A DNA stretch of 64,000 nucleotides from contig NZ_CP107811.1 of NCBI RefSeq assembly GCF_036346105.1, positions 3,848,501 through 3,912,500 on the forward strand, written 5' to 3'. The DNA is from Streptomyces sp. NBC_00539 (GTDB lineage: Bacteria > Actinomycetota > Actinomycetes > Streptomycetales > Streptomycetaceae). Shown here piece after piece: positions 1 to 64,000 of this stretch. Both the position numbers and the translations under genes were made by a program. A model generated the notes under the pieces. The model had not been told where the DNA came from, did no database searches, and saw only the letters and a program-made list of their open reading frames with translations. Every line of letters starts with the position of its first letter. Position 1 is the first letter of the stretch.

Positions 1-88
1 GAAAAGTCAGGGTCGCGGGTGCCCGGAACACGAGCGCCCCCGACAGCGGAGTGCCGTCGGGGGCGAGGTACCGCGCGTGCACGGTCAC
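1..88 (-). CDS. Partial phage tail-associated protein (N-terminus only)
   Basis: Only the first 29 or so codons are in the window; the gene continues off the left edge. The visible peptide starts VTVHARYLAPDGTPLSGALV and is open to position 1. It reads like the start of a beta-sandwich (Ig/carboxypeptidase-regulatory-like) domain, which is common in tail or receptor-associated proteins, but the function is not shown. It follows the 125-976 gene on the same strand, so it should be the next gene of the tail operon. A GTG at 88 is used as start; an in-frame CTG sits 7 nt after a GGAGGG ribosome site further upstream and may be the true start. Confidence 0.5.
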   Translation of the reverse strand, partial: MTVHARYLAPDGTPLSGALVFRAPATLTF

Positions 89-124
89 GGTGGCTATGGA
101 TGGGGGCAGCAGGGCAGGACCCTC

Positions 125-976
125 CTAGTCGTCGATGGTGCGCAGCCCCTGCTCGGGTGCCGGTTTCGGCTCGGGGGGCGGCGGGGGCGGGGTGGCTGCG
201 GCCGTGGCCGGGGGCGTCCGAGTAGGTACGCGCGGCGCCTCGGCCGGGCTGTAGGTGTGGCGGTACAGCGCCGAGTACAGCCGCGTCTCGATATCGCGGC
301 CCGCTTCCTTGTTCCGGTGTTCGACCGTCCAGTCGACCCACTGCATGAACTCGACCTCGTGCAGAGGCTGCGTGATGATCCGGTCCGTCCACTGGCCGGC
401 CGGACAGTCCCACTCATCGACCGTGATCGGGTCGCCGCTGTCGGGCCGCATGGTGACCTTGACCTGCCCGCCGCCCGTGTTGGCGTAGGTGAAGACCTCG
501 ATCTCGGCGACCGCGTGCGTTGCGGGACCGGAGCCCCACCACGCGGGCTGATAGGTGGTCTCCTTCGTGTTCTGGCGCTGTGTCGGGTGGAGTTGAAGGG
601 GAAGCATGGGACGGCCGAGGAACCGGTCGCTGAACGCGTCGTCCATGACGAGTACGCGTTCGGGGGCGGTGGTGTCGCGCGACCACATGCGGATCATCTG
701 GTCGCCTTGCAGAAGGTCGTCGCCCACGGTCAAAGCGCGGGTCCCGCTTTGCCGGCGGATGAACACCCCCCAGTCGCCTTGGCCGGTCTCGCCGACCTTG
801 AACGTCTCGGCGCCCGTCGGGGTCTGGGCGATGAGCTGCCCGCCCTCGCCGATGACGATGTCGCCGTGAAGGATCTTGTCCAGCGCCGGGCGCATGTTCG
901 CGCGGCCGGTGAGTTCACGCACTCGGCGCTCAAGCTCGCGGATTCGGTCGAGCAGGTCGAGGGGAATCGCTGCCAT
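125..976 (-). CDS. Phage tail/baseplate-region protein, hypothetical
   Basis: Protein of 283 residues starting [19 protein letters not shown]. The first 30 or so residues form a heptad-like coiled coil. A middle part (about 40-110, with GDIVIGEGGQLIAQTP and WGVFIRRQSG) looks like a beta-rich structural segment. The C-terminal 45 residues are a Pro/Ala-rich tail. Its ATG overlaps the stop of the upstream tail gene (TAATG), so the two are translationally coupled. It lies after the fibre-like and tail genes, and similar coiled-coil plus beta architectures occur in tail-tip or receptor-binding accessory proteins. That role is inferred from position; no catalytic motif is visible. Confidence 0.7.
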   Translation of the reverse strand: MAAIPLDLLDRIRELERRVRELTGRANMRPALDKILHGDIVIGEGGQLIAQTPTGAETFKVGETGQGDWGVFIRRQSGTRALTVGDDLLQGDQMIRMWSRDTTAPERVLVMDDAFSDRFLGRPMLPLQLHPTQRQNTKETTYQPAWWGSGPATHAVAEIEVFTYANTGGGQVKVTMRPDSGDPITVDEWDCPAGQWTDRIITQPLHEVEFMQWVDWTVEHRNKEAGRDIETRLYSALYRHTYSPAEAPRVPTRTPPATAAATPPPPPPEPKPAPEQGLRTIDD

Positions 977-2082
977 TAGGCGGCCTCCAGGTAGAGCTTT
1001 GCGGTCTCGGGCCGGCCGCGCAGGGCCGGGCTGATGGCGAGGCCGACCACGCGGTACCGCTGGTCGAGCCCCTCGGCCCACCACAGATCCCGGATGCGCA
1101 CGCGGACGGTCGCGCCGAGCAGCGCGGGTGACAGTGCGGCCCGGTCGAGCGCGACGGTCAGTTCGGGAATCGGCCGCGGGGTAAGCGCGGCGGCGAGGTC
1201 GGCGCGTGCGTGCGCGGCGAGGGTCGCGGGGTCCGTAACGGTGGTGTAGTCCGAAGTCCCATCGAGGCGCGGCCACCCGGCGGCGAGCTGCTGCTCGTCG
1301 ACGAGTAGCTCGGTCATCAGTGGGAGGGACTCGGCGGTCTGATTGCGGTTGTCGCTCGCGCCCCTGCTCTGCCACACGTTGGCGCGCACGGTGGCGTCGA
1401 TGGGCCAGTCGTAAGAGAGGACCGGTCCCGGATGGTCGAGCACGATCTCGGACTCGCCCGTACGGATCACGGGCGCTCCGAGCTGCAACTGCTTGATCCG
1501 CCGGCCGCTGCTCGCGTCGCGGTAGCTCGCGATCCTCCATTCGAAACCGCCCTCGACCGCTCCGAGTTGGTCGATGACCTCGCGTATGCGCGGCTGGTCA
1601 TAGCGGCGGTACGTGCGGTCGCGCAGCACCCCCGAGAGCTGCTCGGTGTCGTACTCGATGCCGATGTCGCCGCCGGCCAGGCTCGCGCTGTAGTCGATCA
1701 GGCCCCGGACGATGTCGAACTGATCGACACCGACGGCCTGCTGTGTATCGAAGATCGCGCGGTGGTCGAGGTAGGACGCCCACCCGCCGGCCTGTATCCG
1801 CAGGCCGAGGTCGCCGCGCTGGTTGCTGGTCAGGCTGGCGGTCCACGGGATTCCGCCCCACCACACGTCCGGGCCGCGTTCGATCCACATCGCGGTTCGG
1901 CCGAGGTCGAGCGCGGACCGCACGCGGGCGGCGATCTGCGCGTTTGGCAGGGGCACGGTCGCAGCGGCGGTCCCGATCTTGCCGATGTAGTCATCGAGCG
2001 ACACATCGCTCACGGGCAGGATGTCGAGAATCTGGTCGGTGCGCAGGTCGCATAGGACGACCCGGTACGCGGGGGCGATCAG
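976..2082 (-). CDS. Phage tail protein (minor tail/baseplate, Gp37-like)
   Basis: Length is 368 residues from the proposed start. The N-terminus reads [20 protein letters not shown] and then [16 protein letters not shown], the typical opening of the siphophage minor tail family that follows the distal tail protein. A GTG start at 2013 is possible but would remove [12 protein letters not shown], which looks like conserved family sequence. The first suitable upstream codon is CTG at 2082, placed 7 nt after GAGGGGG. The rest is mixed alpha/beta with no enzyme motif. It is probably a tail-tip or hub component. The stop overlaps the next start by one base. Confidence 0.75.
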
Positions 2083-2095
2083 ACGATCACCCCCT

Positions 2096-3079
2096 CTACG
2101 CGTCGAGGGGGTACTGCACCCCGGAGAGTGCCGCCCACGTGCCCACTGCCGCGCTGGCGATCAGTCGTAGCTGCCCGTTGCCCGAAGCGTCCAACTTGAT
2201 GGGAACGCTGGCGGCGGCGATCGGTACGGACGTGAGGGCGGCCGGACGGCAGCTCGCAGGCAGGACCGAGGCAAGCAGGTTTCCACCGTTGGGCGGTGAA
2301 CCAGCGGTCGCCCATGAGACGCCGCCTCGCAGTTGCAGGAAGGGGGCGCCGCCGAGGGTGATCCGCCGGTACTTGACGTCACCGTTGCCGTTGCCGTTGT
2401 TGGTGAAGCCCGAGGCGAGGGAGAGCGGCGTCCATCCGACGGTGGCGTCGAGGGGCTGCCACGATCCGCCGTCCCACCTGTCCAAGCCATTGCCGTTGTC
2501 GCGGTACTGACCCGCGTACGCGCCGGGGAAGGACAGGCCCCACCCGCGCGGGATGATCCCGCCGTACGCCGAGGTGTAGCGGCGGCGGTCGGCGAGGGCC
2601 GATGCCCACGTGATCCCGCCCGTTCCGGCCGAGGTGCCGGCAGGGACGGTGATTTCCCACAGCCGCAGCGTTGCGGCGGGCAGGGTCGGAGGGACGGGGG
2701 TCGCGGTGGCGGCGCCCTGCACGATCTCGGCACGGGCGATCGTCTGCCCGGTGGTGTCGTACGCGGTGTCGTAGACCCGCAGCACCACGGCGTCGATGCG
2801 CCCGTACTGCGCGTGTCCGTCGGCAATGGTGAGCGTCTCTGGAGCGGTGACGGCGACAGGGTAAGCGCCCTGGGCGTCGGCCCCCTGGACCAGGGCGCGG
2901 CCGACGGCGAGCTGCACCTGCATGGCGGCGGTGCCGGTCGCGGCCAGGGCGGTTCCTCCGGCGATCACGCCGTCGCGGGAGCCCATCGCGGTCTCGGGCG
3001 CCATCACACCGAGCGGCACGAGGCGGGTGTCTTCGCGGGTCTGTCCCGCAGGGAGCAGCCATCCGGCACGGACGGTCAA
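2096..3079 (-). CDS. Phage tail fibre / receptor-region protein
   Basis: Protein of 327 residues with a TTG start 7 nt after GGAGG. The first 160 residues ([20 protein letters not shown]; later [20 protein letters not shown]) match the N-terminal module seen in many actinophage tail proteins that handle virion-surface structure. The C-terminal half is Gly/Asn/Ser-rich ([18 protein letters not shown]) and looks like a beta-structured fibre tip. It sits between the distal tail protein and the Gp37-like protein, as expected for siphophage tail-tip genes. Receptor binding is inferred from architecture and position. Confidence 0.72.
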
Positions 3080-3092
3080 GAGGGTTGCCTCC

Positions 3093-3998
3093 TTACCAGT
3101 GGGCGGAGCGCCATCGGATCGAGCAAGAGGCGCGGGGGTCGGTGGTGCCGGGCGACGCGCGGAAGAGAAGCGACGTCTTACCCGGGTTGAGGGTGAACAG
3201 GGCTTCGGGGACGCTGCGGGCGGTCGCGGTGTAGAGCCGCGCCGCAGTCCGGTTGAGCGTCACCGTTCCGTCGCGGGTGTCGATGACCAACTCGTCATCG
3301 AGGGCGAGGTCGATGTCGTACTCGATCGCCTCGCCCGTGGCGAGGTTGGTCACGGAAGGGAGGGAGACCGGGCCCCGGATGGTGATCACGGGATGGCTCG
3401 GGGCGTCGCCCTCGTTGACGCCGATCAGTGACCCCGTACTGCCCGGTGCACCGAACGCCATCGGGTAGAGCAGCCGTTCCGGACCCGGAGTCACCTGCCA
3501 GTCGAGGCCGGGCTCGGCCGCGGGCAGGCGCGCCTCGACCTGCTGCTCGATCACGCTGTACCTGCGCGGATCGGTGGCTTCCCACTGGAGCGCCGCCCCG
3601 GTGACGAGACCGATCGCGTACCCGCCCGCCACGACGGGCACGGCCCGCCGGATGCACCGCGCCCAACAGAGCAGGGGCGGGGAGTCGTCGAGCTGGATCA
3701 CGAGCGGCAGCTCGTCGTCACGCAGCGCGGTAGCCGTCGACAGGGTCCGGACGGCGGCGCCCATCGCTCCGGGCTCGCTCCGGATCGCCACCCCGTCGAG
3801 AGTGATCGTCCGGACCTGCGCGAGCAGCCGGCCCGCATAGGCGCCGTGCGCATCGGATCGGGGCACCGTTCCCGAGTCGAGGCCGGGGGAGTCCTCCCAC
3901 CCAGTGAGGGACTCCCATCCGTACGGGGTGCTCGGACCGAGCAGCAGGTCGCCGAACTGGACGTGTCCGGCATGGCGGACACGGTCGCCGGGGGCCAT
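3093..3998 (-). CDS. Phage distal tail (Dit-like) protein
   Basis: Protein of 301 residues immediately after the tape measure gene. The TMP stop codon is part of the AGGGGGTGAGCG sequence that precedes this ATG, so translation is coupled. Segments such as HVQFGDLLLGPSTPYGWES near the N-terminus and a beta-rich C-terminal half (GEAIEYDIDLALDDELVIDT) are typical of the siphophage distal tail family. These proteins form the ring joining tail tube and tip. Length and gene order (TMP then Dit) fit. The family is recognised by sequence style and synteny, so confidence is good but not absolute. Confidence 0.78.
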   Translation of the reverse strand: MAPGDRVRHAGHVQFGDLLLGPSTPYGWESLTGWEDSPGLDSGTVPRSDAHGAYAGRLLAQVRTITLDGVAIRSEPGAMGAAVRTLSTATALRDDELPLVIQLDDSPPLLCWARCIRRAVPVVAGGYAIGLVTGAALQWEATDPRRYSVIEQQVEARLPAAEPGLDWQVTPGPERLLYPMAFGAPGSTGSLIGVNEGDAPSHPVITIRGPVSLPSVTNLATGEAIEYDIDLALDDELVIDTRDGTVTLNRTAARLYTATARSVPEALFTLNPGKTSLLFRASPGTTDPRASCSIRWRSAHW

Positions 3999-4001
3999 CG
4001 C

Positions 4002-6419
4002 TCACCCCCTTGCCTTCATGTGCCACGCGAGCGCGACGGCGTTCTGCTCGGGGCTCTGCTCGCCGCCGTGCCAGTTCTCGATGTGGACGCTCGGACCCCA
4101 ACCACCCGCCCCCGCAACGCCGTTGCCGGGCATCCCGGCGGCGGCGAACTGCGGACGAGCCGGAACGGATACGAGATTGCGCATCGTCCGGTCGACCGCC
4201 GACGATCCGGCCTTGATGCCCTCGACGATGCCCGCCGGGATAAAGCGGCCGATCTTGTCTCGCATAAGACGCGACGGAGAATGAATGCCGAGCGCTTTCG
4301 CAATCGGTCCCGGGATCAGATTCTTGGCCCAAGACGTGAGAGTCGAGCGCAGCCAAGATCCCATGCCCTTAATGCCATTCCACAGGCCGTAGATCAGATC
4401 ACGGCCCTTGTCGTAGAGCATCGAGCCGAAATTGCCGAAGTAGCTTGCGATCATGCCCGGCAGGCCACGCACCCAATCGAGCATTTCCCCGGCCTTTCGG
4501 ACGGTGCCCGACTTGATAGAATCCCAATGCTTGATAATCAACCCGACCAAGGTCCAGTTGAGGAAGAAGTCAAGGATGCGCCCAGGAATTCCCCGGACCC
4601 ATTCGACCGTGGCGTTCCAAGCGGATACCGTGCCACTCTTTATGGCGTCCCAATGCTTGATAATGAGACCGGCCAAAGTCCAGTTCAAGAAGAATTGGAG
4701 AATCGTTTCTCCGATGCTCTTGAGCTTGCCCCACACCCAATCCCACGCGGCTTTTGTCGCGCTGACGATTGTGTCCCAGTTGGCGACGATCAGGGCGACG
4801 ATCGCGACCACGGCGGCGATCACGAGCGCGATCGGCCCCATGGCGAGCAGCCACGCCGCGGCCATCCGGGCGCCCTGTATCAGGGACTGCGTGCCCATGA
4901 GGACCCACGCGGCGACCACCCGCACAGCGGCCCCGGCGGCGCCTACTCCCTGCGCCACCCAACCCGCCAACATTGTGGTGTTGAGCAGCACAAACCGGGC
5001 TGCAGCGGTTACGCCCGCGACAGTCTGAGTGGCCCATCCGGTGACGACCGCGATGGTCGTCGTCGTGGCCGTGACACCCAACGCGATGAGCGTCGGAAGC
5101 ATCAGGACGGCGATCACGCCGGCGGCGATCGTGAGCGCCGTCGAGTGCTCGGAGACGAACGCGGCACCCGCGCTGAACGCGCCGCCGAGTCCGCCCGCGC
5201 CGACCCAATTCGCGAGCTTCTCAATGACCGGGATCGCGTAGTTGCCGATCGCGCCGACGAGCTTCTGCTCGATCCCTCGCTTGAACGCCTCGATCTTCGT
5301 CGCCGCATTGTCATGCAGCGCGTTTCCGGCGGCGTCAGTGGCGCCCTTGACGTCCCCGAGCGCCTTAACGGCATTCGACGGGTCGAGCGAGTAAATCGCC
5401 TTCTGCATATCCTCGGCCTTGGTACCGAACAGGCCGAGCGCGATCTCGCTCTGCTTCGCGGGGTCCTTGACGCCGCGCAGCTTGTCGAGGATCTGGTCGA
5501 GCGCCTTTGCTGCTTCCGGTCCGCCCTTTTGAAAGACCTTCTGCATTTGGTCGGCGTTGAAACCGAGATCCTTATAGGCAGTCGCTGTCGCCTCGCCCAT
5601 TCCCTGAGCCATCAAGGTGAATTCCTTGAGGCTGTCGGCGACGATATCGGCGTCGCGGGAACCGCCTTGGAGTCCCTGTTGCAGCAGCCCCATCGACGTC
5701 TGAGCGTCGAGACCGAGCTGCCGGAATTCAGTTGGGTACTCGTTGAACGTGTCGAGCAGGTCCTCGGCGGCGCCGACGCCGTTCTGCGTCCCCTTGACGA
5801 GTACGTCGAGGGCTTCCTCGGCATTCTTGGCGAGGCCCGTTTTCAGCATCGTGCCGACGGAGCGACTGACGTTCGAGACGTCCTCGCCCATGACCGTTGC
5901 GGCGCTCGCTACCTGCGTCGCAAGGGTTTTGATCTGCCCCTGCGTCGCCTCGGGTGGCAGCAGGCCGTTTCGGGCGATGCCCTTGACGATCTCTGCGCCG
6001 TCGGCGACCGATTCGACGATCGCGCCGGCGTAGAGATCGCCCGCGACTTTGCCGTACGTCTTGGCGACCGGGCCGGTCGCTCCGAGCTGTGCCTGTAGCT
6101 GTCCGGGGATCTTGGATTGTTCGAGGGCCGCGCCGACTCCGGCCATGAGGGCGGCGCCGATGCCGGCGCCGATCGCCGCTGCGGCGAACCCCTTCAAGGC
6201 GGTGCCCATGCCGCGCGAGGCTTCCGCCCCGCCGTCGGCTGCGCCGTCGGCGAGTCCGTCGCCGAGGGCGTCGCCTGCCTGCTCGCCGGCGCGGTCGGCG
6301 TCGGCGGCGATCCGGTCGCCGCCTTGGCGCATCGCCTGCTCGGCGCGGGCGACCCCTGCGGCGGCACCGGAGTCGTCAACGGTGATGGTGGCGGCGAGCT
6401 CGCCGACCATGAGGGCCAT
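4002..6419 (-). CDS. Phage tail tape measure protein
   Basis: Largest prophage gene here, 805 residues. It starts MALMVGELAATITVDDSGAA, followed by a long helical region of Ala/Asp-rich segments. Residues roughly 70-330 resemble the TMP core domain (ATTVM, MLKTGL, GLLQQGLQGG, FNEYPTEFRQLG). Several hydrophobic stretches lie at about 420-560, as expected for a protein that inserts into the host membrane at DNA ejection. Two near-identical repeats of about 35 residues (ILDFFLNWTLVGLIIKHWDS and a close copy) sit at about 560-660. It follows the assembly chaperone frameshift pair, the usual position. The 2.4-kb length would suit a tail of roughly 120 nm (general rule of thumb). Confidence 0.93.
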   Translation of the reverse strand: MALMVGELAATITVDDSGAAAGVARAEQAMRQGGDRIAADADRAGEQAGDALGDGLADGAADGGAEASRGMGTALKGFAAAAIGAGIGAALMAGVGAALEQSKIPGQLQAQLGATGPVAKTYGKVAGDLYAGAIVESVADGAEIVKGIARNGLLPPEATQGQIKTLATQVASAATVMGEDVSNVSRSVGTMLKTGLAKNAEEALDVLVKGTQNGVGAAEDLLDTFNEYPTEFRQLGLDAQTSMGLLQQGLQGGSRDADIVADSLKEFTLMAQGMGEATATAYKDLGFNADQMQKVFQKGGPEAAKALDQILDKLRGVKDPAKQSEIALGLFGTKAEDMQKAIYSLDPSNAVKALGDVKGATDAAGNALHDNAATKIEAFKRGIEQKLVGAIGNYAIPVIEKLANWVGAGGLGGAFSAGAAFVSEHSTALTIAAGVIAVLMLPTLIALGVTATTTTIAVVTGWATQTVAGVTAAARFVLLNTTMLAGWVAQGVGAAGAAVRVVAAWVLMGTQSLIQGARMAAAWLLAMGPIALVIAAVVAIVALIVANWDTIVSATKAAWDWVWGKLKSIGETILQFFLNWTLAGLIIKHWDAIKSGTVSAWNATVEWVRGIPGRILDFFLNWTLVGLIIKHWDSIKSGTVRKAGEMLDWVRGLPGMIASYFGNFGSMLYDKGRDLIYGLWNGIKGMGSWLRSTLTSWAKNLIPGPIAKALGIHSPSRLMRDKIGRFIPAGIVEGIKAGSSAVDRTMRNLVSVPARPQFAAAGMPGNGVAGAGGWGPSVHIENWHGGEQSPEQNAVALAWHMKARG

Positions 6420-6453
6420 CGCTCACCCCCTGGTCGGTCGTGCGCCGCCCCGG

Positions 6454-7133
6454 TTAGGGGGCGGGCGCGTCAGGCGAGGGGTTGAGCAGCCGCGCGAGGC
6501 GCGTCTCGGTGCTGAGCAGGCCGAGGACCCGCACGCGCAGCCATCGCCACGAGCGGGTTTGGAGGAGTCCGGGGGTGCTGAGGTCGAGCCCGTAGGTCTC
6601 GTGCAGGTCGGCCTCGACGAGCGGCCACTCGTCGAGAATCCGGGCCCATGTCACTTCCGGCGCTTGCCCTTGGCCTTGGCGCGGGCGGGCGCCGGCGGGG
6701 TACTCGTACCACTCCCAGAGGCCGGACTCTTCGTCGTAGTCGCCCCGCCCGACCGGCGCCGAGCGGCTCGGTTCGGGGCCAGTCGATTTGGGTCGCCGCC
6801 CGAGTTCCAGAACCGTTCGGCGGCGGTGCGGTCCTGCGCGATCCAAACCATGCACGTGAGGGCGGCGTGCTTGAGCTCGGGCCACGACACCCCGTCCGCG
6901 AGCATCTCGTCGTAGGCGGGGCCGAGCACGTCCTGATAGTGGTTGCGCTCGGCCGCGTCCGCGAGCACCTGCTCGTCGGCGCGGCCCCCGTCGGCGGCCA
7001 CCGCCGCGGCGTGCACGAGTGCCTGTGTGAGCAGACCGACCTCGGCGGTCGGCGCCGGCACCCGGTACGGCTTGCCCCCGAGGGGCAGGGTCAGCGCTTC
7101 GTCGAGTAGCTCGCCGAGTGCCTCGAAGCCCAT
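6454..7133 (-). CDS. Tail assembly chaperone, frameshifted long form (gpGT-type)
   Basis: Predicted 226-residue product of a -1 ribosomal frameshift. The first 116 codons are shared with the short chaperone (start 7133). At the heptamer CCCAAAT (6792 down to 6786 on this strand) ribosomes slip back one base and read the -1 frame to the stop at 6454. This adds about 110 residues beginning STGPEPSRSAPVGRGDYDEE and ending ETRLARLLNPSPDAPAP. The downstream frame is open through the site, has protein-like content (EESGLWEWYEYP; WARILDEWPLVEADL) and no start of its own nearby. Such fusions normally bind the tape measure protein during tail assembly, and the tape measure gene follows directly. Confidence 0.85.
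6651..7133 (-). CDS. Tail assembly chaperone, short form (gpG-type)
   Basis: Zero-frame product of 160 residues, MGFEALGELLDEALTLPLGG onward. The N-terminal 110 residues are helical and acidic; the unshifted C-terminus is a low-complexity Ala/Pro/Lys tail ending in KAKGKRRK, which suits a frame that is only lightly constrained. The ATG overlaps the stop of the tail tube gene (TGATG). Position between tail tube and tape measure, plus the frameshift site, identify it as the gpG-like partner of the gpGT-like fusion. In characterised siphophages both forms coat the tape measure protein before tube polymerisation. Confidence 0.88.
   Translation of the reverse strand: MGFEALGELLDEALTLPLGGKPYRVPAPTAEVGLLTQALVHAAAVAADGGRADEQVLADAAERNHYQDVLGPAYDEMLADGVSWPELKHAALTCMVWIAQDRTAAERFWNSGGDPNRLAPNRAARRRSGGATTTKSPASGSGTSTPPAPARAKAKGKRRK
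6786..6792 (-). other. Programmed -1 frameshift slippery site CCCAAAT
   Basis: Read on the minus strand the heptamer is C CCA AAT in the zero frame, a canonical X XXY YYZ site. After slippage the codons are CCC and AAA, both re-pairable. It lies where the zero-frame chaperone and the -1 extension overlap (6651-6885). Confidence 0.85.
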
Positions 7134-7666
7134 CAGCTACCCCCTGCCTTGGCGGTCTTGCCCTCGACGGACAGCAGGCCCGGGGTCGCGACGGGGTTCG
7201 TGATCGCGGTCAGGGGGCCCGAGCCGGTAAGCGTGATTTTGACGGTATCGACCTCGGCGGCGTCGCCGCCGTCCGGCTCCCACTGAACGATGGCGCGGCC
7301 CTCGTACGCGTCGGGCAGGCCGGTCCGGTCGAACCAGCGGACCCGGACGTACGATGCCGCGCCAAAGCTCATGGACGCTTTGCGCAGGGCCTCTTGGGCG
7401 CTGGAGAACTTGAGGGTCGTCGGGTTGGCGCGGTGGGCGACGGTGGTCTCGATGGACCACTTGAGCATGGTCACGACCTGCTCGGGGTAGCCCTCGCCGT
7501 CGTACAGGTTGAGCTCTTGGGCGGTCGGCTCGATCTTCGGCGCGAACTCCGAGACGCCCGGGACGAGCGTCCACACGGGAGTACCGGGAACGGTCGGCAT
7601 GTCGAGCTCAAGGCGGTACCGCCGGGCGAGCAGGGTCACGTCGTCTACGGGCGGCGGCGTGCTCAA
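7133..7666 (-). CDS. Phage major tail (tail tube) protein
   Basis: Protein of 177 residues. The TTG start at 7666 follows GGGAGG at 5 nt; the frame is open upstream but that part has no protein-like character. The sequence (RRYRLELDMPTVPGTPVWTL, APKIEPTAQELNLYDGEGYP, VDTVKITLTGSGPLTAITNP) has the alternating beta pattern of siphophage tube proteins. It begins with a domain that describes a field of beta-strands around a long loop and ends with a short flexible tail. Location between tail terminator and chaperones is exactly that of the tube gene in HK97- and lambda-like maps. Confidence 0.88.
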   Translation of the reverse strand: MSTPPPVDDVTLLARRYRLELDMPTVPGTPVWTLVPGVSEFAPKIEPTAQELNLYDGEGYPEQVVTMLKWSIETTVAHRANPTTLKFSSAQEALRKASMSFGAASYVRVRWFDRTGLPDAYEGRAIVQWEPDGGDAAEVDTVKITLTGSGPLTAITNPVATPGLLSVEGKTAKAGGS

Positions 7667-7677
7667 TGAGACCTCCC

Positions 7678-8109
7678 TTATTCGAGGTTGGGGTGCGCCC
7701 GGTGGGCGCGACAGTGGTAGTTCGCGGTCCGCTCCCAGCGGCCCGCCGAGTCGGCGCCGATGGGACCGGCGGAGACGCGAAAGACGAGCTGCACGCGGAC
7801 CTCGCCGAAGACGTGCGGCCCGGACGCGTGCAGCACGTCGTGCACGCGGTCGGCGAGCACCTCGGCCTCGCGCGGGTCGGCGCCCGCCCGGACGCGCACC
7901 TGTAGGCCGGTGGTCGTGTCCGTGAGCGCGGCCGAGTCGGCGACCGAGTAGAGCGACAGGCACAGAGCACGGTCGGGAGCGGGCGGCAGCAGGGCGACGG
8001 TGATCGCCGTCTCGCCCGGGGCGTACGGGCCGTCGGTCCGGTAGACACCGACGCCGGCCGCGTTGAGCAGCCGCGCCAATCCGTCGGCCAGGGCGACGCC
8101 GTAGCTCAC
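7678..8109 (-). CDS. Tail terminator / minor capsid protein
   Basis: Protein of 143 residues beginning MSYGVALADGLARLLNAAGV with a GTG start that overlaps the upstream stop (GTGA). The pattern (N-terminal helix, then TAITVALLPPAPDRALCLSL and GLQVRVRAGADPREAEVLAD) matches the small alpha/beta 'minor capsid/tail terminator' proteins that cap the tail tube and join it to the head completion proteins. It lies between the gp10-like protein and the tail tube. No catalytic residues. The exact family assignment is from pattern and order. Confidence 0.75.
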   Translation of the reverse strand: MSYGVALADGLARLLNAAGVGVYRTDGPYAPGETAITVALLPPAPDRALCLSLYSVADSAALTDTTTGLQVRVRAGADPREAEVLADRVHDVLHASGPHVFGEVRVQLVFRVSAGPIGADSAGRWERTANYHCRAHRAHPNLE

Positions 8110-8453
8110 CGCAGCGCCCGGCGGACCTGCGCGGCGATCAACGCCTGCACCTCGCCCGCGCTCGCGGGCAACACGCCTTCGAGGTACTTCGCGCTGCGCC
8201 CGGGGGCGTGCCGGGCGGTCATGTCCTCGTGGACCCGACCCGCGTAAGGCACGTCGTAGGAGACGGCGGCGGTCATCTGCTGCTCGTCGACCGAGCTCGC
8301 CCCGCTCCGTTCGAGGGTTCCCTCATTGATGGGGACGCGCTTGCGGCTCTCGGCGAGGACGTGCTCGGCGCCGAGCAGCAGACCCCGGGTCGCGGCCTCG
8401 CGGATCGCTCCGGTGGCGGCGGTCCCGTTCCATCTCAGTCGGGCGCGGCTCAT
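8106..8453 (-). CDS. HK97 gp10-like head-tail/neck protein
   Basis: Protein of 115 residues (MSRARLRWNGTAATGAIREA...). It has an N-terminal helix with a conserved-looking AEHVLAESRKRVPINEGTL segment, then AAVSYDVPYAGRVHEDMTAR. These are hallmarks of the HK97 gp10/minor capsid family ('R-VP-dtG-L' and 'YA-yvh' motifs). ATG at 8453 overlaps the upstream TGA. A GTG at 8459 is a second candidate start two codons earlier. Neighbours on both sides are neck genes. Confidence 0.82.
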   Translation of the reverse strand: MSRARLRWNGTAATGAIREAATRGLLLGAEHVLAESRKRVPINEGTLERSGASSVDEQQMTAAVSYDVPYAGRVHEDMTARHAPGRSAKYLEGVLPASAGEVQALIAAQVRRALR

Positions 8454-8770
8454 TCGCACATCACCTCCGTGGACGCGGGGACCGGCAGGCCCGGGGCGGT
8501 GTGCTCGGCGACGCTGATCGCCGTGGTGATCCGGCCGCCGGGCAGGGTCACCCGGCTACCGGGCGGGCAGGCCAGTCCGGGGGCGGCGATGACCTGCGCG
8601 CTGCTTGTGACGGTCCGGCCGTCGGGGGCCCGGACCATACGGACCGCCTCGCCGACGAGCGCGGGAACCTCGACGTACGGGGCGTAGGCCGGGCCGTACG
8701 CGCCGTCGCCGATGTAGGGCTCGACACCGATCCGGTGGCGGAGCAGGGACCGGGGGACTCGGGTCACCAC
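8450..8770 (-). CDS. Head closure / head-tail joining protein
   Basis: Protein of 106 residues, VVTRVPRSLLRHRIGVEPYI onward, rich in beta-strands (GDGAYGPAYAPYVEVPALVG; TLPGGRITTAISVAEHTAPG). It fits the small SH3-like stopper proteins that close the capsid portal vertex after packaging. GTG at 8770 is 7 nt from a GAGG; a second GTG at 8767 is possible. The start overlaps the connector gene stop. The call rests on length, fold pattern and position between connector and gp10-like genes. Confidence 0.72.
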   Translation of the reverse strand: MVTRVPRSLLRHRIGVEPYIGDGAYGPAYAPYVEVPALVGEAVRMVRAPDGRTVTSSAQVIAAPGLACPPGSRVTLPGGRITTAISVAEHTAPGLPVPASTEVMCE

Positions 8771-9162
8771 TGCTGTACCTCGCCCGGGGTCAGTCCCGCG
8801 CGGCGCAGTGCGCGGGCGGCGCGGGGGGCGAGCTCGACGCCGGCCGCTCCGGACGCCGAGGCGGCGCGGCCGGACAGGCTGACGGGGCCGATAGAGACCG
8901 AGTCCCACTTGCCCGCCGCGCCCGTGCCGTCGTCGCCGGCGGCGAGCCAGTATTCGACCTGCGCACAGGTCGCCGAGCCGAGGGCGGCGGCGATCTGCGG
9001 GTCGGTCGGGTCGCCGTCGTCGTCGACGGGGTAGATCGCGGTGAGCAGCGCCGAGTCGATGTCCTCGCCCGCCCGTGCGAGCAGGTGCTCGGCCTCGGGC
9101 GGGGCGGGGGTGCCGAGCCATGCGGCGAGCTGTTCGGGGGTGGCGTAGGGCTGTCGGGCCAA
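8764..9162 (-). CDS. Head-tail connector protein (gp6-like)
   Basis: Protein of 132 residues, MARQPYATPEQLAAWLGTPA onward. The N-terminal 'eqLaawLgtpaP-EAehLLaRAgedID-aLltA' pattern and later IAAALGSATCAQVEYWLAA are characteristic of HK97 gp6/adaptor proteins, all-helical rings that extend the portal. The TTG at 9162 has GAGGGG at about 6 nt, better than the GTG at 9168. It follows the capsid gene and one small ORF. Confidence 0.8.
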   Translation of the reverse strand: MARQPYATPEQLAAWLGTPAPPEAEHLLARAGEDIDSALLTAIYPVDDDGDPTDPQIAAALGSATCAQVEYWLAAGDDGTGAAGKWDSVSIGPVSLSGRAASASGAAGVELAPRAARALRRAGLTPGEVQQW

Positions 9163-9164
9163 GG

Positions 9165-9416
9165 TCACCCCCTCGCGCGGCGGGAACCGGAACGGCCCGC
9201 CGACTTGTCGTCTGGCGGGCCGTCCGGCTCGGTGGCGGGCGCATCGCCGGGGGGTTCGTCGTCGAGGGGCTCGACGGTGTAGCCGGCGCCTTGGCAGTAG
9301 CCGATGATCGCTACGTCGTCCGTGACGGCGGCGCCGTCGACGAAGTGGAGACCGCCGGGGCCGTCGCCGTTGTAGTCGCTGATCGGGGCGGTGATGCGCA
9401 CGTTCATGGGCATCAC
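9165..9416 (-). CDS. Small phage head-region protein, unknown
   Basis: Protein of 83 residues, MMPMNVRITAPISDYNGDGP onward. The first 50 residues look folded (LHFVDGAAVTDDVAIIGYCQ); the rest is an acidic, Pro/Asp-rich tail ending in basic residues. It overlaps the capsid stop codon. A small protein at this position is common in actinophage head operons and may be a capsid decoration or neck accessory protein, but nothing in the sequence proves it. Confidence 0.6.
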   Translation of the reverse strand: MMPMNVRITAPISDYNGDGPGGLHFVDGAAVTDDVAIIGYCQGAGYTVEPLDDEPPGDAPATEPDGPPDDKSAGRSGSRRARG

Positions 9417-10423
9417 GCGCTCTTGATGTTGCGCAGGACGGCCGCGGCGCGGGTCGCCTTGAGGACCGGGGCGAGCGGCCCCATCTCGACTTCGCCGAGC
9501 TTGACCGCGCCCGCGTTCGTGAAGTCCGGAAGGAAGGTCTGCACGAGGGGCACCGAGGCGACCGAGGCACCGTGGAAACCGTCGAGCCCGTACCGGATCG
9601 CGAACAGGTCACCGAGACCGGACACGGCCGCGCCCCCGCCCGCGCCGTCGGTGTCGCGGCTGACGAGCCCGATCACGTCGGCATTGCTGCCCGCCTTGGA
9701 CTTGAGGTCGATCAACGGGATTCCGTTGTACGCGACGATCGGGCGGCCGAAAGCGTCGGTGGACTTGTCGAGCTGATCGGTCCACGCGGCAATGGCCTTG
9801 AACAGAGCGAGGGTTCGCCGGTTGCCGTAGATCACATCCGGGGTGTCATCCATGCTCGCGAGCCACGAGTCGACGTGGCGCTGCGCGGCGAGCGCGGCGG
9901 CCTTGTCGTTGATCGCGGTCCAGTCGAGGTAACCGGACGCGACGCCGTTCGCGAGCGGCAGGTACTCGGTGTCGGTCCCGGTCAGGATCTTGCTCAGCCC
10001 ATCGAACCCGTTCGTGTCCGTCGCCTTGTCACCGTTGATCACGGCGTCGGCGAACTTGGCGCGCGCGGCCTTGATCTTCTGGGACATGTTCAGCGCGACC
10101 GCTCCGGACGCCGCCGGGCCGATGCGCGAGATCACGCGGTCGATCCGGAACGACCCGCCGAGCGGAACGAGGTCGACCGTGTACCGCTGCGTCGCGACCT
10201 CGGCCGGGGTGTACTCGCTGTTCAGCGGCCGGAAGTCGGCGTTCGCCTGCGTGATCAGGCGCCGATACCCGTACGTCAGGGTGTCGCCCCCACCGGTCGG
10301 GTTCACGGTGTTGTCGAAGGTGAGGCGGTCGAGGATGTCCGAGCTCTTGCGGAACTCGTCGATGACGGTCACGTCGACGTCATCCTGCGCGTTGTTCCGA
10401 GCCTCGGCGAGGGAGGTAGGCAA
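9413..10423 (-). CDS. Major capsid protein (HK97-fold type)
   Basis: Protein of 336 residues, TTG start after AGGAGA. Features include an N-terminal helix (EFRKSSDILDRLTF), a beta-hairpin E-loop-like stretch (TGGGDTLTYGYRRLITQANA), then PLGGSFRIDRVISRI and a long P-domain helix (KIKAARAKFADAVINGDKAT). It has the late motif YGNRRTLALFKAIAAW and a C-terminal FAIRYGLDGFHGASVASVPL. These elements and the size are typical of siphophage capsid subunits. It lies directly after a scaffold-like gene. No protease gene is present nearby, so a separate scaffold without maturation protease is likely. Confidence 0.88.
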   Translation of the reverse strand: MPTSLAEARNNAQDDVDVTVIDEFRKSSDILDRLTFDNTVNPTGGGDTLTYGYRRLITQANADFRPLNSEYTPAEVATQRYTVDLVPLGGSFRIDRVISRIGPAASGAVALNMSQKIKAARAKFADAVINGDKATDTNGFDGLSKILTGTDTEYLPLANGVASGYLDWTAINDKAAALAAQRHVDSWLASMDDTPDVIYGNRRTLALFKAIAAWTDQLDKSTDAFGRPIVAYNGIPLIDLKSKAGSNADVIGLVSRDTDGAGGGAAVSGLGDLFAIRYGLDGFHGASVASVPLVQTFLPDFTNAGAVKLGEVEMGPLAPVLKATRAAAVLRNIKSA

Positions 10424-10438
10424 ACGATTCTCCTAGGG

Positions 10439-11110
10439 TCAGCCGCTCCTCATGCGGGCGGCGATGGCGTCGTGCAGGGTGGTCGCGCGGCGCTCGCCGG
10501 CGGGCGGACCGTTGAACTCGCCGCCCCCGCGCGGCGGTGTGGCGTTGGCGCGGTACAGCTCGGGGTCGGCGTCTACGGCTCCCTTGATCGCGGCGGTGAG
10601 CTTGTCGTCGAACCCCTTGTCGAGCGGGTCGAGGCCGGCGACCGAGGCGAGGAAGGACCGGGAGTTGAGCAGGCGGTCGCCGCGCGCGCCCTGGTCGGCG
10701 GCGACCCGGGCGACGGCGAGCTCGACCCGGGCGGTCCGCAGCTCGGCGGCGTGCTCGGTCAGCAGGCGGTCGCGCTCGGCGACGGCGGCGGCGAGCGCGG
10801 CGGGGTCCTGCGTGGTGTCGCCGCCGGGGTTGAGCGCCTTGGTCACGGCGTCGAGGGCGGAGCGAAGGTCGTCCCGCTCGGCCGCGGCCTGCTCGGCGCG
10901 GGTGTTGGCGTCGGCGAGCTGCTGCTCGGCCGCCGGATCACCGGGCGGTGCCGACGGGGTAGGCGGGTTGGGGTTCGGGTCGCCGGTCGGGGCGGGGTCG
11001 CCGCCCTCGCCCGAGCCGCCCTTGATGGGCCAGATCGGGCGGCCGTCCCGGCGGCGGCCGAGGGCTCGCTCGCCGGTGCGTGGGTGCCGGGGCAGGGGTG
11101 AGTCGGGCAT
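10439..11110 (-). CDS. Capsid scaffolding protein
   Basis: Protein of 223 residues. A Pro/Gly-rich N-terminus (about 1-60) is followed by a long Ala/Glu/Arg coiled coil (about 60-150: AEQQLADANTRAEQAAAERD) and a C-terminal basic segment. This three-part layout and position just upstream of the major capsid gene is standard for siphophage scaffolds. The start region overlaps the divergent nuclease gene promoter region. Confidence 0.8.
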   Translation of the reverse strand: MPDSPLPRHPRTGERALGRRRDGRPIWPIKGGSGEGGDPAPTGDPNPNPPTPSAPPGDPAAEQQLADANTRAEQAAAERDDLRSALDAVTKALNPGGDTTQDPAALAAAVAERDRLLTEHAAELRTARVELAVARVAADQGARGDRLLNSRSFLASVAGLDPLDKGFDDKLTAAIKGAVDADPELYRANATPPRGGGEFNGPPAGERRATTLHDAIAARMRSG

Positions 11111-11156
11111 GAGGGATCACACTCCTTCTGACTGGGCAGCGGACTACGATGCACGG

Positions 11157-11714
11157 ATGATTCGTCGGGGGTCGGAAACGCGAACTGGTGGGGCCCAACC
11201 CAAGGCTGTCCCGCCGTGGCAGGAGTTCGAGTGGGAAGTCAACGAGCTCATAGCGAGCCTTGACCCGGGCGCCCACCTCGTCGCCGATGAGCACGTGCTC
11301 GGCCTAATCAGCGGTGCCACACGACAACTCGATGCCTTCGTGCGAGGTCAGGTGGCCGGCCAGCCGATCACCATTGCTGTCGAGGCCAAGCGTTACAAGA
11401 GGCCAATCAGCATCGGGACTGTGGACGAGTTCATCGGCAAGATGCTCGACGTCGGTTGCGATCGGGGGATTCTGTGCTCGGCCGGAGGCTTCTCCGAAGC
11501 GGCGCTATCCCGGGCGAGCAATGCAAGGCATCCTGCCGTCGGCTGCGTGCACATCCAGCCCTTTACCACCGGGGGCGTATTGCAGCATTGCAGGACCGTT
11601 CCGTCGCCAGCGGAGCTACTTAAAGAGCAGCTCCTCGACAGGACCGTTGGTCCCAACCGGACTCCCGAGTACGACGAGTGGCTGAGCGGCGATGTGAACC
11701 TTTATCGCGATTGA
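11157..11714 (+). CDS. Mrr-like PD-(D/E)xK restriction endonuclease, plus-strand cargo
   Basis: Protein of 185 residues from ATG 11157 (an in-frame ATG at 11109 would add 16). It carries the signature of Mrr/type IV-like nucleases: an acidic residue in GATRQLDAFVRG (D59) and then ITIAVEAKRYKRPI, giving E76-x-K78. Next come TVDEFIGKMLDVGCDRGIL and GGFSEAALSRASN, as in Mrr-cat domains. No target-recognition domain is seen. It is transcribed against the late operon, between scaffold and the Rmf-like gene, which suggests a separately expressed cargo ('moron') gene. A role in superinfection exclusion or foreign DNA cleavage is inference from the family. Confidence 0.78.
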   Translation: MIRRGSETRTGGAQPKAVPPWQEFEWEVNELIASLDPGAHLVADEHVLGLISGATRQLDAFVRGQVAGQPITIAVEAKRYKRPISIGTVDEFIGKMLDVGCDRGILCSAGGFSEAALSRASNARHPAVGCVHIQPFTTGGVLQHCRTVPSPAELLKEQLLDRTVGPNRTPEYDEWLSGDVNLYRD

Positions 11715-11848
11715 ACGTAACCACGTATCCATGCAGCCCGCAGTAGCGGCTCGTCGCCGCGGTACGGGCAGTCGGTTGCGGGACGGTCAGCTCGGGCAGC
11801 ACGGGCACCGTCCCGGCGGGCGCGTAGCGCGTCCTCGCGGAACCCCAT
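11702..11848 (-). CDS. Small Rmf/CrpP-like protein
   Basis: Protein of 48 residues: a helical N-terminus with DALRARRDGARAARADR, then the signature TDCPYRGDEPLLRAAWIRGY. The 'CPY....lR-AWi-GY' pattern is that of the ribosome modulation factor/CrpP superfamily, small proteins seen in phages and plasmids. The start has a strong GGGGG site and is coupled to the MuF stop (AAGTTC-TAG-GGGGTGATC-ATG). It overlaps the 3' end of the convergent nuclease gene by 13 bp. Family members bind ribosomes or modify quinolones in other hosts; its role here is unknown. Confidence 0.72.
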   Translation of the reverse strand: MGFREDALRARRDGARAARADRPATDCPYRGDEPLLRAAWIRGYVQSR

Positions 11849-11857
11849 GATCACCCC

Positions 11858-14113
11858 CTAGAACTTGCGGCGCTGGTTCTCTCGCGCGTTGCGGGCGGTC
11901 TCGCCCGCGCCGTTGCGGACGCCGGTCACCTGCTCGGTGAACTCGGCGAGGGTCATCCGGGGCGAGACGTCTTCCCAGAACCTGATCAGGTCCTCGCTCG
12001 CCCTCGCGTACGCGACGTGTGCCGGGCCTGAGAACAGGCTGCGCGGGTCGACGCCGGCGGCTTCGGCCTTCCGGTTGAGCATGTGCCCGCGCGTGGCGTC
12101 TTCGGCGGCGAGCCACTGAATGTAGATGTGCTCGTCGTACATCTCGCGAATCTCCTCGCGGCTGTACGCCTCGCGCTGCGCCCGCGCTTCGAGTTCGCGC
12201 TCGTACGCCCAACGCTCGACCGCGGACATGTGCTCGGTGCCGTCGGGGCCGCGCTCGACGTCGGCGCCGTACGGGCCCCACTCGTCGGGGTCTGCCGGGG
12301 GCGGGTCGTCGAGGCGGATCGGGTGCATCGCGTCGTCGAGGGCGTCCCGTGCGGCGAGGGTGTCGGCGACTGTCGTCCCCGCGATCGGCGGGGGCGGTAC
12401 GGGCGGGTGCCGCCGGTCGATCTCGGCGGCGATCCGCTCGGCGTCCGCCGGATTCGCGTACCGGATGCCCCACACGAGCAGCTCGTCGTCGAGCCCGGAC
12501 AGGTCACCGGCGAGCCGTCCACCGGGGAACAGCTCGGCGAGGGCGCGGCGGCGGTGGACCTCGGCGCCGATCACCGGACGGTCCTCGGGGACGTTGAGCG
12601 CGCGGGCGGCGAGGTCCCGTTCGGACATGCCCACGAGATCGCGGCGGATCTCCGGCATGGCGGCGTCGAGGTCGCGCCGGTCGGCCTCGGCCATGACGCG
12701 CAGCATCTGCTCGTCGTCGAGGTGCGGTGCGATCCGGGCGAGCTCGTCGTCGCTGAACGGGGCGAGGTTGTCGACCATGCGCCCGCCGGGGCGGATGCGG
12801 TCGGCAAGGTCGGCCAGGTCGCGGCGGTCACTCTCGGCCTGGATGCGGTCGAGGTCGCGATCGTCGAGCACGCCGGGCCGGATCGCCGCGCCGAGCTGCT
12901 CGTCGGTGAGCTCGGGCAGGGTGCGGTCATCGCCCGCCCGCACGCGCGCGGCCTCGACCGCGTCGGGCGGAGGCGTCGGCTTGGTGCTCGGGAGGTTGCC
13001 CGCCCCGGGCTGCTCACGCTCGCGGCGACGGATGAGTTCGGGGTGCTGCGCGAGGTGCTCGCGCATCTTGCCTTGGTAGGCGCGCACCCGGGCCTCGGCC
13101 GCTCTCTTGGCCTCGGGGGTCATCGCGGCCGAGCTGCGGTTCTTCCACTTCCGAATGGCGCGCTCGATCGCGCGCTGCCGCTGTGAGGCGGCGTACCCGT
13201 CGGGGTCCTCGGAGTGCTCGACCGGGGTCCGAGTCACACCGGGCAGGAACGCGCTCGTCGAGTGACGGCAGTTGGGATGTTGCAAACCGGCCCGCCGCGC
13301 GTCGTCGAGCGATCCGGCGACGTCCACCTGCACGGTGCGGCCGTCGTCGGTCGCGTGCTCCATCTCGATCGTCCGGGCGCCGCCCGGCCCGTCGAGGCTC
13401 AGCACCTTGCCCTCGAACGGCTTGCAAAGCGGGCACTCGTGAGGGGCATTGGAGACGATCACGAGCCCGACCCCGGCAGCGCGCAGCTTGTCGCCGTGCG
13501 CCTCGACCGCAGCGCGGCCGACGGCCGTCCGTACCGCCATCTCGGCGTAAGACGTCATCTGCCAGGACCGGCCGCGGCGGTCGACGAACGAGCGCAGCCC
13601 CCGGTCGGCGAACCGAGCCATCGCGGATTGGGTTGCCTGCCGGCGGGTGTCGACCCCCAGGAGCGGCGTCGCCGACGACTCGGCGATCACCTGTCGGTAG
13701 CCGTCCTCGACACCCCGAAGAATCCCCCGGTGTGTCTCGGTTACGAGCTCGATCGTCTCGGCGGCGAGCCGGTCAACGGCCCGGGTGCCCGGCGTGCTCT
13801 CGGCGATCCGGCGCACGTCGACGTCGGACAGGGCGCCGAGCTCGGCGAGCCCGGCTCGCGCCCCGACGTCGTACGCCTCGCTCACGGTGGAGAACACCTC
13901 AAGCTGCACGGCCGAGCCGAGAGCGTCGACGACGCCCTGCGCGGCTCGCCGCAACGGTTGGATGTCCCGCAGCTTGGCGACCGCCCACCCCGGGGCCTCG
14001 AACCCTCCGTCGAGCTGCCGAGCGACGAGCGCGAGCAACCGCTGCTCGGCATCGACGTACAGGTCGCGGACACCGCCGGACAGGTCTTCGACTATCCATG
14101 GAGATATAGACAG
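11858..14113 (-). CDS. MuF-type minor capsid / head morphogenesis protein with long C-terminal extension
   Basis: About 751 residues from the proposed CTG at 14113; TTG at 14038 gives 726. Residues upstream of that TTG (IVEDLSGGVRDLYVDAEQRL) look like conserved minor capsid protein sequence, so the longer start is favoured. The central part has HECPLCKPFEGKVLSLDGPG and AGLQHPNCRHSTSAFLPGVT, the Cys/His motifs of phage minor capsid 2/MuF proteins. Beyond about residue 350 the protein is a long Asp/Arg-rich extension with repeated ADRRDL segments. MuF proteins enter the capsid, and long C-termini often carry effector or toxin-like parts; none is recognised here. Confidence 0.85.
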   Translation of the reverse strand: MSISPWIVEDLSGGVRDLYVDAEQRLLALVARQLDGGFEAPGWAVAKLRDIQPLRRAAQGVVDALGSAVQLEVFSTVSEAYDVGARAGLAELGALSDVDVRRIAESTPGTRAVDRLAAETIELVTETHRGILRGVEDGYRQVIAESSATPLLGVDTRRQATQSAMARFADRGLRSFVDRRGRSWQMTSYAEMAVRTAVGRAAVEAHGDKLRAAGVGLVIVSNAPHECPLCKPFEGKVLSLDGPGGARTIEMEHATDDGRTVQVDVAGSLDDARRAGLQHPNCRHSTSAFLPGVTRTPVEHSEDPDGYAASQRQRAIERAIRKWKNRSSAAMTPEAKRAAEARVRAYQGKMREHLAQHPELIRRREREQPGAGNLPSTKPTPPPDAVEAARVRAGDDRTLPELTDEQLGAAIRPGVLDDRDLDRIQAESDRRDLADLADRIRPGGRMVDNLAPFSDDELARIAPHLDDEQMLRVMAEADRRDLDAAMPEIRRDLVGMSERDLAARALNVPEDRPVIGAEVHRRRALAELFPGGRLAGDLSGLDDELLVWGIRYANPADAERIAAEIDRRHPPVPPPPIAGTTVADTLAARDALDDAMHPIRLDDPPPADPDEWGPYGADVERGPDGTEHMSAVERWAYERELEARAQREAYSREEIREMYDEHIYIQWLAAEDATRGHMLNRKAEAAGVDPRSLFSGPAHVAYARASEDLIRFWEDVSPRMTLAEFTEQVTGVRNGAGETARNARENQRRKF

Positions 14114-14257
14114 CGTGTTTTACCCCTTCTGAAGTGGCTCGGCCACTCGCACTAGCGGGTTAACACGTTCGGTCGTCTCACGGGTGGCGTGCCACGTGCG
14201 CCGCTAACGCTGGGGTATTTACTCGTGTTTCCCTGCGTGGTGTGGAGGTGGGATGGG

Positions 14258-14767
14258 ATGCCGCTCACGGTCGGCAGGTTGGACACCCAAATTGCTAGTT
14301 CGGTTTGGGGTGCGGTTTGGGGGCGGCCCTTGTGGTTTGTTGACCTCCTGGTCATTTTTGTCTTTCTGGTGTTCCAGGCGCTTTCTTTTGTCGGTGCTCC
14401 AAAAAGGGATGCAAACCTTCCTGAACACGCCGACGCCTTGCGTAGCGCCTCAAGTGGCGGCCTCACCGTTGTGGGTATCCTCTTGCCGCTGTCTTTTCTG
14501 GCGATTCAGATTCGCACTTCGAGTTCTTCGACGACGCTTTCTAGTACAACTCTCGCGGATTTCTTCCTCGCCACTGCCTGGTTGTTCCTGTCTCTGGCGT
14601 CAGGAGTATGGGTTCTGTGGATTTCCGGTATTCGCGGCTCAACGGAGGATGTCGCCCATAGGTTGGACATCGGAATCACTTACGGTGCCCAACTCATCTT
14701 TCTACTGGTCGGCGTCTGGCGTCTGGTGTGGGCTGTTTCGTCGACAATTACGTCACTACTAACCTAG
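14258..14767 (+). CDS. Four-helix membrane protein, first gene of plus-strand cargo pair
   Basis: Protein of 169 residues from ATG 14258 (GGAGG 9 nt upstream). Hydrophobic stretches at about 25-45, 67-85, 100-122 and 140-160 predict four membrane helices. The loops are short and Ser/Thr-rich, and no enzyme motif is present. It is antisense to the late operon, between the portal and MuF genes, and is followed 15 bp later by another gene with its own ribosome site, so the two likely form one transcript. Base composition is lower in GC than the flanking structural genes. A membrane-acting cargo is a reasonable inference. Confidence 0.65.
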   Translation: MPLTVGRLDTQIASSVWGAVWGRPLWFVDLLVIFVFLVFQALSFVGAPKRDANLPEHADALRSASSGGLTVVGILLPLSFLAIQIRTSSSSTTLSSTTLADFFLATAWLFLSLASGVWVLWISGIRGSTEDVAHRLDIGITYGAQLIFLLVGVWRLVWAVSSTITSLLT

Positions 14768-14782
14768 CCGAAGGGTAAATTT

Positions 14783-15202
14783 GTGCCGAATGGTTTCGTG
14801 GTAGATGAGTCAAATATGCCGGAAAAAGCCAGGCAGTTTATTTTCGAGGTTTTGAGGCATGAGGCTGGGGATGACGCGGCCGGAAGCGCCTTCAATGCTG
14901 CAATGCGCCTGGCGGGTCGTCGTGCGGGATTGCTTGAGCGGCGCGCCTATGGCAGTGACGTGGAATTCGGACTTTCGATCGTCTGCTGGTGGCCTACCGG
15001 TCCCAGCAAGCCAGAAAGCTACGTCACGCATGCCCACCTGTTGCGTGAATATATCCTCAAGGACCCCGCAGTGGTGGATTCGTTGATCCCCGACGCCACG
15101 CTAATCATGTCCCGCGCGGCGCTATACGAACTCCAGGAAACAGGGCGCTGGGAGGATGTATTCAGCCTGACGCCCACTGAGGGCGGAGAGTCTATGTACT
15201 AG
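14783..15202 (+). CDS. Unknown soluble protein, second gene of plus-strand cargo pair
   Basis: Protein of 139 residues with GTG start at 14783, AAGGGT at 6 nt. I do not recognise the family. It is mixed helix/strand (ARQFIFEVLRHEAGDDAAGS; SDVEFGLSIVCWWPTGPSKP; LLREYILKDPAVVDSLIPDA) with no signal or membrane segment. The stop overlaps the convergent portal stop by 3 bp, so the cassette fits exactly between the two structural genes. Together with the membrane protein it might be an exclusion or defence pair; that is conjecture. Confidence 0.6.
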   Translation: MPNGFVVDESNMPEKARQFIFEVLRHEAGDDAAGSAFNAAMRLAGRRAGLLERRAYGSDVEFGLSIVCWWPTGPSKPESYVTHAHLLREYILKDPAVVDSLIPDATLIMSRAALYELQETGRWEDVFSLTPTEGGESMY

Positions 15203-16683
15203 TGGCCATGAAATGAAGCTGACGCGGGCTCGGCAACTGACACTCCGGTCTCGATGAGGATGCGGTCGACTTCGATCTTTACGTCTGCCGCGTCCCACGT
15301 GGGGTGCAGCAGCCGTACCTTTGTCTCGGTCGAGACAGCTTGAGCCTGTTGGAGGAGAGACAGGGTCGCCGCGAGCGAAGACGCGTCCTCACTGATTGAG
15401 TCGCCGAACGCGATCGTCGGCCGCTCGGGAACGATGCGCGGGGTGAAGAACGCCCGGTCGAGGAGCAGCATCACGAGCAGCATGTCGGCGACCGGCGGCG
15501 ACCAGTAGCGCACCTTCTTTCCGCGCGTGGTCATGGACCGGCGCTCGCGTGCCTTGACCTCGGTCGCCGTGACGGCGGCGCCCTGGTCGCCGAGGCCGAA
15601 CGTCGCCACCGAGTAGCCGGCGGACTGGACGGCCTGCCGGGTGATCGCGTTCGCCGACCGCTCGTGCTCGTCGACCCTGATCGCGAACTGCGAGAGGGTG
15701 ATCTGATTCCCGCCCTGCTCGGTGGGCGGGATGTTCAGGAGCTGCCAGATTTCCCGATCCTCGTCGAACGACGAGCCCTGTCCGGGACCGTGGTCGCGCA
15801 GGTAGCCATCGGGCACGAGCAACCGCGCGCGGGCGAGCCGCAGATCGCGAATCCACGATGTCCATGTCGTGTCGAGCGAGTCGAACAGGTCATACACCGG
15901 CGCGGCGTAGTCCGAGCGGCCGAACACCGAGCCGCGGTTCTTCCTGTTGGGCCGGACATTGGGGCAGTAGGCGGCGGTGAGCTGCTCAATTCCCGTCTCG
16001 ATGGCGTCGCCGTCGGGGCCGAGAGAGGCGGCCAAGTCGGCGACCTCGATGTGCTCGGTCAGCGGAACCCGGACGCCGAGGGAGTCGGCCGAACCCTGGT
16101 AGAGACCGTGCACGATGCGGCCCGGCTCGTGGCGTTCGAGGTGGCGCCACACGATGGCCGAGGTCGAAGTGAGCTCACGCCAGAAGGTGACGGCGGCGAG
16201 GCGGCCCCACCGGAATTCCGGCACGGCGGCGTCGGGGTGGACGCTGGTCAGCAGCGGCCGGTCGGCAAGGGACCGATCCCACGTGACGCGCAGGTACACC
16301 GAGCCGAGCGCGGCGGCGACCTCGGCCGCTTCGAGCAGGCTGTTCGCGATGCCGTCGGACTCGGCGAGCTCGTCGAGCCGGTCCTGCGTGACGCTGTCCG
16401 TCACGGTGAGCTCGGGCGGCTCGCTGAACAGCAGATCGGCCGAGGCGCCGGCGATGTCGCCGGGCAGGGGGATGTGCAGCCGCTGATCGCGGACGTTGGG
16501 GCGCTGCTGTCGGTCGCGCCCCCACAGGCGGCGGCTGCCGTCGCGGCGCACGGGGTTGTCGCGGTAGACGGCGGCGAGCTTGTCGTGATCACCGGAGTAC
16601 CAAGCGTCGTCGACCTTGATCTCGGCATAATGCCGGGCGAGCTGCGGCGGCGGCCACGCGACGCCGTTATCGGGCAGGGGCAC
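15199..16683 (-). CDS. Phage portal protein
   Basis: Protein of 494 residues. GTG at 16683 follows a run of seven G at 6 nt, which fixes the start against the longer open frame. It carries the portal pattern of SPP1-type siphophages: an N-terminal LARHYAEIKVDDAWYSGDHD, then PGDIAGASADLLFSEPPELT and a long helical C-terminal clip/wing region (TATEVKARERRSMTTRGKKV). It lies downstream of the terminase, where the dodecameric portal nucleates head assembly and passes DNA during packaging. An HNH gene overlaps its 5' end. Confidence 0.9.
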   Translation of the reverse strand: MPLPDNGVAWPPPQLARHYAEIKVDDAWYSGDHDKLAAVYRDNPVRRDGSRRLWGRDRQQRPNVRDQRLHIPLPGDIAGASADLLFSEPPELTVTDSVTQDRLDELAESDGIANSLLEAAEVAAALGSVYLRVTWDRSLADRPLLTSVHPDAAVPEFRWGRLAAVTFWRELTSTSAIVWRHLERHEPGRIVHGLYQGSADSLGVRVPLTEHIEVADLAASLGPDGDAIETGIEQLTAAYCPNVRPNRKNRGSVFGRSDYAAPVYDLFDSLDTTWTSWIRDLRLARARLLVPDGYLRDHGPGQGSSFDEDREIWQLLNIPPTEQGGNQITLSQFAIRVDEHERSANAITRQAVQSAGYSVATFGLGDQGAAVTATEVKARERRSMTTRGKKVRYWSPPVADMLLVMLLLDRAFFTPRIVPERPTIAFGDSISEDASSLAATLSLLQQAQAVSTETKVRLLHPTWDAADVKIEVDRILIETGVSVAEPASASFHGH

Positions 16684-17102
16684 AGTGCACCCCCCCGCCG
16701 TCGTCTCGTCCGGGCGCGCGAGGCTGCGCACCTGCGGCAGTGCCGGGTGCCGTTCGGGGCGACGTACGTCGTCGCCGTGTCGAACTCGTGACCCCGGGCG
16801 CAGTGCGTCTGTCGGGCACGGCGCGCGGCGGGGGACACGCCCCGCAGGATGTTGGTCCGGGTGGTGACCACGTCGAGGTGGTCGGGGTTCACGCAGTGCC
16901 TGCGGCGGCACAGGTGATCGATCACGAGCCCGTCGGGAATCGGCCCACGGGTCAGGGTGTAGGCGACCCGGTGCGCGTACTGGGGCCGGCCGGCGACCTT
17001 GAACTGCCCGTACCCGTTGGGCTTGACGTGCGCGGTCCAGTCCCAGCACCCGAGGGGGCCGGGGGTGACCTTGTCGAGGAACCGGTCGGTCAACTCGCGC
17101 AC
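16401..17102 (-). CDS. HNH endonuclease
   Basis: Protein of 233 residues, GTG start 7 nt after GAGGGGG. The first about 130 residues make the enzyme: GCWDWTAHVKPNGYGQF, then the HNH core LVIDHLCRRRHCVNPDHLDV, followed by a zinc knuckle (HCARGHEFD ... RHCRRC). HNH proteins next to terminase are needed for cos cleavage in several phages; alternatively this is a homing-type enzyme. The last about 90 residues overlap the portal 5' end in another frame and look like out-of-frame sequence (Ser/Pro/Thr-rich), so the natural stop was probably lost. Confidence 0.85.
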   Translation of the reverse strand: MRELTDRFLDKVTPGPLGCWDWTAHVKPNGYGQFKVAGRPQYAHRVAYTLTRGPIPDGLVIDHLCRRRHCVNPDHLDVVTTRTNILRGVSPAARRARQTHCARGHEFDTATTYVAPNGTRHCRRCAASRARTRRRRGGALCPCPITASRGRRRSSPGIMPRSRSTTLGTPVITTSSPPSTATTPCAATAAAACGGATDSSAPTSAISGCTSPCPATSPAPRPICCSASRPSSP

Positions 17103-17169
17103 GCGATCACCCCCTCGCGTGCTCGGGCCCGGGCGCAGTGCTGCGCTCGGGCGGGGGAGGTGGGGGCGA

Positions 17170-18405
17170 TCAGGCGGCGGTCGTCAGCAGGCCGCGCCAC
17201 TCGTGCACGGTGGAGTGCACGGCGTACCGCAGCGCGTCGAGTGAGTGGTCGTCCTGCTTTACGGGGCGGTCTTCACCGCGGGCCGCGGCGGCGTCGTCCC
17301 ACACGTACGTGGGGAACTCGGCGAGCAGCCCCTCGCACGACCGGTGGATGAGCAGCGCGCCGGCGTCGAGCGCGTTCGCCACGCTGCGAATGCCGTCGAG
17401 CACTGCGTTATTGGCACGGGCGACGTTCGGGTACCCGTCGGCCCACAACTGCGTGGAGAACGACGCCGCGCTCGGGTCGATGAACGTCCACTCGGGCCGC
17501 ACCTCCTGCTCGGCGATCCACTCGCGGACAGCGCGGCTGTACTGCGCGTCGGTCATCTGCCGGTGCGCGGCGCGGGCGTCGTGTCTCCACTCGCTCACCG
17601 CGTACAGCCGGCCGTCGACGCCGAGGCCAAGCAGGATCGCCACGAACGGATTGCTCGTGCCGTAGTCCACCCCTGCCCAGTAGCGGCGCATCTCGGGCAG
17701 CTCGTCGACGACGTGCTGCTGCTCGTCGTACATGTCGAAGATCGCACCCTCGGCGACAACCCACTCGCCGAGGATCATCCGGCGCCGCCATAGGCCGGTG
17801 TACTCGGCGGACAGTGCCTTGACGTAGGCGGGCGACAGGGCCGGATTGTCGGCGAGCTTGAAGTGCCAGGAAGCGAGGTCGAGCTCGGCGGCGCGGTCGA
17901 GGTACTTCGCCTTGAGCCAGTGCCGCGGCCCGTCCGGGTTGGTGGTGCCGATCAGGATTGCGCCGGCGACCGACAGGCGGGCGAGTAGCTGCGTGAAAAA
18001 GGCTTCCGGCAGCAACGTGACCTCATCCGCGTACGCAACCGATGCGGTCAGACCGCGCAGCCGCCCCTCGGATCGGGAGTCACTCGCACCGATCAAGTGC
18101 ACAACCCTGCCGAGGATCACGGCGGTTGTCGCGCCTCGGGTGTGGTGGACCTCGGCCGCGGTGTCCGAGAACAACTCGGGGTCTTGCAGCGGCTCGATCA
18201 CGTTCCGCTCGATCGTGGCGAGCGATCGGCCCACGATCAGGATGAGTCCCGAGGCGGGCGCCCTCCGGACAGCGAGCAGGAAGCGCAGCAGCGACGAGAT
18301 CGTTTTGCCGGAGCGCACCGACCCGTGCCACAAGTTGATACGGGCGGTCGCCTCGCGGATCGAGCGCAGTTGCTTGTCGGACAGGTGGCCCGTCGAGGGA
18401 ATCAC
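17170..18405 (-). CDS. Terminase large subunit
   Basis: Protein of 411 residues. The ATPase has Walker A GSVRSGKT (28-35) and Walker B VAYADE (123-128). The RNase H-like nuclease has GVDYG (D247), WTFIDPSAAS (D310) and DDHSLDALRY (D390). These three acids are the usual metal-binding set. Overall it resembles PBSX/SPP1-type large terminases. It packages concatemeric DNA into the prohead through the portal. Its start overlaps the small-subunit stop by 4 bp. Confidence 0.95.
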   Translation of the reverse strand: MIPSTGHLSDKQLRSIREATARINLWHGSVRSGKTISSLLRFLLAVRRAPASGLILIVGRSLATIERNVIEPLQDPELFSDTAAEVHHTRGATTAVILGRVVHLIGASDSRSEGRLRGLTASVAYADEVTLLPEAFFTQLLARLSVAGAILIGTTNPDGPRHWLKAKYLDRAAELDLASWHFKLADNPALSPAYVKALSAEYTGLWRRRMILGEWVVAEGAIFDMYDEQQHVVDELPEMRRYWAGVDYGTSNPFVAILLGLGVDGRLYAVSEWRHDARAAHRQMTDAQYSRAVREWIAEQEVRPEWTFIDPSAASFSTQLWADGYPNVARANNAVLDGIRSVANALDAGALLIHRSCEGLLAEFPTYVWDDAAAARGEDRPVKQDDHSLDALRYAVHSTVHEWRGLLTTAA

Positions 18406-18845
18406 CCCCCGTCGGCGTCGTCTCCCACGGGCCCGAGCAGGACGTCGGCGAGGCGGTCGAGCATTCCGCCGGTGCTCGTCGACTTGTTGGAGCGCGCGAG
18501 CTCGGCGACCTTGGCGTGTACCTCGGTCAAGGCGCGAGCGGCGGTGGCGTAGTCGCGGGCGTCGCGCGCCGAGTCGGCGGCGCCGACCCGCTCGACCTGA
18601 GCGAGGGCGCCGTCGAGGGCGTCGTCGGCGAGCTGCTCGCGCCGCGCCGAGGCATCGGCCTTACGGGCATCGGTAGCGGCGGCGACCCGCGCACCACCGG
18701 AGAAGGTAAGTCCCTCGGCGGCGGCGATCTTCGAGACCGTGGCGGCGCCGCGGCCGAGCTCGCGAGCGATGTGGTTACGGGACTTGCCCTCGGCGTGCAG
18801 GCGGCGGACTGCTGCTCGGTCGGCGTCCGTGATCGGGTCGGCCAC
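18402..18845 (-). CDS. Terminase small subunit
   Basis: Protein of 147 residues. GTG at 18845 follows GGAGG at 7 nt, so the longer frame is rejected. An N-terminal helix-turn-helix (ADRAAVRRLHAEGKSRNHIA then RELGRGAATVSKIAAAEG) should bind the pac or cos region. A central helical oligomerisation segment (DARKADASARREQLADDALD) and a C-terminal Gly/Asp tail follow. First gene of the late operon, coupled to the large subunit. Confidence 0.86.
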   Translation of the reverse strand: MADPITDADRAAVRRLHAEGKSRNHIARELGRGAATVSKIAAAEGLTFSGGARVAAATDARKADASARREQLADDALDGALAQVERVGAADSARDARDYATAARALTEVHAKVAELARSNKSTSTGGMLDRLADVLLGPVGDDADGG

Positions 18846-18875
18846 GGGATCACCTCCCGACCGGGGGACATGCGA

Positions 18876-18910
18876 ACGCCCCGCCACCGGGGGGGATGGT
18901 GGCGGGGCGT
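18876..18910. terminator. 13-bp perfect hairpin upstream of terminase
   Basis: Arms of 13 bp (18876-18888 and 18898-18910) around a 9-nt loop rich in G. No T-tract follows on either strand. It lies 31 bp above the terminase small subunit start, so it may end an upstream minus-strand transcript or form a leader stem in the late mRNA. Confidence 0.55.
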
Positions 18911-19137
18911 CGAGATCAGGTTTCCGGGCACGCCGGAGGCGCTCCCGACTCTAGGTCACGAAGAGATAACGGCGCAAGTGTGTGTCGGGAAGATCGCTCA
19001 CTGAAAGAGCGGGCGTTGCTCGACGCCGTTGCCGAGGTCGAACAGCGGCTTGTCGACCAATGCCGGACTATTCGATCCATCCCTCGCACCACGTGCGCGC
19101 GAGGTGATTGGTAGCGGCCAGCTGAGATTCCCCGCTC

Positions 19138-19168
19138 GCGGCCAGTTGGTGGGGAGCCAACTGGCCGC
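19138..19168 (-). terminator. 12-bp hairpin after the 19204-19614 gene
   Basis: Perfect arms 19138-19149 and 19157-19168 with a 7-nt loop, 36 bp downstream of the minus-strand stop at 19204. No T-run, as is frequent in Streptomyces. Confidence 0.6.
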
Positions 19169-19203
19169 AGGTCGTCACTGTGGGTGCCGGTCGCGGTGCG
19201 CTT

Positions 19204-19614
19204 TTAGCTCCGGGACACCGAGATGACGGATGAGCCTGAGACATGGTCGCCGATGGTGAACACCAGGTTCGTGTTTCCGGAAGCGGCACCGGATGATGCT
19301 GTCACCGCCACCCACATCGCGCTCGTTGAACCCGTCGCAGGGGAAGCAAGGTCGACGTTCATGAAGCTGAGCGAATTGCCCGAGAGATTCCCGGGGTAGT
19401 TCACGGTGCCGCCCTTGACGTCCAAGACGGTCAGCTGGTAGATGCTGCCTGCTTCTGACTCGAACTGCAGACCGTGCCCGACAGGGAGTGCCACGGACAC
19501 ACGTTGCGGGGAAACCGTCCCTCCCCCCTCGTTCCTCACCTGTACGCCGGGGTAACCGGGGTCACCACCTGCCACCAGTGAAATCGGTCCTCCGGGCACC
19601 ACTGAAAAGGCCAC
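19204..19614 (-). CDS. Hypothetical beta-rich protein
   Basis: Protein of 136 residues. GTG at 19614 has AAGGAGG at 6 nt; an upstream start at 19650 lacks such a site. The sequence (FSVVPGGPISLVAGGDPGYP, NEGGGTVSPQRVSVALPVG, SMWVAVTASSGAASGNTNL-like strands) suggests a single Ig-like beta-sandwich, without signal peptide or membrane helix. It is transcribed divergently from the 19884 gene, with a 16-bp palindrome between them, and ends in its own hairpin. It may be a small virion or cargo protein; function unknown. Confidence 0.6.
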   Translation of the reverse strand: MAFSVVPGGPISLVAGGDPGYPGVQVRNEGGGTVSPQRVSVALPVGHGLQFESEAGSIYQLTVLDVKGGTVNYPGNLSGNSLSFMNVDLASPATGSTSAMWVAVTASSGAASGNTNLVFTIGDHVSGSSVISVSRS

Positions 19615-19741
19615 GTCGATCCTCCTTGATTGAACAACGTCACTGATCATGCCGGTATCGCGGTAGTCCTACGTCCCGCCACTACAAGGTGGCCGAAACT
19701 GACGGTCGCAGACACCCACAGGGCCCCGCAGGCCGACTACA

Positions 19742-19757
19742 CAAGGTCATGACCTTG
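19742..19757. promoter_or_regulatory. 16-bp perfect palindrome in divergent intergenic region
   Basis: CAAGGTCATGACCTTG is fully self-complementary. It lies between the divergent genes starting at 19614 (minus) and 19884 (plus), 127 bp from each, where an operator would be expected. A second short inverted repeat (TGGCA-TCG-TGCCA) is at about 19853. Confidence 0.5.
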
Positions 19758-19883
19758 CTGGCCGTACGTGGGGAATTCCTGCTGGCCGCTGTCAGGTGAT
19801 CCACTCAGTGACGTTTTATGACGCCTTGTCATGGGGAGATCCGCATGGGTTGGCATCGTGCCAGGCTATGAGGAGACATAGAC

Positions 19884-20210
19884 ATGTCTGATGAACAGAG
19901 TGGTATTCAGGTGACCGACTTGGGCGCCATCCCGACAACAGTTAACGCGTTCGAAGTCGTTGACGTGACCCTGGTTCCTGTGGCCGAAGTCAAGTCCGAG
20001 GAGGTCGGCACACTGAGCCTGCGATATGTGGACGGTGTGCCGCAGCTCGTCGTCAGCGGGGGAAAGGCGTTCCCGGCGAACCTCGCGGCTGTGGACGGCT
20101 CGGGGAACCAGGTTGCGACCTACGCAGTGGGCAAGGCAGTGACCATTGGCGAACACCGCAAGTTGCTCGTCATGAGGGAGGAAGACGTTATGGCGATCAT
20201 TGAGTCTTAA
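19884..20210 (+). CDS. Hypothetical protein, plus strand
   Basis: Protein of 108 residues, ATG at 19884 after GAGGAG at 8 nt. It is a beta-rich, acidic protein (VNAFEVVDVTLVPVAEVKSE, LSLRYVDGVPQLVVSGGKAF, EHRKLLVMREEDVMAIIES). No family recognised, no signal or membrane segment. It faces the 19204-19614 gene across a palindrome-bearing spacer, so the two may share regulation. Expressed on the non-late strand of the prophage, it is a candidate lysogeny-expressed gene. Confidence 0.6.
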   Translation: MSDEQSGIQVTDLGAIPTTVNAFEVVDVTLVPVAEVKSEEVGTLSLRYVDGVPQLVVSGGKAFPANLAAVDGSGNQVATYAVGKAVTIGEHRKLLVMREEDVMAIIES

Positions 20211-20219
20211 GGCGCTCCA

Positions 20220-20480
20220 GTGGCGCTGCCCTCCCCGCGTCATCCGCTTTCCATTGCGCACAGGAGCCTGGAGCGCAGCGGAATGCTGTATCAGGGCGCG
20301 GCCGTCGAGCTGCGGACCGACCGGGGGCAGAAGCTGCGCGAGTTCGCCGAGCTGCACGGACTCACGACCGGTCGCGTAGATCAGATCGCTAAGGGCAGGT
20401 GGCTGCGGCCCGAGGTGAGCCTCGGGCCGCGCGCCAGTCGGCCTACGCTGCGGCGGGGATGTCCACCCCAAGCGCGCTGA
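20220..20480 (+). CDS. Possible small HTH protein
   Basis: An 86-residue reading frame, GTG at 20220, 10 bp after the previous stop, which suggests coupling though no clear ribosome site is visible. KLREFAELHGLTTGRVDQIA looks like a helix-turn-helix. However the 3' part overlaps the terminator hairpin and the end of the convergent 20443 gene, so the true extent is uncertain and the frame could be fortuitous. Confidence 0.33.
   Translation: MALPSPRHPLSIAHRSLERSGMLYQGAAVELRTDRGQKLREFAELHGLTTGRVDQIAKGRWLRPEVSLGPRASRPTLRRGCPPQAR
20405..20430 (-). terminator. Hairpin terminator of the early minus operon
   Basis: Perfect 11-bp stem (20405-20415 with 20420-20430), 4-nt loop TGAG, 13 bp beyond the minus-strand stop at 20443. 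No T-tract. Confidence 0.6.
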
Positions 20481-21225
20481 TCAGATCGGGGAGGTCGTCC
20501 CACCCCCACACCCGCGCCCGTTCCCTGCTGTCGAGGGGGACGGGCGCCGAGCAGGCGCGCCCGCCCGAGCAGGTCACGGCCGGCGGCCCGTCGGGGGCAC
20601 TGTGCAGGGTGAGCTCGCCCCCGCACCACGGGCACGGCTCGGGCAGCGGAGTCTCGCGCTGGTCGAGGCCGAGGGCGCGCAGCACCCGGGCCTCGGCGAT
20701 CCGGGCGGTACCCCGCGCTTCGTGCAGCAGGTGCAACGGCAGCACCTCGAACGGCGGCGGGGCGAGGGCGCCGTGGAGCTCGCGCTCGGGGGCGGTGTCC
20801 TCATCCTGCACGCGCCCCTCGATCCACACGCACGCCCAGTGCAGCCCATGCACCCGCGATCCGGCGGCGCGCCGACTGTCCGGTGCGCTCGGGTCGGCGC
20901 ACAGCCACGCCCGGGGGTCGCCCTGCTCGGTGCGCTGTACGGCGGCGGCGAGGGTGTCGGCGAGGTCGAACACCAGCCGCTCGACGCCGCGGCCGACATC
21001 GAGGGCGCCGAGGTTGAGCGGGGCGGGGTGCTCGCGCAGCACGAGCGGGGCCCGGTCCTCGACGACGAGCTGCTCGTCGTCGCCCTCGCGCATGGTGTGC
21101 GCGAGCTGCCGCGGGGGCCAGTGATCGGCCGGCAACTCCTCGATCCCGAGCAGCAGCTCGGCCCACCGGCCGCGGATCGTTCGCAGCGCGCGCACAGTTT
21201 CGTGCACAGCCTGTGTGTAACTCAC
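20443..21225 (-). CDS. Phage protein with C-terminal zinc ribbon, unknown
   Basis: Protein of 260 residues, MSYTQAVHETVRALRTIRGR onward. The first about 170 residues are helical and acidic (DLADTLAAAVQRTEQGDPRA). A zinc-ribbon-like pair follows near 200-225: CPWCGGELTL and VTCSGGRAC. It is the last gene of the minus-strand early operon, whose members overlap by 1-4 bp. Similar proteins occur in the early regions of actinophages; a DNA- or RNA-binding accessory role is inferred only. Confidence 0.7.
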   Translation of the reverse strand: MSYTQAVHETVRALRTIRGRWAELLLGIEELPADHWPPRQLAHTMREGDDEQLVVEDRAPLVLREHPAPLNLGALDVGRGVERLVFDLADTLAAAVQRTEQGDPRAWLCADPSAPDSRRAAGSRVHGLHWACVWIEGRVQDEDTAPERELHGALAPPPFEVLPLHLLHEARGTARIAEARVLRALGLDQRETPLPEPCPWCGGELTLHSAPDGPPAVTCSGGRACSAPVPLDSRERARVWGWDDLPDLISALGVDIPAAA

Positions 21226-21566
21226 TGTCCCCCCTTGTTGGATGCTCGCAGCGCCTCGACCTCGACGGCGTACGCGTCGCGCTCGGCCTCGGCCTCGACG
21301 ATGGCCTGCTCGGCGGCGGCGACTCGGTGTATCAGCCGCAGCGCCGCGGCCTGCTGCCCGCCGGCCGAGCGGCGGAAGTTGTCGCCGTCGGCGATCTCGG
21401 CCTCGACGAGCTGCCGCAGCCGCGCCGTGTCCTCGGGGCCGAGCACCCCTCGGTCGGCACGGGCGAGCAGGACTCGCAGCGCCGTGCGTCGCTCGTCGCG
21501 GACTGCCCCGCGGGCGTCGCTCCGGCCGCGCGGAGACCGGATGCGGGGAAGGGTGTTCGCAGTCAT
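21222..21566 (-). CDS. Small coiled-coil phage protein
   Basis: Protein of 114 residues from ATG 21566 (MTANTLPRIRSPRGRSDARG). Basic N-terminus, then a long helix (ADRGVLGPEDTARLRQLVEA; AAEQAIVEAEAERDAYAVEV) predicted to form a coiled coil. It overlaps the next gene start by 4 bp. No family assigned. Confidence 0.6.
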   Translation of the reverse strand: MTANTLPRIRSPRGRSDARGAVRDERRTALRVLLARADRGVLGPEDTARLRQLVEAEIADGDNFRRSAGGQQAAALRLIHRVAAAEQAIVEAEAERDAYAVEVEALRASNKGGQ

Positions 21567-21751
21567 GGTGTGCTCTCTCCGTTCTCGGCTCGGCGCGTCG
21601 TCGAGCAGGTGGTGCATGTGGTCGGGCACGGCCGGCGGCCGAGGCGGCGCAGCTCGCGGTCGAGGCGATTGTCGATCCGGACCGCGTACGCGAGGGCGGC
21701 GCCGAGGGCGAGTGCGAGCGTCACGGCGAGGGCGAGCAGGGCGGCGCTCAT
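21563..21751 (-). CDS. Small membrane protein
   Basis: Protein of 62 residues. One strong membrane helix at about 3-23 (LLALAVTLALALGAALAYAV), then a basic stretch and a Thr/Cys-rich C-terminus. Start ATG 21751 overlaps the upstream gene's stop. Short single-span proteins are common between phage early genes; role unknown. Confidence 0.55.
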   Translation of the reverse strand: MSAALLALAVTLALALGAALAYAVRIDNRLDRELRRLGRRPCPTTCTTCSTTRRAENGESTP

Positions 21752-21993
21752 GGGGTTGTCTCGCCGTTCGTTCGGGCACGGCGCAGCAGCCGATCGAGGG
21801 CGCGCCGAGCGCCGCGGGTTTCCCGCGCGCGAGGCGCGACCGGTCGCGCGGGGTAGACGTCGGTCAGGTGCCATCCGTCGACGGCGAGTCGGTCGGCGAG
21901 GGCGGCGACGACGGCGGTCGCGCGGTGTGGGTGCACGTCGAGCTCGTCGGTCAGGTGGGCGGCGATCACGGCGCGTGCGGCGGCGGGGATCAC
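21748..21993 (-). CDS. Small helical phage protein
   Basis: Protein of 81 residues from GTG 21993 (VIPAAARAVIAAHLTDELDV). Helical with a basic C-terminus (GARRALDRLLRRARTNGE). Overlaps its neighbours by 4 bp at both ends, as part of the early operon. Unknown function. Confidence 0.58.
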   Translation of the reverse strand: MIPAAARAVIAAHLTDELDVHPHRATAVVAALADRLAVDGWHLTDVYPARPVAPRARETRGARRALDRLLRRARTNGETTP

Positions 21994-22811
21994 CGGGCCT
22001 CGCCCCCGCCGCTGGTGTGCCGAGCTCGGGCGTCTCGCCGCGGTGCGGGCGGTTGGCACATGATCCGAGCGAGGCGCACCTGCTCATCGTCGGCCTGCTC
22101 GCCGTTGCTGAGGTGAGCGAGTAGTGCCTCGACGCGCGAGGGGTGCACCCCAGTGAGCGGGCGGCGGCCCTTCCCGCGGTTGCGGAAGCTGCTCCGGCAC
22201 TGCTCGTCGACGGCGGTGAGGCAGTACGGGCACCGGACGCCGAGCGGGTCGGGCAGACCCTCGGCGACGAGCTGCTCGCGGTGCGCACGGGCCGGCCGGA
22301 ACTGCCGTAGTTCGGCGGCCACGTGTGCAGGCATGTAGCGGCGCGGGCCGGCGCCGACTCCCGACATGAGCGCGGCGAGACGTTTCTGCCCTGCCGCGTT
22401 GATCTCGGCCCGGTACTGCGCGGGCGCAACATGGCCTCGGGCGACCGAGGCACGGGTGCCGAGCAGTTCCTCGCGCCACGCGGCAGGGTTGTCCGGGTCC
22501 GCGGCCGGCACGGGGTCGGTGTGCCGGGCCATGACCTCGGCCCGGTGCGGCCCCCATGCGGCGAGCAGGTCGTGCGGCTCGATCGGCCGGTACTGCGAGC
22601 TCTTGTTCCCGCCCTGCTGCTCGTAGTAACGGCGGGTTGCGCGGGCGGCGTCCCATCCGGTGGCGGGCATGGTCGCGGGCACGTCGGCGACGGCGGCGGT
22701 CCACTCCGAGATGGTGCGGGCGGCCTGCTGCGGGTCGGCGAGGGCACGACGCACACGGCTGTCGAGGGTTCCAGCGAAGGCGAGCAGGGCGGCGATCTGT
22801 TCGGGCGTCAT
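21990..22811 (-). CDS. Phage early protein with zinc-finger region
   Basis: Protein of 273 residues, MTPEQIAALLAFAGTLDSRV onward. The N-terminal half is helical; a segment WDAARATRRYYEQQGGNKSS is typical of actinophage early proteins. Near 205-240 CPYCLTAVDEQCRS and the basic RNRGKGRRPLTGVHPSRVEA resemble a zinc-binding domain found in many Streptomyces phage and integrative element proteins. It follows the wHTH protein and overlaps its stop, so it may act with it in replication control. Confidence 0.7.
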   Translation of the reverse strand: MTPEQIAALLAFAGTLDSRVRRALADPQQAARTISEWTAAVADVPATMPATGWDAARATRRYYEQQGGNKSSQYRPIEPHDLLAAWGPHRAEVMARHTDPVPAADPDNPAAWREELLGTRASVARGHVAPAQYRAEINAAGQKRLAALMSGVGAGPRRYMPAHVAAELRQFRPARAHREQLVAEGLPDPLGVRCPYCLTAVDEQCRSSFRNRGKGRRPLTGVHPSRVEALLAHLSNGEQADDEQVRLARIMCQPPAPRRDARARHTSGGGEAR

Positions 22812-23587
22812 GAGCGGCTCTCCTTTTGGGCGAGCAGGGCGAGGCCGGCGGCGAGGTTGTCGGCGTAGCTCGCGGTCGAGGCGGGCGCCCGAGGCGGCGC
22901 GCTCGGCGCCGGCCGGTCGAGGTCGCTCCAGACCTTGAGCCAGTAGCGGGCACTCTTCGGCGCCTCGCCCGGATTGGTGCGGCGGGCGGCGAGGTCGACC
23001 AAGGCCTCGACGCCGTGCGCCTGTACGAGCCGGTAGACGTCGCGCTGCTCGCCGAGACCGAGGGACCACCGGACGGTGATCGAGGCGGCGACGAGAGCGG
23101 CGTCGAGCGGACGTAGTTCGGGAATCAGAGCTGCCGCGGTGTTCGTCGCGCGCGGCTGCTGCTGTTCTTTGTCTTGTAGAGAGCTTCTTTTGTTCTGGGG
23201 GCCGGTAGCCGGTCCCCCCGGGGCCGATGTCCGGCCCTCCCCGGGGCCGCTCACCGGCCCCCCGGGGGCCGATGTCCGGTCCGGGCCGGTAGTCGGCCCG
23301 GGCTGATCTCCGGCCCCCCTCGCGTCGAGCAGGGGGAGGCGGTAGACCGTTTCACCCCCGGGGCCGAGGGCGCCCTCGACGACGGCGAGCTCGCCCGAGA
23401 CGAGCAGGGAGTCGACGGCGTCGCGGACGGTGGACCGGGCGGCGCGAGTGCGGCGGATGAGCGAGGCGGTACCGGCATAGGCGACGCCGGTCGCGTCGGC
23501 CCGATCAGCGATTGCGAGCAGTACCAGACGAGCGGCGCCTCGGCTGTCGGACCGGGACCAAACCCAATCCGTCGCGGCGAGGCTCAA
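22808..23587 (-). CDS. wHTH replication-initiator-like protein
   Basis: Protein of 259 residues; TTG at 23587 with AAGGAG at 8 nt. The first about 90 residues make a winged helix of the DnaD/phage O type (ARLVLLAIADRADATGVAYA, LIRRTRAARSTVRDAVDSLL). A Pro/Gly linker has a tandem repeat (TSAPGGPVSGPGEGR, then TSAPGGPATGP). A C-terminal helical part follows. In many siphophages a protein like this opens the replication module. No helicase or loader motif is present, so the host replisome would do the rest. Confidence 0.75.
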   Translation of the reverse strand: MSLAATDWVWSRSDSRGAARLVLLAIADRADATGVAYAGTASLIRRTRAARSTVRDAVDSLLVSGELAVVEGALGPGGETVYRLPLLDARGAGDQPGPTTGPDRTSAPGGPVSGPGEGRTSAPGGPATGPQNKRSSLQDKEQQQPRATNTAAALIPELRPLDAALVAASITVRWSLGLGEQRDVYRLVQAHGVEALVDLAARRTNPGEAPKSARYWLKVWSDLDRPAPSAPPRAPASTASYADNLAAGLALLAQKESRS

Positions 23588-23747
23588 CGTTTCGTCTCCT
23601 TACGGGTATCGGCGAGCCCGGTGGTTCGGGACGGCCGGCGAGCGCGGCGGGTGTGTGGGCGGGGCAACGGCCGCCGACGACGTAGCGGCGGGCGCCGACC
23701 GAGCGGCAGTAGGCGCCAGCAGCGCCGTCCCAGAAATCGCAGATCAC
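23505..23747 (-). CDS. Small cysteine-containing phage protein
   Basis: Protein of 80 residues from GTG 23747: VICDFWDGAAGAYCRSVGAR then YVVGGRCPAHTPAALAGRPE. The paired Cys/His residues suggest one zinc site, a pattern common in short actinophage proteins. It overlaps the stop of the preceding gene by 4 bp and the start of the wHTH gene by 83 bp, so the last third may be translated only lightly constrained. Confidence 0.5.
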   Translation of the reverse strand: MICDFWDGAAGAYCRSVGARRYVVGGRCPAHTPAALAGRPEPPGSPIPVRRRNVEPRRDGLGLVPVRQPRRRSSGTARNR

Positions 23748-24031
23748 GCCATGGAGTCGGCGCCGACGAAGCGGGCGTAAACGCGGTGCTCGACGCGCCC
23801 CTGCTCGACGACAGACCGGGCGACTGCCTCGAACGCGCCATCGGGATACGCGGCCAGTCGTCCGCTGCGGATGGCCTGCGCGGCCGACGATGCCCGAGCT
23901 ATCGACCCGAGCCGCTGCACGATCGCCCACTCGCCCGGACGGTCGGCGAGCTCCGTCGCGATCAGAGCGTGCTTGGTGTTCCGGCTGCGCGGCGGCGGCC
24001 CGGTGAAGGTGACAGGCACAAGATCCCCCAT
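23744..24031 (-). CDS. First gene of early operon, conserved phage protein
   Basis: Protein of 95 residues, MGDLVPVTFTGPPPRSRNTK onward. The stretch KHALIATELADRPGEWAIVQ and then SAAQAIRSGRLAAYPDGAFE is a recurring small protein of Streptomyces phages and integrative elements, of unknown function. The start ATG lies 3 bp below the first operator (24034-24049), so transcription of this operon is probably shut off by the divergent repressor in the lysogen. Confidence 0.66.
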   Translation of the reverse strand: MGDLVPVTFTGPPPRSRNTKHALIATELADRPGEWAIVQRLGSIARASSAAQAIRSGRLAAYPDGAFEAVARSVVEQGRVEHRVYARFVGADSMA

Positions 24032-24033
24032 GT

Positions 24034-24212
24034 GTTCTCGGACAGGAACAGCAGCGGGCACAAGGCGCCCGGTACAGACTGTTTGTCTGTTGCTGTTCTC
24101 GAACAAGAACAACCGTAGTCTTGGCCGATTCAGCACGTCAACGCAGTTCCGGGGTGTGCATTTCGGGGTAGTGGCTGCTTAGATAAGATCGTTCGCGTTC
24201 TGCGACAAGAAC
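24034..24212. promoter_or_regulatory. Prophage immunity operators (three 16-bp sites)
   Basis: Three copies of GTTCT-N6-RGAAC with a CGRACA-like centre: GTTCTCGGACAGGAAC (24034-24049), GTTCTCGAACAAGAAC (24095-24110) and GTTCTGCGACAAGAAC (24197-24212). The first abuts the minus-strand early operon start, the third sits just before the plus-strand repressor, and a TAAGAT -10-like box is at 24183-24188. A further inverted repeat ACAGAC-N5-GTCTGT is at 24074-24090. The layout suggests repression of both divergent promoters. Confidence 0.75.
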
Positions 24213-24216
24213 GGAG

Positions 24217-24663
24217 ATGAGAACCCCCGTGTCCTCCATAGGCGGCGAGAGCTCGACGCCCTTCACCGACATGGTTCGCGAGGCGCTCGCAGTCCCGGGT
24301 GCGACCTTGCGGAGCGTGGCCGAGCGGGCAGTCGATCCCGAAACGGGCAAGAAGCTCCAGTGGACGACCCTCGCGAAGATCAAGAACGGCGAGAGCTACC
24401 GGCACGACAAGTGGATCGTCGGCGCCGTTGCGGCGGCGACCGGACTCGATCCCGTCGACGTGCGGAAGGCGGCAGCGGCCGAGTGGGTGGGTTTGACGGT
24501 CGGCGACATCCTCGGAATGTCAACTCCGCAGGTATCCATCGTCGTTGCCTATCAGCCCGGAACAAGGCCCGAGGATCTTCCGTTGGTTAAAGAGGCGCTC
24601 AAGAATCTTGACCTTGAAGACGCAACTATCACGGTCGCCGAGGAGCCTCACGGAGCGTCGTAG
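24217..24663 (+). CDS. Prophage repressor-like regulator
   Basis: Protein of 148 residues. Residues about 10-75 look like a helix-turn-helix of the actinophage repressor type (FTDMVREALAVPGATLRSVA ... KLQWTTLAKIKNGESYRHDK), where an 'interaction' loop precedes KIKNG. A C-terminal part (VSIVVAYQPGTRPEDLPLVK) may mediate oligomers. ATG at 24217 is very near TSS-like sequence; a GTG at 24229 is the alternative start. It is divergent from the early operon and flanked by three operator copies, so it is the best candidate for the lysogeny repressor. No peptidase motif is seen, so RecA-driven autocleavage is unlikely. Confidence 0.7.
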   Translation: MRTPVSSIGGESSTPFTDMVREALAVPGATLRSVAERAVDPETGKKLQWTTLAKIKNGESYRHDKWIVGAVAAATGLDPVDVRKAAAAEWVGLTVGDILGMSTPQVSIVVAYQPGTRPEDLPLVKEALKNLDLEDATITVAEEPHGAS

Positions 24664-24761
24664 TCGCGTGACCTGCGGCGATATGGGCGCTAATGTGGAT
24701 CGGGCCTCGTCTCGGACGTCTGTTCGAGTGAGGCACTCGGCCATGCCACGAGGGGGGCATC

Positions 24762-24968
24762 TTGTACCGCGTCCGCCGTACCCGACTCGACGACGAAGCA
24801 CCGGCAGCAGGGCGTGCCGCCGCTGACAAGCGCGACATCCTGCTCGACGACAGACACATCACGGATACCGGGGCCATAGCCCTTGAGGCCGTCCTGAACG
24901 CCCTGCCCCCCACCGGTGGCGATCGGGAGCGCGCTTCGAAGTGTCCGCAGCAACCCGACGCGAGCTAG
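24762..24968 (+). CDS. Small hypothetical protein at prophage right end
   Basis: Protein of 68 residues, TTG at 24762 with GAGGGGGG at 4 nt. Sequence MYRVRRTRLDDEAPAAGRAA, then ITDTGAIALEAVLNALPP: a small helical protein. It is the last plus-strand gene before the strong terminator and the att site. Function unknown; the coding call rests on the ribosome site and composition. Confidence 0.45.
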   Translation: MYRVRRTRLDDEAPAAGRAAADKRDILLDDRHITDTGAIALEAVLNALPPTGGDRERASKCPQQPDAS

Positions 24969-24990
24969 GCGGCGCAGGACTGAGGGACTG

Positions 24991-25028
24991 AGAAGGGGCC
25001 GCGCGGTACGAGCCGCGCGGCCCCTTCT
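24991..25028 (+). terminator. 16-bp perfect terminator hairpin
   Basis: Arms 24991-25006 and 25013-25028 pair perfectly over 16 bp with a 6-nt loop, followed by TCTGTATG. It closes the repressor transcript before the att region. Confidence 0.75.
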
Positions 25029-25108
25029 GTATGTCAGGGTCCCGTGTAGCGTGAGGTTTGAAGGCGCACCGTTTGCGCAGGTCAGGGCCGTATTTCTGAG
25101 GGCCCGGA

Positions 25109-25138
25109 GCGTGCCCAATGCGTGCCCATCGCGTGCCC
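25109..25138. repeat. Three GCGTGCCC repeats at 11-bp period (arm-type sites?)
   Basis: GCGTGCCC occurs at 25109, 25120 and 25131. The 11-bp period places copies on one DNA face, about 120 bp left of the att core. Similar copies at the same period flank the other att repeat at 41143 and 41154. This looks like arm-type binding sites of the prophage integrase. Confidence 0.55.
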
Positions 25139-25258
25139 GAACTGCTCTGAACCGGTTGTCACGGGTTGGCACGGGGAAGCGCCACCGTAAGGCGTTGACC
25201 TGCGGAAACTGCCCTACGATGGCACTCCGTGAACCCATCCGACAGGAAGCATCTGGGG

Positions 25259-25301
25259 CTCGTAATGCGTAGGTCTCGGGTTCGAATCCCGAAGGCGGCT
25301 C
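25259..25301 (+). repeat. att core: tRNA-Thr(CGT) 3' half, left copy
   Basis: A 43-bp sequence identical to 41009-41051. It contains the anticodon loop CTCGTAA, a T-arm (TCGGG/CCCGA stem around TTCGAAT) and the acceptor end AGGCGGCT. Upstream sequence is not a tRNA 5' half, so this is a displaced att copy. It is the junction between the prophage on the left and the AICE on the right. Confidence 0.85.
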
Positions 25302-25306
25302 TGTAG

Positions 25307-25350
25307 AACCCCCAGGACTCACTCGCCGTGACCTGGGGGTTTTGCTTTTT
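25307..25350. terminator. tRNA/int terminator within att region
   Basis: 10-bp stem (25307-25316 with 25332-25341), 15-nt loop, then a T-rich tract. The central 29 bp recur at 41060 onward, so the element carries the tRNA terminator as well as the tRNA 3' end. It lies right behind the convergent int stop. Confidence 0.75.
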
Positions 25351-26734
25351 ACCGGATCTTGCGGCGGCGTCGTGCCCGGGCCGCTCGTGTGCTCTCGGTC
25401 TCAGTCCTGGTCTCAGAGGGCGGATTGGGGCCCGGCATGAACGCCTCGCCCATGCGGCGCATCGCCTCCCGCGAGAGTTCCGATCGGCCCTTGACGTAGC
25501 GCCGGGTCTGGCTGATCTGGGTGTGCCGGAGGATCTCCATGATCGTGGGCATGTCCACGCCCAACTCGTTGAGGATCGTGCCGGCCGTGTGGCGGCTCCC
25601 GTCATGCTGGCGGCGGTCGCTGATCCCGGCTTCCTCAAGCAGCTCCTTGAACTCCTCCCAGTCGGCCCGCGGGTCGAGCGGCCGGCCGTCGGGCCGGGTG
25701 AAGACGGCGCCACACTCCTCCCAGAGGTCTCCGGCGGCCTGCCGGTGCTCGTCCTGCTTCGCCTTGTGCTCCAGGAGGTACGGCAGGAAGGGCGGGGGGA
25801 TCGGGACGGGGTTCTGGCTCTTCTTCGTCTTGGGCCGGGTGAAGGCAAGTCCCCCGCCCTTCCGCTCCGGGCAGGTGCTGGCGTGCCGACGGCAGATCTT
25901 GGGGCAGGGCTGTGGACAGCCGCGCTTGTAGCTCTTGTGGGCCGCGCAGTCGGCCGGGCACGGGTCGAACCGGTGCAGCCGGGCCCCGCAGGCGTGCGCG
26001 TCCTTGCAACCGTGCCTCCAGGTGAGGCGCTGGAGCTGCCACGCAGGGTGGAACAACCCCTGCTCCAGGTCGACATAGGGCCAGCGAAGGCCTAGAGCCT
26101 CGCCCTGCCGGAAGCCCATGCCGACCCCGATGGCCCACCGCATGAACGTCGGGCGTTTGGCGGCGGCCGCCAGAAACGCCTTCGACTCCTCACGCGAGAA
26201 CGGGTTCGCCTCCGTCTCGTCCACGGAAGGCGGGTCCACGAGGGTGGCCACGTTCTCGCTGATGATCCGGCGGCGGTGGGCGATTTTCAGGGCGCGGGAG
26301 AGGATCCGGTGCACCTTGACCACGTGCGAAGGTGCGTGCCCCTCCTCCAACATGGCCGCGTACATCACCTCCAGGTGTTCCGGCGCGAGCTTGTCCAGGC
26401 GGTGCTTCCCGACGCCCGGGATGATGTCGTTGCGGGTCTTCGACCAGTAGTCGTCCAGGGACCGCGGCTTGAGTTTCAAGCTCGCGATCGTGGTCAGGTA
26501 CGTGTCCATCCACTCCGCGACGGTCGGCTTTCGCCCGGCCTTCGTGGCGCGGCCCTCGTCGCGCAGCTTCTCCAGCTCGCGGACCTTCTTGGTGACCGCG
26601 GTCTCGGTCTTGGCCCGGCGGTGCCGGCGGTCGGGGCCGCCGTCGGGCTTCACGCCCATCGTGACGCGGCCGTGCCACCACCCGTCACTGCCCAGGTAGA
26701 TGGACGACTCCATGTTCGGCCTACGGGGACTCAT
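25349..26734 (-). CDS. int: AICE tyrosine integrase with cysteine-rich insert
   Basis: Protein of 461 residues. ATG at 26734 has GGAGGAG; an earlier ATG at 26746 lies inside that site. An N-terminal arm-binding region (1-65) is followed by a core-binding domain (KPTVAEWMDTYLTTIASLKL) and the catalytic domain: R209 (GFRQGEALGLRW), H377/R381 (HDGSRHTAGTIL), H404 (ILRHTQISQTRRY) and Y413. Between the first catalytic Arg and the rest, residues 243-288 contain eight Cys plus His, probably zinc sites. The stop lies 48 bp from the att core, the usual place for an AICE integrase. It should recombine attP with the tRNA-Thr 3' end. Confidence 0.93.
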   Translation of the reverse strand: MSPRRPNMESSIYLGSDGWWHGRVTMGVKPDGGPDRRHRRAKTETAVTKKVRELEKLRDEGRATKAGRKPTVAEWMDTYLTTIASLKLKPRSLDDYWSKTRNDIIPGVGKHRLDKLAPEHLEVMYAAMLEEGHAPSHVVKVHRILSRALKIAHRRRIISENVATLVDPPSVDETEANPFSREESKAFLAAAAKRPTFMRWAIGVGMGFRQGEALGLRWPYVDLEQGLFHPAWQLQRLTWRHGCKDAHACGARLHRFDPCPADCAAHKSYKRGCPQPCPKICRRHASTCPERKGGGLAFTRPKTKKSQNPVPIPPPFLPYLLEHKAKQDEHRQAAGDLWEECGAVFTRPDGRPLDPRADWEEFKELLEEAGISDRRQHDGSRHTAGTILNELGVDMPTIMEILRHTQISQTRRYVKGRSELSREAMRRMGEAFMPGPNPPSETRTETESTRAARARRRRKIR

Positions 26735-26751
26735 GCGCTCCTCCATACGGA

Positions 26752-26782
26752 AGGCGGCCCCGGGGACTTCCCGGGGCCGCCT
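26752..26782 (-). terminator. Hairpin between xis and int
   Basis: Perfect 13-bp arms 26752-26764 and 26770-26782, 5-nt loop. It lies 17 bp below the xis stop and 18 bp above the int start, with no T-tract. It could lower int expression relative to xis, or protect the mRNA. Confidence 0.55.
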
Positions 26783-26799
26783 GCGGTTGTGGCTTGAGA

Positions 26800-27000
26800 T
26801 CAGACGGACTGGGGCTGGAGCTGGGCGGCGAACGCGTCGATGTCGGTCCGGCGGATACGGCGAGCGCGGCCGACCTTGACGAAGGGCAACTCGCCGCCGG
26901 CCATCAGCTCGTAGATGGTGGAGCGGCCGAGCGAGAGCAACTCGGCCGCCAACTCGACCGTGCAGAGGACGGGGGCGACGGAAATGGCTGCGGTGCTCAT
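26800..27000 (-). CDS. xis: Excisionase (MerR/HTH_17 type)
   Basis: Protein of 66 residues: VLCTVELAAELLSLGRSTIY then ELMAGGELPFVKVGRARRIR, the standard excisionase winged-helix motif ending in a positively charged strand. In AICEs such proteins bend the att arms to favour excision. It is directly upstream of int on the same strand. Its start is followed upstream by a 9-bp repeat array. Confidence 0.9.
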   Translation of the reverse strand: MSTAAISVAPVLCTVELAAELLSLGRSTIYELMAGGELPFVKVGRARRIRRTDIDAFAAQLQPQSV

Positions 27001-27052
27001 CGAAGTGCCTCCACGGCGATCGGATTTCGGGGCTCTGCCCCGTCTGCAGAAA

Positions 27053-27268
27053 TCCGCTACTGCCGCTACCTCCGCTACCGCCCTGGTCAGGGGCTTGTTC
27101 GTGGTAGCGGATTGGGTAGCGGTAGCGGATAGATGCGCGACCGGCCCGGCCGTTGGGGGCCGGGCCGGTAGCGGGTGTGACTGGTGGGGTAGCGGATGTT
27201 TTCGGGCTATCCGCTACCTCCGCAGGGGGTGTGACCTGCGGGGTAGCGGAGGTAGCGGAGGTAGCGGA
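27053..27268. repeat. GGTAGCGGA iteron-like array (about 12 copies)
   Basis: A 9-bp unit GGTAGCGGA (or TCCGCTACC) is repeated. Three reverse copies at a 9-bp period lie at 27053, 27062 and 27071 (the outer two imperfect). Three perfect forward copies at 27242, 27251 and 27260 mirror them. Scattered copies at 27103, 27115, 27121, 27167, 27188 and 27210 lie between. The region holds no gene. It is placed between the replication genes and xis, so it may be the element's origin, or binding sites of a regulator or of TraB. Confidence 0.8.
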
Positions 27269-27271
27269 TTC

Positions 27272-28411
27272 TCAGGGGGTGGGGGGAGGGCAGTACCTCG
27301 CCCAGGCGTCGACGAGGTCGGCCGCGTAGTAGCCCTTGAGGACCGTGGAGCCGGTCTTGATGTTGCGGGGCTCGATCGGCTTGTTGTCTCCGGTCATGTA
27401 CTCGCCGAGCATCTTCGCCAGACCCCGGGAGGTCAGCGGCTTGCCGCCCATGTCCGCCCAGGGCGCCTCTTCCAGCGCGTAGAGGCGGTCCAGTACGGCG
27501 ACGGTGGGCAGTCGCTCGATGCCTTCGAAGACGTGGTCTCGAAGGTCGGTGAGCAGGCGGATGCCGATGCTGCCCTTGTCGTCCTGCTTCGACGCGGCCA
27601 CGATCTCGGCGCACGCGGAGCGGGCGCGGGCCGGCCAGTCGCCTCCGGCGGCGTCCGCGACGGCGATGAGGGGCTCCCACACGTCCGCAGGCCGGTCGGT
27701 GACCTCTTCCGGCATGTCCGGGAACACTCCATCGACCAGGTGCCGGACACTGTCGGCCCAGACGGCGAGCCGGTCTCGCAGGGCATGGCCTTCGGGGGCG
27801 TGCAGGCGCCGGCGGAACGGCTGGACGCGTTCGTTGCGGGCTCGGCGGCGCATCCGGATGATGACCGACCGGGTCAGGATCGTGTCCGGCAGCGAGCCGA
27901 GTCCGGCCATGGCCACCACGCAGAAGCTGGGGAACTCCTGGACGGTCTGGTTGGTGCCGTCTCCGACGCACCGCCACATGCCGGCGCCCCGGTGGTGCCC
28001 CGCGTTCAGAAACCCGCGCAGCGGTTCGTTGTCCCCCGCCTTCGGGCCGAAGATCGTGTCGACCTCGTCAAAGAGGATCGTGGGCCGGGTCTCCAGGGTG
28101 GAGACGGCCCGGAAGAGAACCGGCGCGGACGCGTTCGCGGCCACCAGCGGCTGTGGGACCAGCGTTTCCACGATCTCCAGCGCGCGGGACTTCCCGGAGC
28201 CGGGTTCCGGGGAGAGGAACGCGAGGCGAGGGGTGGAGTCGAAGCAGTCCAGCAGGTGCGCGTGCGCGTCCCACAACGTGACGGCAACGTAGGCGGCTTC
28301 GGTGGGGAAGACATTGAACCGCCGGTGGAAAGCCTCCACCTCGTCCAGCAGCACGGAGCCGTCGGTGGCGGCCTGGATGGGTGCGGGCATGGTCTGGGTG
28401 TCGAGGGTCAT
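27272..28411 (-). CDS. DUF3631-type P-loop ATPase (AICE replication)
   Basis: Protein of 379 residues; ATG 28411 has GGAGGAAGG. The N-terminal half is an ATPase: SPEPGSGKSRALE (Walker A), TILFDEVDTIFG (Walker B), later LTRSVIIRMRRRARNERVQ, as in the DUF3631 family of AAA-like helicases. The C-terminal half carries the DUF3631 fold (WEPLIAVADAAGGDWPARAR; KPLTSRGLAKMLGEYMTGDN). It follows the Prim-Pol gene with one small gene between, and together they form the likely replication module of the element. Confidence 0.88.
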   Translation of the reverse strand: MTLDTQTMPAPIQAATDGSVLLDEVEAFHRRFNVFPTEAAYVAVTLWDAHAHLLDCFDSTPRLAFLSPEPGSGKSRALEIVETLVPQPLVAANASAPVLFRAVSTLETRPTILFDEVDTIFGPKAGDNEPLRGFLNAGHHRGAGMWRCVGDGTNQTVQEFPSFCVVAMAGLGSLPDTILTRSVIIRMRRRARNERVQPFRRRLHAPEGHALRDRLAVWADSVRHLVDGVFPDMPEEVTDRPADVWEPLIAVADAAGGDWPARARSACAEIVAASKQDDKGSIGIRLLTDLRDHVFEGIERLPTVAVLDRLYALEEAPWADMGGKPLTSRGLAKMLGEYMTGDNKPIEPRNIKTGSTVLKGYYAADLVDAWARYCPPPTP

Positions 28412-28764
28412 GCGGCCTTCCTCCGGTCGGCGGAGACGCGGCCCAGCGGGCACACGGTGCGGTGGTCGGTGTGGAGCTGGATGAGGGCGAGCACGTTGTT
28501 GTGTCCGACAGCGCTGCGGTCATGGCCGCACTCGCACTTCGAGTGAGCGGTCGGCACCGCACCGCGCGGGGCGCAGATGCGGAGGACGGCGACGATGTAG
28601 CGGCCGTCCGCCGGGTGCGGGTCAGGGAGAAGAGATGAAGGGACGCCTTCGGCGACGACCTTCGGCGCGCCACTGCCGTCTGCGGCTGGGGCCGGTTCGG
28701 CGGAGCCGGGGCCGGTGGGGGGTGCGGGGAGGCTCTTCAAGGAGGAACGGGGGCACTGGTTCAT
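28408..28764 (-). CDS. Small zinc-ribbon protein in replication operon
   Basis: Protein of 118 residues, MNQCPRSSLKSLPAPPTGPG onward. Pro-rich N-terminus, then ICAPRG ... HSKCECGHDRSAVG and a C-terminal HTDHRTVCPLGR. The CxC and neighbouring Cys suggest zinc binding. The ATG overlaps the Prim-Pol stop and its own stop overlaps the DUF3631 start by 4 bp, so the three genes are co-translated. Role unknown. Confidence 0.62.
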   Translation of the reverse strand: MNQCPRSSLKSLPAPPTGPGSAEPAPAADGSGAPKVVAEGVPSSLLPDPHPADGRYIVAVLRICAPRGAVPTAHSKCECGHDRSAVGHNNVLALIQLHTDHRTVCPLGRVSADRRKAA

Positions 28765-29663
28765 GCCGTCCGCCTCATCGCGTTGCGGGCGATGGACCAG
28801 TTCAGACCGGAGCGGATCGTGTTGCGGCACTCGGAAGACGGCAGGCCGGCCGACTCCCCCGCCCATTGAAGAGCCTCCTCCACCACATCGCGGGGGAGGT
28901 CGCCCGCGGCGATGAACCGGCCCAGAGCGCGGGCGGCCCGCAGCAGCGTTCCGTTGCGCTCCCCGGCTGGGGCCGATTCCACCGATGCCGTCTCGGCGTT
29001 CAGGGCGGCGGTCGCGTACTTGCCTGTCCGGAGTGTGGCGGGGCGTCCGGTCAGCTTGCGCAGGGCCTGCTTGGGTGCCAGCAGCCCGTAGAGCCAGGTG
29101 GGGAACGGCTCCGGGGCCGCCGGGTGGGTGACCTCGTACACCCCGGCAGGTGTGACGCTGCCGGGGGCGACGACGTACCCGCCCCACGCCCGGGTGTCGA
29201 TCAGCCTGCCCAGACGGCCCGCCGTGTTGCCCAGCCGTACCCCGGCCGGAGCGGTGAAGTACAGGTGGGACCCGCCGGTGGGAGTCCCTACCGAGAGCGT
29301 TGTCGGGGCGGCCTGCCCGGCGCGCTCGCAGAGCGCCTTGAAGGTGTCCGCGCCGTAAGGCGCGTCCGAACTGCCTTTGCTCTTCGGCACGTCCAGGTCC
29401 ACGACCACGAGGTTGGACGGGCCCGTCGCGATGCCGACGTTGAAGGGGAGCCGGTCCCACGCGCGGCGGATCCGGTCCGGGTCGCTGGTGGCCCGGTCCT
29501 CCCATTTGCGGTGCCCGCCGGCGCAGTCACCCAGGGCGGGGCAGTGCTCTTCACCGTGGAGGGCGGGGCGCTTCTGTCCGGGGCGGAGCGGGAACACGCT
29601 CCAGCCGAGGGCAGCGGCATCGAGCGCGGCTGTCAGCAGCGCGGATGCGGGTTGATGGGTCAT
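28761..29663 (-). CDS. Bifunctional DNA primase/polymerase (Prim-Pol)
   Basis: Protein of 300 residues; ATG 29663 with GGAGGA. Prim-Pol motifs are present: ALGWSVFPLRPGQKRPAL at the N-terminus, the catalytic D-x-D in NLVVVDLDVPKSKG, GGSHLYF (S-x-H), and DTRAWGGYVVAPGS. A helical C-terminal domain follows (LPRDVVEEALQWAGESAGLP). AICEs are known to use either RepSA/RepAM rolling-circle-type initiators or Prim-Pol proteins; this is the latter. It is followed by a zinc protein and DUF3631 helicase in one operon. Confidence 0.92.
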   Translation of the reverse strand: MTHQPASALLTAALDAAALGWSVFPLRPGQKRPALHGEEHCPALGDCAGGHRKWEDRATSDPDRIRRAWDRLPFNVGIATGPSNLVVVDLDVPKSKGSSDAPYGADTFKALCERAGQAAPTTLSVGTPTGGSHLYFTAPAGVRLGNTAGRLGRLIDTRAWGGYVVAPGSVTPAGVYEVTHPAAPEPFPTWLYGLLAPKQALRKLTGRPATLRTGKYATAALNAETASVESAPAGERNGTLLRAARALGRFIAAGDLPRDVVEEALQWAGESAGLPSSECRNTIRSGLNWSIARNAMRRTA

Positions 29664-29736
29664 GCTGGATTCCTCCAGTGGTAGCTGGAAGAGGGCGGCC
29701 CCGGTCATTGGCGTGAGGGGGCCGCTCTCGGCGTTT

Positions 29737-30015
29737 CTAGAACGGGGGCTCGTCGCTGTAGGCGCCGGCCTGAGGCTGGGGACTGGTGCCGCGCCAGCTC
29801 AGGCGGCGCGGGAGCGGGAGAAGGACCCATCGGCGGGTCTCCTCCCAGCACGGGCAGGGGTCCCACTCGGTGCCCGCGTACTCGCCGGTGGAGTAGTCGC
29901 CGTAGTCGCGGTTGTGACCGCCAATCCCCTGACAGTCAGGGCAGTCGGGCCGGGGCGTGTCGGTCAGGACCAGGGCCAGCCGCGGCCAGTTGCTGCGATG
30001 GATGCGGAGTCGCAT
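29737..30015 (-). CDS. Small Cys-rich AICE protein
   Basis: Protein of 92 residues: MRLRIHRSNWPRLALVLTDT then CPDCQGIGGHNRDYGDY and DPCPCW. The CPDCQG and CPC pairs resemble a DnaJ-like zinc knuckle. Short proteins of this kind are conserved in Streptomyces AICEs between rep and tra genes. Function unknown. Confidence 0.62.
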   Translation of the reverse strand: MRLRIHRSNWPRLALVLTDTPRPDCPDCQGIGGHNRDYGDYSTGEYAGTEWDPCPCWEETRRWVLLPLPRRLSWRGTSPQPQAGAYSDEPPF

Positions 30016-30035
30016 GGTTCTCCTCCTTGTGCCGG

Positions 30036-30215
30036 TCAGTGCCGGGTGTGGTCGGTGGCGAGGTCGGTCAGGCGTTTGGCCTCGTCGGGGGTGACGGCGC
30101 GGTAGCGGACGCTGACGCGGCAGCCCGGGTGGGGGCAGCGGATGGTGTGCTTGCCGGTGAGCAGGGCGACCGCGTCGGAGATCAGTTCCGACAGCGGGGC
30201 CGGGTCCTGGTTCAT
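30036..30215 (-). CDS. Small zinc-binding protein
   Basis: Protein of 59 residues (MNQDPAPLSELISDAVALLT), then IRCPHPGCRVSVRYRAVTPD and a terminal His-rich DHTRH. CPHPGC with the C-terminal His residues may bind zinc. It starts 11 bp after the stop of the membrane protein gene above. No family named. Confidence 0.58.
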   Translation of the reverse strand: MNQDPAPLSELISDAVALLTGKHTIRCPHPGCRVSVRYRAVTPDEAKRLTDLATDHTRH

Positions 30216-30226
30216 GGGGTGGCCTT

Positions 30227-30712
30227 TCAGCGCTGGTTGAGGGTGCCGGTGGCGCGGCCGAACAGTCCGGAGGCGGTGATGTTCTGGGTGACGTGCTGGA
30301 CCGGCGCGGTTCCCCGTCCGGCTCCGCGGGTGGTGCGGAGGAGGAGCGGGGCGAGGGTGCCGGCGGCGATGAGGGCGATGGCGGCCCAGAGGGCGTCGGT
30401 GATGGCGGTCAGTCCCGGGGCGGCGTAGGAGATCCCGAACCCGGCGGCGGCGATGCCGCCGCCGACGGTCGGGGCGAGGAGCGCGGTCGTCTTGGCCCAC
30501 GCGGGGATTGGCTGGGCGGCCGGCGCGGCCGGGGGCGGGGTGGGGTGGTTGTAGGCGAGGGTGCGGTAGCCGTTGGGGAGGGTGACCATCTCGACCCCCG
30601 GCGGGAGTTCCGCAAGCGGCATCGCGGGCTGCTGGATCGTGGTGGGGTGGTAGATGGGGTCGCCGTAGCGGGCGGGCGGGGTGGTGCTCGCGGTCGTGGG
30701 CTCATAGGGCAT
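30227..30712 (-). CDS. Membrane protein (spread/transfer-associated)
   Basis: Protein of 161 residues. A Pro/Thr-rich, probably disordered N-terminus (1-75) is followed by two hydrophobic helices (about 78-96 and 105-125; TTALLAPTVGGGIAAAGFGI, LWAAIALIAAGTLAPLLLRT) and a polar tail. It lies downstream of TraB beyond a hairpin. Proteins of this shape are typical of the spread (Spd) gene set that spreads the element between mycelial compartments. That role is inferred. Confidence 0.62.
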   Translation of the reverse strand: MPYEPTTASTTPPARYGDPIYHPTTIQQPAMPLAELPPGVEMVTLPNGYRTLAYNHPTPPPAAPAAQPIPAWAKTTALLAPTVGGGIAAAGFGISYAAPGLTAITDALWAAIALIAAGTLAPLLLRTTRGAGRGTAPVQHVTQNITASGLFGRATGTLNQR

Positions 30713-30732
30713 TGCAGGCTCCTGGACGCGGT

Positions 30733-30765
30733 GCGGGCGGCCCCGTTGGTGGTGGGGCCGCCCGC
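30733..30765 (-). terminator. 12-bp hairpin downstream of traB
   Basis: Arms 30733-30744 and 30754-30765 with a 9-nt loop. It lies beyond the repeat array at 30794-30920 and before the next gene start at 30712, so it probably ends the traB transcript. Confidence 0.6.
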
Positions 30766-30793
30766 GTGGGTGGTCGCTCTGCGTGTGTGCGGC

Positions 30794-30920
30794 TACTGCC
30801 TACTGCCTACTGCCAACCCGGTACTGCCTACTGCCAAAACGGCTGGTGAAGGTGCCTGGTGGGCAGTAGGAGGCCCGTATCGGGGGTTACTGCCAATTTG
30901 GCGGTAGGCAGTAGGCGGTA
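30794..30920. repeat. TACTGCC heptamer array, clt candidate
   Basis: TACTGCC is repeated at 30794, 30801, 30808, then 30822 and 30829, all in phase with a 7-bp period. Another copy is at 30888, and reverse copies GGCAGTA are at 30862 and 30907. GGCGGTA variants flank the last one at 30900 and 30914, again 7 bp apart. The stretch holds no gene and starts 16 bp after the traB stop. Conjugative loci of Streptomyces plasmids (clt) with short direct repeats bound by TraB lie in this position. Confidence 0.78.
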
Positions 30921-30935
30921 GCGGTGTGTGGCCGT

Positions 30936-33005
30936 TCAGGCGTGATCGGGGTGGACGTAGACGGAGTGCGGGCCCCGGTCGCGGTAGTGGAGTTCGCCGC
31001 GTTCGGCGGCGGCCTTGAGGGTCTTGCGGACGGCTTCGCGGCTGCGGCCGACGAGGTCGGCGACGGCGGCGGGCTTCATGCCCTCGGCGCCGGCCGCGCG
31101 GATCGCGGTGATCGCGTCCGGGAGCCAGGAGGGCCCGGCTTCCTTGTCGTCGCGGAGCGCGGACAGGTTCAGCCCCGACGGCTCGGCCTTCGGCTCCTCC
31201 GGAGTGTCGGGGGTCTGGGGCTGGGGGCTGGTGGTGAATTCGATGCCGATGAGCCGCTCGAACTCGGCGTCGACCGCATCCGGTGCCGGGGCGGCCGGGG
31301 TGGGGTCGCTGCGGAGCGCGGAGAGGTTCAGGCCCGACCCGCCCGCCGACGTCTGGGACTCGACGGGCGGGGTGGTGTGGTGCTCGGTGATCCAGGCGGT
31401 GCGATTCTGGTCCCAGCGGCGGGCGTAGTCGGGGCCTGCGGCTTTCGCGGAGACTGGGTCGAGGCGGGGGTGTCGGTCGGAGGTGGCGATGACAATGTCG
31501 CGGATCTGGGCGGGCTTGATCCGCCAGGACTTGAACAACCCGATCCCGGATTCGGGGGTGCCGAGGAAACCGGCGCCCTTGTAGGGGGCTTGGTCGACCT
31601 TGAGTCCCCGGGAGCCGGGGAACAGCTTGGACAGGTCCATGCCCTCGGTCTCTCCGCCGGTCAGGGCGGCGCGGACCTTGGCTTCACGGCGGATCATCAG
31701 GTCGCCGAGGACGGCGCCAGTCGCGCCGAGGGCGGTCAGGACGGTGCGCAGGGCCATGGCGCGGGCGATGCGGATGACTTCCAGGATCTTCCGGGCGAGG
31801 ACCCGGTGCTGCTTGTCAGTGGAGGCGAGGATTTCGGCGCCTTCATCGATGACGATTTCGATCTGCGGAATCTCGTGACTGACTGGAAGGAGGTCGGTGT
31901 TCGCCTTGGACATGAGGTCCTGGTAGGCCATCTTGCGGTGCTTGGCCACCCGGATCGCGGTGTCCAGCATGAGGAGGGCTTCCTCGTGGGTGGAGGCGAG
32001 CCAGTCGATGCCCGGCCGTACCGCTTGTCCGCCAGTGTTCTCGGTGCGGACCCAGGGCAGGCCGGCCGATCCGGCGTTGAGGTCGATGACCCAGGTGACG
32101 ACATCGGTGCAGCGGGCGAACCCGGCAAGGATCGTGTGGACCATGTTGGTCTTGCCCGATCCGGTGGGGCCGACGACGAGGGCGCACTGCTCGCGCAGGA
32201 ACACCGGAACCTCGTCGGCGTTCGTGCGCACGCCCCAGGGGATGCCGGTCAGGACCGACAGCGGCCCGTAATTCGACGGGTAGGGCATCTCCTGTTCCAG
32301 GACGTTGACGGTGGTCACGTCGATGAGGACGCGGCCTTGGTGGATGCCGCGGGAGGCGGTGGCGGTGCAGCCGTGCGGCAGCCGGGCGTCGGCGGACAGA
32401 CGCGCGGACTCGGTGGCGATCTTGGCGTAGGTGATGCCGCCGGGCGGGAGTTCGGCGTCGATGGTGAACCCGGCGCCGGTCGGCCACATCTCGACCGCCA
32501 GAACGCGAACGGTGATGTGGCAGACCCGCTCGATGCGGTCGACCCATTCGGCGGCGATCTCCCGCCGCTCCGCCGAGAGTTCCCGGGCCACCTGCCGTTC
32601 GGCCGCCGCGAGCGCTTCCAGCTCGCGGGCCTCCTCGTAGAAGCCGACGGAGCGGGCGGCGGCGCCCATGCCGACCCCGATCACCGCGAGAGAACCTAGG
32701 GCGGTCCAGGTCAGCGGGTTGGTGGCGAGCGCCCAGGTGGTCCAGCCGGACCCGAGGAGCCAGGAAGCGGCCCGGGCGCCGATGGTGCGGCCGGCCAGCT
32801 TCTGGCGGAGACCGGTGGCGGTGTGGCCGATCGTGCCGACCGTACCGACCGCGAGCGCCCAGGTGGGCGGCATGTGGGCGAGGGTGCCGACGGTGGCGAC
32901 GGCGAACGCGCCGGTCGTCGCGGACAGGGCCCCGGTCACCGGTCCGTGTCCCGCGGCCCAGTCCAAGGCCAAACCCTCGTGCTTGATGGCGGAAGTGGTG
33001 GTCAT
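30936..33005 (-). CDS. traB: TraB/FtsK-like conjugal DNA translocase
   Basis: Protein of 689 residues; ATG 33005 overlaps the upstream stop. N-terminal hydrophobic segments at about 32-60 and 95-115 anchor it to the membrane. The motor domain has Walker A GPTGSGKT (279-286) and Walker B IEIVIDEGAEI (382-392). The linker holds two copies of GLNLSALR, and the C-terminus (about 625-689) is a winged helix (GMKPAAVADLVGRSREAVRK). TraB alone mediates double-stranded DNA transfer in mycelial streptomycetes by pumping DNA through septal pores, with the winged helix reading short repeats in clt. The repeat array lies just after this gene. Confidence 0.94.
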   Translation of the reverse strand: MTTTSAIKHEGLALDWAAGHGPVTGALSATTGAFAVATVGTLAHMPPTWALAVGTVGTIGHTATGLRQKLAGRTIGARAASWLLGSGWTTWALATNPLTWTALGSLAVIGVGMGAAARSVGFYEEARELEALAAAERQVARELSAERREIAAEWVDRIERVCHITVRVLAVEMWPTGAGFTIDAELPPGGITYAKIATESARLSADARLPHGCTATASRGIHQGRVLIDVTTVNVLEQEMPYPSNYGPLSVLTGIPWGVRTNADEVPVFLREQCALVVGPTGSGKTNMVHTILAGFARCTDVVTWVIDLNAGSAGLPWVRTENTGGQAVRPGIDWLASTHEEALLMLDTAIRVAKHRKMAYQDLMSKANTDLLPVSHEIPQIEIVIDEGAEILASTDKQHRVLARKILEVIRIARAMALRTVLTALGATGAVLGDLMIRREAKVRAALTGGETEGMDLSKLFPGSRGLKVDQAPYKGAGFLGTPESGIGLFKSWRIKPAQIRDIVIATSDRHPRLDPVSAKAAGPDYARRWDQNRTAWITEHHTTPPVESQTSAGGSGLNLSALRSDPTPAAPAPDAVDAEFERLIGIEFTTSPQPQTPDTPEEPKAEPSGLNLSALRDDKEAGPSWLPDAITAIRAAGAEGMKPAAVADLVGRSREAVRKTLKAAAERGELHYRDRGPHSVYVHPDHA

Positions 33006-34618
33006 CAGACGTTCCAGCCCTTCTCGGCGTCGGGCCCGTTGCGGGGATCCTCGTGGCGGGCGATGTCGGCCTCGTGGGCCTGCCGGAACACCGCGCCCAG
33101 GTCTTCGGCGACGGCAGTGGCAGAGTTCAGGGCGCCGTAGATGTCGTTGAAGCCGCCCGCGACTTCCTTCTCCAGCGGGAACTCCGAGTCGGAGCGCTCC
33201 GCGAGGATCTGCATGATGTTCGCGATCGAGCCGAGAGCCTGGGGCAGGCCCTCGATCATCGCGAGGATCTCCATGGCGCTTTCCGGCTCGTAGGACTGGG
33301 CGGCCTGTTCCATCTCGGCGGCCAGTTCCTCGAACCTGAACCCGGACGTGGTGCTGTCCATCTCGTGTGCTCCTTCGCTGACGGGAGGTGCGGGTACCTG
33401 TCCTTCGGGCCGCTCGACCCGGTCGGTGATCTGCTGCTCGTCGTCCTGCTCCAGCTCGGCCGCCGCTTCCTGTTCGGCGGCCTTCTCGTCCTGGTCGAGC
33501 CGGGCGCGGATCTCCCCGTCCCGGGTCTCGCGCTCGGCTTCGGCGCGGCCGGCGAGAAGGCGGTAGAGGCGGCGGCCGGGGTGCATCAGCCATGCCCAGC
33601 CGAGCTTTCGCCCCAGTGGCGTGGTGACCATGCCGACCACACCGGCCAGCAGCCCGCACAGCGCGGCCATGGCCCGACGCCCGTGGAAGCGGGCGGCGGA
33701 ACGGAGCAGGGCTTTGCGGGCCGCCTTCTGGGCGGGGGCCTTGAGCTGGGCGACCCTCGCCCGGAGTGCTGCCGACCGGACACCCTCACGGCCCGAGGCC
33801 ACGGCCCGGCCGGAGCTACGATCCCGCGCTGCCCGGACGGCGCCGACGGCCCTGTCCCGAACGGCGCCGGCTTTTCCCATGCCCTTCGCCAGGGTCCGCG
33901 CCGCCACCCCCCGCGGCTTGCCGCCGGTGGTGTTGGCGCGCTCGGCGGCCTTGGCGGCCCGCCGCGAGTCGGCGACCTGCCGACGGGCCTGCACCGTCGC
34001 CGCGCGGGAAGCCGCCCGAGTCGGAGACTGCGTACGGGCCTGGGACCGCAGTGCCTGCACCTGACCGGCCCGCCCACCAGCCAGACCCGCTGCCGAACGG
34101 GCGGCCCGCTGACGAGCCGAGGACGCCCCGGACTTGCCCGCAGATGAAGCGGACCGGCCAGAGGGGGCGCCCGCACGATGCCCGACCTGCCGCCCGGCAG
34201 CGGCCTTTCGGGTGCCGGCGCCCCCACCACCGGCACGTGGTGCGGTGCGGGGCTGGGACGGCACACGGCCCAAGAGGTCACGGCCACCCTTTCCGCCCGG
34301 CGTCCGGCCGGCGACCTGGGACGGCTTCGCAGCGGTCTTCTTCGCGACGGTCTTGGAGCGGCGCCGCATGGCGGCGGTGCCCAGGACTGCGGCGCCGGTC
34401 ATCGCGACCGCCGCCGCGATCGGCCCACCGACCAGGGCAGAGGCGGCGAGCAGGCCCGCCGTGGTGTTCGCCCCGGACAGGGACAACGGCACCACGGGGA
34501 AGCCGCCCGGGGTGTGCTCGACGTCCTTGGCCGGCGCGGGCTTGTCGGCCTCCGGCGGGGTCGGGGTGGGGGTGGATTCTTCGGGGGGAGCCTGCGGTTC
34601 GGTGACTGTCTCGGTCAT
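33005..34618 (-). CDS. AICE-conserved basic protein next to TraB
   Basis: Protein of 537 residues. Pro/Glu-rich N-terminus, two hydrophobic helices at about 45-80, a long Ala/Arg-rich basic part (about 85-300), another hydrophobic stretch near 310-335 (AALCGLLAGVVGMVTTPLGR) and an acidic C-terminus (MDSTTSGFRFEELAAEMEQA). Proteins like this precede traB in many Streptomyces AICEs and are often only labelled as ATP/GTP-binding; I see no P-loop here. It may be a membrane-bound partner of TraB. Confidence 0.65.
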   Translation of the reverse strand: MTETVTEPQAPPEESTPTPTPPEADKPAPAKDVEHTPGGFPVVPLSLSGANTTAGLLAASALVGGPIAAAVAMTGAAVLGTAAMRRRSKTVAKKTAAKPSQVAGRTPGGKGGRDLLGRVPSQPRTAPRAGGGGAGTRKAAAGRQVGHRAGAPSGRSASSAGKSGASSARQRAARSAAGLAGGRAGQVQALRSQARTQSPTRAASRAATVQARRQVADSRRAAKAAERANTTGGKPRGVAARTLAKGMGKAGAVRDRAVGAVRAARDRSSGRAVASGREGVRSAALRARVAQLKAPAQKAARKALLRSAARFHGRRAMAALCGLLAGVVGMVTTPLGRKLGWAWLMHPGRRLYRLLAGRAEAERETRDGEIRARLDQDEKAAEQEAAAELEQDDEQQITDRVERPEGQVPAPPVSEGAHEMDSTTSGFRFEELAAEMEQAAQSYEPESAMEILAMIEGLPQALGSIANIMQILAERSDSEFPLEKEVAGGFNDIYGALNSATAVAEDLGAVFRQAHEADIARHEDPRNGPDAEKGWNV

Positions 34619-34697
34619 GCTGAACGTGCTCCTTCACGGGAGAAGAGGGCCCGGCCGTCGCTGTAGGAGGCTTGCGGTCGGGCCCTTGCTGAGTGGT

Positions 34698-35036
34698 TCA
34701 GGCGACGCGCTGTTCATCGGGGTAGGCGCAGGGGACGCACATGCCGAGCGAGGCCGGGATGACGTATCCGGCATCGGTGCGGCACTGGGGGCAGGTGCGG
34801 CGTGCCGCGTTCGCCTTGGCGAGGGCCGCGGCTTTCCGCGCGGTCATCGGCCGGACCGGCTTGGCGCGCTCCACGAGGTAGAGGTAGGCGACCAGCGGGC
34901 CCCGCCGGTAGCGGGGCCGTTCCACCTGCGCGGCGACGTCCTGTCCGCCGGGCCGGAGCCCTTGGGCGCGGAGTTGTCGGCGGGTGGCCAAGCCGACCGG
35001 GGCGAGGCGCCAGGAGTAGACGGGCAGCGTGCTCAT
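34698..35036 (-). CDS. RRQRL-motif-type zinc-binding protein
   Basis: Protein of 112 residues from ATG 35036. PVYSWRLAPVGLATRRQLRA contains the RRQ(R)L motif; the C-terminus has RTCPQCRTDAGYV and MCVPCAY, a zinc ribbon. This family is small and widespread in Streptomyces integrative elements. Start overlaps the stop of the next gene on the same strand. Confidence 0.75.
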   Translation of the reverse strand: MSTLPVYSWRLAPVGLATRRQLRAQGLRPGGQDVAAQVERPRYRRGPLVAYLYLVERAKPVRPMTARKAAALAKANAARRTCPQCRTDAGYVIPASLGMCVPCAYPDEQRVA

Positions 35037-35269
35037 CAGCCGAGGCGGTGGTAGGCGGCCCGGCAGGCGGCGGCGTGCTCGTTCGCCGTGCGGCGGGTGA
35101 AGAGCAGGTTGTCGAGCATCTCGGAGCGGTCGCCGCAGCCGTGGCAACGCCAGCCCGAGCCGTGGTAAGCCAGGGTGCCGATCACGTCGACGGCCGCGCC
35201 GACCTGGTTGTGCATCTGGATCAGCAGGTTGTCCGGCTCGGCGGGCGTGGTCTGGGGGGAGAGCTTCAC
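35036..35269 (-). CDS. Small zinc-finger AICE protein
   Basis: Protein of 77 residues: MKLSPQTTPAEPDNLLIQMH, then GWRCHGCGDRSEML and a His-containing helix (TANEHAAACRAAYHRLG). The CxxC...H...C set suggests one zinc finger. Coupled to both neighbours by 1-4 bp overlaps. Conserved in AICEs; role unknown. Confidence 0.66.
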   Translation of the reverse strand: MKLSPQTTPAEPDNLLIQMHNQVGAAVDVIGTLAYHGSGWRCHGCGDRSEMLDNLLFTRRTANEHAAACRAAYHRLG

Positions 35270-36270
35270 GAGGTGGCTCCTTCCAGGGCGGGGGCGGTCT
35301 TCGCGTCGCGCAGTTCCTGGTAGCGGGCGGAGACCCAGCCCACGGACCAGCCGGTCAGTTCCGCGGCGACCCGAACGGGGAGTCCGGCGTGGAACGCGGC
35401 GCCGACGGTGGCGAGGGCCGGTTCCTCGTCGAGCTTCTTTTCCGGCGGTCCGGCGGACAGCAGTGCGGCGCGTTCACGCTCGATGCGTTCCTGTTCACGG
35501 AGCCGTTCACGGCGTTCACGCTCGGCCCGCTGCTGGGCCTCCAGTTCGCGCTGCTGCGCGGCCTGGCATTCAAGGCGTTCACGCTCGGCCCGGGCCTGTT
35601 CACGCTCGTGTTCACGGCGTTCACGGGCCTCGCGCTCCGCACGCTCGGCCGCCTCCGCTCGCTCCTGTGCTTCGCGGCGGATGCGGTCCTGTCGTTCGGC
35701 TTCCTCACGGATCAGGCGGGCCTCGTGTTCACGCTGTTCACGGGCGATGGCCGCCTCGTGCTCGCGGCGTTCACGGGCCCGCATTTCGCGGGCGTCCTCC
35801 CGGTCCTGGACCGCCTTCGCCCGGGCTTCCGCCTTGGCGTGCTGCTCGGCTTCCAGAGACCGGACGGCGGCGGTCAGGGCCCGCCGGTAGGCGAGGCCAG
35901 CCTCCGCCGTGACGATCAGCAGGAGCGGCGCGACGGAATGGATAGCGACCCCGACCAGGTCCCCGACCAGGGCGGACGCCCCGATGTTGAGGGCGAGGGT
36001 CATGGCACCGGTCATCCAACGCAGGGCCACCGGCCACGTACCGCCGTGCCCGCCGAGACGGGCCAGGACGGAGTCGAGGCGGACCACGATGACCACGGCC
36101 GCATCCACCACGAGCGGCAGGATCGGTGCCGTCCACCGCCATGCGCCGGGGGTGTGTGCGGCCATCAGCGGGGTGACGGTGAGGACGGAGTAGAGCATGG
36201 CCCCGCCCACGATCAGCCACGTGCCCACGGCCAGCGCGCGTTCCGCTGAACGCAGGTGAACGCTGTTCAT
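35266..36270 (-). CDS. DUF2637 membrane protein (spread-type)
   Basis: Protein of 334 residues. Four hydrophobic helices in the first 130 residues (GTWLIVGGAMLYSVLTV; APILPLVVDAAVVIVVRL; TGAMTLALNIGASALVGD; VAPLLLIVTAEAGLAYRR) match DUF2637. A long charged coiled coil (about 140-290, Glu/Arg/Ala rich) follows, and the C-terminus holds an HTH-like segment AAELTGWSVGWVSARYQELR. Such proteins occur in the transfer cluster of Streptomyces plasmids and AICEs (SpdB-like). The coiled coil could contact TraB or septal material. Confidence 0.82.
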   Translation of the reverse strand: MNSVHLRSAERALAVGTWLIVGGAMLYSVLTVTPLMAAHTPGAWRWTAPILPLVVDAAVVIVVRLDSVLARLGGHGGTWPVALRWMTGAMTLALNIGASALVGDLVGVAIHSVAPLLLIVTAEAGLAYRRALTAAVRSLEAEQHAKAEARAKAVQDREDAREMRARERREHEAAIAREQREHEARLIREEAERQDRIRREAQERAEAAERAEREARERREHEREQARAERERLECQAAQQRELEAQQRAERERRERLREQERIERERAALLSAGPPEKKLDEEPALATVGAAFHAGLPVRVAAELTGWSVGWVSARYQELRDAKTAPALEGATS

Positions 36271-36593
36271 GGCGCCCCCTGCGTCAGAGGCTGGACCTTG
36301 ACCGTGCCCAGGAGGAGGACCCGTACAGGGTGGGGGTGGTAGTCCGGACCGGTGCCCTCCATCCACTCCCACTCGGCGTCCTCAGCGAGCGTGAACCCCA
36401 GTTCCATCAGGGCCGCAAGGCGCTGGTGAACGCTCGGGATCTCGGTGGACGTCGGCCACGTGAAGGTGGGCCACTCGCTGACCAGACCGGTCATGGCCAC
36501 GAACACCTGCCAGCACGGGCCGGGCGTCCGCTCCGGTGTGGTGGTGCCGCAGCAGCGCAGCGACAACTGCGCTCCGAAGATCTGCTTGCTCAT
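36267..36593 (-). CDS. DUF6303-type small protein
   Basis: Protein of 108 residues, MSKQIFGAQLSLRCCGTTTP onward. WQVFVAMTGLVSEWPTFTWP and RLAALMELGFTLAEDAEWEW recall the DUF6303 family found in Streptomyces transfer regions. Overlaps its neighbours by 4 bp at both ends. Function unknown. Confidence 0.65.
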   Translation of the reverse strand: MSKQIFGAQLSLRCCGTTTPERTPGPCWQVFVAMTGLVSEWPTFTWPTSTEIPSVHQRLAALMELGFTLAEDAEWEWMEGTGPDYHPHPVRVLLLGTVKVQPLTQGAP

Positions 36594-36859
36594 GCCGCGT
36601 CCCCCGACACCGTCGCGCCGGCGGTGCGGTTGGCCATGTCCCGCCGGGCCGCCAGGACCCGGTTCCGGGTCCGCCGGATGCGGCGGGCGTCGAGCTCGGA
36701 CGCGGGGCGGTCCAGCAGCGCGATCAGAGCGTCCAGCAACTCGACCTCGGCCAGGACCACGGGCATCTCGGTCTCGATCGCGTCCAGCTCCGCGTCCGAC
36801 GGCTCCAGACCGTCGGACCACGGGGTAACAACGTCGTGAAGTGCAGCGATGGGCTTCAT
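36590..36859 (-). CDS. DUF6284-type small protein, first gene of transfer operon
   Basis: Protein of 89 residues: MKPIAALHDVVTPWSDGLEP then ELDAIETEMPVVLAEVELLD and ARRIRRTRNRVLAARRDMAN. Helical with an acidic first half and basic second half, as in DUF6284 proteins. It is the promoter-proximal gene of the long minus-strand operon, and a 13-bp hairpin lies in its leader. Confidence 0.68.
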   Translation of the reverse strand: MKPIAALHDVVTPWSDGLEPSDAELDAIETEMPVVLAEVELLDALIALLDRPASELDARRIRRTRNRVLAARRDMANRTAGATVSGDAA

Positions 36860-36893
36860 GGGTCTTGCTCCTTCTACAGAGGAACGGGACTCA

Positions 36894-36925
36894 GCAGCCC
36901 CCGGCGCGGGAACGCCGGGGGCTGC
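36894..36925 (-). terminator. Leader hairpin of transfer operon
   Basis: 13-bp perfect stem (36894-36906 with 36913-36925), 6-nt loop, 35 bp above the start at 36859. It could attenuate transcription into the transfer genes or be a stability element. Confidence 0.5.
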
Positions 36926-37220
36926 ACTGCGATGGGGGTGAAGCAGGAAGAACTACTCCGGCTCCCCTCGACCCCGCCCGTACAGCGCGGAAGCGCTGGA
37001 CGGGCGGAGGAGGCAACCGGCCGCCAACCGATCGAGCGGCGGAGAGGTTGGGTGGCGCTGATCCGTACGCGGGGACAGGACCCGTGTACGCCGCCCTCTT
37101 AGAGGGGGGCGGATGCCTCGATCCACTGTTGAGTTCTCAAATCCCAACCGCTTCCTTTGAGCCGTCACCGGCTCTCCGGGCGCCGAGAACAGCCCAAAGA
37201 GGGCCCCTCTCCGGTCCGCT

Positions 37221-37292
37221 GTCCTAGGACTGCGGACTTCTGTGGATGACTATGGACTCGCAGTCCCAGGACTGTCAACAGTCCTGGGACTG
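37221..37292. promoter_or_regulatory. GntR (KorSA-like) operators, three sites
   Basis: Three copies of GTCCNNGGAC: GTCCTAGGAC (37221-37230), GTCCCAGGAC (37263-37272) and GTCCTGGGAC (37281-37290). The last two lie within a larger inverted repeat with perfect 15-bp arms (37261-37275 and 37278-37292). The region of 36860-37323 is the divergent promoter spacer between the transfer operon and the GntR gene and holds no gene. The regulator probably represses its own gene and the transfer operon. Confidence 0.78.
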
Positions 37293-37323
37293 TGTTTCAC
37301 TGGCTGCGTCGAAAGGAGTTCCC

Positions 37324-38112
37324 GTGGCGCCGAAGTGGCGAGAGCTGGCGGACAAGCTGGCCGAGCGCATCCGAAGTGGCGAATACGCCCCTGGCCAGCA
37401 GCTTCCGCACATCCGGGACCTGGTGGACGCGGGCGAGGGCTCCAAGTCCACGGTTCACGCGGCGTACAAGGCGCTGGAAGCTGAGGGCCTGGTGACGTCC
37501 TCGCGCGGGCATGGCACGGTCGTGCGCGAGCGAGCGCCGCTGAAACGGCTCGGCATCGCTCGGTATGACAAGGCGAAGTGGCGTGACGGGGACGAGGTCG
37601 CGTTCATTGCCGACCGCGTCGCGTCCGGCCGTGCGTACAAGCGAGGTGAACAGACGCAGAGCGTCAGCCGGGTGCCGGCGCCTCCGCTGGTGGCCGCGGC
37701 GCACGGACTTCCTGAGGGTGCCGAGGTGTACGCGCGAGCGAGGCTCGTGAAGGAAGGCGACCAGCCGACCCACACGCTGACCAGCTACTACCGGCCTGAG
37801 CACGTAGAGGGAACGCGCATCGTCGACCCGACGCCGGGCCCCGCCGGCCGTGGCGGCGGATTCCGCGTGCTCTACGACGCGGGCTACGAGATTGACCACA
37901 TGCGTGAGGAGCTGTTTGCCAGGGCCGCAACGTCTGAGGAGGCGGCCCTCCTGCAGTTGGCGCCTACTGAATGGGTCGTTGAACTGCATCGGACGACGTA
38001 CACGGTGGACGGCACCGTCGTCGAGTTCGCCGTCGGCCTGCACGCGGCTACTCGGTTCGCCTGGGCGTACGACTTCCAGGTCCCCGATTCGGCACGGAAG
38101 GCAAGACCATGA
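37324..38112 (+). CDS. GntR family regulator (KorSA-like)
   Basis: Protein of 262 residues; GTG at 37324 with AAAGGAG at 5 nt. Winged helix at about 5-75 (RELADKLAERIRSGEYAPGQ, STVHAAYKALEAEGLVTSSR) and a C-terminal UTRA-type ligand domain. In pSAM2 a GntR protein (KorSA) keeps the element integrated by repressing the activator of rep/xis/int. The three palindromes directly upstream fit autoregulation. The next gene overlaps its stop by 4 bp. Confidence 0.88.
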   Translation: MAPKWRELADKLAERIRSGEYAPGQQLPHIRDLVDAGEGSKSTVHAAYKALEAEGLVTSSRGHGTVVRERAPLKRLGIARYDKAKWRDGDEVAFIADRVASGRAYKRGEQTQSVSRVPAPPLVAAAHGLPEGAEVYARARLVKEGDQPTHTLTSYYRPEHVEGTRIVDPTPGPAGRGGGFRVLYDAGYEIDHMREELFARAATSEEAALLQLAPTEWVVELHRTTYTVDGTVVEFAVGLHAATRFAWAYDFQVPDSARKARP

Positions 38113-38762
38113 TCTCTGCGCAGAATTGGGCCGATGCTGAACGGCTCTGGGACTTCCAGCAGATGCACCACGAGCCGCGACCTTGCTCAGTAGCCATCGG
38201 GCTCGGGAGCCACGACCTGGGCGTCGCTGACTTCACAGTTGACCTCTACAGGCGCGGCATGATGCCGCTGATCGTCTTCACCGGTGCCACGAGCCGGACG
38301 ACCCGCGAGCGGATGCCCCGCGGGGAGGCGGAGCACTACCGTGATCGGGCGCTGGAACTAGGTGTCCCCGCCTCCGCCATCCTCGTGGAGCCAGCAGCGC
38401 GGAACACGGGCGAGAACATCCGCCTCTCCCGATCGCTGCTTGCAGACGAGGGTGTGCGCGTCGATTCGGCCCTACTGGTCAGCAAGCCGTACGAGGAGCG
38501 GCGCGCCTATGCGACAGCCCGCAAGCTCTGGCCAGAGGTGGAGATCATCAGTGCGTCCGCGCCGATGACGCTTGCGGAGTATGTGGACTCGATCCAGGAC
38601 TCCCGGCTGGTCTTCGACATGCTCGTCGGTGCCCAACAGCGGCTTCTCCTCTACCCGCAGCTGGGGTTCCTGATTCATCAGGACATTCCCCCGGCTGTTT
38701 CTACGGCCTACGAGCGCCTCTGTTCTGAGGGTTTCACCAGCCGCCTCCTAGCCGGTCAATGA
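38109..38762 (+). CDS. YdcF family (DUF218) protein
   Basis: Protein of 217 residues with ATGA overlap to the regulator. SVAIGLGSHDLGVADFTVDL, IVFTGATSRTTRERMPRGEA and ILVEPAARNTGENIRLSRSL are the DUF218/YdcF signature, a Rossmann-like fold. The exact reaction is unknown. YdcF-type genes often sit after KorSA-like regulators in AICEs, perhaps as a nucleotide-handling accessory. Confidence 0.85.
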   Translation: MISAQNWADAERLWDFQQMHHEPRPCSVAIGLGSHDLGVADFTVDLYRRGMMPLIVFTGATSRTTRERMPRGEAEHYRDRALELGVPASAILVEPAARNTGENIRLSRSLLADEGVRVDSALLVSKPYEERRAYATARKLWPEVEIISASAPMTLAEYVDSIQDSRLVFDMLVGAQQRLLLYPQLGFLIHQDIPPAVSTAYERLCSEGFTSRLLAGQ

Positions 38763-39299
38763 ATGAAGTCCCGAGCGGTGATGCAACCGACGACATTTGA
38801 TGTCGGTTGGTCTCACGTCTCGAATGAGGTGTGATGGGGTGACAGGCGGCGCCAGAGGCCGACTTTCGGCAGGGGCCCAACCAACACCGGAATGACGTAG
38901 CGCCGTATGACGGTGCTGGCGACCGTGGCGAGGCTCCCATCCCGCCCGCTTCGACCCCGGGCAAGCCGAGCAGGCCTGGAAGCCAGGGTCAACGTGGTTA
39001 TAGATGGGAGGCGGTCCTGAGTAGCCGTGTGATCGCCAGCTCGTGTGGTTGACGCCTGGCACCGGCGGTGTTGCACACCACCAGCTCCCACGCACCGGTC
39101 TGCTGTCACCCACTTCCTGACGAGTCGGAGTGGATACGCCTCCACTGCACCAGCCAACTCGGCGGATGTGCATAGGAAGTCCGACTAGAGGTGCAAAGTG
39201 TGCCACTCAGTGCCAAGCTGAGAGATGAAGGCGGGGGCAGCAAGCCTCTTTCCCTCGATCCTTACCCAGGACACACCTCGCCGCGGTGGAGGTAGCCAC
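38763..39299. other. 537-bp gap without a supported gene
   Basis: No reading frame here has a ribosome site and protein-like content on either strand. A minus-strand frame at about 38813-39157 is open but has no start context. It probably holds the promoter of the TPR gene and decayed DNA at the cargo end of the element. Confidence 0.5.
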
Positions 39300-40502
39300 A
39301 TGGCCGCCGATTTCATAGCTGCGCAAGGAAGTTCGACGAACTGGGCGCTTGTCGGTCCTCTCATTGGCGCCGCAGTGGCAGCGATAGGCCTCTTTTTTGC
39401 GGAACGGCACCGAAAAACAGAGACGGTGCAAACCGTGGTTGATCGGGCAGTTGATGCGAGAATCGGGCAAGTATTTCGCGAATTCAACGAGTATGAGTCT
39501 TCTGCCAGAGCTGCCTTGGAAGGCGCCCAGGGAATGGAGCGACAGCTGCAGCAACAGCTTGAGGCGTCGGAGTCGCTTGCAAACAGGTTGGGAGATCTCC
39601 TTGGGTCCGGCGATGAGGCTGTCTCGACCCTAGAGAGTTCCAAGGCGATGATTCCGGCGCTATTGTTGGAGAACGCGAGAAGTGCCGAGATTCCGGTGGC
39701 GCTTGGCCACCTTTCATCCCTCGCAAACTCTCCGATTGCTGCATCGGATGAATTTGAACGAGGAGGTGATATGGCCGGCAGACTCCAGAGCTATGAACTT
39801 GCCCTAAGGCTGTATGAGAGGGCAGTCGAGGTAACCCCTCAAAATGCTACAGCCAGAGCGTCCCTGATCCGCATGCGCGTGCGCCTCGGGAAGGTTGCTG
39901 TAGCGGACGCGGTTGTAGAACTAGCAGAGCTGACACTGGCGAACCCAAACAATCGCCTCGTCCTCATGGAAGCGTGTAATACCTGCAAGGATTTTGATGA
40001 CTATGAGTCACTCAGAATCCTTTGCGAAAAGATGCTGAAGGTAGCCCCAAAAAATTCGGTGGCTTGGAGGAATCTTGCGATTGCGCTAGAAAATCTGGAC
40101 TCTTCGACCGAAGCAGTGGAGAATGCTTACGAAAATGCGTTCCAGTTCATCAAGGTAGGATTTGATGAGACCAGTGACATAGCGAACGCCGCCAAAGCGT
40201 ACGTTAACTTCCTTAAAGCTCAAAAGAAATTTGACAAGGCGCATGAGATTTTAAAGCGAGGCCTTGAGGCTGACCCCGGATCGGAGATACTTCTGATATT
40301 GCGCGGCGATCTTGAGGTGGCGAGTAATGGCGATATGAAGCTTGCTACGTGGTGCTACCGTGAAGTGGTCAACAGAAAGAATCCGAGCACCCTGCAGCTG
40401 GCAGCATCGAAACTGGAAGAATTGGCTAAGCGTGCAGACTTGCAGAAAGTGGGAATAATTTCGGGGGCAACTGCCGAAAAGCCATCTTGGATGAAATTCT
40501 GA
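39300..40502 (+). CDS. Membrane-anchored TPR protein, low-GC cargo
   Basis: Protein of 400 residues; ATG at 39300 with GGAGG at 7 nt. One N-terminal membrane helix (about 14-32: NWALVGPLIGAAVAAIGLFF), then a coiled coil (EYESSARAALEGAQGMERQL) and five or so TPR-like units (YELALRLYERAVEVTPQNAT; MLKVAPKNSVAWRNLAIALE; AHEILKRGLEADPGSEILLI). Base composition and codon use (many A/T third positions) differ sharply from the neighbours, so it was acquired separately. No enzyme domain is seen. Placement at the right end of the AICE, next to att, is where cargo genes accumulate. Confidence 0.78.
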   Translation: MAADFIAAQGSSTNWALVGPLIGAAVAAIGLFFAERHRKTETVQTVVDRAVDARIGQVFREFNEYESSARAALEGAQGMERQLQQQLEASESLANRLGDLLGSGDEAVSTLESSKAMIPALLLENARSAEIPVALGHLSSLANSPIAASDEFERGGDMAGRLQSYELALRLYERAVEVTPQNATARASLIRMRVRLGKVAVADAVVELAELTLANPNNRLVLMEACNTCKDFDDYESLRILCEKMLKVAPKNSVAWRNLAIALENLDSSTEAVENAYENAFQFIKVGFDETSDIANAAKAYVNFLKAQKKFDKAHEILKRGLEADPGSEILLILRGDLEVASNGDMKLATWCYREVVNRKNPSTLQLAASKLEELAKRADLQKVGIISGATAEKPSWMKF

Positions 40503-41008
40503 CGGGCTGGTCTATTCCGCTTGCGCGGTGCCTGTCTGCGGGGCCAGACATATCGTCTCAGGGTGAATGTACTTCGGGAAAAGGGCGTGTCCGGCAGGCA
40601 CGTTGAGCCCTCCCGCAGTCAGGCGCGTGATGCATGAATGAAGCCGTAGCGCTCGTCGCGGTCCTACAGCATCCAGTGCGCACGAACGCCGCCTCGTGCC
40701 GGGGGATGTGACGATGCCTGCCGGTCAAGGAGCACCCCGGGCATGACGGATGGGCTGGCGACGGACGGAGCTGAGGAGGACCTGGGCAGTTCCTGCCCGT
40801 TCGGCCAATGGCCACATTGGGCTAGGTTCGTATACGCGATCTTCCAAGATGCTGCAGAGCAGCCAGCGACCGGTCTCAGTTGTGGGCTCTTTCAGCGCTG
40901 GATCCGGCGAGGTGCGCGGGTGTCCTCCGACGTCCGGCTCTAGGTGCGAGCAGGGGTGTGACGCCCGCGGGGAACGTCGGTGGAGGCTAGTGGACCAAGA
41001 TCGGACAA
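40503..41008. other. 506-bp gap without a supported gene
   Basis: No convincing reading frame. A 66-codon plus-strand frame from 40743 lacks a ribosome site and has unlikely composition. It forms the right end of the AICE up to the att repeat. Confidence 0.5.
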
Positions 41009-41051
41009 CTCGTAATGCGTAGGTCTCGGGTTCGAATCCCGAAGGCGGCTC
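41009..41051 (+). repeat. att core: tRNA-Thr(CGT) 3' half, right copy
   Basis: Identical over 43 bp to 25259-25301. Again no tRNA 5' half precedes it. It marks the right end of the AICE (15.75 kb between the repeat starts). Confidence 0.85.
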
Positions 41052-41056
41052 GGATT

Positions 41057-41093
41057 AGCCCCAGGACTCACTCGCCGTGACCTGGGGCTTTTT
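41057..41093. terminator. tRNA-type terminator after right att
   Basis: 9-bp stem (41057-41065 with 41081-41089) and a T-run to 41093. The central 29 bp equal the copy behind the left att. Confidence 0.72.
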
Positions 41094-41287
41094 CATGCCC
41101 TGACCAGTCGGGGGCGGAACGCGATGACCTTCGCGCCCTCGTGCGTGCCCATTGCGTGCCCATTGTGCTGAGTGGGAACGGGTGTGACCTCGACCTCACC
41201 CTCGACCGGGGCGGCGACCTCAAGGGGCCGCCGGGCGGCCTCAGACGAGTTCTGTGCCGCGGCGAGGGGTGTCGGGCTAGGTTGGGT
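41093..41287 (-). pseudogene. 3' remnant of a second integrase gene
   Basis: In one minus frame the last 40 codons read like the C-terminal tail of an actinobacterial integrase (VPTQHNGHAMGTHEGAKVIA, ending FRPRLVRA stop). The stop is 42 bp from the att repeat, the same distance as the intact int stop from the other repeat (48 bp). Nothing upstream continues as an integrase; the serine hydrolase gene starts instead. This fits a relic of another element that used the same tRNA. The identification rests on a short tail, so it is moderate. Confidence 0.5.
41143..41168. repeat. GCGTGCCC repeats at 11-bp period
   Basis: GCGTGCCC at 41143 and 41154, with a degenerate third copy (TGTGCTG) 11 bp on. 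The same unit and period occur left of the other att repeat (25109-25138). Probably arm-type sites of a related integrase, here overlapping the integrase remnant. Confidence 0.5.
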
Positions 41288-41324
41288 TGGTGGTGCTCAG
41301 GGGTCTCGTGGTAGGAGGCCTGGC

Positions 41325-42581
41325 ATGACGAAACGGTGGCGCGGTGCGGCGGTCGGAGCAGCCGCGGTGGGGCTCGTGGCGGTGCCGCTCGGCGTGAGCG
41401 CCGGGTACGGCTGGGACATGTCCGCCACCCCGGCGTCCGTGGCGCGTACCGCGGTGCAGCCGTCGGCCACTGTGACCCAGCCTTCGCCTTCGGCCTCCGA
41501 CGAGTTCGCGCAACTGACCCCCGCTGTGGTGCGCCAGCTGGATGCAGCCATCCAGAAGGTGATGAAGGACGCCCAGGTCCCCGGGGTGATCGTCTCCCTC
41601 TCGGCACCCGGCAAGGGCACTTACGAGCGGGCTTTCGGCGTGGCCGACAAGGCCAACGGTGCGCCGATGACACCGGATCTGAACATGCGGATCGGCAGCG
41701 AGACCAAGACGTTCACGGTCACCGCCCTGCTCAAGCTGGTCGACGCGGGCAAGGTCGGGCTCGACGACCCCATCGGCACGTACGTGTCCGGCGTTCCCAA
41801 CGGGGACCGGATCACTCTGCGCCAGCTCGCCGGGATGCGCAGCGGCCTGTTCAACTACTCCGAGGACCCGGGGTTCTTCAAGGCCCTGACCAGCAACCCG
41901 CGACGACCGTTCACCCCGCGCGAACTGCTGGCGTTCGCCTTCAAACACCCGGTGATGTTCGCGCCGGGAGCGAAGTTCTCCTACTGCAACACCAACCTGA
42001 TCCTGCTGGGACTGGTGGTGGAGAAGGTGAGCGGGGACAAGCTGGCCGACTACATCCAGCACAACGTGATCGAACCCGCCGGGCTGCACCACACCCTTTT
42101 CCCGACGGGCTCGGAGTTCCCGAAGCCGCACGCCCAGGGCTACACGAACCAGACCGCCTCCGGTAAGACGGAGGACGCGGCGGACTGGAACCCCTCCTGG
42201 GGCTGGGCCGCCGGAGCGATGATCTCCGACCGTGAGGACCTGCGGACATGGGCCAGGGTGGTGGCCACCGGAACCCTGCTGACGCCGCAGACCCAGGCCC
42301 AGCGGTTGAAGGTCCTGAACGCGGACAACATCCCGGACTCCGGCTACGGACTCGGCATCTTCAACGTCGAAGGCTGGATCGGGCACAACGGCTCCCTGCC
42401 GGGCTACGAGTCCCTGACCGTCTACCTGCCGGGTCCGCAGGCCACCTTGGTAGTGCTGCTCAACACGGACATCACGTACCAGGGCTCGGAGCCCAGCACC
42501 CTGTTCGGGCAGGCGATCACCAAGACGGTTACCCCGAAGCACGTCTTCGACCTGCCCGCCCAGCCGGTGACGGGCCACTGA
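41325..42581 (+). CDS. Serine hydrolase (beta-lactamase/D-Ala-D-Ala carboxypeptidase family)
   Basis: Protein of 418 residues; ATG at 41325 after GTAGGAGG. N-terminal signal-like segment (AAVGAAAVGLVAVPLGVSAG), then the class C-type fold: S125-E-T-K128 (GSETKTFTV), Y220-C-N (FSYCNTN) and HNG (GHNGSLPGYES). These are the three catalytic motifs. Likely exported, acting on D-Ala-D-Ala-like peptides or esters; substrate unknown. First intact chromosomal gene right of the element junction. Confidence 0.9.
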   Translation: MTKRWRGAAVGAAAVGLVAVPLGVSAGYGWDMSATPASVARTAVQPSATVTQPSPSASDEFAQLTPAVVRQLDAAIQKVMKDAQVPGVIVSLSAPGKGTYERAFGVADKANGAPMTPDLNMRIGSETKTFTVTALLKLVDAGKVGLDDPIGTYVSGVPNGDRITLRQLAGMRSGLFNYSEDPGFFKALTSNPRRPFTPRELLAFAFKHPVMFAPGAKFSYCNTNLILLGLVVEKVSGDKLADYIQHNVIEPAGLHHTLFPTGSEFPKPHAQGYTNQTASGKTEDAADWNPSWGWAAGAMISDREDLRTWARVVATGTLLTPQTQAQRLKVLNADNIPDSGYGLGIFNVEGWIGHNGSLPGYESLTVYLPGPQATLVVLLNTDITYQGSEPSTLFGQAITKTVTPKHVFDLPAQPVTGH

Positions 42582-42611
42582 GGGCTGCGCCAACCGCCGG
42601 GCGATCAAAGA

Positions 42612-42627
42612 CGTTTCACGTGAAACA
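42612..42627. promoter_or_regulatory. parS site (ParB-binding palindrome)
   Basis: CGTTTCACGTGAAACA matches the conserved bacterial parS sequence (GTTTCACGTGAAAC core, perfect 14-bp palindrome). Streptomyces chromosomes carry many such sites around oriC for ParB segregation complexes. It lies in the intergenic space after the hydrolase gene. Confidence 0.92.
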
Positions 42628-42679
42628 TCCGCGCGCGGTCATCGCGTCAATGGGGTGAGAGAGACGCGAGGGGGAGGGC

Positions 42680-42865
42680 ATGCGGCAAGGTCGCAGAGAC
42701 GGGTCCCGCGAGTTCGCGTCGGACAGATCGGGACCGTTGTACCGGTCGGCGTGCCTGCTCGCGAGTGGGGACACCCACCTCGCGGAGGACCTGGTCCAGG
42801 AAACCCTGGGCCGGATGTACGTGTTGTGGGGCCGGGTGTCCCGTATCGACAATCCGGCCGCCTAG
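42680..42865 (+). pseudogene. Truncated ECF (SigE-like) sigma factor, N-terminal remnant
   Basis: ATG at 42680 with GGGAGGGC. SGPLYRSACLLASGDTHLAE and LVQETLGRMYVLWGRVSRID are region 2 of a SigE-type ECF sigma factor. The frame stops at 42865 after 61 codons, before region 2 ends, so no sigma-4 domain remains. Confidence 0.8.
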
Positions 42866-42866
42866 C

Positions 42867-43253
42867 AACGGCGGGGACGTCGTGCTCGACGACGGGAAGG
42901 GCCGGTCGCTGATCCAGCTGTCCTACCAGGTCATCGAGGAGTACCCGGGCGGCCGGGCCGGTGAACAGCTCACCGACCACTACCGGGCCGAGAGCGACGC
43001 GGGGCGCGGGACATTCACCAGGACACCGGACGGCGCCGCGATGCTGACCGAACAGCACCCGCGCGGCGACGGCGGGGCGGGCGTGGTCGAGTGGAGCGTG
43101 GACGTGCTGCACCCGAACGGGCTGCGACTGATCGTCAGGGGGTACAACTCGGAAGGCCCGGACGAGCCCGCGACGCGCACCGCGCCCGCGCTGACGATGG
43201 AACAGCTCACGGCCATGGCGATGGACGGTCGCTGGTCGCAGTTGCCGAAGTAG
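42867..43253 (+). pseudogene. 3' remnant of gene once downstream of the sigma factor
   Basis: An open frame of about 128 codons continues directly from the sigma fragment in another frame (GGDVVLDDGKGRSLIQLSYQ ... TMEQLTAMAMDGRWSQLPK). It reads like the C-terminal extracellular part of an anti-sigma/membrane protein, without its start or membrane helix. A deletion has joined the two genes. Confidence 0.6.
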
Positions 43254-43290
43254 GGCGCAGCCGGGGGCGTCGGCGGGGCGCTGGGCGGAC

Positions 43291-44973
43291 TCACTTCGCG
43301 TCGGCGTAGCACTCCACGACGGCCGTGCTGAACGGGAACCGGACTGGGGTGTCGCCGAAGGTGATCCGGCCGGCCCGGTCGCCGGCCGCGCGGATGGCCT
43401 CCACGACGGCCCCGGCCTCCTCGGCCGGGCAGTGCACGATCACCTCGTCGTGCTGGAAGAAGACCAGCTCGGCGCGGAGGCCGGCGGCGGCGATGTCCTG
43501 CCGGAGGGCGGCGAGCATGAGCAGCGCCCAGTCGGCGGCGCTGCCTTGCACGACGAAGTTGCGGGTGAAGCGGCCGCGGGCGCGGGTGTCGGTCGAGGCG
43601 TAGCCCGGGGTCCAGCCGCCGTCCTCCCGGTCCTGTGGGATCCCGGCCTCGCCGCCGTCTTCTTCGGTGGAGCCGGCGGGCGGCGGGCAGGTCCGGCCGA
43701 GCCAGGTGCGTACCAGTCGGCCCTCTTCGCCCGCCTTGGCGGCGTCGTCCACGTAGGCCACGGCCCGGGGGAACCGGCGGCGGAGCGCGGCCAGGTTCTT
43801 GAGGCCGTCCCCGGAGGTCTGTCCGTAGACCGCGCCGAGCACGGCCAGCTTGGCCTTGTCCCGGTCGCCGGAGAAGCCGTGGCGGGAGATGGAGGTGTAG
43901 AGGTCCTCCGGGCGGCCGGCCACCTCCATGAAGGCCGGGTCGCGGGAGATCGCGGCGAGCACCCGGGGTTCCATCTGGTCGGCGTCGGCGACGACGAGCC
44001 GCCAGCCAGGGTCGGCGACGACGGCCCGGCGGATCACCTTGGGGATCTGCAGGGCGCCTCCGCCGTTGGTGACCCAGCGGCCCGTCAGGGTGCCGCCGGG
44101 GATGAACTCGGGCCGGAAGCGGCCGTCGTGGACCCAGTCGCCGAGCCAGGACCAGCCGTGGGCGGTGTAGATCCGGTACAGCTTCTTGAACTCGATGAGC
44201 GGGGCCACGGCCGGGTGGTCGATGCCCTGGATCTCCCAGCGCCGGGTGGACTTGAGCTTGATCCCGGCCTCGGCGAAGGCCTTGACGACATCGGCGGGCA
44301 GCTCGGGGTGCACGCGCCGGCCGAACGCGGTGGAGATGCGGTCGGCGAGTTCCGCGAGGCGGCGGGGCGCGCCGCCGCCCGCGTACCGCTCGCCGAGCAG
44401 CTCGGTGAGCAGGGCCCGGTGCACGTCGGCCCGCCAGGGCAGGCCGGCCCGGTGCATCTCGGCGGCGACCAGGAAAGCGGCGGACTCGGCGGCGGTGAGC
44501 AGGCGGGTGCGGTCGGGGTGGGCGGTGGCGTCGTGCCGTCGCGCCTGGTCGGCGTGGACGGCGATGAGCGCGTCCAGCGGTACCGGGGCGGGGCGCGGAT
44601 CGAAGAGGGAATCCTGCGTCCCGGGCTCGGCGGCGCGCGCCGGCGGGTCGGGCGGGACCGGCAGGCCGCTCAGCCGGGCCCAGGCGGCCGCGGCCGAGCG
44701 GGGTTCGCCGAACCGGCCTTCGTGGCGCAAGAGCAGCAGTTCGGCGTCCTCGACGTCGTAGCACCGCTCGACCCGCACTCCGGCGGCCAGCAGGCGGGGG
44801 TAGACGGAGGCGGTCGACTGCCACACCCAGCGCGTGCCCTCGGGCGCGGCGCGGACCGCCTCGGCGGGCTCGCGCACCCGCAGCGGCGCCGTCCCGGCGG
44901 GGGCCAGGGGTGCGGCGTGCCACCAGCCGTCGCCGTCCTCGGCGAGGGCCCACCGGCCGGCGTGCTCGTTCAT
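43291..44973 (-). CDS. Family A DNA polymerase (3'-5' exonuclease-like/polymerase)
   Basis: Protein of 560 residues, shorter than Pol I (about 900). Motif A is ADADQMEPRVLAAIS, motif B RDKAKLAVLGAVYGQTSGDG and motif C FFQHDEVIVH. The N-terminal third is a degenerate exonuclease-like region, and no 5'-3' exonuclease domain exists. Actinobacteria have such a second Pol A-like enzyme beside true Pol I. Its biological role (gap filling or repair) is unproven. Start ATG 44973. The GC-rich repeat stretch lies directly upstream. Confidence 0.9.
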   Translation of the reverse strand: MNEHAGRWALAEDGDGWWHAAPLAPAGTAPLRVREPAEAVRAAPEGTRWVWQSTASVYPRLLAAGVRVERCYDVEDAELLLLRHEGRFGEPRSAAAAWARLSGLPVPPDPPARAAEPGTQDSLFDPRPAPVPLDALIAVHADQARRHDATAHPDRTRLLTAAESAAFLVAAEMHRAGLPWRADVHRALLTELLGERYAGGGAPRRLAELADRISTAFGRRVHPELPADVVKAFAEAGIKLKSTRRWEIQGIDHPAVAPLIEFKKLYRIYTAHGWSWLGDWVHDGRFRPEFIPGGTLTGRWVTNGGGALQIPKVIRRAVVADPGWRLVVADADQMEPRVLAAISRDPAFMEVAGRPEDLYTSISRHGFSGDRDKAKLAVLGAVYGQTSGDGLKNLAALRRRFPRAVAYVDDAAKAGEEGRLVRTWLGRTCPPPAGSTEEDGGEAGIPQDREDGGWTPGYASTDTRARGRFTRNFVVQGSAADWALLMLAALRQDIAAAGLRAELVFFQHDEVIVHCPAEEAGAVVEAIRAAGDRAGRITFGDTPVRFPFSTAVVECYADAK

Positions 44974-44999
44974 GGGTGCGAGTGTCCCACCGGGGGCTG

Positions 45000-45560
45000 A
45001 CAGCGGACCGGCGCACCGGGCCGCCCGGGGCGGCGGACGCGCTGGGGGGCCGGGGCCCTGACCCCGGGCCCCCGCCCGGGGCCGGGGGCCCGCGCCCCGC
45101 GGCCCTGACCCCGGGCCTCTCACCCGGGGCCTCCCGGGGCTCGGGTGGACCCCGGGCCGGGGCACGGGGCGGGGACCCGAGCCGGAGTCCCGGCAAGGAC
45201 CCGGGCCGGGGCCCCGGGGCGAGAGCCCGGCGAAAGCCCGGCGAAAGCCCGGGGTCAGAGTCCGTAGAAGACCCGGGCCTTCGTCGGGCCTTTGCCGGGT
45301 TCTTGCCTCGCGCCTTCGTCGGGCTCTGGCCCCGGGCTTTCGCCGGGCCTTCGTGCTCGGCCTTCGCCCCGGGGCCCCGCCTCGGGCGCCCGGTCAGGGG
45401 CCTTGGCGGGATACCGCCCCGGAACCCGGCCCCGGCTTCATGCCCCCGGCACGGGCTGTGCCCCGGGCCTTCACCGGCCCTCGCCGGCCCCGCCGCGGGT
45501 GCCCGCCCCCGCCCCCGCCGCCGGCATCAGCGGGGGTGGGGGCGGACATGCCAAGCTGAG
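45000..45560. repeat. Low-complexity CCCGGG-rich intergenic stretch
   Basis: About 560 bp almost entirely of C and G with recurrent CCCGGGGCC and GCCCGGCGAAA units (three copies of the latter near 45220-45250). Long frames run on both strands but are compositional artefacts. It lies between divergent genes and may be a recombination hot spot or a region of unusual DNA structure. Confidence 0.6.
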
Positions 45561-45564
45561 GGGT

Positions 45565-46731
45565 GTGAAAGACATCGTCGACCGCGCCTGCGAAGCAGCC
45601 CTCTACGCCCAGGGCGACGCCGCGCTGGACACCGGTGCCTCGCTGCTCGCCGCCGACCCCGCCCGCTGGAGCGGAGCCGCGGCGGAGCTGCTGGCGCGCG
45701 GGGAGACGTACGTACGGCAGGCGTGGGAGCGCGGCTGGCGACCGGCCGACGTGCTCCGGCTGGTCCGCCGGGACCTGGACGAGCGGCACGCGCGGATCAC
45801 CGCCGACCTCGTCGCGGCCGAGGCGCGGCGCTACGCACGGCTGCCGGAGCGGTGGACCGACGCCGAGGTGTGGTGGCAGCAGGACGACCGCTACGGCGAC
45901 CAGCTGGCGCAGCGCGAGAAGACGGACCGGTTCACGCTGGCGACGGCGGTGCTGGAGGTGTTCCGGCTGCTGATCCGGCTGCCGTCGGTCGAGCCGGTCG
46001 GGCCGCTGCCCGGCGACCCGTCCGACCTCGGCGAGCACGCGCACATCGAGCCGCGGATGCTCGGGCGGATCCGCGCCCTGCTGGCGAAGGCCGAGGCGAC
46101 CACCTACCCGGAGGAGGCGGAGGCGCTGAGCGCGAAGGCGCAGGAGCTGATGGCCCGGCACACGGTCGACGAGGCCCTGCTCGCCGCCGGGGGCGGGGGG
46201 CCGGCCCGGACGCCCGGTGCCTGCCGGATCGGCGTGGAGCCGCCGTACGAGGAGGCCAAGGCGGTGCTGCTCGACGCGGTGGCCACCGCCAACCGGTGCC
46301 GGGCGGTGTGGAACAGCGGCTTCTTCTTCTCGACGGTGGTCGGCTTCGAGAGCGACCTGGAGGCGGTGGAGCTGCTGTACACCTCGCTGCTCGTGCAGGG
46401 CACGGCGGCGATGACCCGCGCGGAGGCGGCTCAGCGCTCGGGCGGCCGCAAGCGCACGAAGACCTTCCGGCAGTCGTTCCTGCTCGCCTACGCCAGCCGG
46501 CTCGGGCACCGCCTGGCGCAGACGGCGGAGCACACGGTGTCCGAGACCCCGGCGCACCTGCCCGCGCTGGTGGCCCGGGACGTCGCCGTCACCTCCCGGG
46601 CAGAGGAGATGTTCCCCCGCACCACGACCACCCGCCTGCGCGGCGCCACCGACCACGCGGGCTGGGAAGACGGCACGGCCGCCGCCGACCGCGCCCACAT
46701 GACGGGCCGCCGCCACCCCCTGCCCGGCTGA
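45565..46731 (+). CDS. DUF2786 domain protein
   Basis: Protein of 388 residues; GTG at 45565 just after GAGGGG. A segment (RMLGRIRALLAKAEATTYPE, then AEALSAKAQELMARHTVDEA) is the DUF2786 motif, found in many actinobacteria and phages. The N-terminal 150 residues are helical and Ala-rich. Function unknown. The start is set by the ribosome site at the edge of the repeat tract. Confidence 0.8.
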   Translation: MKDIVDRACEAALYAQGDAALDTGASLLAADPARWSGAAAELLARGETYVRQAWERGWRPADVLRLVRRDLDERHARITADLVAAEARRYARLPERWTDAEVWWQQDDRYGDQLAQREKTDRFTLATAVLEVFRLLIRLPSVEPVGPLPGDPSDLGEHAHIEPRMLGRIRALLAKAEATTYPEEAEALSAKAQELMARHTVDEALLAAGGGGPARTPGACRIGVEPPYEEAKAVLLDAVATANRCRAVWNSGFFFSTVVGFESDLEAVELLYTSLLVQGTAAMTRAEAAQRSGGRKRTKTFRQSFLLAYASRLGHRLAQTAEHTVSETPAHLPALVARDVAVTSRAEEMFPRTTTTRLRGATDHAGWEDGTAAADRAHMTGRRHPLPG

Positions 46732-46765
46732 GGCTCCGGGCCTGCCCCGCCGGCGGTGCGCGCCG

Positions 46766-46873
46766 GCCGGTGTCCGGTCCGGGGTTCGGCGGCGCACGGC
46801 GGCCGGTGTCGGGTCCGGGGTTCCGCCGCGCGCGGCTGCCGGTGTCGGGTCCGGGGTTCGGCCGCGGCCGGCC
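46766..46873. repeat. Three 36-bp tandem repeats
   Basis: Units start at 46766, 46802 and 46838, each beginning GCCGGTGTCSGGTCCGGGGT. They lie between DUF2786 and the FUSC gene, ending 16 bp before its start, so they occupy the 5' untranslated or promoter region of that gene. Confidence 0.7.
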
Positions 46874-46888
46874 GTTACGCTCGGGCCC

Positions 46889-48940
46889 ATGGGCTGGCTC
46901 CGGGCGTTGCAGGACACCGCCCGGAGCGGGATGAAGGTGGAGCGCGCGCGGTCGGAGCCGCTCGTCGCCGTGCGGGCCGCCGTCGGGCTGGCGATCGTGA
47001 TCGGGGCCGGGCTGGCCCTCCTCGGGCCGGGGGCGGCCGCGAGTTCCGCCTTCGGGGCCTTCACGGCCGCCATCGCCACCCTCCAGCAGAGCTGGCGCCC
47101 GCGCCCCGCGCTGGCCCTCGTCTCCGGGCTGACCCTGGCCGTGTCCACCTTCGTCGGCTACCTGGTCGGTTCCCGCGACACCCTCGCGTTCCTGGCCCTG
47201 CTGGCCGTCTGGACCTTCCTCACGGGCCTGCTGTGGGCGGCAGGCGCCACCGCCGGGATCATCGCCTCCGGCAACGTCGCGATCATGCTGGTCACCGTCA
47301 CCCTGCCGACCTCCGTCGCACAGGCCGCCGGGCACGCCGCGATGATCGCCGCCGGCGGTGTGGTGCAGGCGCTGCTCATCGTCCTGTTCCCGGTCCGCCG
47401 CTGGGGCGCCCAGCGCGACGCCCTCGCCGACGCGCTCGCCGCCGAGGCCGACTACGCCCGCCGGCTGCGCCGGGACCCCCTGGCCCCCTTCGACCCGCAG
47501 CCCCTGATGAAGGCACGGGACGCCGCCACCGTGACGGTCCGCCAGGCCCGGCGGCGGCCCGCCGAGCTGCACGGGGCGCGGGGGCTCGCGGAGCGGATCC
47601 GCCCGGTGCTGGCCTCGCTGGCCGACCCGGCGGTGGGGGCTCCCGCCGAAGGCTCGGCGCGCGAGCGGGTGTCCGAGCTGCTCGCCGCCGCCGGGGCGGT
47701 CCTGGACGCCGCCGCGCGGGCGATCCGGCACGGGGAACCCGTACGGCTCCCCGCGCCGTCCCTCGCGGTGCTGAAGGCTCCCGACCAGGGCGACCTCCTC
47801 CAGGGCGCGCCGCTGCGGGCGGCGCGCCGGCTGACGGCGCTGCTGGACGACGTGCTGGAGACCGCCGATCCCGGCTCCGGGCGGACCGCCGATCCCGGCG
47901 CCGCGATGCTGCGGCCCGCGCTGCCCGCCCTGGTGCCGCCGGTGGTGAAGGCCGTACGGGGCGAGCTGCGGTCCGGGTCGCCGGTGCTGCGCCACGCGCT
48001 GCGGGTCACCGCCGTGGTCTGCGCGGGGTACGCCGTCGGTCTGGCATTGCCGTTCGGGCACGGCTACTGGGCGCCGATGGCCTCCGTCATGGTGATGCGG
48101 CCCGACTTCACCCAGACCTGGTCCCGGGCGGTGGCCCGGTTCGGCGGAACCCTCGTCGGGGTGTCCGTGGCCACCGCCACCGTCCGGCTCGCGCAGCCGG
48201 GGATGTACCTCTCCGGTCTCCTGGCCGTCCTCAGCGCGGGCCTGATGTACGCGCTGATGCGCACCGGTTACGTCGTCGCGCAGGCCTGCGTCTCGGCCTA
48301 CGTGGTGTTCCTGCTCGGCATGGGCGGCCTGCGCTGGGACCAGACCGTGCCCGACCGGGTGGCCCTCACCCTGGTCGGCGGTGTCCTGGCGATGGCCGGG
48401 TACGCCTTCTACCCGGCCTGGGAGACGCCGCGGCTGCGCACCCGCCTCGCGGACTGGCTGGCGGCCGGCGGACGGTACGCGCACGCCGTGCTCGCCCGGT
48501 ACGCCGATCCGGGCGGGGTCCGGCCGGAGGACGTCAGGCGGGCGCTGCTCGCCACCCGGGACGCCCGGATCGCCTGGCAGGAAGCGCTCGGCCGGGCCGA
48601 GGGGGAACCGGTGCGGCACCGCGGCCTGTCCCGGGCCGCGGCCGACGGCGCGGCGGACGCGGTGGCCGCCCTCGGCCGGGCGGTCATGCTGCTGGAGGCG
48701 CACATCCCGGACCGCGCCCACGACCCGGTGCCGGGGGCCGCCGAGCTGGCGGCGGCGGTGCGGGCGGACACCGAGGCCGGTGCGAGAGCGGTGCGGGAGC
48801 GGCGGGCCCCGCAGTGGGGCGGGGTCCGGGCGGTTCTGGCCGATCCCGGCTGGGAAGCCCGGGATCCCGGGGTGCTGCGGGCGGCGGCCCAGCACGTGCT
48901 GGAGGCGCTGGAGGAGCTCTCTCAGGCGCTGATTCCCTGA
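46889..48940 (+). CDS. FUSC family transporter (aromatic acid exporter-like)
   Basis: Protein of 683 residues with two clusters of hydrophobic helices (about 25-170 and 365-500) separated by a large soluble region, the FUSC layout. The second block contains FGHGYWAPMASVMVMRPDFT and LALPFGHGYW, typical of the family. Likely a membrane efflux protein of the inner membrane; substrate not predictable. It follows a 36-bp repeat array. Confidence 0.85.
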   Translation: MGWLRALQDTARSGMKVERARSEPLVAVRAAVGLAIVIGAGLALLGPGAAASSAFGAFTAAIATLQQSWRPRPALALVSGLTLAVSTFVGYLVGSRDTLAFLALLAVWTFLTGLLWAAGATAGIIASGNVAIMLVTVTLPTSVAQAAGHAAMIAAGGVVQALLIVLFPVRRWGAQRDALADALAAEADYARRLRRDPLAPFDPQPLMKARDAATVTVRQARRRPAELHGARGLAERIRPVLASLADPAVGAPAEGSARERVSELLAAAGAVLDAAARAIRHGEPVRLPAPSLAVLKAPDQGDLLQGAPLRAARRLTALLDDVLETADPGSGRTADPGAAMLRPALPALVPPVVKAVRGELRSGSPVLRHALRVTAVVCAGYAVGLALPFGHGYWAPMASVMVMRPDFTQTWSRAVARFGGTLVGVSVATATVRLAQPGMYLSGLLAVLSAGLMYALMRTGYVVAQACVSAYVVFLLGMGGLRWDQTVPDRVALTLVGGVLAMAGYAFYPAWETPRLRTRLADWLAAGGRYAHAVLARYADPGGVRPEDVRRALLATRDARIAWQEALGRAEGEPVRHRGLSRAAADGAADAVAALGRAVMLLEAHIPDRAHDPVPGAAELAAAVRADTEAGARAVRERRAPQWGGVRAVLADPGWEARDPGVLRAAAQHVLEALEELSQALIP

Positions 48941-48996
48941 TCAGCGGCGTGCGAGGGAGACGTACGGCAGTGCAGTGATCACTACGGCACCCTCCG

Positions 48997-49006
48997 TGCA
49001 CGTGCA
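48997..49006. promoter_or_regulatory. TGCACGTGCA palindrome, copy 1
   Basis: Perfect 10-bp palindrome in the DUF397 promoter region. A TATGAT box (49037-49042) follows. Copies 2 and 3 lie in the same cluster. Confidence 0.6.
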
Positions 49007-49079
49007 TCTGCCCGTGCAGCTCGCCATGAACAGAGCTATGATCCGGTGCAGTTGACATCTGCACTATCGGGGGCTTCCT

Positions 49080-49325
49080 GTGGACCACGCGTACAACGGG
49101 ATGGCAGCTGCAGAACTCACTTCCTTGTTCGGGCTGACGTGGCAGAAGAGCAGACACAGCAATTCGCAAGGCTCCTGTGTCGAATTCGCCAAGCTGCCGG
49201 GTGGCGACGTCGCGATGCGCAACTCGCGCTTCCCGGACGGCCCGGCGCTCATCTACACGCCCGCCGAGATAGTGGCGCTGCTGCTGGGCGTCAAGGACGG
49301 CGAGTTCGATCATCTGGTCGCCTGA
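49080..49325 (+). CDS. DUF397 domain protein
   Basis: Protein of 81 residues; GTG at 49080. The DUF397 pattern is clear: LTWQKSRHSNSQGSCVEFAK then MRNSRFPDGPALIYTPAEIV and LGVKDGEFDHLV. In Streptomyces such proteins pair with an XRE regulator of the WhiJ type and an ATPase, all present here, and influence development and antibiotic production in studied cases. Shared palindromes support common control. Confidence 0.9.
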   Translation: MDHAYNGMAAAELTSLFGLTWQKSRHSNSQGSCVEFAKLPGGDVAMRNSRFPDGPALIYTPAEIVALLLGVKDGEFDHLVA

Positions 49326-49369
49326 ACCGCTGACCGCCCGGGAGCCGGGAGCAGCATCACAACAAGCCA

Positions 49370-49379
49370 TGCACGTGCA
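49370..49379. promoter_or_regulatory. TGCACGTGCA palindrome, copy 2
   Basis: Same palindrome with flanks A and C, 45 bp after the DUF397 stop, in the convergent region before the ATPase gene. Confidence 0.55.
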
Positions 49380-49484
49380 CCGGCCGGGACTGATCGCAGA
49401 GATCAATCCCGGCCGGTACGCATGCGGGTCTGGCTGGTAAGCACGTGGCTCGCGCGCCGGACGTCGACCGTCCGCGCCGCCCGC

Positions 49485-49994
49485 TCAGTCGTGGAGCAGG
49501 AACAGGGCCCAGACGACCTTGCCGGTGAGCCGCCCCGCGAGCGGGTGCCAGCCCCAGCTGTCGCTGTAGGAGTCCACCAGGAACAGCCCGCGCCCGGACT
49601 CCAGGTCGAAGTTCTCCTCGGTCCGCTCGGGCGAGAACGCCCCGCCCGGCCGGTCCTCGCTGGGGTCCCGCACCGCGCACACCAGCCGGGTGCTCCACCG
49701 CATCAGGTGCAGCCGTACCGGGGCGTCCGGATCCGGGGCCGGCCCGCGGGCGTCGTCGGGCAGGGCGTGGCGCAGCGCGTTGGTGACGAGTTCCGAGACG
49801 ACCAGCGACACGTCGTCGAAGCGCTGGTCGAGGCCCCACTGGGACAGCGTCGAACGGGTGAAGGAGCGCGCTCCGCGCACCGCTTCGAAGCGGGCGGGCA
49901 AGGCGCAGGAAGCGGACCCCGAGACGGCCGTGGGGTCGACCGGGGGCAACCCCTGCCGTAACGGCTCCAGCATGGTCGATCCATTCGTCCCCAT
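49485..49994 (-). CDS. HATPase-type anti-sigma regulatory protein
   Basis: Protein of 169 residues from ATG 49994 with GGGAG at 8 nt. The GHKL/HATPase_c fold of RsbW-like proteins: LVVSELVTNALRHALPDDAR (N box) and GRGLFLVDSYSDSWGWH (G box). Such ATPases bind sigma factors or anti-anti-sigma factors. Part of the WhiJ-like cluster between DUF397 and XRE genes. Confidence 0.88.
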   Translation of the reverse strand: MGTNGSTMLEPLRQGLPPVDPTAVSGSASCALPARFEAVRGARSFTRSTLSQWGLDQRFDDVSLVVSELVTNALRHALPDDARGPAPDPDAPVRLHLMRWSTRLVCAVRDPSEDRPGGAFSPERTEENFDLESGRGLFLVDSYSDSWGWHPLAGRLTGKVVWALFLLHD

Positions 49995-50134
49995 GCGAGG
50001 CACTCCCGGGATTCGCGGACGGAGCGGCGTCTCCGGCCAGAAAGAACTGCGGGGTGGGTCCGGCGCCGGCGCGAAGTGCACGCAGGTGCGCGGGGACCAT
50101 CGTTCCGAATGCCGAAGCCGTATGCAAGGGCAGA

Positions 50135-50144
50135 TGCACGTGCA
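50135..50144. promoter_or_regulatory. TGCACGTGCA palindrome, copy 3
   Basis: Third copy, flanked by A and C, in the intergenic region between the ATPase and the XRE regulator (starts 49994 and 50367). Confidence 0.6.
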
Positions 50145-50366
50145 CGCGCCGGACCTGTCCCGTCCCGTGATGGTTCTTGCTCATTTCTTCCTACGCATAC
50201 TTACGGACTTCTTTTCCGGGACGCCGGATTCCGTTACAGAACGAGTACGGACAGGTGCGTTTTGGTGGCAGACTGCGGCCCCTGGGGTTCGGGGGCCCCA
50301 GCGACGCAGCACGCAGACGACAGCGCTGACCACGCGCACACCATTGCGATGGGGAGGGCAGGACTA

Positions 50367-51227
50367 GTGACCGCAGAAGCCAGCGGTTCCGTGGTGCGCC
50401 GCATCCTCCTGGGCTCACAGCTCAGGCGACTCCGAGAATCCCGCGGCATCACCCGTGAGGCGGCCGGCTACTCGATCCGCGCATCCGAATCGAAGATCAG
50501 CCGCTTGGAGTTGGGAAGGGTGAGCTTCAAGGCCCGGGACGTCGAAGACCTCCTGACGCTCTACGGAGTCACGGACGGCGCGGAGCGGGAGTCCCTCCTG
50601 GGACTGGTCCGCGAGGCCAACGCGGCGGGCTGGTGGCACAGTTACGGCGACGTGCTGCCCGGCTGGTTCCAGACGTACATCGGGCTCGAAGGCGCCGCCT
50701 CCCTCATCCGCATCTACGAGGTCCAGTTCGTCCACGGGCTGTTGCAGACGGAGGCCTACGCCCACGCCGTCGTCAAGCGCGGCATGCCGGGCGCCTCCGC
50801 GGCCGAGATCGACCGCCGCGTCGCGCTGCGCCTGGAGCGCCAGAAGGTCCTCGTCTCCGAGAGCGCCCCGGTCTTCCACGCCGTCCTCGACGAGGCCGCG
50901 CTGCGCCGCCCCTACGGCGACCGCGACGTGATGCGCGGCCAGTTGGAGCACCTCATCGAGGTCTCCCAGCGCCCCAACGTCCAGCTCCAGGTGATGCCCT
51001 TCTCCTTCGGCGGCCACGCGGGAGAGAGCGGCGCGTTCACGCTGCTGCGCTTCCCGGAGTCAGACCTCCAGGACATCGTCTATCTGGAACAGCTCACCAG
51101 CGCCCTCTACCTGGACAAAGACGAGGAAGTGGCGCAGTACGCACGGGCGATGGAGCGGCTCCAGGCGGACTGCCCCGATCCCGACCAGACCCGCGATCTC
51201 CTGCGCGGGCTCCTCCAACTGTCTTGA
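50367..51227 (+). CDS. XRE regulator with DUF5753 (WhiJ-like)
   Basis: Protein of 286 residues; GTG at 50367 after GGGAGGGC. HTH (LGSQLRRLRESRGITREAAG then ESKISRLELGRVSFKARDVE) and a C-terminal DUF5753 domain (IYEVQFVHGLLQTEAYAHAV; PNVQLQVMPFSFGGHAGESG). This is the standard DNA-binding partner of DUF397 proteins. The three TGCACGTGCA sites nearby are candidate targets. Confidence 0.9.
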   Translation: MTAEASGSVVRRILLGSQLRRLRESRGITREAAGYSIRASESKISRLELGRVSFKARDVEDLLTLYGVTDGAERESLLGLVREANAAGWWHSYGDVLPGWFQTYIGLEGAASLIRIYEVQFVHGLLQTEAYAHAVVKRGMPGASAAEIDRRVALRLERQKVLVSESAPVFHAVLDEAALRRPYGDRDVMRGQLEHLIEVSQRPNVQLQVMPFSFGGHAGESGAFTLLRFPESDLQDIVYLEQLTSALYLDKDEEVAQYARAMERLQADCPDPDQTRDLLRGLLQLS

Positions 51228-51319
51228 TCCGCACGTAGTATGACGTCTGATCAGTGCATGACGACGACCGATCGGTCTCCGGTGCAGCGCACGGGTGCGC
51301 GCTCGCAGTAAGGGATGGC

Positions 51320-52777
51320 ATGTCCATATTCGACGACCTGGCCCACCAGTACATCGATGGCGAATGGCTGCCCGGCGCCGGTTCGTGGGACATCATCGAC
51401 GTCAACCCCTACAACGGTGAGAAGCTCGCCGCCATCACCGCGGCCACGGTCGAGCAGGTCGACCAGGCCTACCGCGCCGCCGAGCGCGCGCAGCGGGAGT
51501 GGGCCGCCACCAGCCCCTACGCGAGACGCGCCGTCCTGGAGCGGGCCCTTCGGATCACCGAGGACCGCCGGAAGGAGATCGTCGAGGCGATGATCGACGA
51601 GCTCGGCGGGACCCGTCCCAAGGCCGAGTACGAGGTCCACCTCGCCATGGAGTTCATCCGCGAGGCGATCCAGCTGGCCATCCGCCCCGAAGGCCGGATC
51701 CTCCCCTCGCCGGTCGAGGGCAAGGAGAACCGCGTCCAGCGCCTGCCGGTCGGGGTCATCGCCGTCATCAGCCCCTTCAACTTCCCGTTCCTGGTGACCA
51801 TGAAGTCGGTCGCCCCGGCGCTCGCGCTCGGCAACGCCGTCGTGATCAAGCCGAACCAGAACGCCCCGGTGGTGGGCGGCGGGGTCATCGCCAAGGTCTT
51901 CGAGGACGCCGGGCTCCCGGCCGGGCTGCTGAACGTCCTGGTCACCGACATCGCCGAGATAGGCGACGCGATCCTCACCCACCCCGTGCCCAAGGTCATC
52001 TCCTTCGCCGGCTCCGACCGGGTCGGGCGGCACGTGGGCGCCGTCGCCGCCCGCCACTTCAAGCGGACCGTCCTCGAACTCAGCGGCAACAGCGCCCTGG
52101 TCGTCCTGGACGACGCCGACCTCGACTACGCGGTGGACGCGGCCGTGTTCAGCCGCTTCGTGTACCAGGGCCAGGTCTGTATGGCGGCCAACCGGATCCT
52201 CGTGGACGCCTCCGTCGCCGAGGAGTTCACCGCGAAGTTCACGGCCCGGGTCCGCGGCCTCAAGACCGGTGACCCGCGCGAGGCCGACACGCACATCGGT
52301 CCCCTCATCAACTCCTTCCAGGCCGACGCCCTGACCGCCCTCGTGGACCGGGCCGTCGAGGAGGGCGCGCAGGCGCTCGTGCGCGGTTCTACGCGCGGCA
52401 ACCTCGTCGAACCGACGGTGCTGGCCGGGCTGCCCGAGGACTCCCCGCTGCTGGGCCAGGAGATCTTCGGCCCGGTGGCGCTGCTGGTGGTGTTCGACGG
52501 CGAGGACGAGGCGGTCCGGCTCACGAACGCGACCCCGTACGGGCTCAGCGGCGCCGTGCACACGCGGGACGTGGAGCGCGGGGTGCGGTTCGCCCAGCGG
52601 ATCGAGACCGGGATGATCCATGTCAACGACTCCACCATCGGCGACGAGCCGCTGGCGGCCTTCGGGGGCGAGAAGGCCTCGGGGCTCGGCCGGCTGAACG
52701 GCGAGGCGACGGTGGAGGCCTTCACCACCCAGAAGTGGATCTCGGTCCAGCACGGCCGGACGAGCTTCCCCTTCTGA
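51320..52777 (+). CDS. Aldehyde dehydrogenase
   Basis: Protein of 485 residues; ATG at 51320 with AAGGGAT. NAD(P)-binding fold with GVIAVISPFNFPFLVTMKS and the proton-acceptor motif TVLELSGNSALV (Glu). The catalytic Cys is in RFVYQGQVCMAANR, and the late EIFGPVALLVVF motif is present. The full ALDH set is present. Oxidises an aldehyde to an acid; the substrate is not evident, though similarity in style is to the benzaldehyde/vanillin group. Confidence 0.93.
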   Translation: MSIFDDLAHQYIDGEWLPGAGSWDIIDVNPYNGEKLAAITAATVEQVDQAYRAAERAQREWAATSPYARRAVLERALRITEDRRKEIVEAMIDELGGTRPKAEYEVHLAMEFIREAIQLAIRPEGRILPSPVEGKENRVQRLPVGVIAVISPFNFPFLVTMKSVAPALALGNAVVIKPNQNAPVVGGGVIAKVFEDAGLPAGLLNVLVTDIAEIGDAILTHPVPKVISFAGSDRVGRHVGAVAARHFKRTVLELSGNSALVVLDDADLDYAVDAAVFSRFVYQGQVCMAANRILVDASVAEEFTAKFTARVRGLKTGDPREADTHIGPLINSFQADALTALVDRAVEEGAQALVRGSTRGNLVEPTVLAGLPEDSPLLGQEIFGPVALLVVFDGEDEAVRLTNATPYGLSGAVHTRDVERGVRFAQRIETGMIHVNDSTIGDEPLAAFGGEKASGLGRLNGEATVEAFTTQKWISVQHGRTSFPF

Positions 52778-52823
52778 GGGCTGCCGGTTCCGAAGGCTTC
52801 TCAGGGCTGCCGGTTCCGAAGGC
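52778..52823. repeat. 20-bp direct repeat, two copies
   Basis: GGGCTGCCGGTTCCGAAGGC at 52778-52797 and 52804-52823, 26 bp apart, right after the aldehyde dehydrogenase stop and before the PBP gene. No function visible. Confidence 0.6.
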
Positions 52824-52944
52824 CGGCGAAGGGTTCCGACGGCCGGGCGCCGGCCGCCGGCCGGTCCGCCCGCGGTCCGTTCGGCTTCCCGTTCTACACT
52901 CGGCCGGGCAAGCGTCAGGCGGGAACGTCCGGGGGAGAGCCGAG

Positions 52945-55020
52945 TTGAGCAACATACCGGAGACCGGGCGGACCCCCCGGGTCCAGAACCGACTGGTGAT
53001 CATCCAGGTGGTGGTCTTCTCGCTGCTGGTCACCCTCGGCGGCCGGCTCTGGTACCTCCAGATACGCAACGGCCAGGAATACACGGACGAGGCGAAGAAC
53101 AACAACACCCAGCAGGTGGTCCAGCCCGCCGTGCGCGGCTCCATCCTCGACGACCGCGGCGTTGCGCTGGCCGACAACGAGACCCGCATGGTGGTCTCCG
53201 CGAGCCGCACCGACCTGTCGAAGATGAAGGACCGCGGCAAGGGCGTCCTGACCCGCCTCGCGGGCGTCCTGGGCCTCCCGCCCGAGGACGTGGTCAACAG
53301 CGTCCGGCTCTGCGACGCGAAGACCCCCAAGCCGTGCTGGAACGGATCCCCGTACCAGCCGATCCCGGTCACCGACGAGGCGACCACCGACCAGGTCCTG
53401 GAGATACGCGAGCACGCCGAGCAGTTCCCCGGCATCACCGCCGAGCCCACCGCCCTGCGCCGCTACGCCGCCCCCGACCAGGCCAACACCTCCCAGGTGC
53501 TCGGCTACCTCTCGCCGGTCACCGACGAGGAGATCAAGAAGGCCAAGAACACCGACTCCCCCTACCTGCGCTCCGACCAGGTGGGCCGCTCCGGCCTGGA
53601 GCGCACGTACGACAAGGAGCTGCGCGGCAAGGCGGGCATCACCCGTTACGAGGTGGACAACCTCGGCCGGGTCATCGGAGAGCGCGAGAGCGTGAAGCCG
53701 CAGCCCGGCTCGAACATCGTCACGTCGATCGACGCGCGCGTGCAGGCGGTCGCCGAGCGCGAGCTGAACAACGCCATGGTCGAGGCCCGCAAGACCTACG
53801 ACAAGAACACCGGCAGCAACTACAAGGCCGACTCGGGCGCCGTCGTGGTCATGGAGGCCAAGACGGGCCGGATCGTCGCGATGGCCTCCAACCCGACCTA
53901 CGACCCCAACGCGTGGGTCGGCGGGATCTCGGCCAAGGACTACAAGGCCCTCACCGACAAGGACTCCAACTACCCGCTGCTCAACCGGGCCATCCAGGGC
54001 CAGGCCGCTCCCGGCTCGATCTTCAAGGTGGTCTCCTCGACGGCCGCCGTGAACGCCGGGTACCCCTTCAACGGCCGCTACGGTTGCCCCAGCTCGTACC
54101 GGGTCGGGAACCAGACCTTCACCAACTTCGAGTCCCAGGGCTACGGCGACATCACCATCGGCAAGGCCCTCGAGGTCTCCTGCGACACCGTCTACTACGG
54201 CATCGCGGACCAGGAGTGGAAGAACGACGGCGGCATCAAGCCGAAGAAGGATCCGGCCGACTGGTTCTTCAAGACGGCCCACGAGTTCGGCCTGGGCAAG
54301 CCCACCGGCATCGACCTGCCGAACGAGGTCCCGGGCCGGGTCCCCGACCGGCAGTGGAAGAAGGACTTCTTCGAGGCGAACAAGGCCGCCTGGTGCCGCG
54401 ACGGCAAGAAGGACGGCAGTTTCGCGGAGAAGATCGCCTACGAGAACTGCCGCCAGGGCAACCAGCTCCGCGAGGGCGACGCGATCAACTACTCCATCGG
54501 CCAGGGCGACACCCTCGTCACGCCGGTGCAGATGGCCTCCGTGTACGCGGCCATCGCCAACGGCGGCACGCTCCACCAGCCGAGCGTCGGCAAGGCGGTC
54601 GTCAGCGCCGACGGGACCTCGGTCAAGGAGATCGCGCCGAAGGAGCAGGGCCGCCTCCCGATGGACGCCGAGACCCGTGACGACATCGACGGGGCCCTCG
54701 CGTCCGTCGTGACCAACGGCAGCGCCGCCTGGCGCTTCGGCGGCTGGCCGCAGAAGCAGATCCCGATGCACGCCAAGACCGGCACCGCCGAGGTCCAGGG
54801 CAAGCAGACCACCTCGTGGTTCGCCTCGTACACCGCCGACTACTCGATCGTGATGACGATCTCGCAGGGCGGCACCGGCTCCGGCGCCTCCGGGCCGGCC
54901 GTCCGCAACATCTACGAGGCGATGTACGGGCTCGACGACGCGGGCAAGCAGGACCTGTCCAAGGCGCTCCTCCCGCAGCCCCGCTCGGCCCTCCCGGTGA
55001 TCCGCCCCGACGCCCCGTGA
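52945..55020 (+). CDS. Penicillin-binding protein 2-type transpeptidase
   Basis: Protein of 691 residues; TTG at 52945 with GGGGGAG at 7 nt. One N-terminal membrane helix (RLVIIQVVVFSLLVTLGGRL), a PBP dimerisation domain (PAVRGSILDDRGVALADNET), then the transpeptidase: APGSIFKV (S358-x-x-K361), S-C-D in EVSCDTVYYG, NYSIGQGD and MHAKTGTAEV (KTG). It cross-links peptidoglycan, probably in lateral or septal growth, and lacks a glycosyltransferase domain. No shape-determination genes are next to it. Confidence 0.92.
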   Translation: MSNIPETGRTPRVQNRLVIIQVVVFSLLVTLGGRLWYLQIRNGQEYTDEAKNNNTQQVVQPAVRGSILDDRGVALADNETRMVVSASRTDLSKMKDRGKGVLTRLAGVLGLPPEDVVNSVRLCDAKTPKPCWNGSPYQPIPVTDEATTDQVLEIREHAEQFPGITAEPTALRRYAAPDQANTSQVLGYLSPVTDEEIKKAKNTDSPYLRSDQVGRSGLERTYDKELRGKAGITRYEVDNLGRVIGERESVKPQPGSNIVTSIDARVQAVAERELNNAMVEARKTYDKNTGSNYKADSGAVVVMEAKTGRIVAMASNPTYDPNAWVGGISAKDYKALTDKDSNYPLLNRAIQGQAAPGSIFKVVSSTAAVNAGYPFNGRYGCPSSYRVGNQTFTNFESQGYGDITIGKALEVSCDTVYYGIADQEWKNDGGIKPKKDPADWFFKTAHEFGLGKPTGIDLPNEVPGRVPDRQWKKDFFEANKAAWCRDGKKDGSFAEKIAYENCRQGNQLREGDAINYSIGQGDTLVTPVQMASVYAAIANGGTLHQPSVGKAVVSADGTSVKEIAPKEQGRLPMDAETRDDIDGALASVVTNGSAAWRFGGWPQKQIPMHAKTGTAEVQGKQTTSWFASYTADYSIVMTISQGGTGSGASGPAVRNIYEAMYGLDDAGKQDLSKALLPQPRSALPVIRPDAP

Positions 55021-55112
55021 TCCTTGCCGATCGAGGACCGAACCTGACCGCAAGCCTGCGTAGCGTGGTCCTCGTCGGCAAGAGAACACCAGACACGAGG
55101 CGGTCGGTCAGC

Positions 55113-55655
55113 ATGGTCACCCACGTTCCCGCGGAAGCCCACGGCGACGAGCGCGGCGCGCTCCTGTCCTTCGTGGAGGCCCAGCGCGGCGGCATCCGCC
55201 GCTCGGTGCTCGGCCTCAGCGAGGAGCAGGCGGCGAGCCGCCCGAGCGCGAGCGAGCTGTCCCTGTCCGGACTGCTCAAGCACTGCGCGGAGTGCGAGCT
55301 CAACTGGCTGCGGATGGCGCAGCAGCGGCCCAACGAGCGGCAGCGCACCGAGGAGGACTGGGCCGACTCCTTCCGGCTCGTCGGCGGGGAGACGGTCGGG
55401 GAGGTCCTCGCCTTCTGGGACGACGTGGCGGCGCAGACGGCCGAGTTCGTCGCGGGCCTGGACAGCCTGAACGAGACCTTCCCGCTCCCGGATGCGCCGT
55501 GGTTCCCCAAGGACGGCAAGGTCTCGATGCGCTGGCTGCTGCTGCACCTGGTCGAGGAGTTCGCCCGGCACGCCGGGCACGCCGACGTCGTGCGCGAGTC
55601 CCTGGACGGCAAGACGGCGTTCGAGCTGGTGGCCCTGGCCTCCAGGCCCGAGTAG
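55113..55655 (+). CDS. DinB-like (DUF664) protein
   Basis: Protein of 180 residues. Helical bundle with SLSGLLKHCAECELNWLRMA and LLLHLVEEFARHAGHADVVR, where the His residues form the metal site of the DinB/mycothiol-type family. The biochemical activity of such proteins is usually unknown; some are thiol-dependent S-transferases. Lies upstream of tipA but with its own stop and intergenic space. Confidence 0.85.
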   Translation: MVTHVPAEAHGDERGALLSFVEAQRGGIRRSVLGLSEEQAASRPSASELSLSGLLKHCAECELNWLRMAQQRPNERQRTEEDWADSFRLVGGETVGEVLAFWDDVAAQTAEFVAGLDSLNETFPLPDAPWFPKDGKVSMRWLLLHLVEEFARHAGHADVVRESLDGKTAFELVALASRPE

Positions 55656-55675
55656 CGGTCCTCCGCGGGCACGAC

Positions 55676-55706
55676 TTGCACCTCACGCGGCGTGAGGGCC
55701 CACAGT
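55676..55706 (+). promoter_or_regulatory. tipA promoter with 19-bp spacer
   Basis: TTGCAC (55676-55681) and CACAGT (55701-55706) are 19 bp apart, the spacing typical of MerR-activated promoters. The spacer carries the inverted repeat CCTCACGC-G-GCGTGAGG (55681-55697). It lies 33 bp above the tipA start. Confidence 0.8.
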
Positions 55707-55738
55707 GAGGGGCGTACCCAACCAGAGGAGCGGAAGTG

Positions 55739-56497
55739 ATGGGCTACTCCGTGGGCCAGGTCGCCGGTTTCGCCGGAGTGACGGTGCGCACGCTGCACCA
55801 CTACGACGAGATCGGCCTGCTCAGCCCGAGCGGGCGCAACCGGGCGGGACACCGGCGGTACGACGACGCCGACCTCGACCGGCTGCAGCGGATCCTGTTC
55901 TACCGGGAGCTCGGCTTCCCGCTCGAAGAGGTCGCGGTCCTGCTGGACGACCCGGAATCGGACCCGAGGGAGCACCTGCGCCGGCAGCACGCCCTCCTGT
56001 CCGACCGGATCGACCGGCTCCAGCGGATGGCCAAGGCCGTTGAGCACGCCATGGAGGCGCACGAGATGGGAATCAACCTCACGCCCGAGGAGAAGTTCGA
56101 GGTCTTCGGGGACAAGGACCCGGAGCAGTACGCGCAGGAGGCCGAGCAGCGCTGGGGCGGCACCGACTCGTACCGCGAGTCGCAGCGCCGGGCGGCCTCG
56201 TACACGAAGGACGACTGGAAGCGGATGCAGGCCGAGGCCGCCGACTGGGGCGACCGCTACGCGGCCCTGATGGAGGCCGGAGAGGCCCCAGAAGGCGAGC
56301 GGGCCACGGCCATGGCCGAGGAGCACCGGAGGCACATCTCGAAGTGGTTCTACGAGTGCCCGTACGAGATGCACACGTGCCTGGGCGAGATGTACGTCTC
56401 GGACGAGCGCTTCAAGGCGTTCTACGACTCCATGCGGCCCGGGCTCGCGGAGCACCTGCGGGACGCCATCCTGGCCAACGCGGTACGCGCCGCGTGA
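55739..56497 (+). CDS. tipA: TipA-type MerR family regulator
   Basis: Protein of 252 residues; ATG at 55739, AGAGGAG at 8 nt (a GTG at 55736 is possible). MerR HTH (SVGQVAGFAGVTVRTLHHYD, EIGLLSPSGRNRAGHRRYDD), a dimer coiled coil (ALLSDRIDRLQRMAKAVEHA) and a C-terminal TipAS thiopeptide-binding domain (FEVFGDKDPEQYAQEAEQRW; YECPYEMHTCLGEMYVSDER). In S. lividans tipA activates its own promoter on binding thiostrepton-class antibiotics, with a covalent Cys adduct. The adjacent promoter fits autoregulation. Confidence 0.93.
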   Translation: MGYSVGQVAGFAGVTVRTLHHYDEIGLLSPSGRNRAGHRRYDDADLDRLQRILFYRELGFPLEEVAVLLDDPESDPREHLRRQHALLSDRIDRLQRMAKAVEHAMEAHEMGINLTPEEKFEVFGDKDPEQYAQEAEQRWGGTDSYRESQRRAASYTKDDWKRMQAEAADWGDRYAALMEAGEAPEGERATAMAEEHRRHISKWFYECPYEMHTCLGEMYVSDERFKAFYDSMRPGLAEHLRDAILANAVRAA

Positions 56498-56675
56498 TGC
56501 GGCCCGGCCGCTCGGTGTGACGAAACCCGCGCGCTGTTTCCCGTACCGCCCCCTCCCGGTCCCTGGAACCCGGCGGGGGCGGTGTGCGTTCATAATTGGA
56601 ACCACCCGTGGTTGAAACCACCCGTGCCGCGCGCCGCGCAGCGGACGTCCCCCGATCCAGGAGAGCCCGGAACTC

Positions 56676-57383
56676 GTGTACACGCTTGCGCTCGCCCCTG
56701 AGTGGCTGTCCCCGGACTATCTGATCTCGAACTTCGGCCTGGTCGGCATCCTGGTCATCGTCTTCGCCGAATCGGGGCTGTTCGCGTTCCTCCCCGGTGA
56801 CTCCCTGCTGTTCACGGCAGGTCTGCTGGTCGCCAACGGCGAGTACCTCCACGAGCCGCTGTGGCTGGTCTGCACGCTGATCGTGGCCGCCGCGATCCTC
56901 GGTGACCAGGTGGGATACCTGATCGGCAAGTTCTTCGGGCCCAAGCTGTTCAGCCGGCCGAACTCCAGGCTGTTCAAGCGGGAGAACCTCGACGCGGCGC
57001 ACGACTTCATGGACAAGCACGGCCCCAAGGCCATAGTGCTCGCCCGTTTCGTCCCGATCATCCGTACGTTCGCGCCCATGGTCGCGGGCGCCGGCGCGAT
57101 GAAGTACCGCACTTTCCTGGCGTTCAACGTCATCGGCGGCACCGTCTGGGGCGCGGGCGTGACGCTGCTCGGGTACAACCTGGGCCAGTTCGACCTCATC
57201 AAGAACAACATCGAGACGATCTTCATCGGCATCGTCCTCATCTCGGTGATCCCGGTGATCTTCGAGGTGCTCAAGGCGCGCAAGCAGAAGAAGGCCGCCG
57301 GCGCCGGGGCTCCGGCCGCCGTGGGCCGCCAGCGGGAGGCCGAACCCCAGGCCTCCGGCCGCGGCCGCCACGCCAAGCGCTGA
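56676..57383 (+). CDS. DedA family membrane protein
   Basis: Protein of 235 residues; GTG at 56676. DedA/SNARE-associated domain: FAESGLFAFLPGDSLLFTAG, AAAILGDQVGYLIGKFFGPK, and PKAIVLARFVPIIRTFAPMV. Four to five membrane helices and a basic C-terminal tail. DedA proteins act as membrane transporters, including undecaprenyl-phosphate flippases. Two copies of AACCACCCGTG (56600 and 56616) sit in its upstream region. Confidence 0.92.
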   Translation: MYTLALAPEWLSPDYLISNFGLVGILVIVFAESGLFAFLPGDSLLFTAGLLVANGEYLHEPLWLVCTLIVAAAILGDQVGYLIGKFFGPKLFSRPNSRLFKRENLDAAHDFMDKHGPKAIVLARFVPIIRTFAPMVAGAGAMKYRTFLAFNVIGGTVWGAGVTLLGYNLGQFDLIKNNIETIFIGIVLISVIPVIFEVLKARKQKKAAGAGAPAAVGRQREAEPQASGRGRHAKR

Positions 57384-57417
57384 CCGGCCGCCCGCGTACC
57401 GGGCCACCGCACGCCCC

Positions 57418-57452
57418 ACGGCGCCCCGGAGGCAAGGCCTCCGGGGCGCCGT
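57418..57452. terminator. Bidirectional terminator, 16-bp stem
   Basis: Arms 57418-57433 and 57437-57452 with a 3-nt loop, perfect over 16 bp. It lies between the convergent DedA and ThrE-type genes. Confidence 0.85.
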
Positions 57453-57469
57453 CGCGTGCGCAGAGGGGC

Positions 57470-59110
57470 TCAGAAGCCGCGGGTGCGCTTCGCCGCCCGG
57501 CGGGTGGCCGCGCTCGCGGCTCCCGGGATGCGCATGAACAGCCGTGAGGTCTCGGACCCCAGGTTCACGCCGATCGCGATGGCCAGGGCGATGGCGGCGG
57601 CGTTCACGAGCGAGGCGAGGCCCTCGTTCAGCCGGTTCTCGGCGATCAGCAGCAGCCCGTAGTACGTCGCCGAGCCCGGGAGCAGCGGGCCGATGGCCGC
57701 CGTCGTGTAGGGCAGCGCGGAGGCGAAGCGGTAGCGGGAGAAGAGCTGCCCGAAGAGGCCGACCAGCCCCGCCGCGATCGCCGTGGACGGCACCGGCGGG
57801 ATGCCGCCCGCGTAGTGAAGGGCCCCGAAGGTCACCCAGGCGACCCCGCCGTTCAAGGTCACGATCCCCACGGTGGAGCGTTCCTGCTGGAGCAGGATCG
57901 CGAAGGTGAACACCAGCACCATCGAGGCCGCGATCTGGACCAGCGGCCGCTGCGTGATCAGCAGCACTTCGTCGGGATTGGGCTTCGCGTGCAGCTGGAG
58001 CCCGACGTACAGCACCACCAGGACGCCCATGATGATGCCGATGAAGAGGTACATGACCTCCAGCAGCCGGGCGGAGGCGGTGATGTAGAAGCCGGTCAGG
58101 CCGTCCTGCACGGCCGCGACCAGGGCCCGCCCCGGAAGCAGCGCGAACAGCCCACCGGTGATCACCGCGGAGGCGCGCACGTCTATGTCGGCGAGCTTGA
58201 GCGCCACCCCGATCGCGGCGGGCGGCATCGCGGCCACCACGAACTGGTAGAACTCCGGCAGTCCGCGCCCGGCGCAGAGCCAGGCCAGCCGGTCGCCCAG
58301 GACCGCGCCGACGGCGGCGGCGAGGAAGACGAACACCCCACCGCCGACCAGGGTGGAGGCGGCCCCGGCGAGCAGTCCGGCTGCGGCGGTGAGCACCCAG
58401 CCGGGGTACGGGTGCCGGTTGCGCCGGATCTCCGCGAGGCGGCGGTAGGCCTCCTCCAGGGACACGTCGATCTCGTGGGCGCTGATGTCGTCCACCAGCC
58501 GGTAGACGGCCGCGAGGCGGGTGTAGTCGGTGCCCCGGCGGCGTACGGTCCGGCTCGCCGAGACCGGGTCGCCCACCAGGGAGGGCTGGTGGGTGATCGA
58601 CAGCAGGGTGAAGGTGACCGTGGGCTCGCAGCGGTCCAGCCCGTAGCTGCGGGCCACGGCGAACATGGCGGCCTCGACGTCCTCGGCCCCCTCGCCGCCC
58701 GCGAGGAGCAGCTCGCCGATGCGCAGCGTGAGGTCGAGTACGCGGCCCACGGCGGGCCCGGCCTCGCTCTGCTTCTGCACCTGCTCGGGAACGGGCCGGA
58801 CGTCCACCGGCATGCGCAGCATGGTGCGCATGCGGTCCTGCCACGGGGACTGCGTCATCGCGGCCATCGGGAAGCCCTGGCCCGGGGTGTACGCGGGCGG
58901 CGAGTGCTGGGCGCTGTAGGTGGCCGGGGGAGCGAAAGCGGAACCCTCGGGCTCGGCGGGCTGGGCGGCCAGGCCGTCGGGGACGGCGAACTCGGAGGTC
59001 GGCTGGTCCTCTTCGGGCGCGTCGGGGGCCGTCCCGGCCGGCCGGGCGAATGCGCTGTGCGCCTCGTCGGACGTGGGCTTCTTGTCTTCTGCCCCGTCGG
59101 CCTCCGCCAC
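57470..59110 (-). CDS. ThrE-type threonine/serine exporter-like protein
   Basis: Protein of 546 residues; GTG at 59110 with GGAGG (a TTG at 59125 is also open). The soluble N-terminal part (to about 250) includes a segment ELLLAGGEGAEDVEAAMFAV and CEPTVTFTLLSITHQPSL, as in the ThrE/YjjP module. Then about ten membrane helices follow, with the YjjP and YjjB halves in one chain. It exports small amino acids in Corynebacterium; here the substrate is inferred. A Pro/Ala-rich tail of about 100 residues precedes the domain. Confidence 0.86.
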   Translation of the reverse strand: MAEADGAEDKKPTSDEAHSAFARPAGTAPDAPEEDQPTSEFAVPDGLAAQPAEPEGSAFAPPATYSAQHSPPAYTPGQGFPMAAMTQSPWQDRMRTMLRMPVDVRPVPEQVQKQSEAGPAVGRVLDLTLRIGELLLAGGEGAEDVEAAMFAVARSYGLDRCEPTVTFTLLSITHQPSLVGDPVSASRTVRRRGTDYTRLAAVYRLVDDISAHEIDVSLEEAYRRLAEIRRNRHPYPGWVLTAAAGLLAGAASTLVGGGVFVFLAAAVGAVLGDRLAWLCAGRGLPEFYQFVVAAMPPAAIGVALKLADIDVRASAVITGGLFALLPGRALVAAVQDGLTGFYITASARLLEVMYLFIGIIMGVLVVLYVGLQLHAKPNPDEVLLITQRPLVQIAASMVLVFTFAILLQQERSTVGIVTLNGGVAWVTFGALHYAGGIPPVPSTAIAAGLVGLFGQLFSRYRFASALPYTTAAIGPLLPGSATYYGLLLIAENRLNEGLASLVNAAAIALAIAIGVNLGSETSRLFMRIPGAASAATRRAAKRTRGF

Positions 59111-59244
59111 GCGTCCTCCAGTCAACGATCACCAGCGGTATCAGTATGCGGAATCGTTTCCTCCCCGGCGAAGCGGAACCCCGTCGCGACCCCGGCACGG
59201 AACCCGGCACGGGTGTTGCACCGGGCGCCGGGCGGTACCCGTTG

Positions 59245-59292
59245 CCCGGACCCGGACCCGGACCCGGACCCGGACCCGGACCCGGACCCGGA
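59245..59292. repeat. Hexanucleotide tandem repeat (CCCGGA)x8
   Basis: Eight exact copies of CCCGGA from 59245 to 59292, between the ThrE-type start and the ppa terminator. Hexamer tracts of this kind are unstable by slippage and can alter spacing of a promoter. Confidence 0.9.
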
Positions 59293-59300
59293 CACGACGA

Positions 59301-59332
59301 CGGGCGGCGCCCCCTTCGGGGGGCACCGCCCG
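59301..59332 (-). terminator. Terminator hairpin after ppa
   Basis: 14-bp stem with one mismatch around a TTC loop (59301-59314 with 59319-59332), 54 bp behind the ppa stop. Confidence 0.72.
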
Positions 59333-59385
59333 CGGTGTCACAGGGGTGACGGGACGTCCCGCTCACCCACGTCCGAGCACAGGGC

Positions 59386-59880
59386 TCAGTGGTGGCCGCC
59401 CTGGGCCTCCAGGCGCTTGTACGAGGCCTCGATCTCGGCCTCGGCCTCGGCGCGGCCCACCCAGTTGGCGCCCTCGACCGACTTGCCCGGCTCCAGGTCC
59501 TTGTAGACCTCGAAGAAGTGCTGGATCTCCAGGCGGTCGAACTCGGAGACGTGGTGGATGTCGCGCAGGTGCTCGACGCGCGGGTCGGAGGCCGGCACGC
59601 ACAGCAGCTTGTCGTCGCCGCCCGCCTCGTCCGTCATGCGGAACATGCCGATCGCGCGGCACTTGATCAGGCAGCCCGGGAAGGTCGGCTCGTCGAGGAT
59701 GACCAGCGCGTCCAGCGGGTCGCCGTCCTCGCCGAGGGTGTTCTCGACGAAGCCGTAGTCCGCCGGGTAGCTGGTGGAGGTGAACAGGCGACGGTCCAGA
59801 CGGATCCGGCCGGTCTCGTGGTCCACCTCGTACTTGTTCCGCGAACCCTTGGGGATCTCGATGGTGACGTCGAACTCCAC
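59386..59880 (-). CDS. ppa: Inorganic pyrophosphatase
   Basis: Protein of 164 residues; GTG at 59880 (reads [12 protein letters not shown]) with GGAGGAG at 6 nt. Family I pyrophosphatase: [20 protein letters not shown], the signature [17 protein letters not shown] (Asp ligands) and [20 protein letters not shown]. Length matches the usual about 165 residues. Hydrolyses PPi in the cytoplasm to drive biosynthesis. Divergent from dacB. Confidence 0.97.
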
Positions 59881-60038
59881 GTCCTGCTCCTCCATGATCA
59901 GCTTCATGCTTCGAGACTGCATTGATTCAGCGCGCCCGTCCGGCCCAGCCCAACCGGGTGGGTGCCATGCTCGCGGCAAGACGCAATGGTTAAGTGTCCC
60001 TCACGCATATGTGTGATCGCGAAAGGGGCTGGTCCGAG

Positions 60039-61463
60039 GTGCCTCCGGTCAAGACGTGGCAGCTCATCGCGGGGTCGGCCGTCGCCGGCCTCGCCCTGTC
60101 GGCCGTGACGGTGGCCGCCGCGGGTCCATGGGACTCCGGCCAGCGTAAGGCCGAGCGGGACAGGGCCGCCTCCTGGAGCCTCATGGGTGGCGCAGATCAC
60201 GCGGCGGGCTCGCTCCCGCAGGCCGCCCCGAGCGCGCCCGGCGTGCTCGCCGGGATCGGCCCGGGCGTCGCCCGCAAGGCGGGAGCGCCCGACCCCGGCG
60301 CTCTGGCGGCCGCGCTGGAGCCCCTGCTGGCCGATCCCGTCCTCGGCACCGCCCGTACCGCCTCGGTCGTGGACGCGGCGACGGGCGAGGTGCTGTACGA
60401 GTCCGGGCCGCGCGACGCCATGACCCCCGCCTCCACCGTCAAGATCGCCACCGCTTCGGCCGCCCTGGCCGCCCTGGGGCCCGAGTACCGGATCCGCACC
60501 ACGGTGGTCCCCGCAGCCGCACCCGGGCAGGTCGTCCTCGTCGGCGGCGGCGACCCCTCGCTCACCGCGATGAAGAAGAGCCCCGCCGGGTCCGGCGGCA
60601 GCCTCGTCGCGCTCGCCGCCGACACCGCCCAGGCGCTCAAGGCAGCCGGCACGGACTCGGTGACCCTGGGCTACGACGACTCCCTCTACAGCGGCCCGGT
60701 CCGCCACCCGATCGGCGAGAACGACAACCTCGCCCCCGTCACCGCCCTCATGGCCGACGAGGGCCGGCCCGGCGAATCGCCCTCGGGTCCCGTCGAGCGG
60801 AGCAAGGACCCCGCCCAGGACACCGCCCGCGCCTTCGCCGCCCTGTTGAAGGAACGCGGCATCAAGGTCACCGCCGACCCGGCGAGGGACAAGGCGCCCG
60901 CGGGCGCCCGGCCACTGGCCACCACCTTGTCCGCGCCGCTCGGCGGCCTCGTCGAGCGGATGCTGACCAACAGCGACAACGACATCGCCGAGGCCCTCGC
61001 CCGCCAGACGGCCATCGCCTCCGGCCAGCCCGCCAGCTTCGAGGGCGCCGAGAAGGCGGTGACCGCCAAGCTCGCCTCCCTCGGCGTCGACACCGCCGGC
61101 GCGCGCTTCGCCGACGGCAGCGGCCTCAACCGGGCCGACAAGGTCAGCAGCAGCCTGCTCACCGGCCTCCTCGTCCGCGCCGCCGACCCGCAGCGGCCGG
61201 AGCTGCGCCCGGTCCTGACCGGACTCCCGGTCGCCGGATTCACCGGCACCCTGCGCACCCGCAACACGGGCGGCTCCCAGGCCGCCGGCCTGGTCAGGGC
61301 CAAGACGGGGACCCTGAGCGGCGTGAACGCCCTCGCCGGGACCGTCGTGGCCCCCTCGGGGCGGCTGCTGGCCTTCGCGTTCCTGAGCGCGAACGGCCCC
61401 GACGGCCCGACCGCCGAGCGGGGCCTGGACAAGCTCGCGGCCGCGGTGGCGGCCACACCGTAG
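60039..61463 (+). CDS. dacB: D-alanyl-D-alanine carboxypeptidase/endopeptidase (PBP4 type)
   Basis: Protein of 474 residues; GTG at 60039. N-terminal signal-anchor (TWQLIAGSAVAGLALSAVTV), then class C PBP motifs: PASTVKIATA (S-x-x-K), NSDNDIAEAL (S-D-N) and AKTGTLSGVN (KTG). The family trims cell-wall peptides. Gene order after ppa is the standard Streptomyces one. Confidence 0.94.
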   Translation: MPPVKTWQLIAGSAVAGLALSAVTVAAAGPWDSGQRKAERDRAASWSLMGGADHAAGSLPQAAPSAPGVLAGIGPGVARKAGAPDPGALAAALEPLLADPVLGTARTASVVDAATGEVLYESGPRDAMTPASTVKIATASAALAALGPEYRIRTTVVPAAAPGQVVLVGGGDPSLTAMKKSPAGSGGSLVALAADTAQALKAAGTDSVTLGYDDSLYSGPVRHPIGENDNLAPVTALMADEGRPGESPSGPVERSKDPAQDTARAFAALLKERGIKVTADPARDKAPAGARPLATTLSAPLGGLVERMLTNSDNDIAEALARQTAIASGQPASFEGAEKAVTAKLASLGVDTAGARFADGSGLNRADKVSSSLLTGLLVRAADPQRPELRPVLTGLPVAGFTGTLRTRNTGGSQAAGLVRAKTGTLSGVNALAGTVVAPSGRLLAFAFLSANGPDGPTAERGLDKLAAAVAATP

Positions 61464-61533
61464 CCGGGGCGGCCCGCGGCCGGCCGCGGCCGGGGGGATC
61501 CCGCGGACGGGCCGGTCCACGTACGGTTGACGC

Positions 61534-62697
61534 ATGACGAGCATCGGTGGTGCGGAGATGGTCGACTGGAACCTCGCGGTGGCGACCGCGACCCGGCTGG
61601 TCCGGCCCGGCCCGGAGGTCAGCAGGGACGAGGCCCGGGCCGTGGTGGCGGAGCTGCGCGGGCACGCCAGGACGTCGGAACGGCACGTGCGCGACTTCAC
61701 CCGGATGATGGGCGCGCTGCCCGAGGGGACCACCGTCCACGACACGCCCGTCCTGGTCGTCGACCGGGCGGGCTGGGTGCGGGCCAACGTGGCCGGCTTC
61801 CGGGAGCTGCTGGCCCCGCTGCTCGGCAAGATGCGGGAGCGCCGCGGCAACTCCACCGGCGGCGCCGTCTTCGGCGCGGTCGGCGGCAAGGTCACGGGCG
61901 TCGAGCTGGGCATGCTGCTGAGCTTCCTGGCCTCCCGGGTGCTCGGCCAGTACGAGACCTTCGCGCCCGCGACGCTCGACCTGCCGGGCTCGGCCCTGAG
62001 CGGCGGACGGCTGCTGCTCGTCGCCCCGAACATCGTGCACGTCGAGCGGGAGCTGGAGGTGAACCCGCACGACTTCCGGCTGTGGGTGTGCCTGCACGAG
62101 GAGACCCACCGTACGCAGTTCACGGCCGTCCCGTGGCTGCGCGCCCACCTGGAGGGCGAGATCCAGACGTTCCTCGGAGCGACCGAGATGGACCCGATGA
62201 CGGTGCTGGAGCGGCTCCGCGAGGCCGCCCAGTCCTTCGCCGGTGCCCGGCCCGACTCCGAGCGGGGTGACGAGGGCCGGTCGCTGGTCGACCTGGTGCA
62301 GACCCCCGAGCAGCGTGAGGTGCTGGCCCGGCTCACCGCCGTGATGTCGCTGCTGGAGGGCCACGCCGACTTCGTGATGGACGGGGTGGGCCCGGAAGTG
62401 GTGCCCTCGGTGGCCGAGATCAGGGAGAAGTTCCAGCAGCGCCGGGCCAGCGGGGCGGGCCACCTCGACGCCGCGCTGCGCAAGTTGCTGGGCCTCGACG
62501 CGAAGATGCGCCAGTACCGGGACGGCGAACGGTTCGTCCGCGCCGTCGTCGGCCAGGTCGGGATGGAGGGCTTCAACCGGGTCTGGACCTCCCCGAACAC
62601 GCTGCCCACCAAGGCCGAGATCGCCAAGCCCGCGGACTGGGTGGCCCGCGTCCACCGCAAGGGGAGCGAGGGGCGCGACGGGAGCGAAGGGGCGTGA
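61534..62697 (+). CDS. Zinc-dependent metalloprotease (DUF2342)
   Basis: Protein of 387 residues. HEETH (in [15 protein letters not shown]) is the zinc motif of the DUF2342 family, with a conserved Glu/His downstream ([14 protein letters not shown]). The proteins are predicted metallopeptidases; no substrate is known. It lies between dacB and tilS, a conserved actinobacterial arrangement. Confidence 0.92.
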
Positions 62698-62989
62698 ACA
62701 CGCGCACGGCGCGGGGCGCATTGCCGCGTCGGGCAGGTGTGAACTTGTCTCGTTGGGGGAAGCAGCATCACCCTTCCGAGGGACCGTGGGCCGTGGAAGG
62801 GCGTGCGATGCTCAGGGAACGGCTCGGTTCTGTCACCATCGACGCACTCTGAGTGACATTCGGAGTGGCGGCCGGCATGAGGGGCGGTTCCCCGCGGGGG
62901 GCCGCCACCGATACCGGGCGGACCGAGGACACCCCTGCGCACCACCCCCACGCCTCCGAGGCATCCGAACTCCACGAAGGGCACCGGAC

Positions 62990-64000
62990 ATGGGTCCCCA
63001 TCCTGCGGTCGCGGCGATACGCCTGGCGGTCCGCCGCGTACTCCACGACATCCTGACCGACCTGACAGACCCGGCGGACCGGGACGGCGCCGCGCCGCTC
63101 GTCCTCGTCGCCTGCTCGGGCGGCGCCGACTCCATGGCGCTCGCCTCCGCCCTCGCCTTCGAGGCCCCCAAGCTCGGCGTCCGGGCCGGCGGGGTCACCG
63201 TCGACCACGGCCTCCAGGCCGGCTCCGACCTGCGTGCCGCCGAGGTCGTCTCCCGCATGACCGCGCTCCGCCTGGACCCGGTGGAGTCCGTCGCCGTGCG
63301 CGTCGGCCGCGACGGCGGGCCCGAGGCCGCCGCCCGCGATGCCCGTTACGCCGCGCTGGACGAGGCCGCCGGCCGGCTCGGGGCGGTCGCCGTGCTGCTC
63401 GGCCACACGCGTGACGATCAAGCCGAAACCGTCCTGCTGGGCCTCGCCCGGGGCTCCGGCATCCGCTCGCTGTCCGGCATGGCGGAAGTGTCCGGCGGCA
63501 CCGGCCGCAGCCACCGCTACCGGCGCCCGTTCCTCCACATCGACCGGCAGACCGCCCGCAAGGCCTGCATGGTCCAGTCCCTCCCCGTCTGGGACGACCC
63601 GCACAACGCCGACCCCGCCTACACCCGCTCCCGGCTGCGCCACGAGGGGCTGCCCGCCCTCGAGAAGGCGCTCGGCAAGGGCGTCGTCGAGGCGCTCGCC
63701 CGTACCGCCCAGCTCTCCCGCGACGATGCCGACGCCCTGGACGCCTGGGCCGCCGACGCGGAGACCCGCGTGCGCGACGAGGACGGCCGCCTGGAGTGCG
63801 CGAAGCTGTACGCCCTGCCCCCGGCCGTCCGCCGCCGCGTCCTGCGCCGGGCCGTGGTCGCCGCGGGGTCTCCCGCCGGCTCGCTCTTCGCCCGCCACAT
63901 CGAGGAAGTCGACCGACTCATCACCGGATGGCGCGGTCAGGGCGCCATCAACCTGCCCGGCCGGGTCGAGGCCCAGCGGCAGGGTGGCAGACTTGTCATC
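62990..64000 (+). CDS. tilS: tRNA(Ile)-lysidine synthase (partial at window end)
   Basis: ATG at 62990; open to the last base, so the 3' end is missing. The PP-loop motif [20 protein letters not shown] and [19 protein letters not shown], then [20 protein letters not shown] and [20 protein letters not shown] identify TilS. It modifies the wobble C of tRNA-Ile(CAU) to lysidine and is essential. The RBS is weak; the start is set by the family N-terminus. Confidence 0.95.

Follow-up and report, generated by a model that had tools for sequence, protein, structure and literature searches.

A prophage and an AICE, each with its own tyrosine integrase, occupy the 3′ half of one tRNA-Thr(CGT) gene of Streptomyces sp. 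NBC_00539 in tandem, and we attribute this arrangement, with a probability of about 0.92, to tandem accretion of two unrelated elements. The window, by which we mean the whole 64,000-nucleotide stretch of DNA that was analyzed, contains the AICE and the right two thirds of the prophage. Two exact 43-bp direct repeats on the forward strand, att2 (25259–25301) and att3 (41009–41051), are spaced 15,750 bp apart and bound the AICE, just as the first-pass annotation of the window had described, and no further exact copy, direct or inverted, is present within the 64-kb window. Searching the whole 7.5-Mb genome with up to three mismatches allowed gave exactly three matches to the core, all of them exact and on one strand, and a reversed control pattern gave none. 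A chance origin of the repeats is ruled out by an exact core of 43 bp in three copies in 7.5 Mb and by the empty control. The third core (att1, C1:3836191–3836233) makes up the 3′ portion of an intact tRNA-Thr(CGT) gene (C1:3836159–3836233; L001 1469–1543), detected with ARAGORN 12.3 kb to the left of window base 1; ARAGORN found no tRNA gene inside the window, and the intact tRNA is thus where the first-pass annotation had predicted it from the window alone.

The 43-bp core covers the tRNA from its anticodon loop through to the 3′ terminus, and a near-identical tRNA-terminator hairpin follows directly after each of the three cores (z −3.7, −5.0, and −4.6), the window copies being at 25302–25345 (forward strand), at the AICE left end, and at 41052–41092 (forward strand), the third copy. 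Because each core continues into this hairpin, the duplicated unit is ∼85 bp. The att1–att2 block is a prophage of 37,568 bp and the att2–att3 block is the 15.75-kb AICE, so that att2 is at once the right end of the prophage and the left end of the AICE, in agreement with the first-pass annotation. That annotation had given the prophage as positions 1–25258: its placement between the tRNA and the AICE was borne out, but its true left end lies outside the window, and its full length is 37,568 bp. Three direct cores, the first of them completing the tRNA, with an integrase beside the left core of each element, are the geometry of tandem accretion.

Within the window, the prophage occupies 1–25258 (reverse strand), and its left 12.3 kb, including the integrase and the tRNA, lies outside. 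Matches to PHROGs profiles comprise tail fiber, minor tail, tape measure, major tail, major head, scaffold-like, minor head, portal, terminase large subunit, and replication initiation proteins, and an endolysin gene lies just to the left of the window; 41 prophage genes were called by our own script, 24 of which were scanned against the profile library. The prophage tyrosine integrase (C1:3836277–3837974, reverse strand; PF00589, E = 2.9e-19) directly adjoins the tRNA. It is the second, different integrase that the first-pass annotation had suggested seeking on the left, and neither an intact tRNA-Thr unconnected to the left flank nor a left end lacking a second integrase, either of which that annotation had named as contrary evidence, was encountered. 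Genes for terminase, portal, head, tape measure, tail, endolysin, and integrase all lie between att1 and att2, which marks the block as a temperate siphovirus-like prophage. The portal is 55–60% identical, over 98–99% of its length, to those of Streptomyces phages Raleigh, Darolandstone, and relatives, which have genomes of 37.8–40.8 kb (both ranges for the twelve phages listed of 88 with a portal match). The best match of the integrase among the phages listed is from TurkishDelight (46.9%), not from the Raleigh/Darolandstone group.

The AICE integrase (454 aa; 25349–26713, reverse strand; PF00589, E = 4.2e-15) is encoded 47 bp from the att2 core and is only 24.7% identical over 380 aa to the prophage integrase; among the matches listed, it is 98% identical to a homolog in genome G134 and 95% to one in G071. 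Also on the reverse strand are genes for an excisionase-like HTH_17 protein (26800–27000; PF12728, E = 1.5e-14; phrog_66 excisionase, E = 1.5e-8), a DUF3631 protein (27272–28411; PF12307, E = 1.5e-62), a Prim-Pol replication protein (28761–29663; PF09250, E = 2.1e-45), and an FtsK/SpoIIIE-like, putative transfer protein (30936–33005; phrog_31069, E = 1.2e-97). The last matches Pfam FtsK_SpoIIIE with an E-value of 0.0095, below that model's cut-off, and no NCBIfam model, and is 45.6% identical over its full length to a protein of a Streptomycetaceae plasmid. A GntR/UTRA regulator (37324–38112, forward strand) is 93.5% identical to its counterpart in the G134 element. Eighteen AICE genes were called by our own script and 14 of these were scanned against the profile library. 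An integrase beside one att site, a Prim-Pol-type replication protein, and a putative FtsK/SpoIIIE-type Tra protein together form the AICE triad. Phage genes on one side of att2 and this triad on the other, with integrases so dissimilar, uphold the earlier proposal that two unrelated elements share one att site.

Each element has its own short repeats near both ends. Three GCGTGCCC direct repeats with an 11-bp period (25109–25138, forward strand), at −150, −139, and −128 from the att2 core, are putative arm sites of the prophage integrase, and the same motif is found beside the tRNA, at the prophage left end, at +93, +104, and +116. Six copies of one 8-mer were reached by none of 3,000 simulated end pairs. 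As a family-wide rule, the prophage repeat was rejected: it is present at one of seven distal ends of relatives (in G392 but not in G303, G244, G279, G278, G183, or G003) and at two of 17 core-adjacent ends, our own counted, being missing from the other 15. Putative AICE-integrase arm sites are two GGTCTCAG repeats 12 bp apart (25397–25416, forward strand), at +95 and +107 from the att2 core, and a distal arm-like copy (40872–40879, forward strand) at −137 from att3. Taken on this locus alone the AICE repeat is weak, with 109 of 3,000 simulations reaching the same. Among 78 loci from named Streptomyces genomes, 46 have a core, and 42 of these carry a GTCTCA pair exactly 12 bp apart; GGTCTCA lies at −137 or −138 in seven of eight distal ends of related AICEs, hand-picked from elements with two known cores; the eighth has one base changed. 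The repeat is absent from G188, an AICE relative with 55% identity. Just before att3, GGACCAAGATCGGACAA is identical in four of nine other AICE right ends and similar in the other five. Judged by their positions, such paired repeats around a common core, one set per element, would let each element excise alone.

Beyond att3 and its terminator lies a relic (41093–41304, reverse strand; right edge uncertain, 41273–41308), the decayed C terminus of an integrase of the prophage family. It is 43.8% identical over 73 aa to a prophage-type integrase (TBLASTN, E = 4.6e-8, set of 33 loci), and at the DNA level it shares 81% identity with the left end of the prophage itself (90 bp) and 85.5% with G392 (69 bp). 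Two GCGTGCCC repeats are found in it at 41143 and 41154 (+91 and +102 from att3). This is probably the remnant of a third, older element. Alternatively, and in our estimate somewhat unlikely, the relic is old flanking DNA common to other lineages: its first 43 bases match the right flank of one genome with a single core copy (L011, 83.7%, E = 3.4e-7), its first 29 bases match the distal flank of the G392 element (L110, E = 0.002), and the right flank is variable, since G134 and G039 carry 2.3 and 3.0 kb, respectively, of other DNA between the core and the gene that here follows the relic. Yet among 30 flanks from other genomes the only clear matches to the relic were L011 and L022, the latter a locus with an intact integrase of the prophage type, and in a comparison covering 150 genomes the conserved right-flank DNA of six relatives (G078, G038, G054, G134, G042, and G039) begins only at the far edge of the relic, at query base 222–262 (window 41273–41313). 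Under either reading, the relic sequence derives from an integrated element. The gene to its right, the first beyond the stack and probably a host gene, encodes a PF00144 serine-hydrolase-family protein (41325–42581, forward strand). Linkage of this gene to tRNA-Thr(CGT) as a rule of the genus was ruled out: a core is nearby in G134 and G039 only, and none was found in the 6–11 kb beside the gene in G054, G078, G042, and G038. The first-pass annotation was silent on the relic, as it was on the paired repeats, the genus-wide hotspot, and published tandem AICE stacks.

The tRNA-Thr(CGT) site is a genus-wide hotspot. A survey of 393 genomes found a match to the core in 346, with at least two copies in 136 and at least three in 40, copies counted per genome and not always on the same contig. 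An array required at least three copies sharing a contig and strand and separated by no more than 80 kb, a rule that kept 23 of the 39 other genomes with at least three copies and dropped 16. Whether the tRNA 5′ half precedes a core was scored in scripts from a 6-base motif; for L001 and L006–L035, ARAGORN was used. In the 24 arrays, portal and terminase matches are confined to G000 and G046 and FtsK-like matches to G000, and the Prim-Pol model matched in G000, G323, and G370 among the matches listed. A mixed prophage–AICE stack is therefore found in one of 24 arrays, as defined by these four markers, which are blind to other phage or AICE families. Relatives hold the two kinds of element apart. 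G046 has matches to 34 of the 41 called prophage genes between its tRNA and the next core, and to none of the 18 AICE genes in the stretches searched (L099 and L100). G134 has, between its only two cores, matches to six of the 18 AICE genes (integrase, 98%; Xis, 97%; GntR; DUF218; DUF6284; and one more), and its Prim-Pol and FtsK-like proteins differ from those of the window AICE. G046 thus carries the prophage without the window AICE, and in G134 an AICE that has the same integration module stands alone.

We propose that a siphovirus-like temperate phage and an AICE used different tyrosine integrases to enter at the same 43-bp core. Each carries a tRNA 3′ half and terminator of its own, which keeps the tRNA whole upon insertion and leaves a fresh full site adjoining. 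The AICE most likely arrived first and the prophage later, at the rebuilt tRNA, pushing the AICE outward; an element of the prophage-integrase family probably preceded both, surviving only as the integrase tail with arm-like repeats beyond att3. Given the separate repeats near the two ends of each element, three circles are predicted: a 37.57-kb phage circle (att1 × att2), a 15.75-kb AICE circle (att2 × att3), and a joint circle of 53.3 kb (att1 × att3). By the geometry of the three direct repeats, with which the paired arm-like repeats are consistent, excision of either element would leave the other in place.

Small numbers underlie the order of arrival. Hidden Markov models (HMMs) of the two integrase families were run on the 81 cores of the 24 arrays, most of which gave no match; in the 16 scorable cores, the ratio of full-length to broken integrases was 7:1 for those at the tRNA and 2:6 for the rest (p = 0.04). 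The att3 core had no HMM match, because its integrase tail lies beyond the end of the HMM, and is not among the 16. A second, possibly overlapping set gave 32:11 at the tRNA and 0:3 elsewhere (p = 0.024), or p = 0.073 with the intact inner AICE of the window added. Both integrase types, mostly broken, are also found at inner cores in G057, G333, G248, G278, G370, G104, and G183. The opposite order, in which the prophage came first and its right core, without the tRNA 5′ half, subsequently received the AICE, is allowed by the geometry and by the identical core at that place, but we regard it as unlikely. The closest integrase relatives with a core in reach are at the tRNA-bearing copy in 17 of 17 prophage-type and 19 of 20 AICE-type loci, the exception being the window itself (best 30 loci per integrase, with no core in reach at 13 and 10 of them, respectively), as are 43 of 46 loci in named Streptomyces genomes (78 loci, 32 without a core left out). 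Such near-uniformity suggests a preference for the full tRNA as target.

Three identical cores also make att1 × att3 recombination possible, and the prophage and AICE might move only jointly, as a 53.3-kb composite island in which att2 is a dead leftover. This we judge very improbable: att2 is exact and keeps the repeats of both elements, both integrases are full-length open frames, each kind of element occurs without the other in relatives, and 53.3 kb exceeds the 37.8–40.8 kb of the phages compared above. Repeats mislead assemblers at times, but an artificial join of two loci is scarcely credible in a contig of 7.07 Mb when independent genomes have the same types of prophage–tRNA junction (G046) and AICE ends (G134), and when 25 of 30 loci from other genomes also have, left of the core, the gene that here lies left of the tRNA.

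Tandem accretion is already described for AICEs, and the mixture of prophage and AICE is rarer. Ghinet et al. (2011, PMC3218068) describe tandem AICEs Fean5518/Fean5534 in a Frankia tRNA-Lys gene, with independent and joint excision shown, and Sav3708/Sav3728, with integrases of different subfamilies, in a tRNA-Arg gene of Streptomyces avermitilis. As in the window stack, a single tRNA gene there harbors a tandem of two integrative elements, but the published cases pair AICE with AICE, whereas here a prophage is paired with an AICE, with a relic beyond. Also similar is the AICE accretion at a Streptomyces tRNA-Arg gene, where one to three elements with different integrases lie between identical repeats along with a remnant element, and for which the accessible text names no prophage (Choufa et al. 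2022, PMC9513070); the same source says that the tRNA-Thr gene is used by an AICE and an ICE. Dehalococcoides ssrA has likewise been described by McMurdie et al. (2011, PMC3146451), with many tandem islands behind one RNA gene, some without an integration module, the position adjoining the RNA gene being read as recent entry. Those islands use a serine recombinase and are not thought to be self-conjugating, in contrast to the tyrosine integrases here. A literature search by titles and the beginnings of abstracts, mostly outside subscription journals, found no prophage–AICE tandem in one tRNA gene.

Through this stack a virus and a conjugative element are linked to a single tRNA gene, and because the gene is common to both, gain or loss of either element alters the surroundings of the other. 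The genus survey marks tRNA-Thr(CGT) as a busy docking point, and it may be possible to read its stacks as layers in which integrases are intact beside the tRNA and broken at greater distance. From the element-specific repeats one can predict which integrase is able to act on which core. A more speculative prospect, which we consider doubtful, is that the relic is still in use: its repeats lie at the right distance beyond att3 (+91 and +102), and three lie on the near side of att2, so the prophage integrase could treat att2 and att3 as its own ends and recombine them, which would remove the AICE and leave the chromosome with a phage-type attP. If so, phage induction would also free the conjugative element, and the sites of a dead element would give a virus control of an unrelated plasmid-like neighbor.

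The AICE (actinomycete integrative and conjugative element) is bounded by exact copies of a 43-bp core at 25259-25301 (att2) and 41009-41051 (att3), with a spacing of 15,750 bp and no further exact copy in the window, confirming the first-pass annotation's observation of identical repeats around a 15.75-kb element. Neither copy completes a tRNA, as that annotation stated, and the intact tRNA-Thr(CGT) that it predicted lies 12.3 kb left of the window at C1:3836159-3836233 of the 7.07-Mb contig, its 3′ part being a third core (att1). The window itself covers C1:3848501-3912500. The genome holds only these three copies at up to three mismatches, each exact, and a reversed control pattern gave no matches there. 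The first gene beside the tRNA encodes a 565-aa tyrosine integrase (C1:3836277-3837974, minus strand; PF00589, E 2.9e-19; phrog_1), the prophage integrase sought near the left end, and a 37,568-bp phage-gene block spans att1 to att2, followed by the AICE from att2 to att3, which is the proposed placement of a prophage between tRNA and AICE. The two elements are also unrelated, as suggested, with phage and AICE gene sets respectively and distinct integrases sharing 24.7% identity over 380 aa. Together these results support and extend the tandem prophage-AICE interpretation, from which excision would be predicted. Each of the three cores is followed by a copy of the tRNA terminator hairpin, duplicated together with the tRNA 3′ half (25302-25345, 41052-41092, and L001:1544-1590, fetched DNA). 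Judged by eye, other genomes retain a similar inverted repeat although post-core sequence varies among elements, so elements apparently supply the host tRNA with a terminator of their own.

The AICE encodes its integrase, an HTH_17 excisionase-like protein, DUF3631, Prim-Pol, DUF6284, GntR-UTRA, DUF218, and TPR proteins, and an FtsK/SpoIIIE-like protein assigned by a PHROGs model (E 1.2e-97), the Pfam model falling below cut-off. These include the three components used to search for AICEs in PMC3218068: an integrase, a replication protein, and an FtsK-type protein. The TPR-protein gene (39225-40502), at the right end, lies within the only 2-kb step of the window below 60% GC (39001-41000, 57%), has no PADLOC hit and no match in the AICE relative of genome G134, and is probably recent cargo. 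Gene identification in the prophage covers 24 of the 41 called genes and includes, besides the integrase, endolysin, tail fibre, minor tail, tape measure, major tail, major head, scaffold-like, minor head, portal, terminase large subunit, and replication initiator. Its portal is 55-60% identical to those of Streptomyces phages among the best 12 of 88 records, and 76 relatives of its major head protein were found on viral contigs, at up to 90% identity. The part of the prophage that lies left of the window also carries, at L005:3585-6180 between the integrase gene and the lysis genes, a NUDIX protein, a thymidylate-kinase-like protein, and a B12-binding radical SAM protein, with no match in its relative in G046. 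A phage-borne NUDIX protein beside an AICE is of interest because PMC3218068 reports that redundant transfer of pSAM2 is limited by a NUDIX protein, Pif.

Relatives in a survey of genus genomes carry the elements apart. In G046, matches to 34 of the 41 called prophage genes lie between the tRNA and the following core, and L099 and L100, the two stretches searched, contain no match to the 18 AICE genes. In G134, six of the 18 AICE genes were matched between that genome's only two cores (integrase 98%, Xis 97%, GntR, DUF218, DUF6284, and one further gene; 81-98% identity overall, window 25349-38762 against L096). The prophage kind and the AICE kind are thus each found at the site without the other. 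The G134 element has its own Prim-Pol (E 2.3e-9) and FtsK-like protein (E 5.3e-4, below cut-off), and the window's replication and transfer genes have no match in it; on sequence comparison, this is apparent module swapping, with integration and regulation kept and replication and transfer replaced by the same function class. A restriction endonuclease (PF18062, PF04471) is also encoded on the G134 element. The next core-bounded block of G046 (C218, between cores at 39910 and 49683) holds a type II Wadjet system, JetA, B, C, and D (L099:18037-19605 and L100:257-6538; PADLOC E from 8.9e-87 to 0), JetB being cut off by the edge of the fetched stretch. No integrase of either family was found beside its left core, and the block represents a defence island lodged within the att array.

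The two elements carry distinct repeat motifs, each placed near both ends of its element. The prophage repeat GCGTGCCC occurs three times at +93/+104/+116 from att1, the proximal motif falling within the end of the integrase gene, and another three times at -150/-139/-128 from att2; none of 3000 simulated end pairs contained as many as six copies of a single 8-mer. It recurs in genome G392 (+91/+102 and -138/-127) but was not found at the distal ends of six other relatives, and was present at 2 of 17 core-adjacent ends, our own counted. The AICE repeat GGTCTCAG lies at +95/+107 from att2 and -137 from att3, its only three occurrences in the 86.5 kb examined. Weak at its own locus alone (matched in 109 of 3000 simulations), it is strengthened by recurring in relatives: of eight distal AICE ends (integrase ~80% identical), seven have GGTCTCA at -137 or -138 and the eighth has it there with a single base substituted; it was missing from one 55% relative. 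Searching named genomes with the AICE integrase as query, we kept 78 loci, all Streptomyces, and a GTCTCA pair at exact 12-bp spacing followed the core in 42 of the 46 having one. By analogy with lambda-type integrases, from which arm-type sites are known, the paired repeats are putative arm-type integrase sites.

To the right of att3 and the third copy of the terminator, a minus-strand fragment preserves the C-terminal part of an integrase of the prophage family (43.8% over 73 aa; E 4.6e-8 within a small set) and carries two GCGTGCCC repeats at +91/+102. At the DNA level, the fragment shares 81% identity with the left end of the prophage itself over 90 bp; against the left end of the G392 element the figure is 85.5% over 69 bp. 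In six relatives that have the adjoining PF00144 gene (41325..42581, plus strand), conserved DNA begins at query base 222-262, the far edge of the fragment. Thus att3 borders a remnant of an integrated element. Two of the six relatives, G134 and G039, have a core 2.3 and 3.0 kb from the PF00144 gene, and none was found in the fetched stretch of the other four. The remnant may once have belonged to this stack or may be older flank: a match to its first 43 bases also occurs in the flank of L011, from a single-copy genome (E 3.4e-7), and one to its first 29 in the G392 distal flank (E 0.002).

The tRNA-Thr(CGT) site is a hotspot in the genus. The core was found in 346 of 393 genomes (once in 210, twice in 96, three to seven times in 40). 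We defined an array as three or more cores sharing a contig and strand, with no gap above 80 kb. Such arrays occurred in 23 of the 39 other genomes with at least three copies, giving 24 arrays and 81 cores with our own, and the tRNA 5′ half was present at the first core in 18 of 24 and at none of 57 later cores. Phage and AICE markers (portal, terminase, and FtsK-like models) occurred together only in our own array (1/24); G046 had phage markers within its array, and Prim-Pol was found inside arrays of G000 (our own genome), G323, and G370 among the matches listed. Broken integrases are common at the tRNA (11 of 43 tRNA-adjacent loci, and L009 and L006 from single-copy genomes), and in 10 of the 11 the surviving pieces extend to the C-terminal end adjoining the core.

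Among those of the 30 closest loci per integrase that had a core in reach, the integrase was at the tRNA in 17/17 of the prophage type and 19/20 of the AICE type, the exception being the window, and in named genomes the AICE type was there in 43 of 46 loci with a core. Inner cores of arrays also have copies of both types, mostly broken. Newly arriving elements thus probably insert at the tRNA, displacing older ones outward. Full-length integrases made up 7/8 at the tRNA versus 2/8 elsewhere in arrays (p 0.04) and, in a second, possibly overlapping set, 32/43 versus 0/3 (p 0.024, or 0.073 once the window's inner AICE is counted). These small numbers favour an order in which the relic would be oldest, the AICE came first, and the prophage second. 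Equivalent order-of-entry reasoning has been published for Dehalococcoides (PMC3146451).

The stack belongs to a known tandem-accretion kind. PMC3218068 describes independent and joint excision of tandem AICEs in Frankia and, in S. avermitilis, AICEs in tandem whose integrases differ; PMC9513070 describes a Streptomyces tRNA-Arg stack including a remnant element and proposes that the integrase of one element can mobilise its tandem neighbour. In our stack, we infer excision, binding of the repeats, and the order of arrival. Among the papers listed by our literature searches, none showed a phage-AICE pairing in one tRNA gene. To this known kind, the present stack adds the phage-AICE pairing, a repeat map, and a genus survey.
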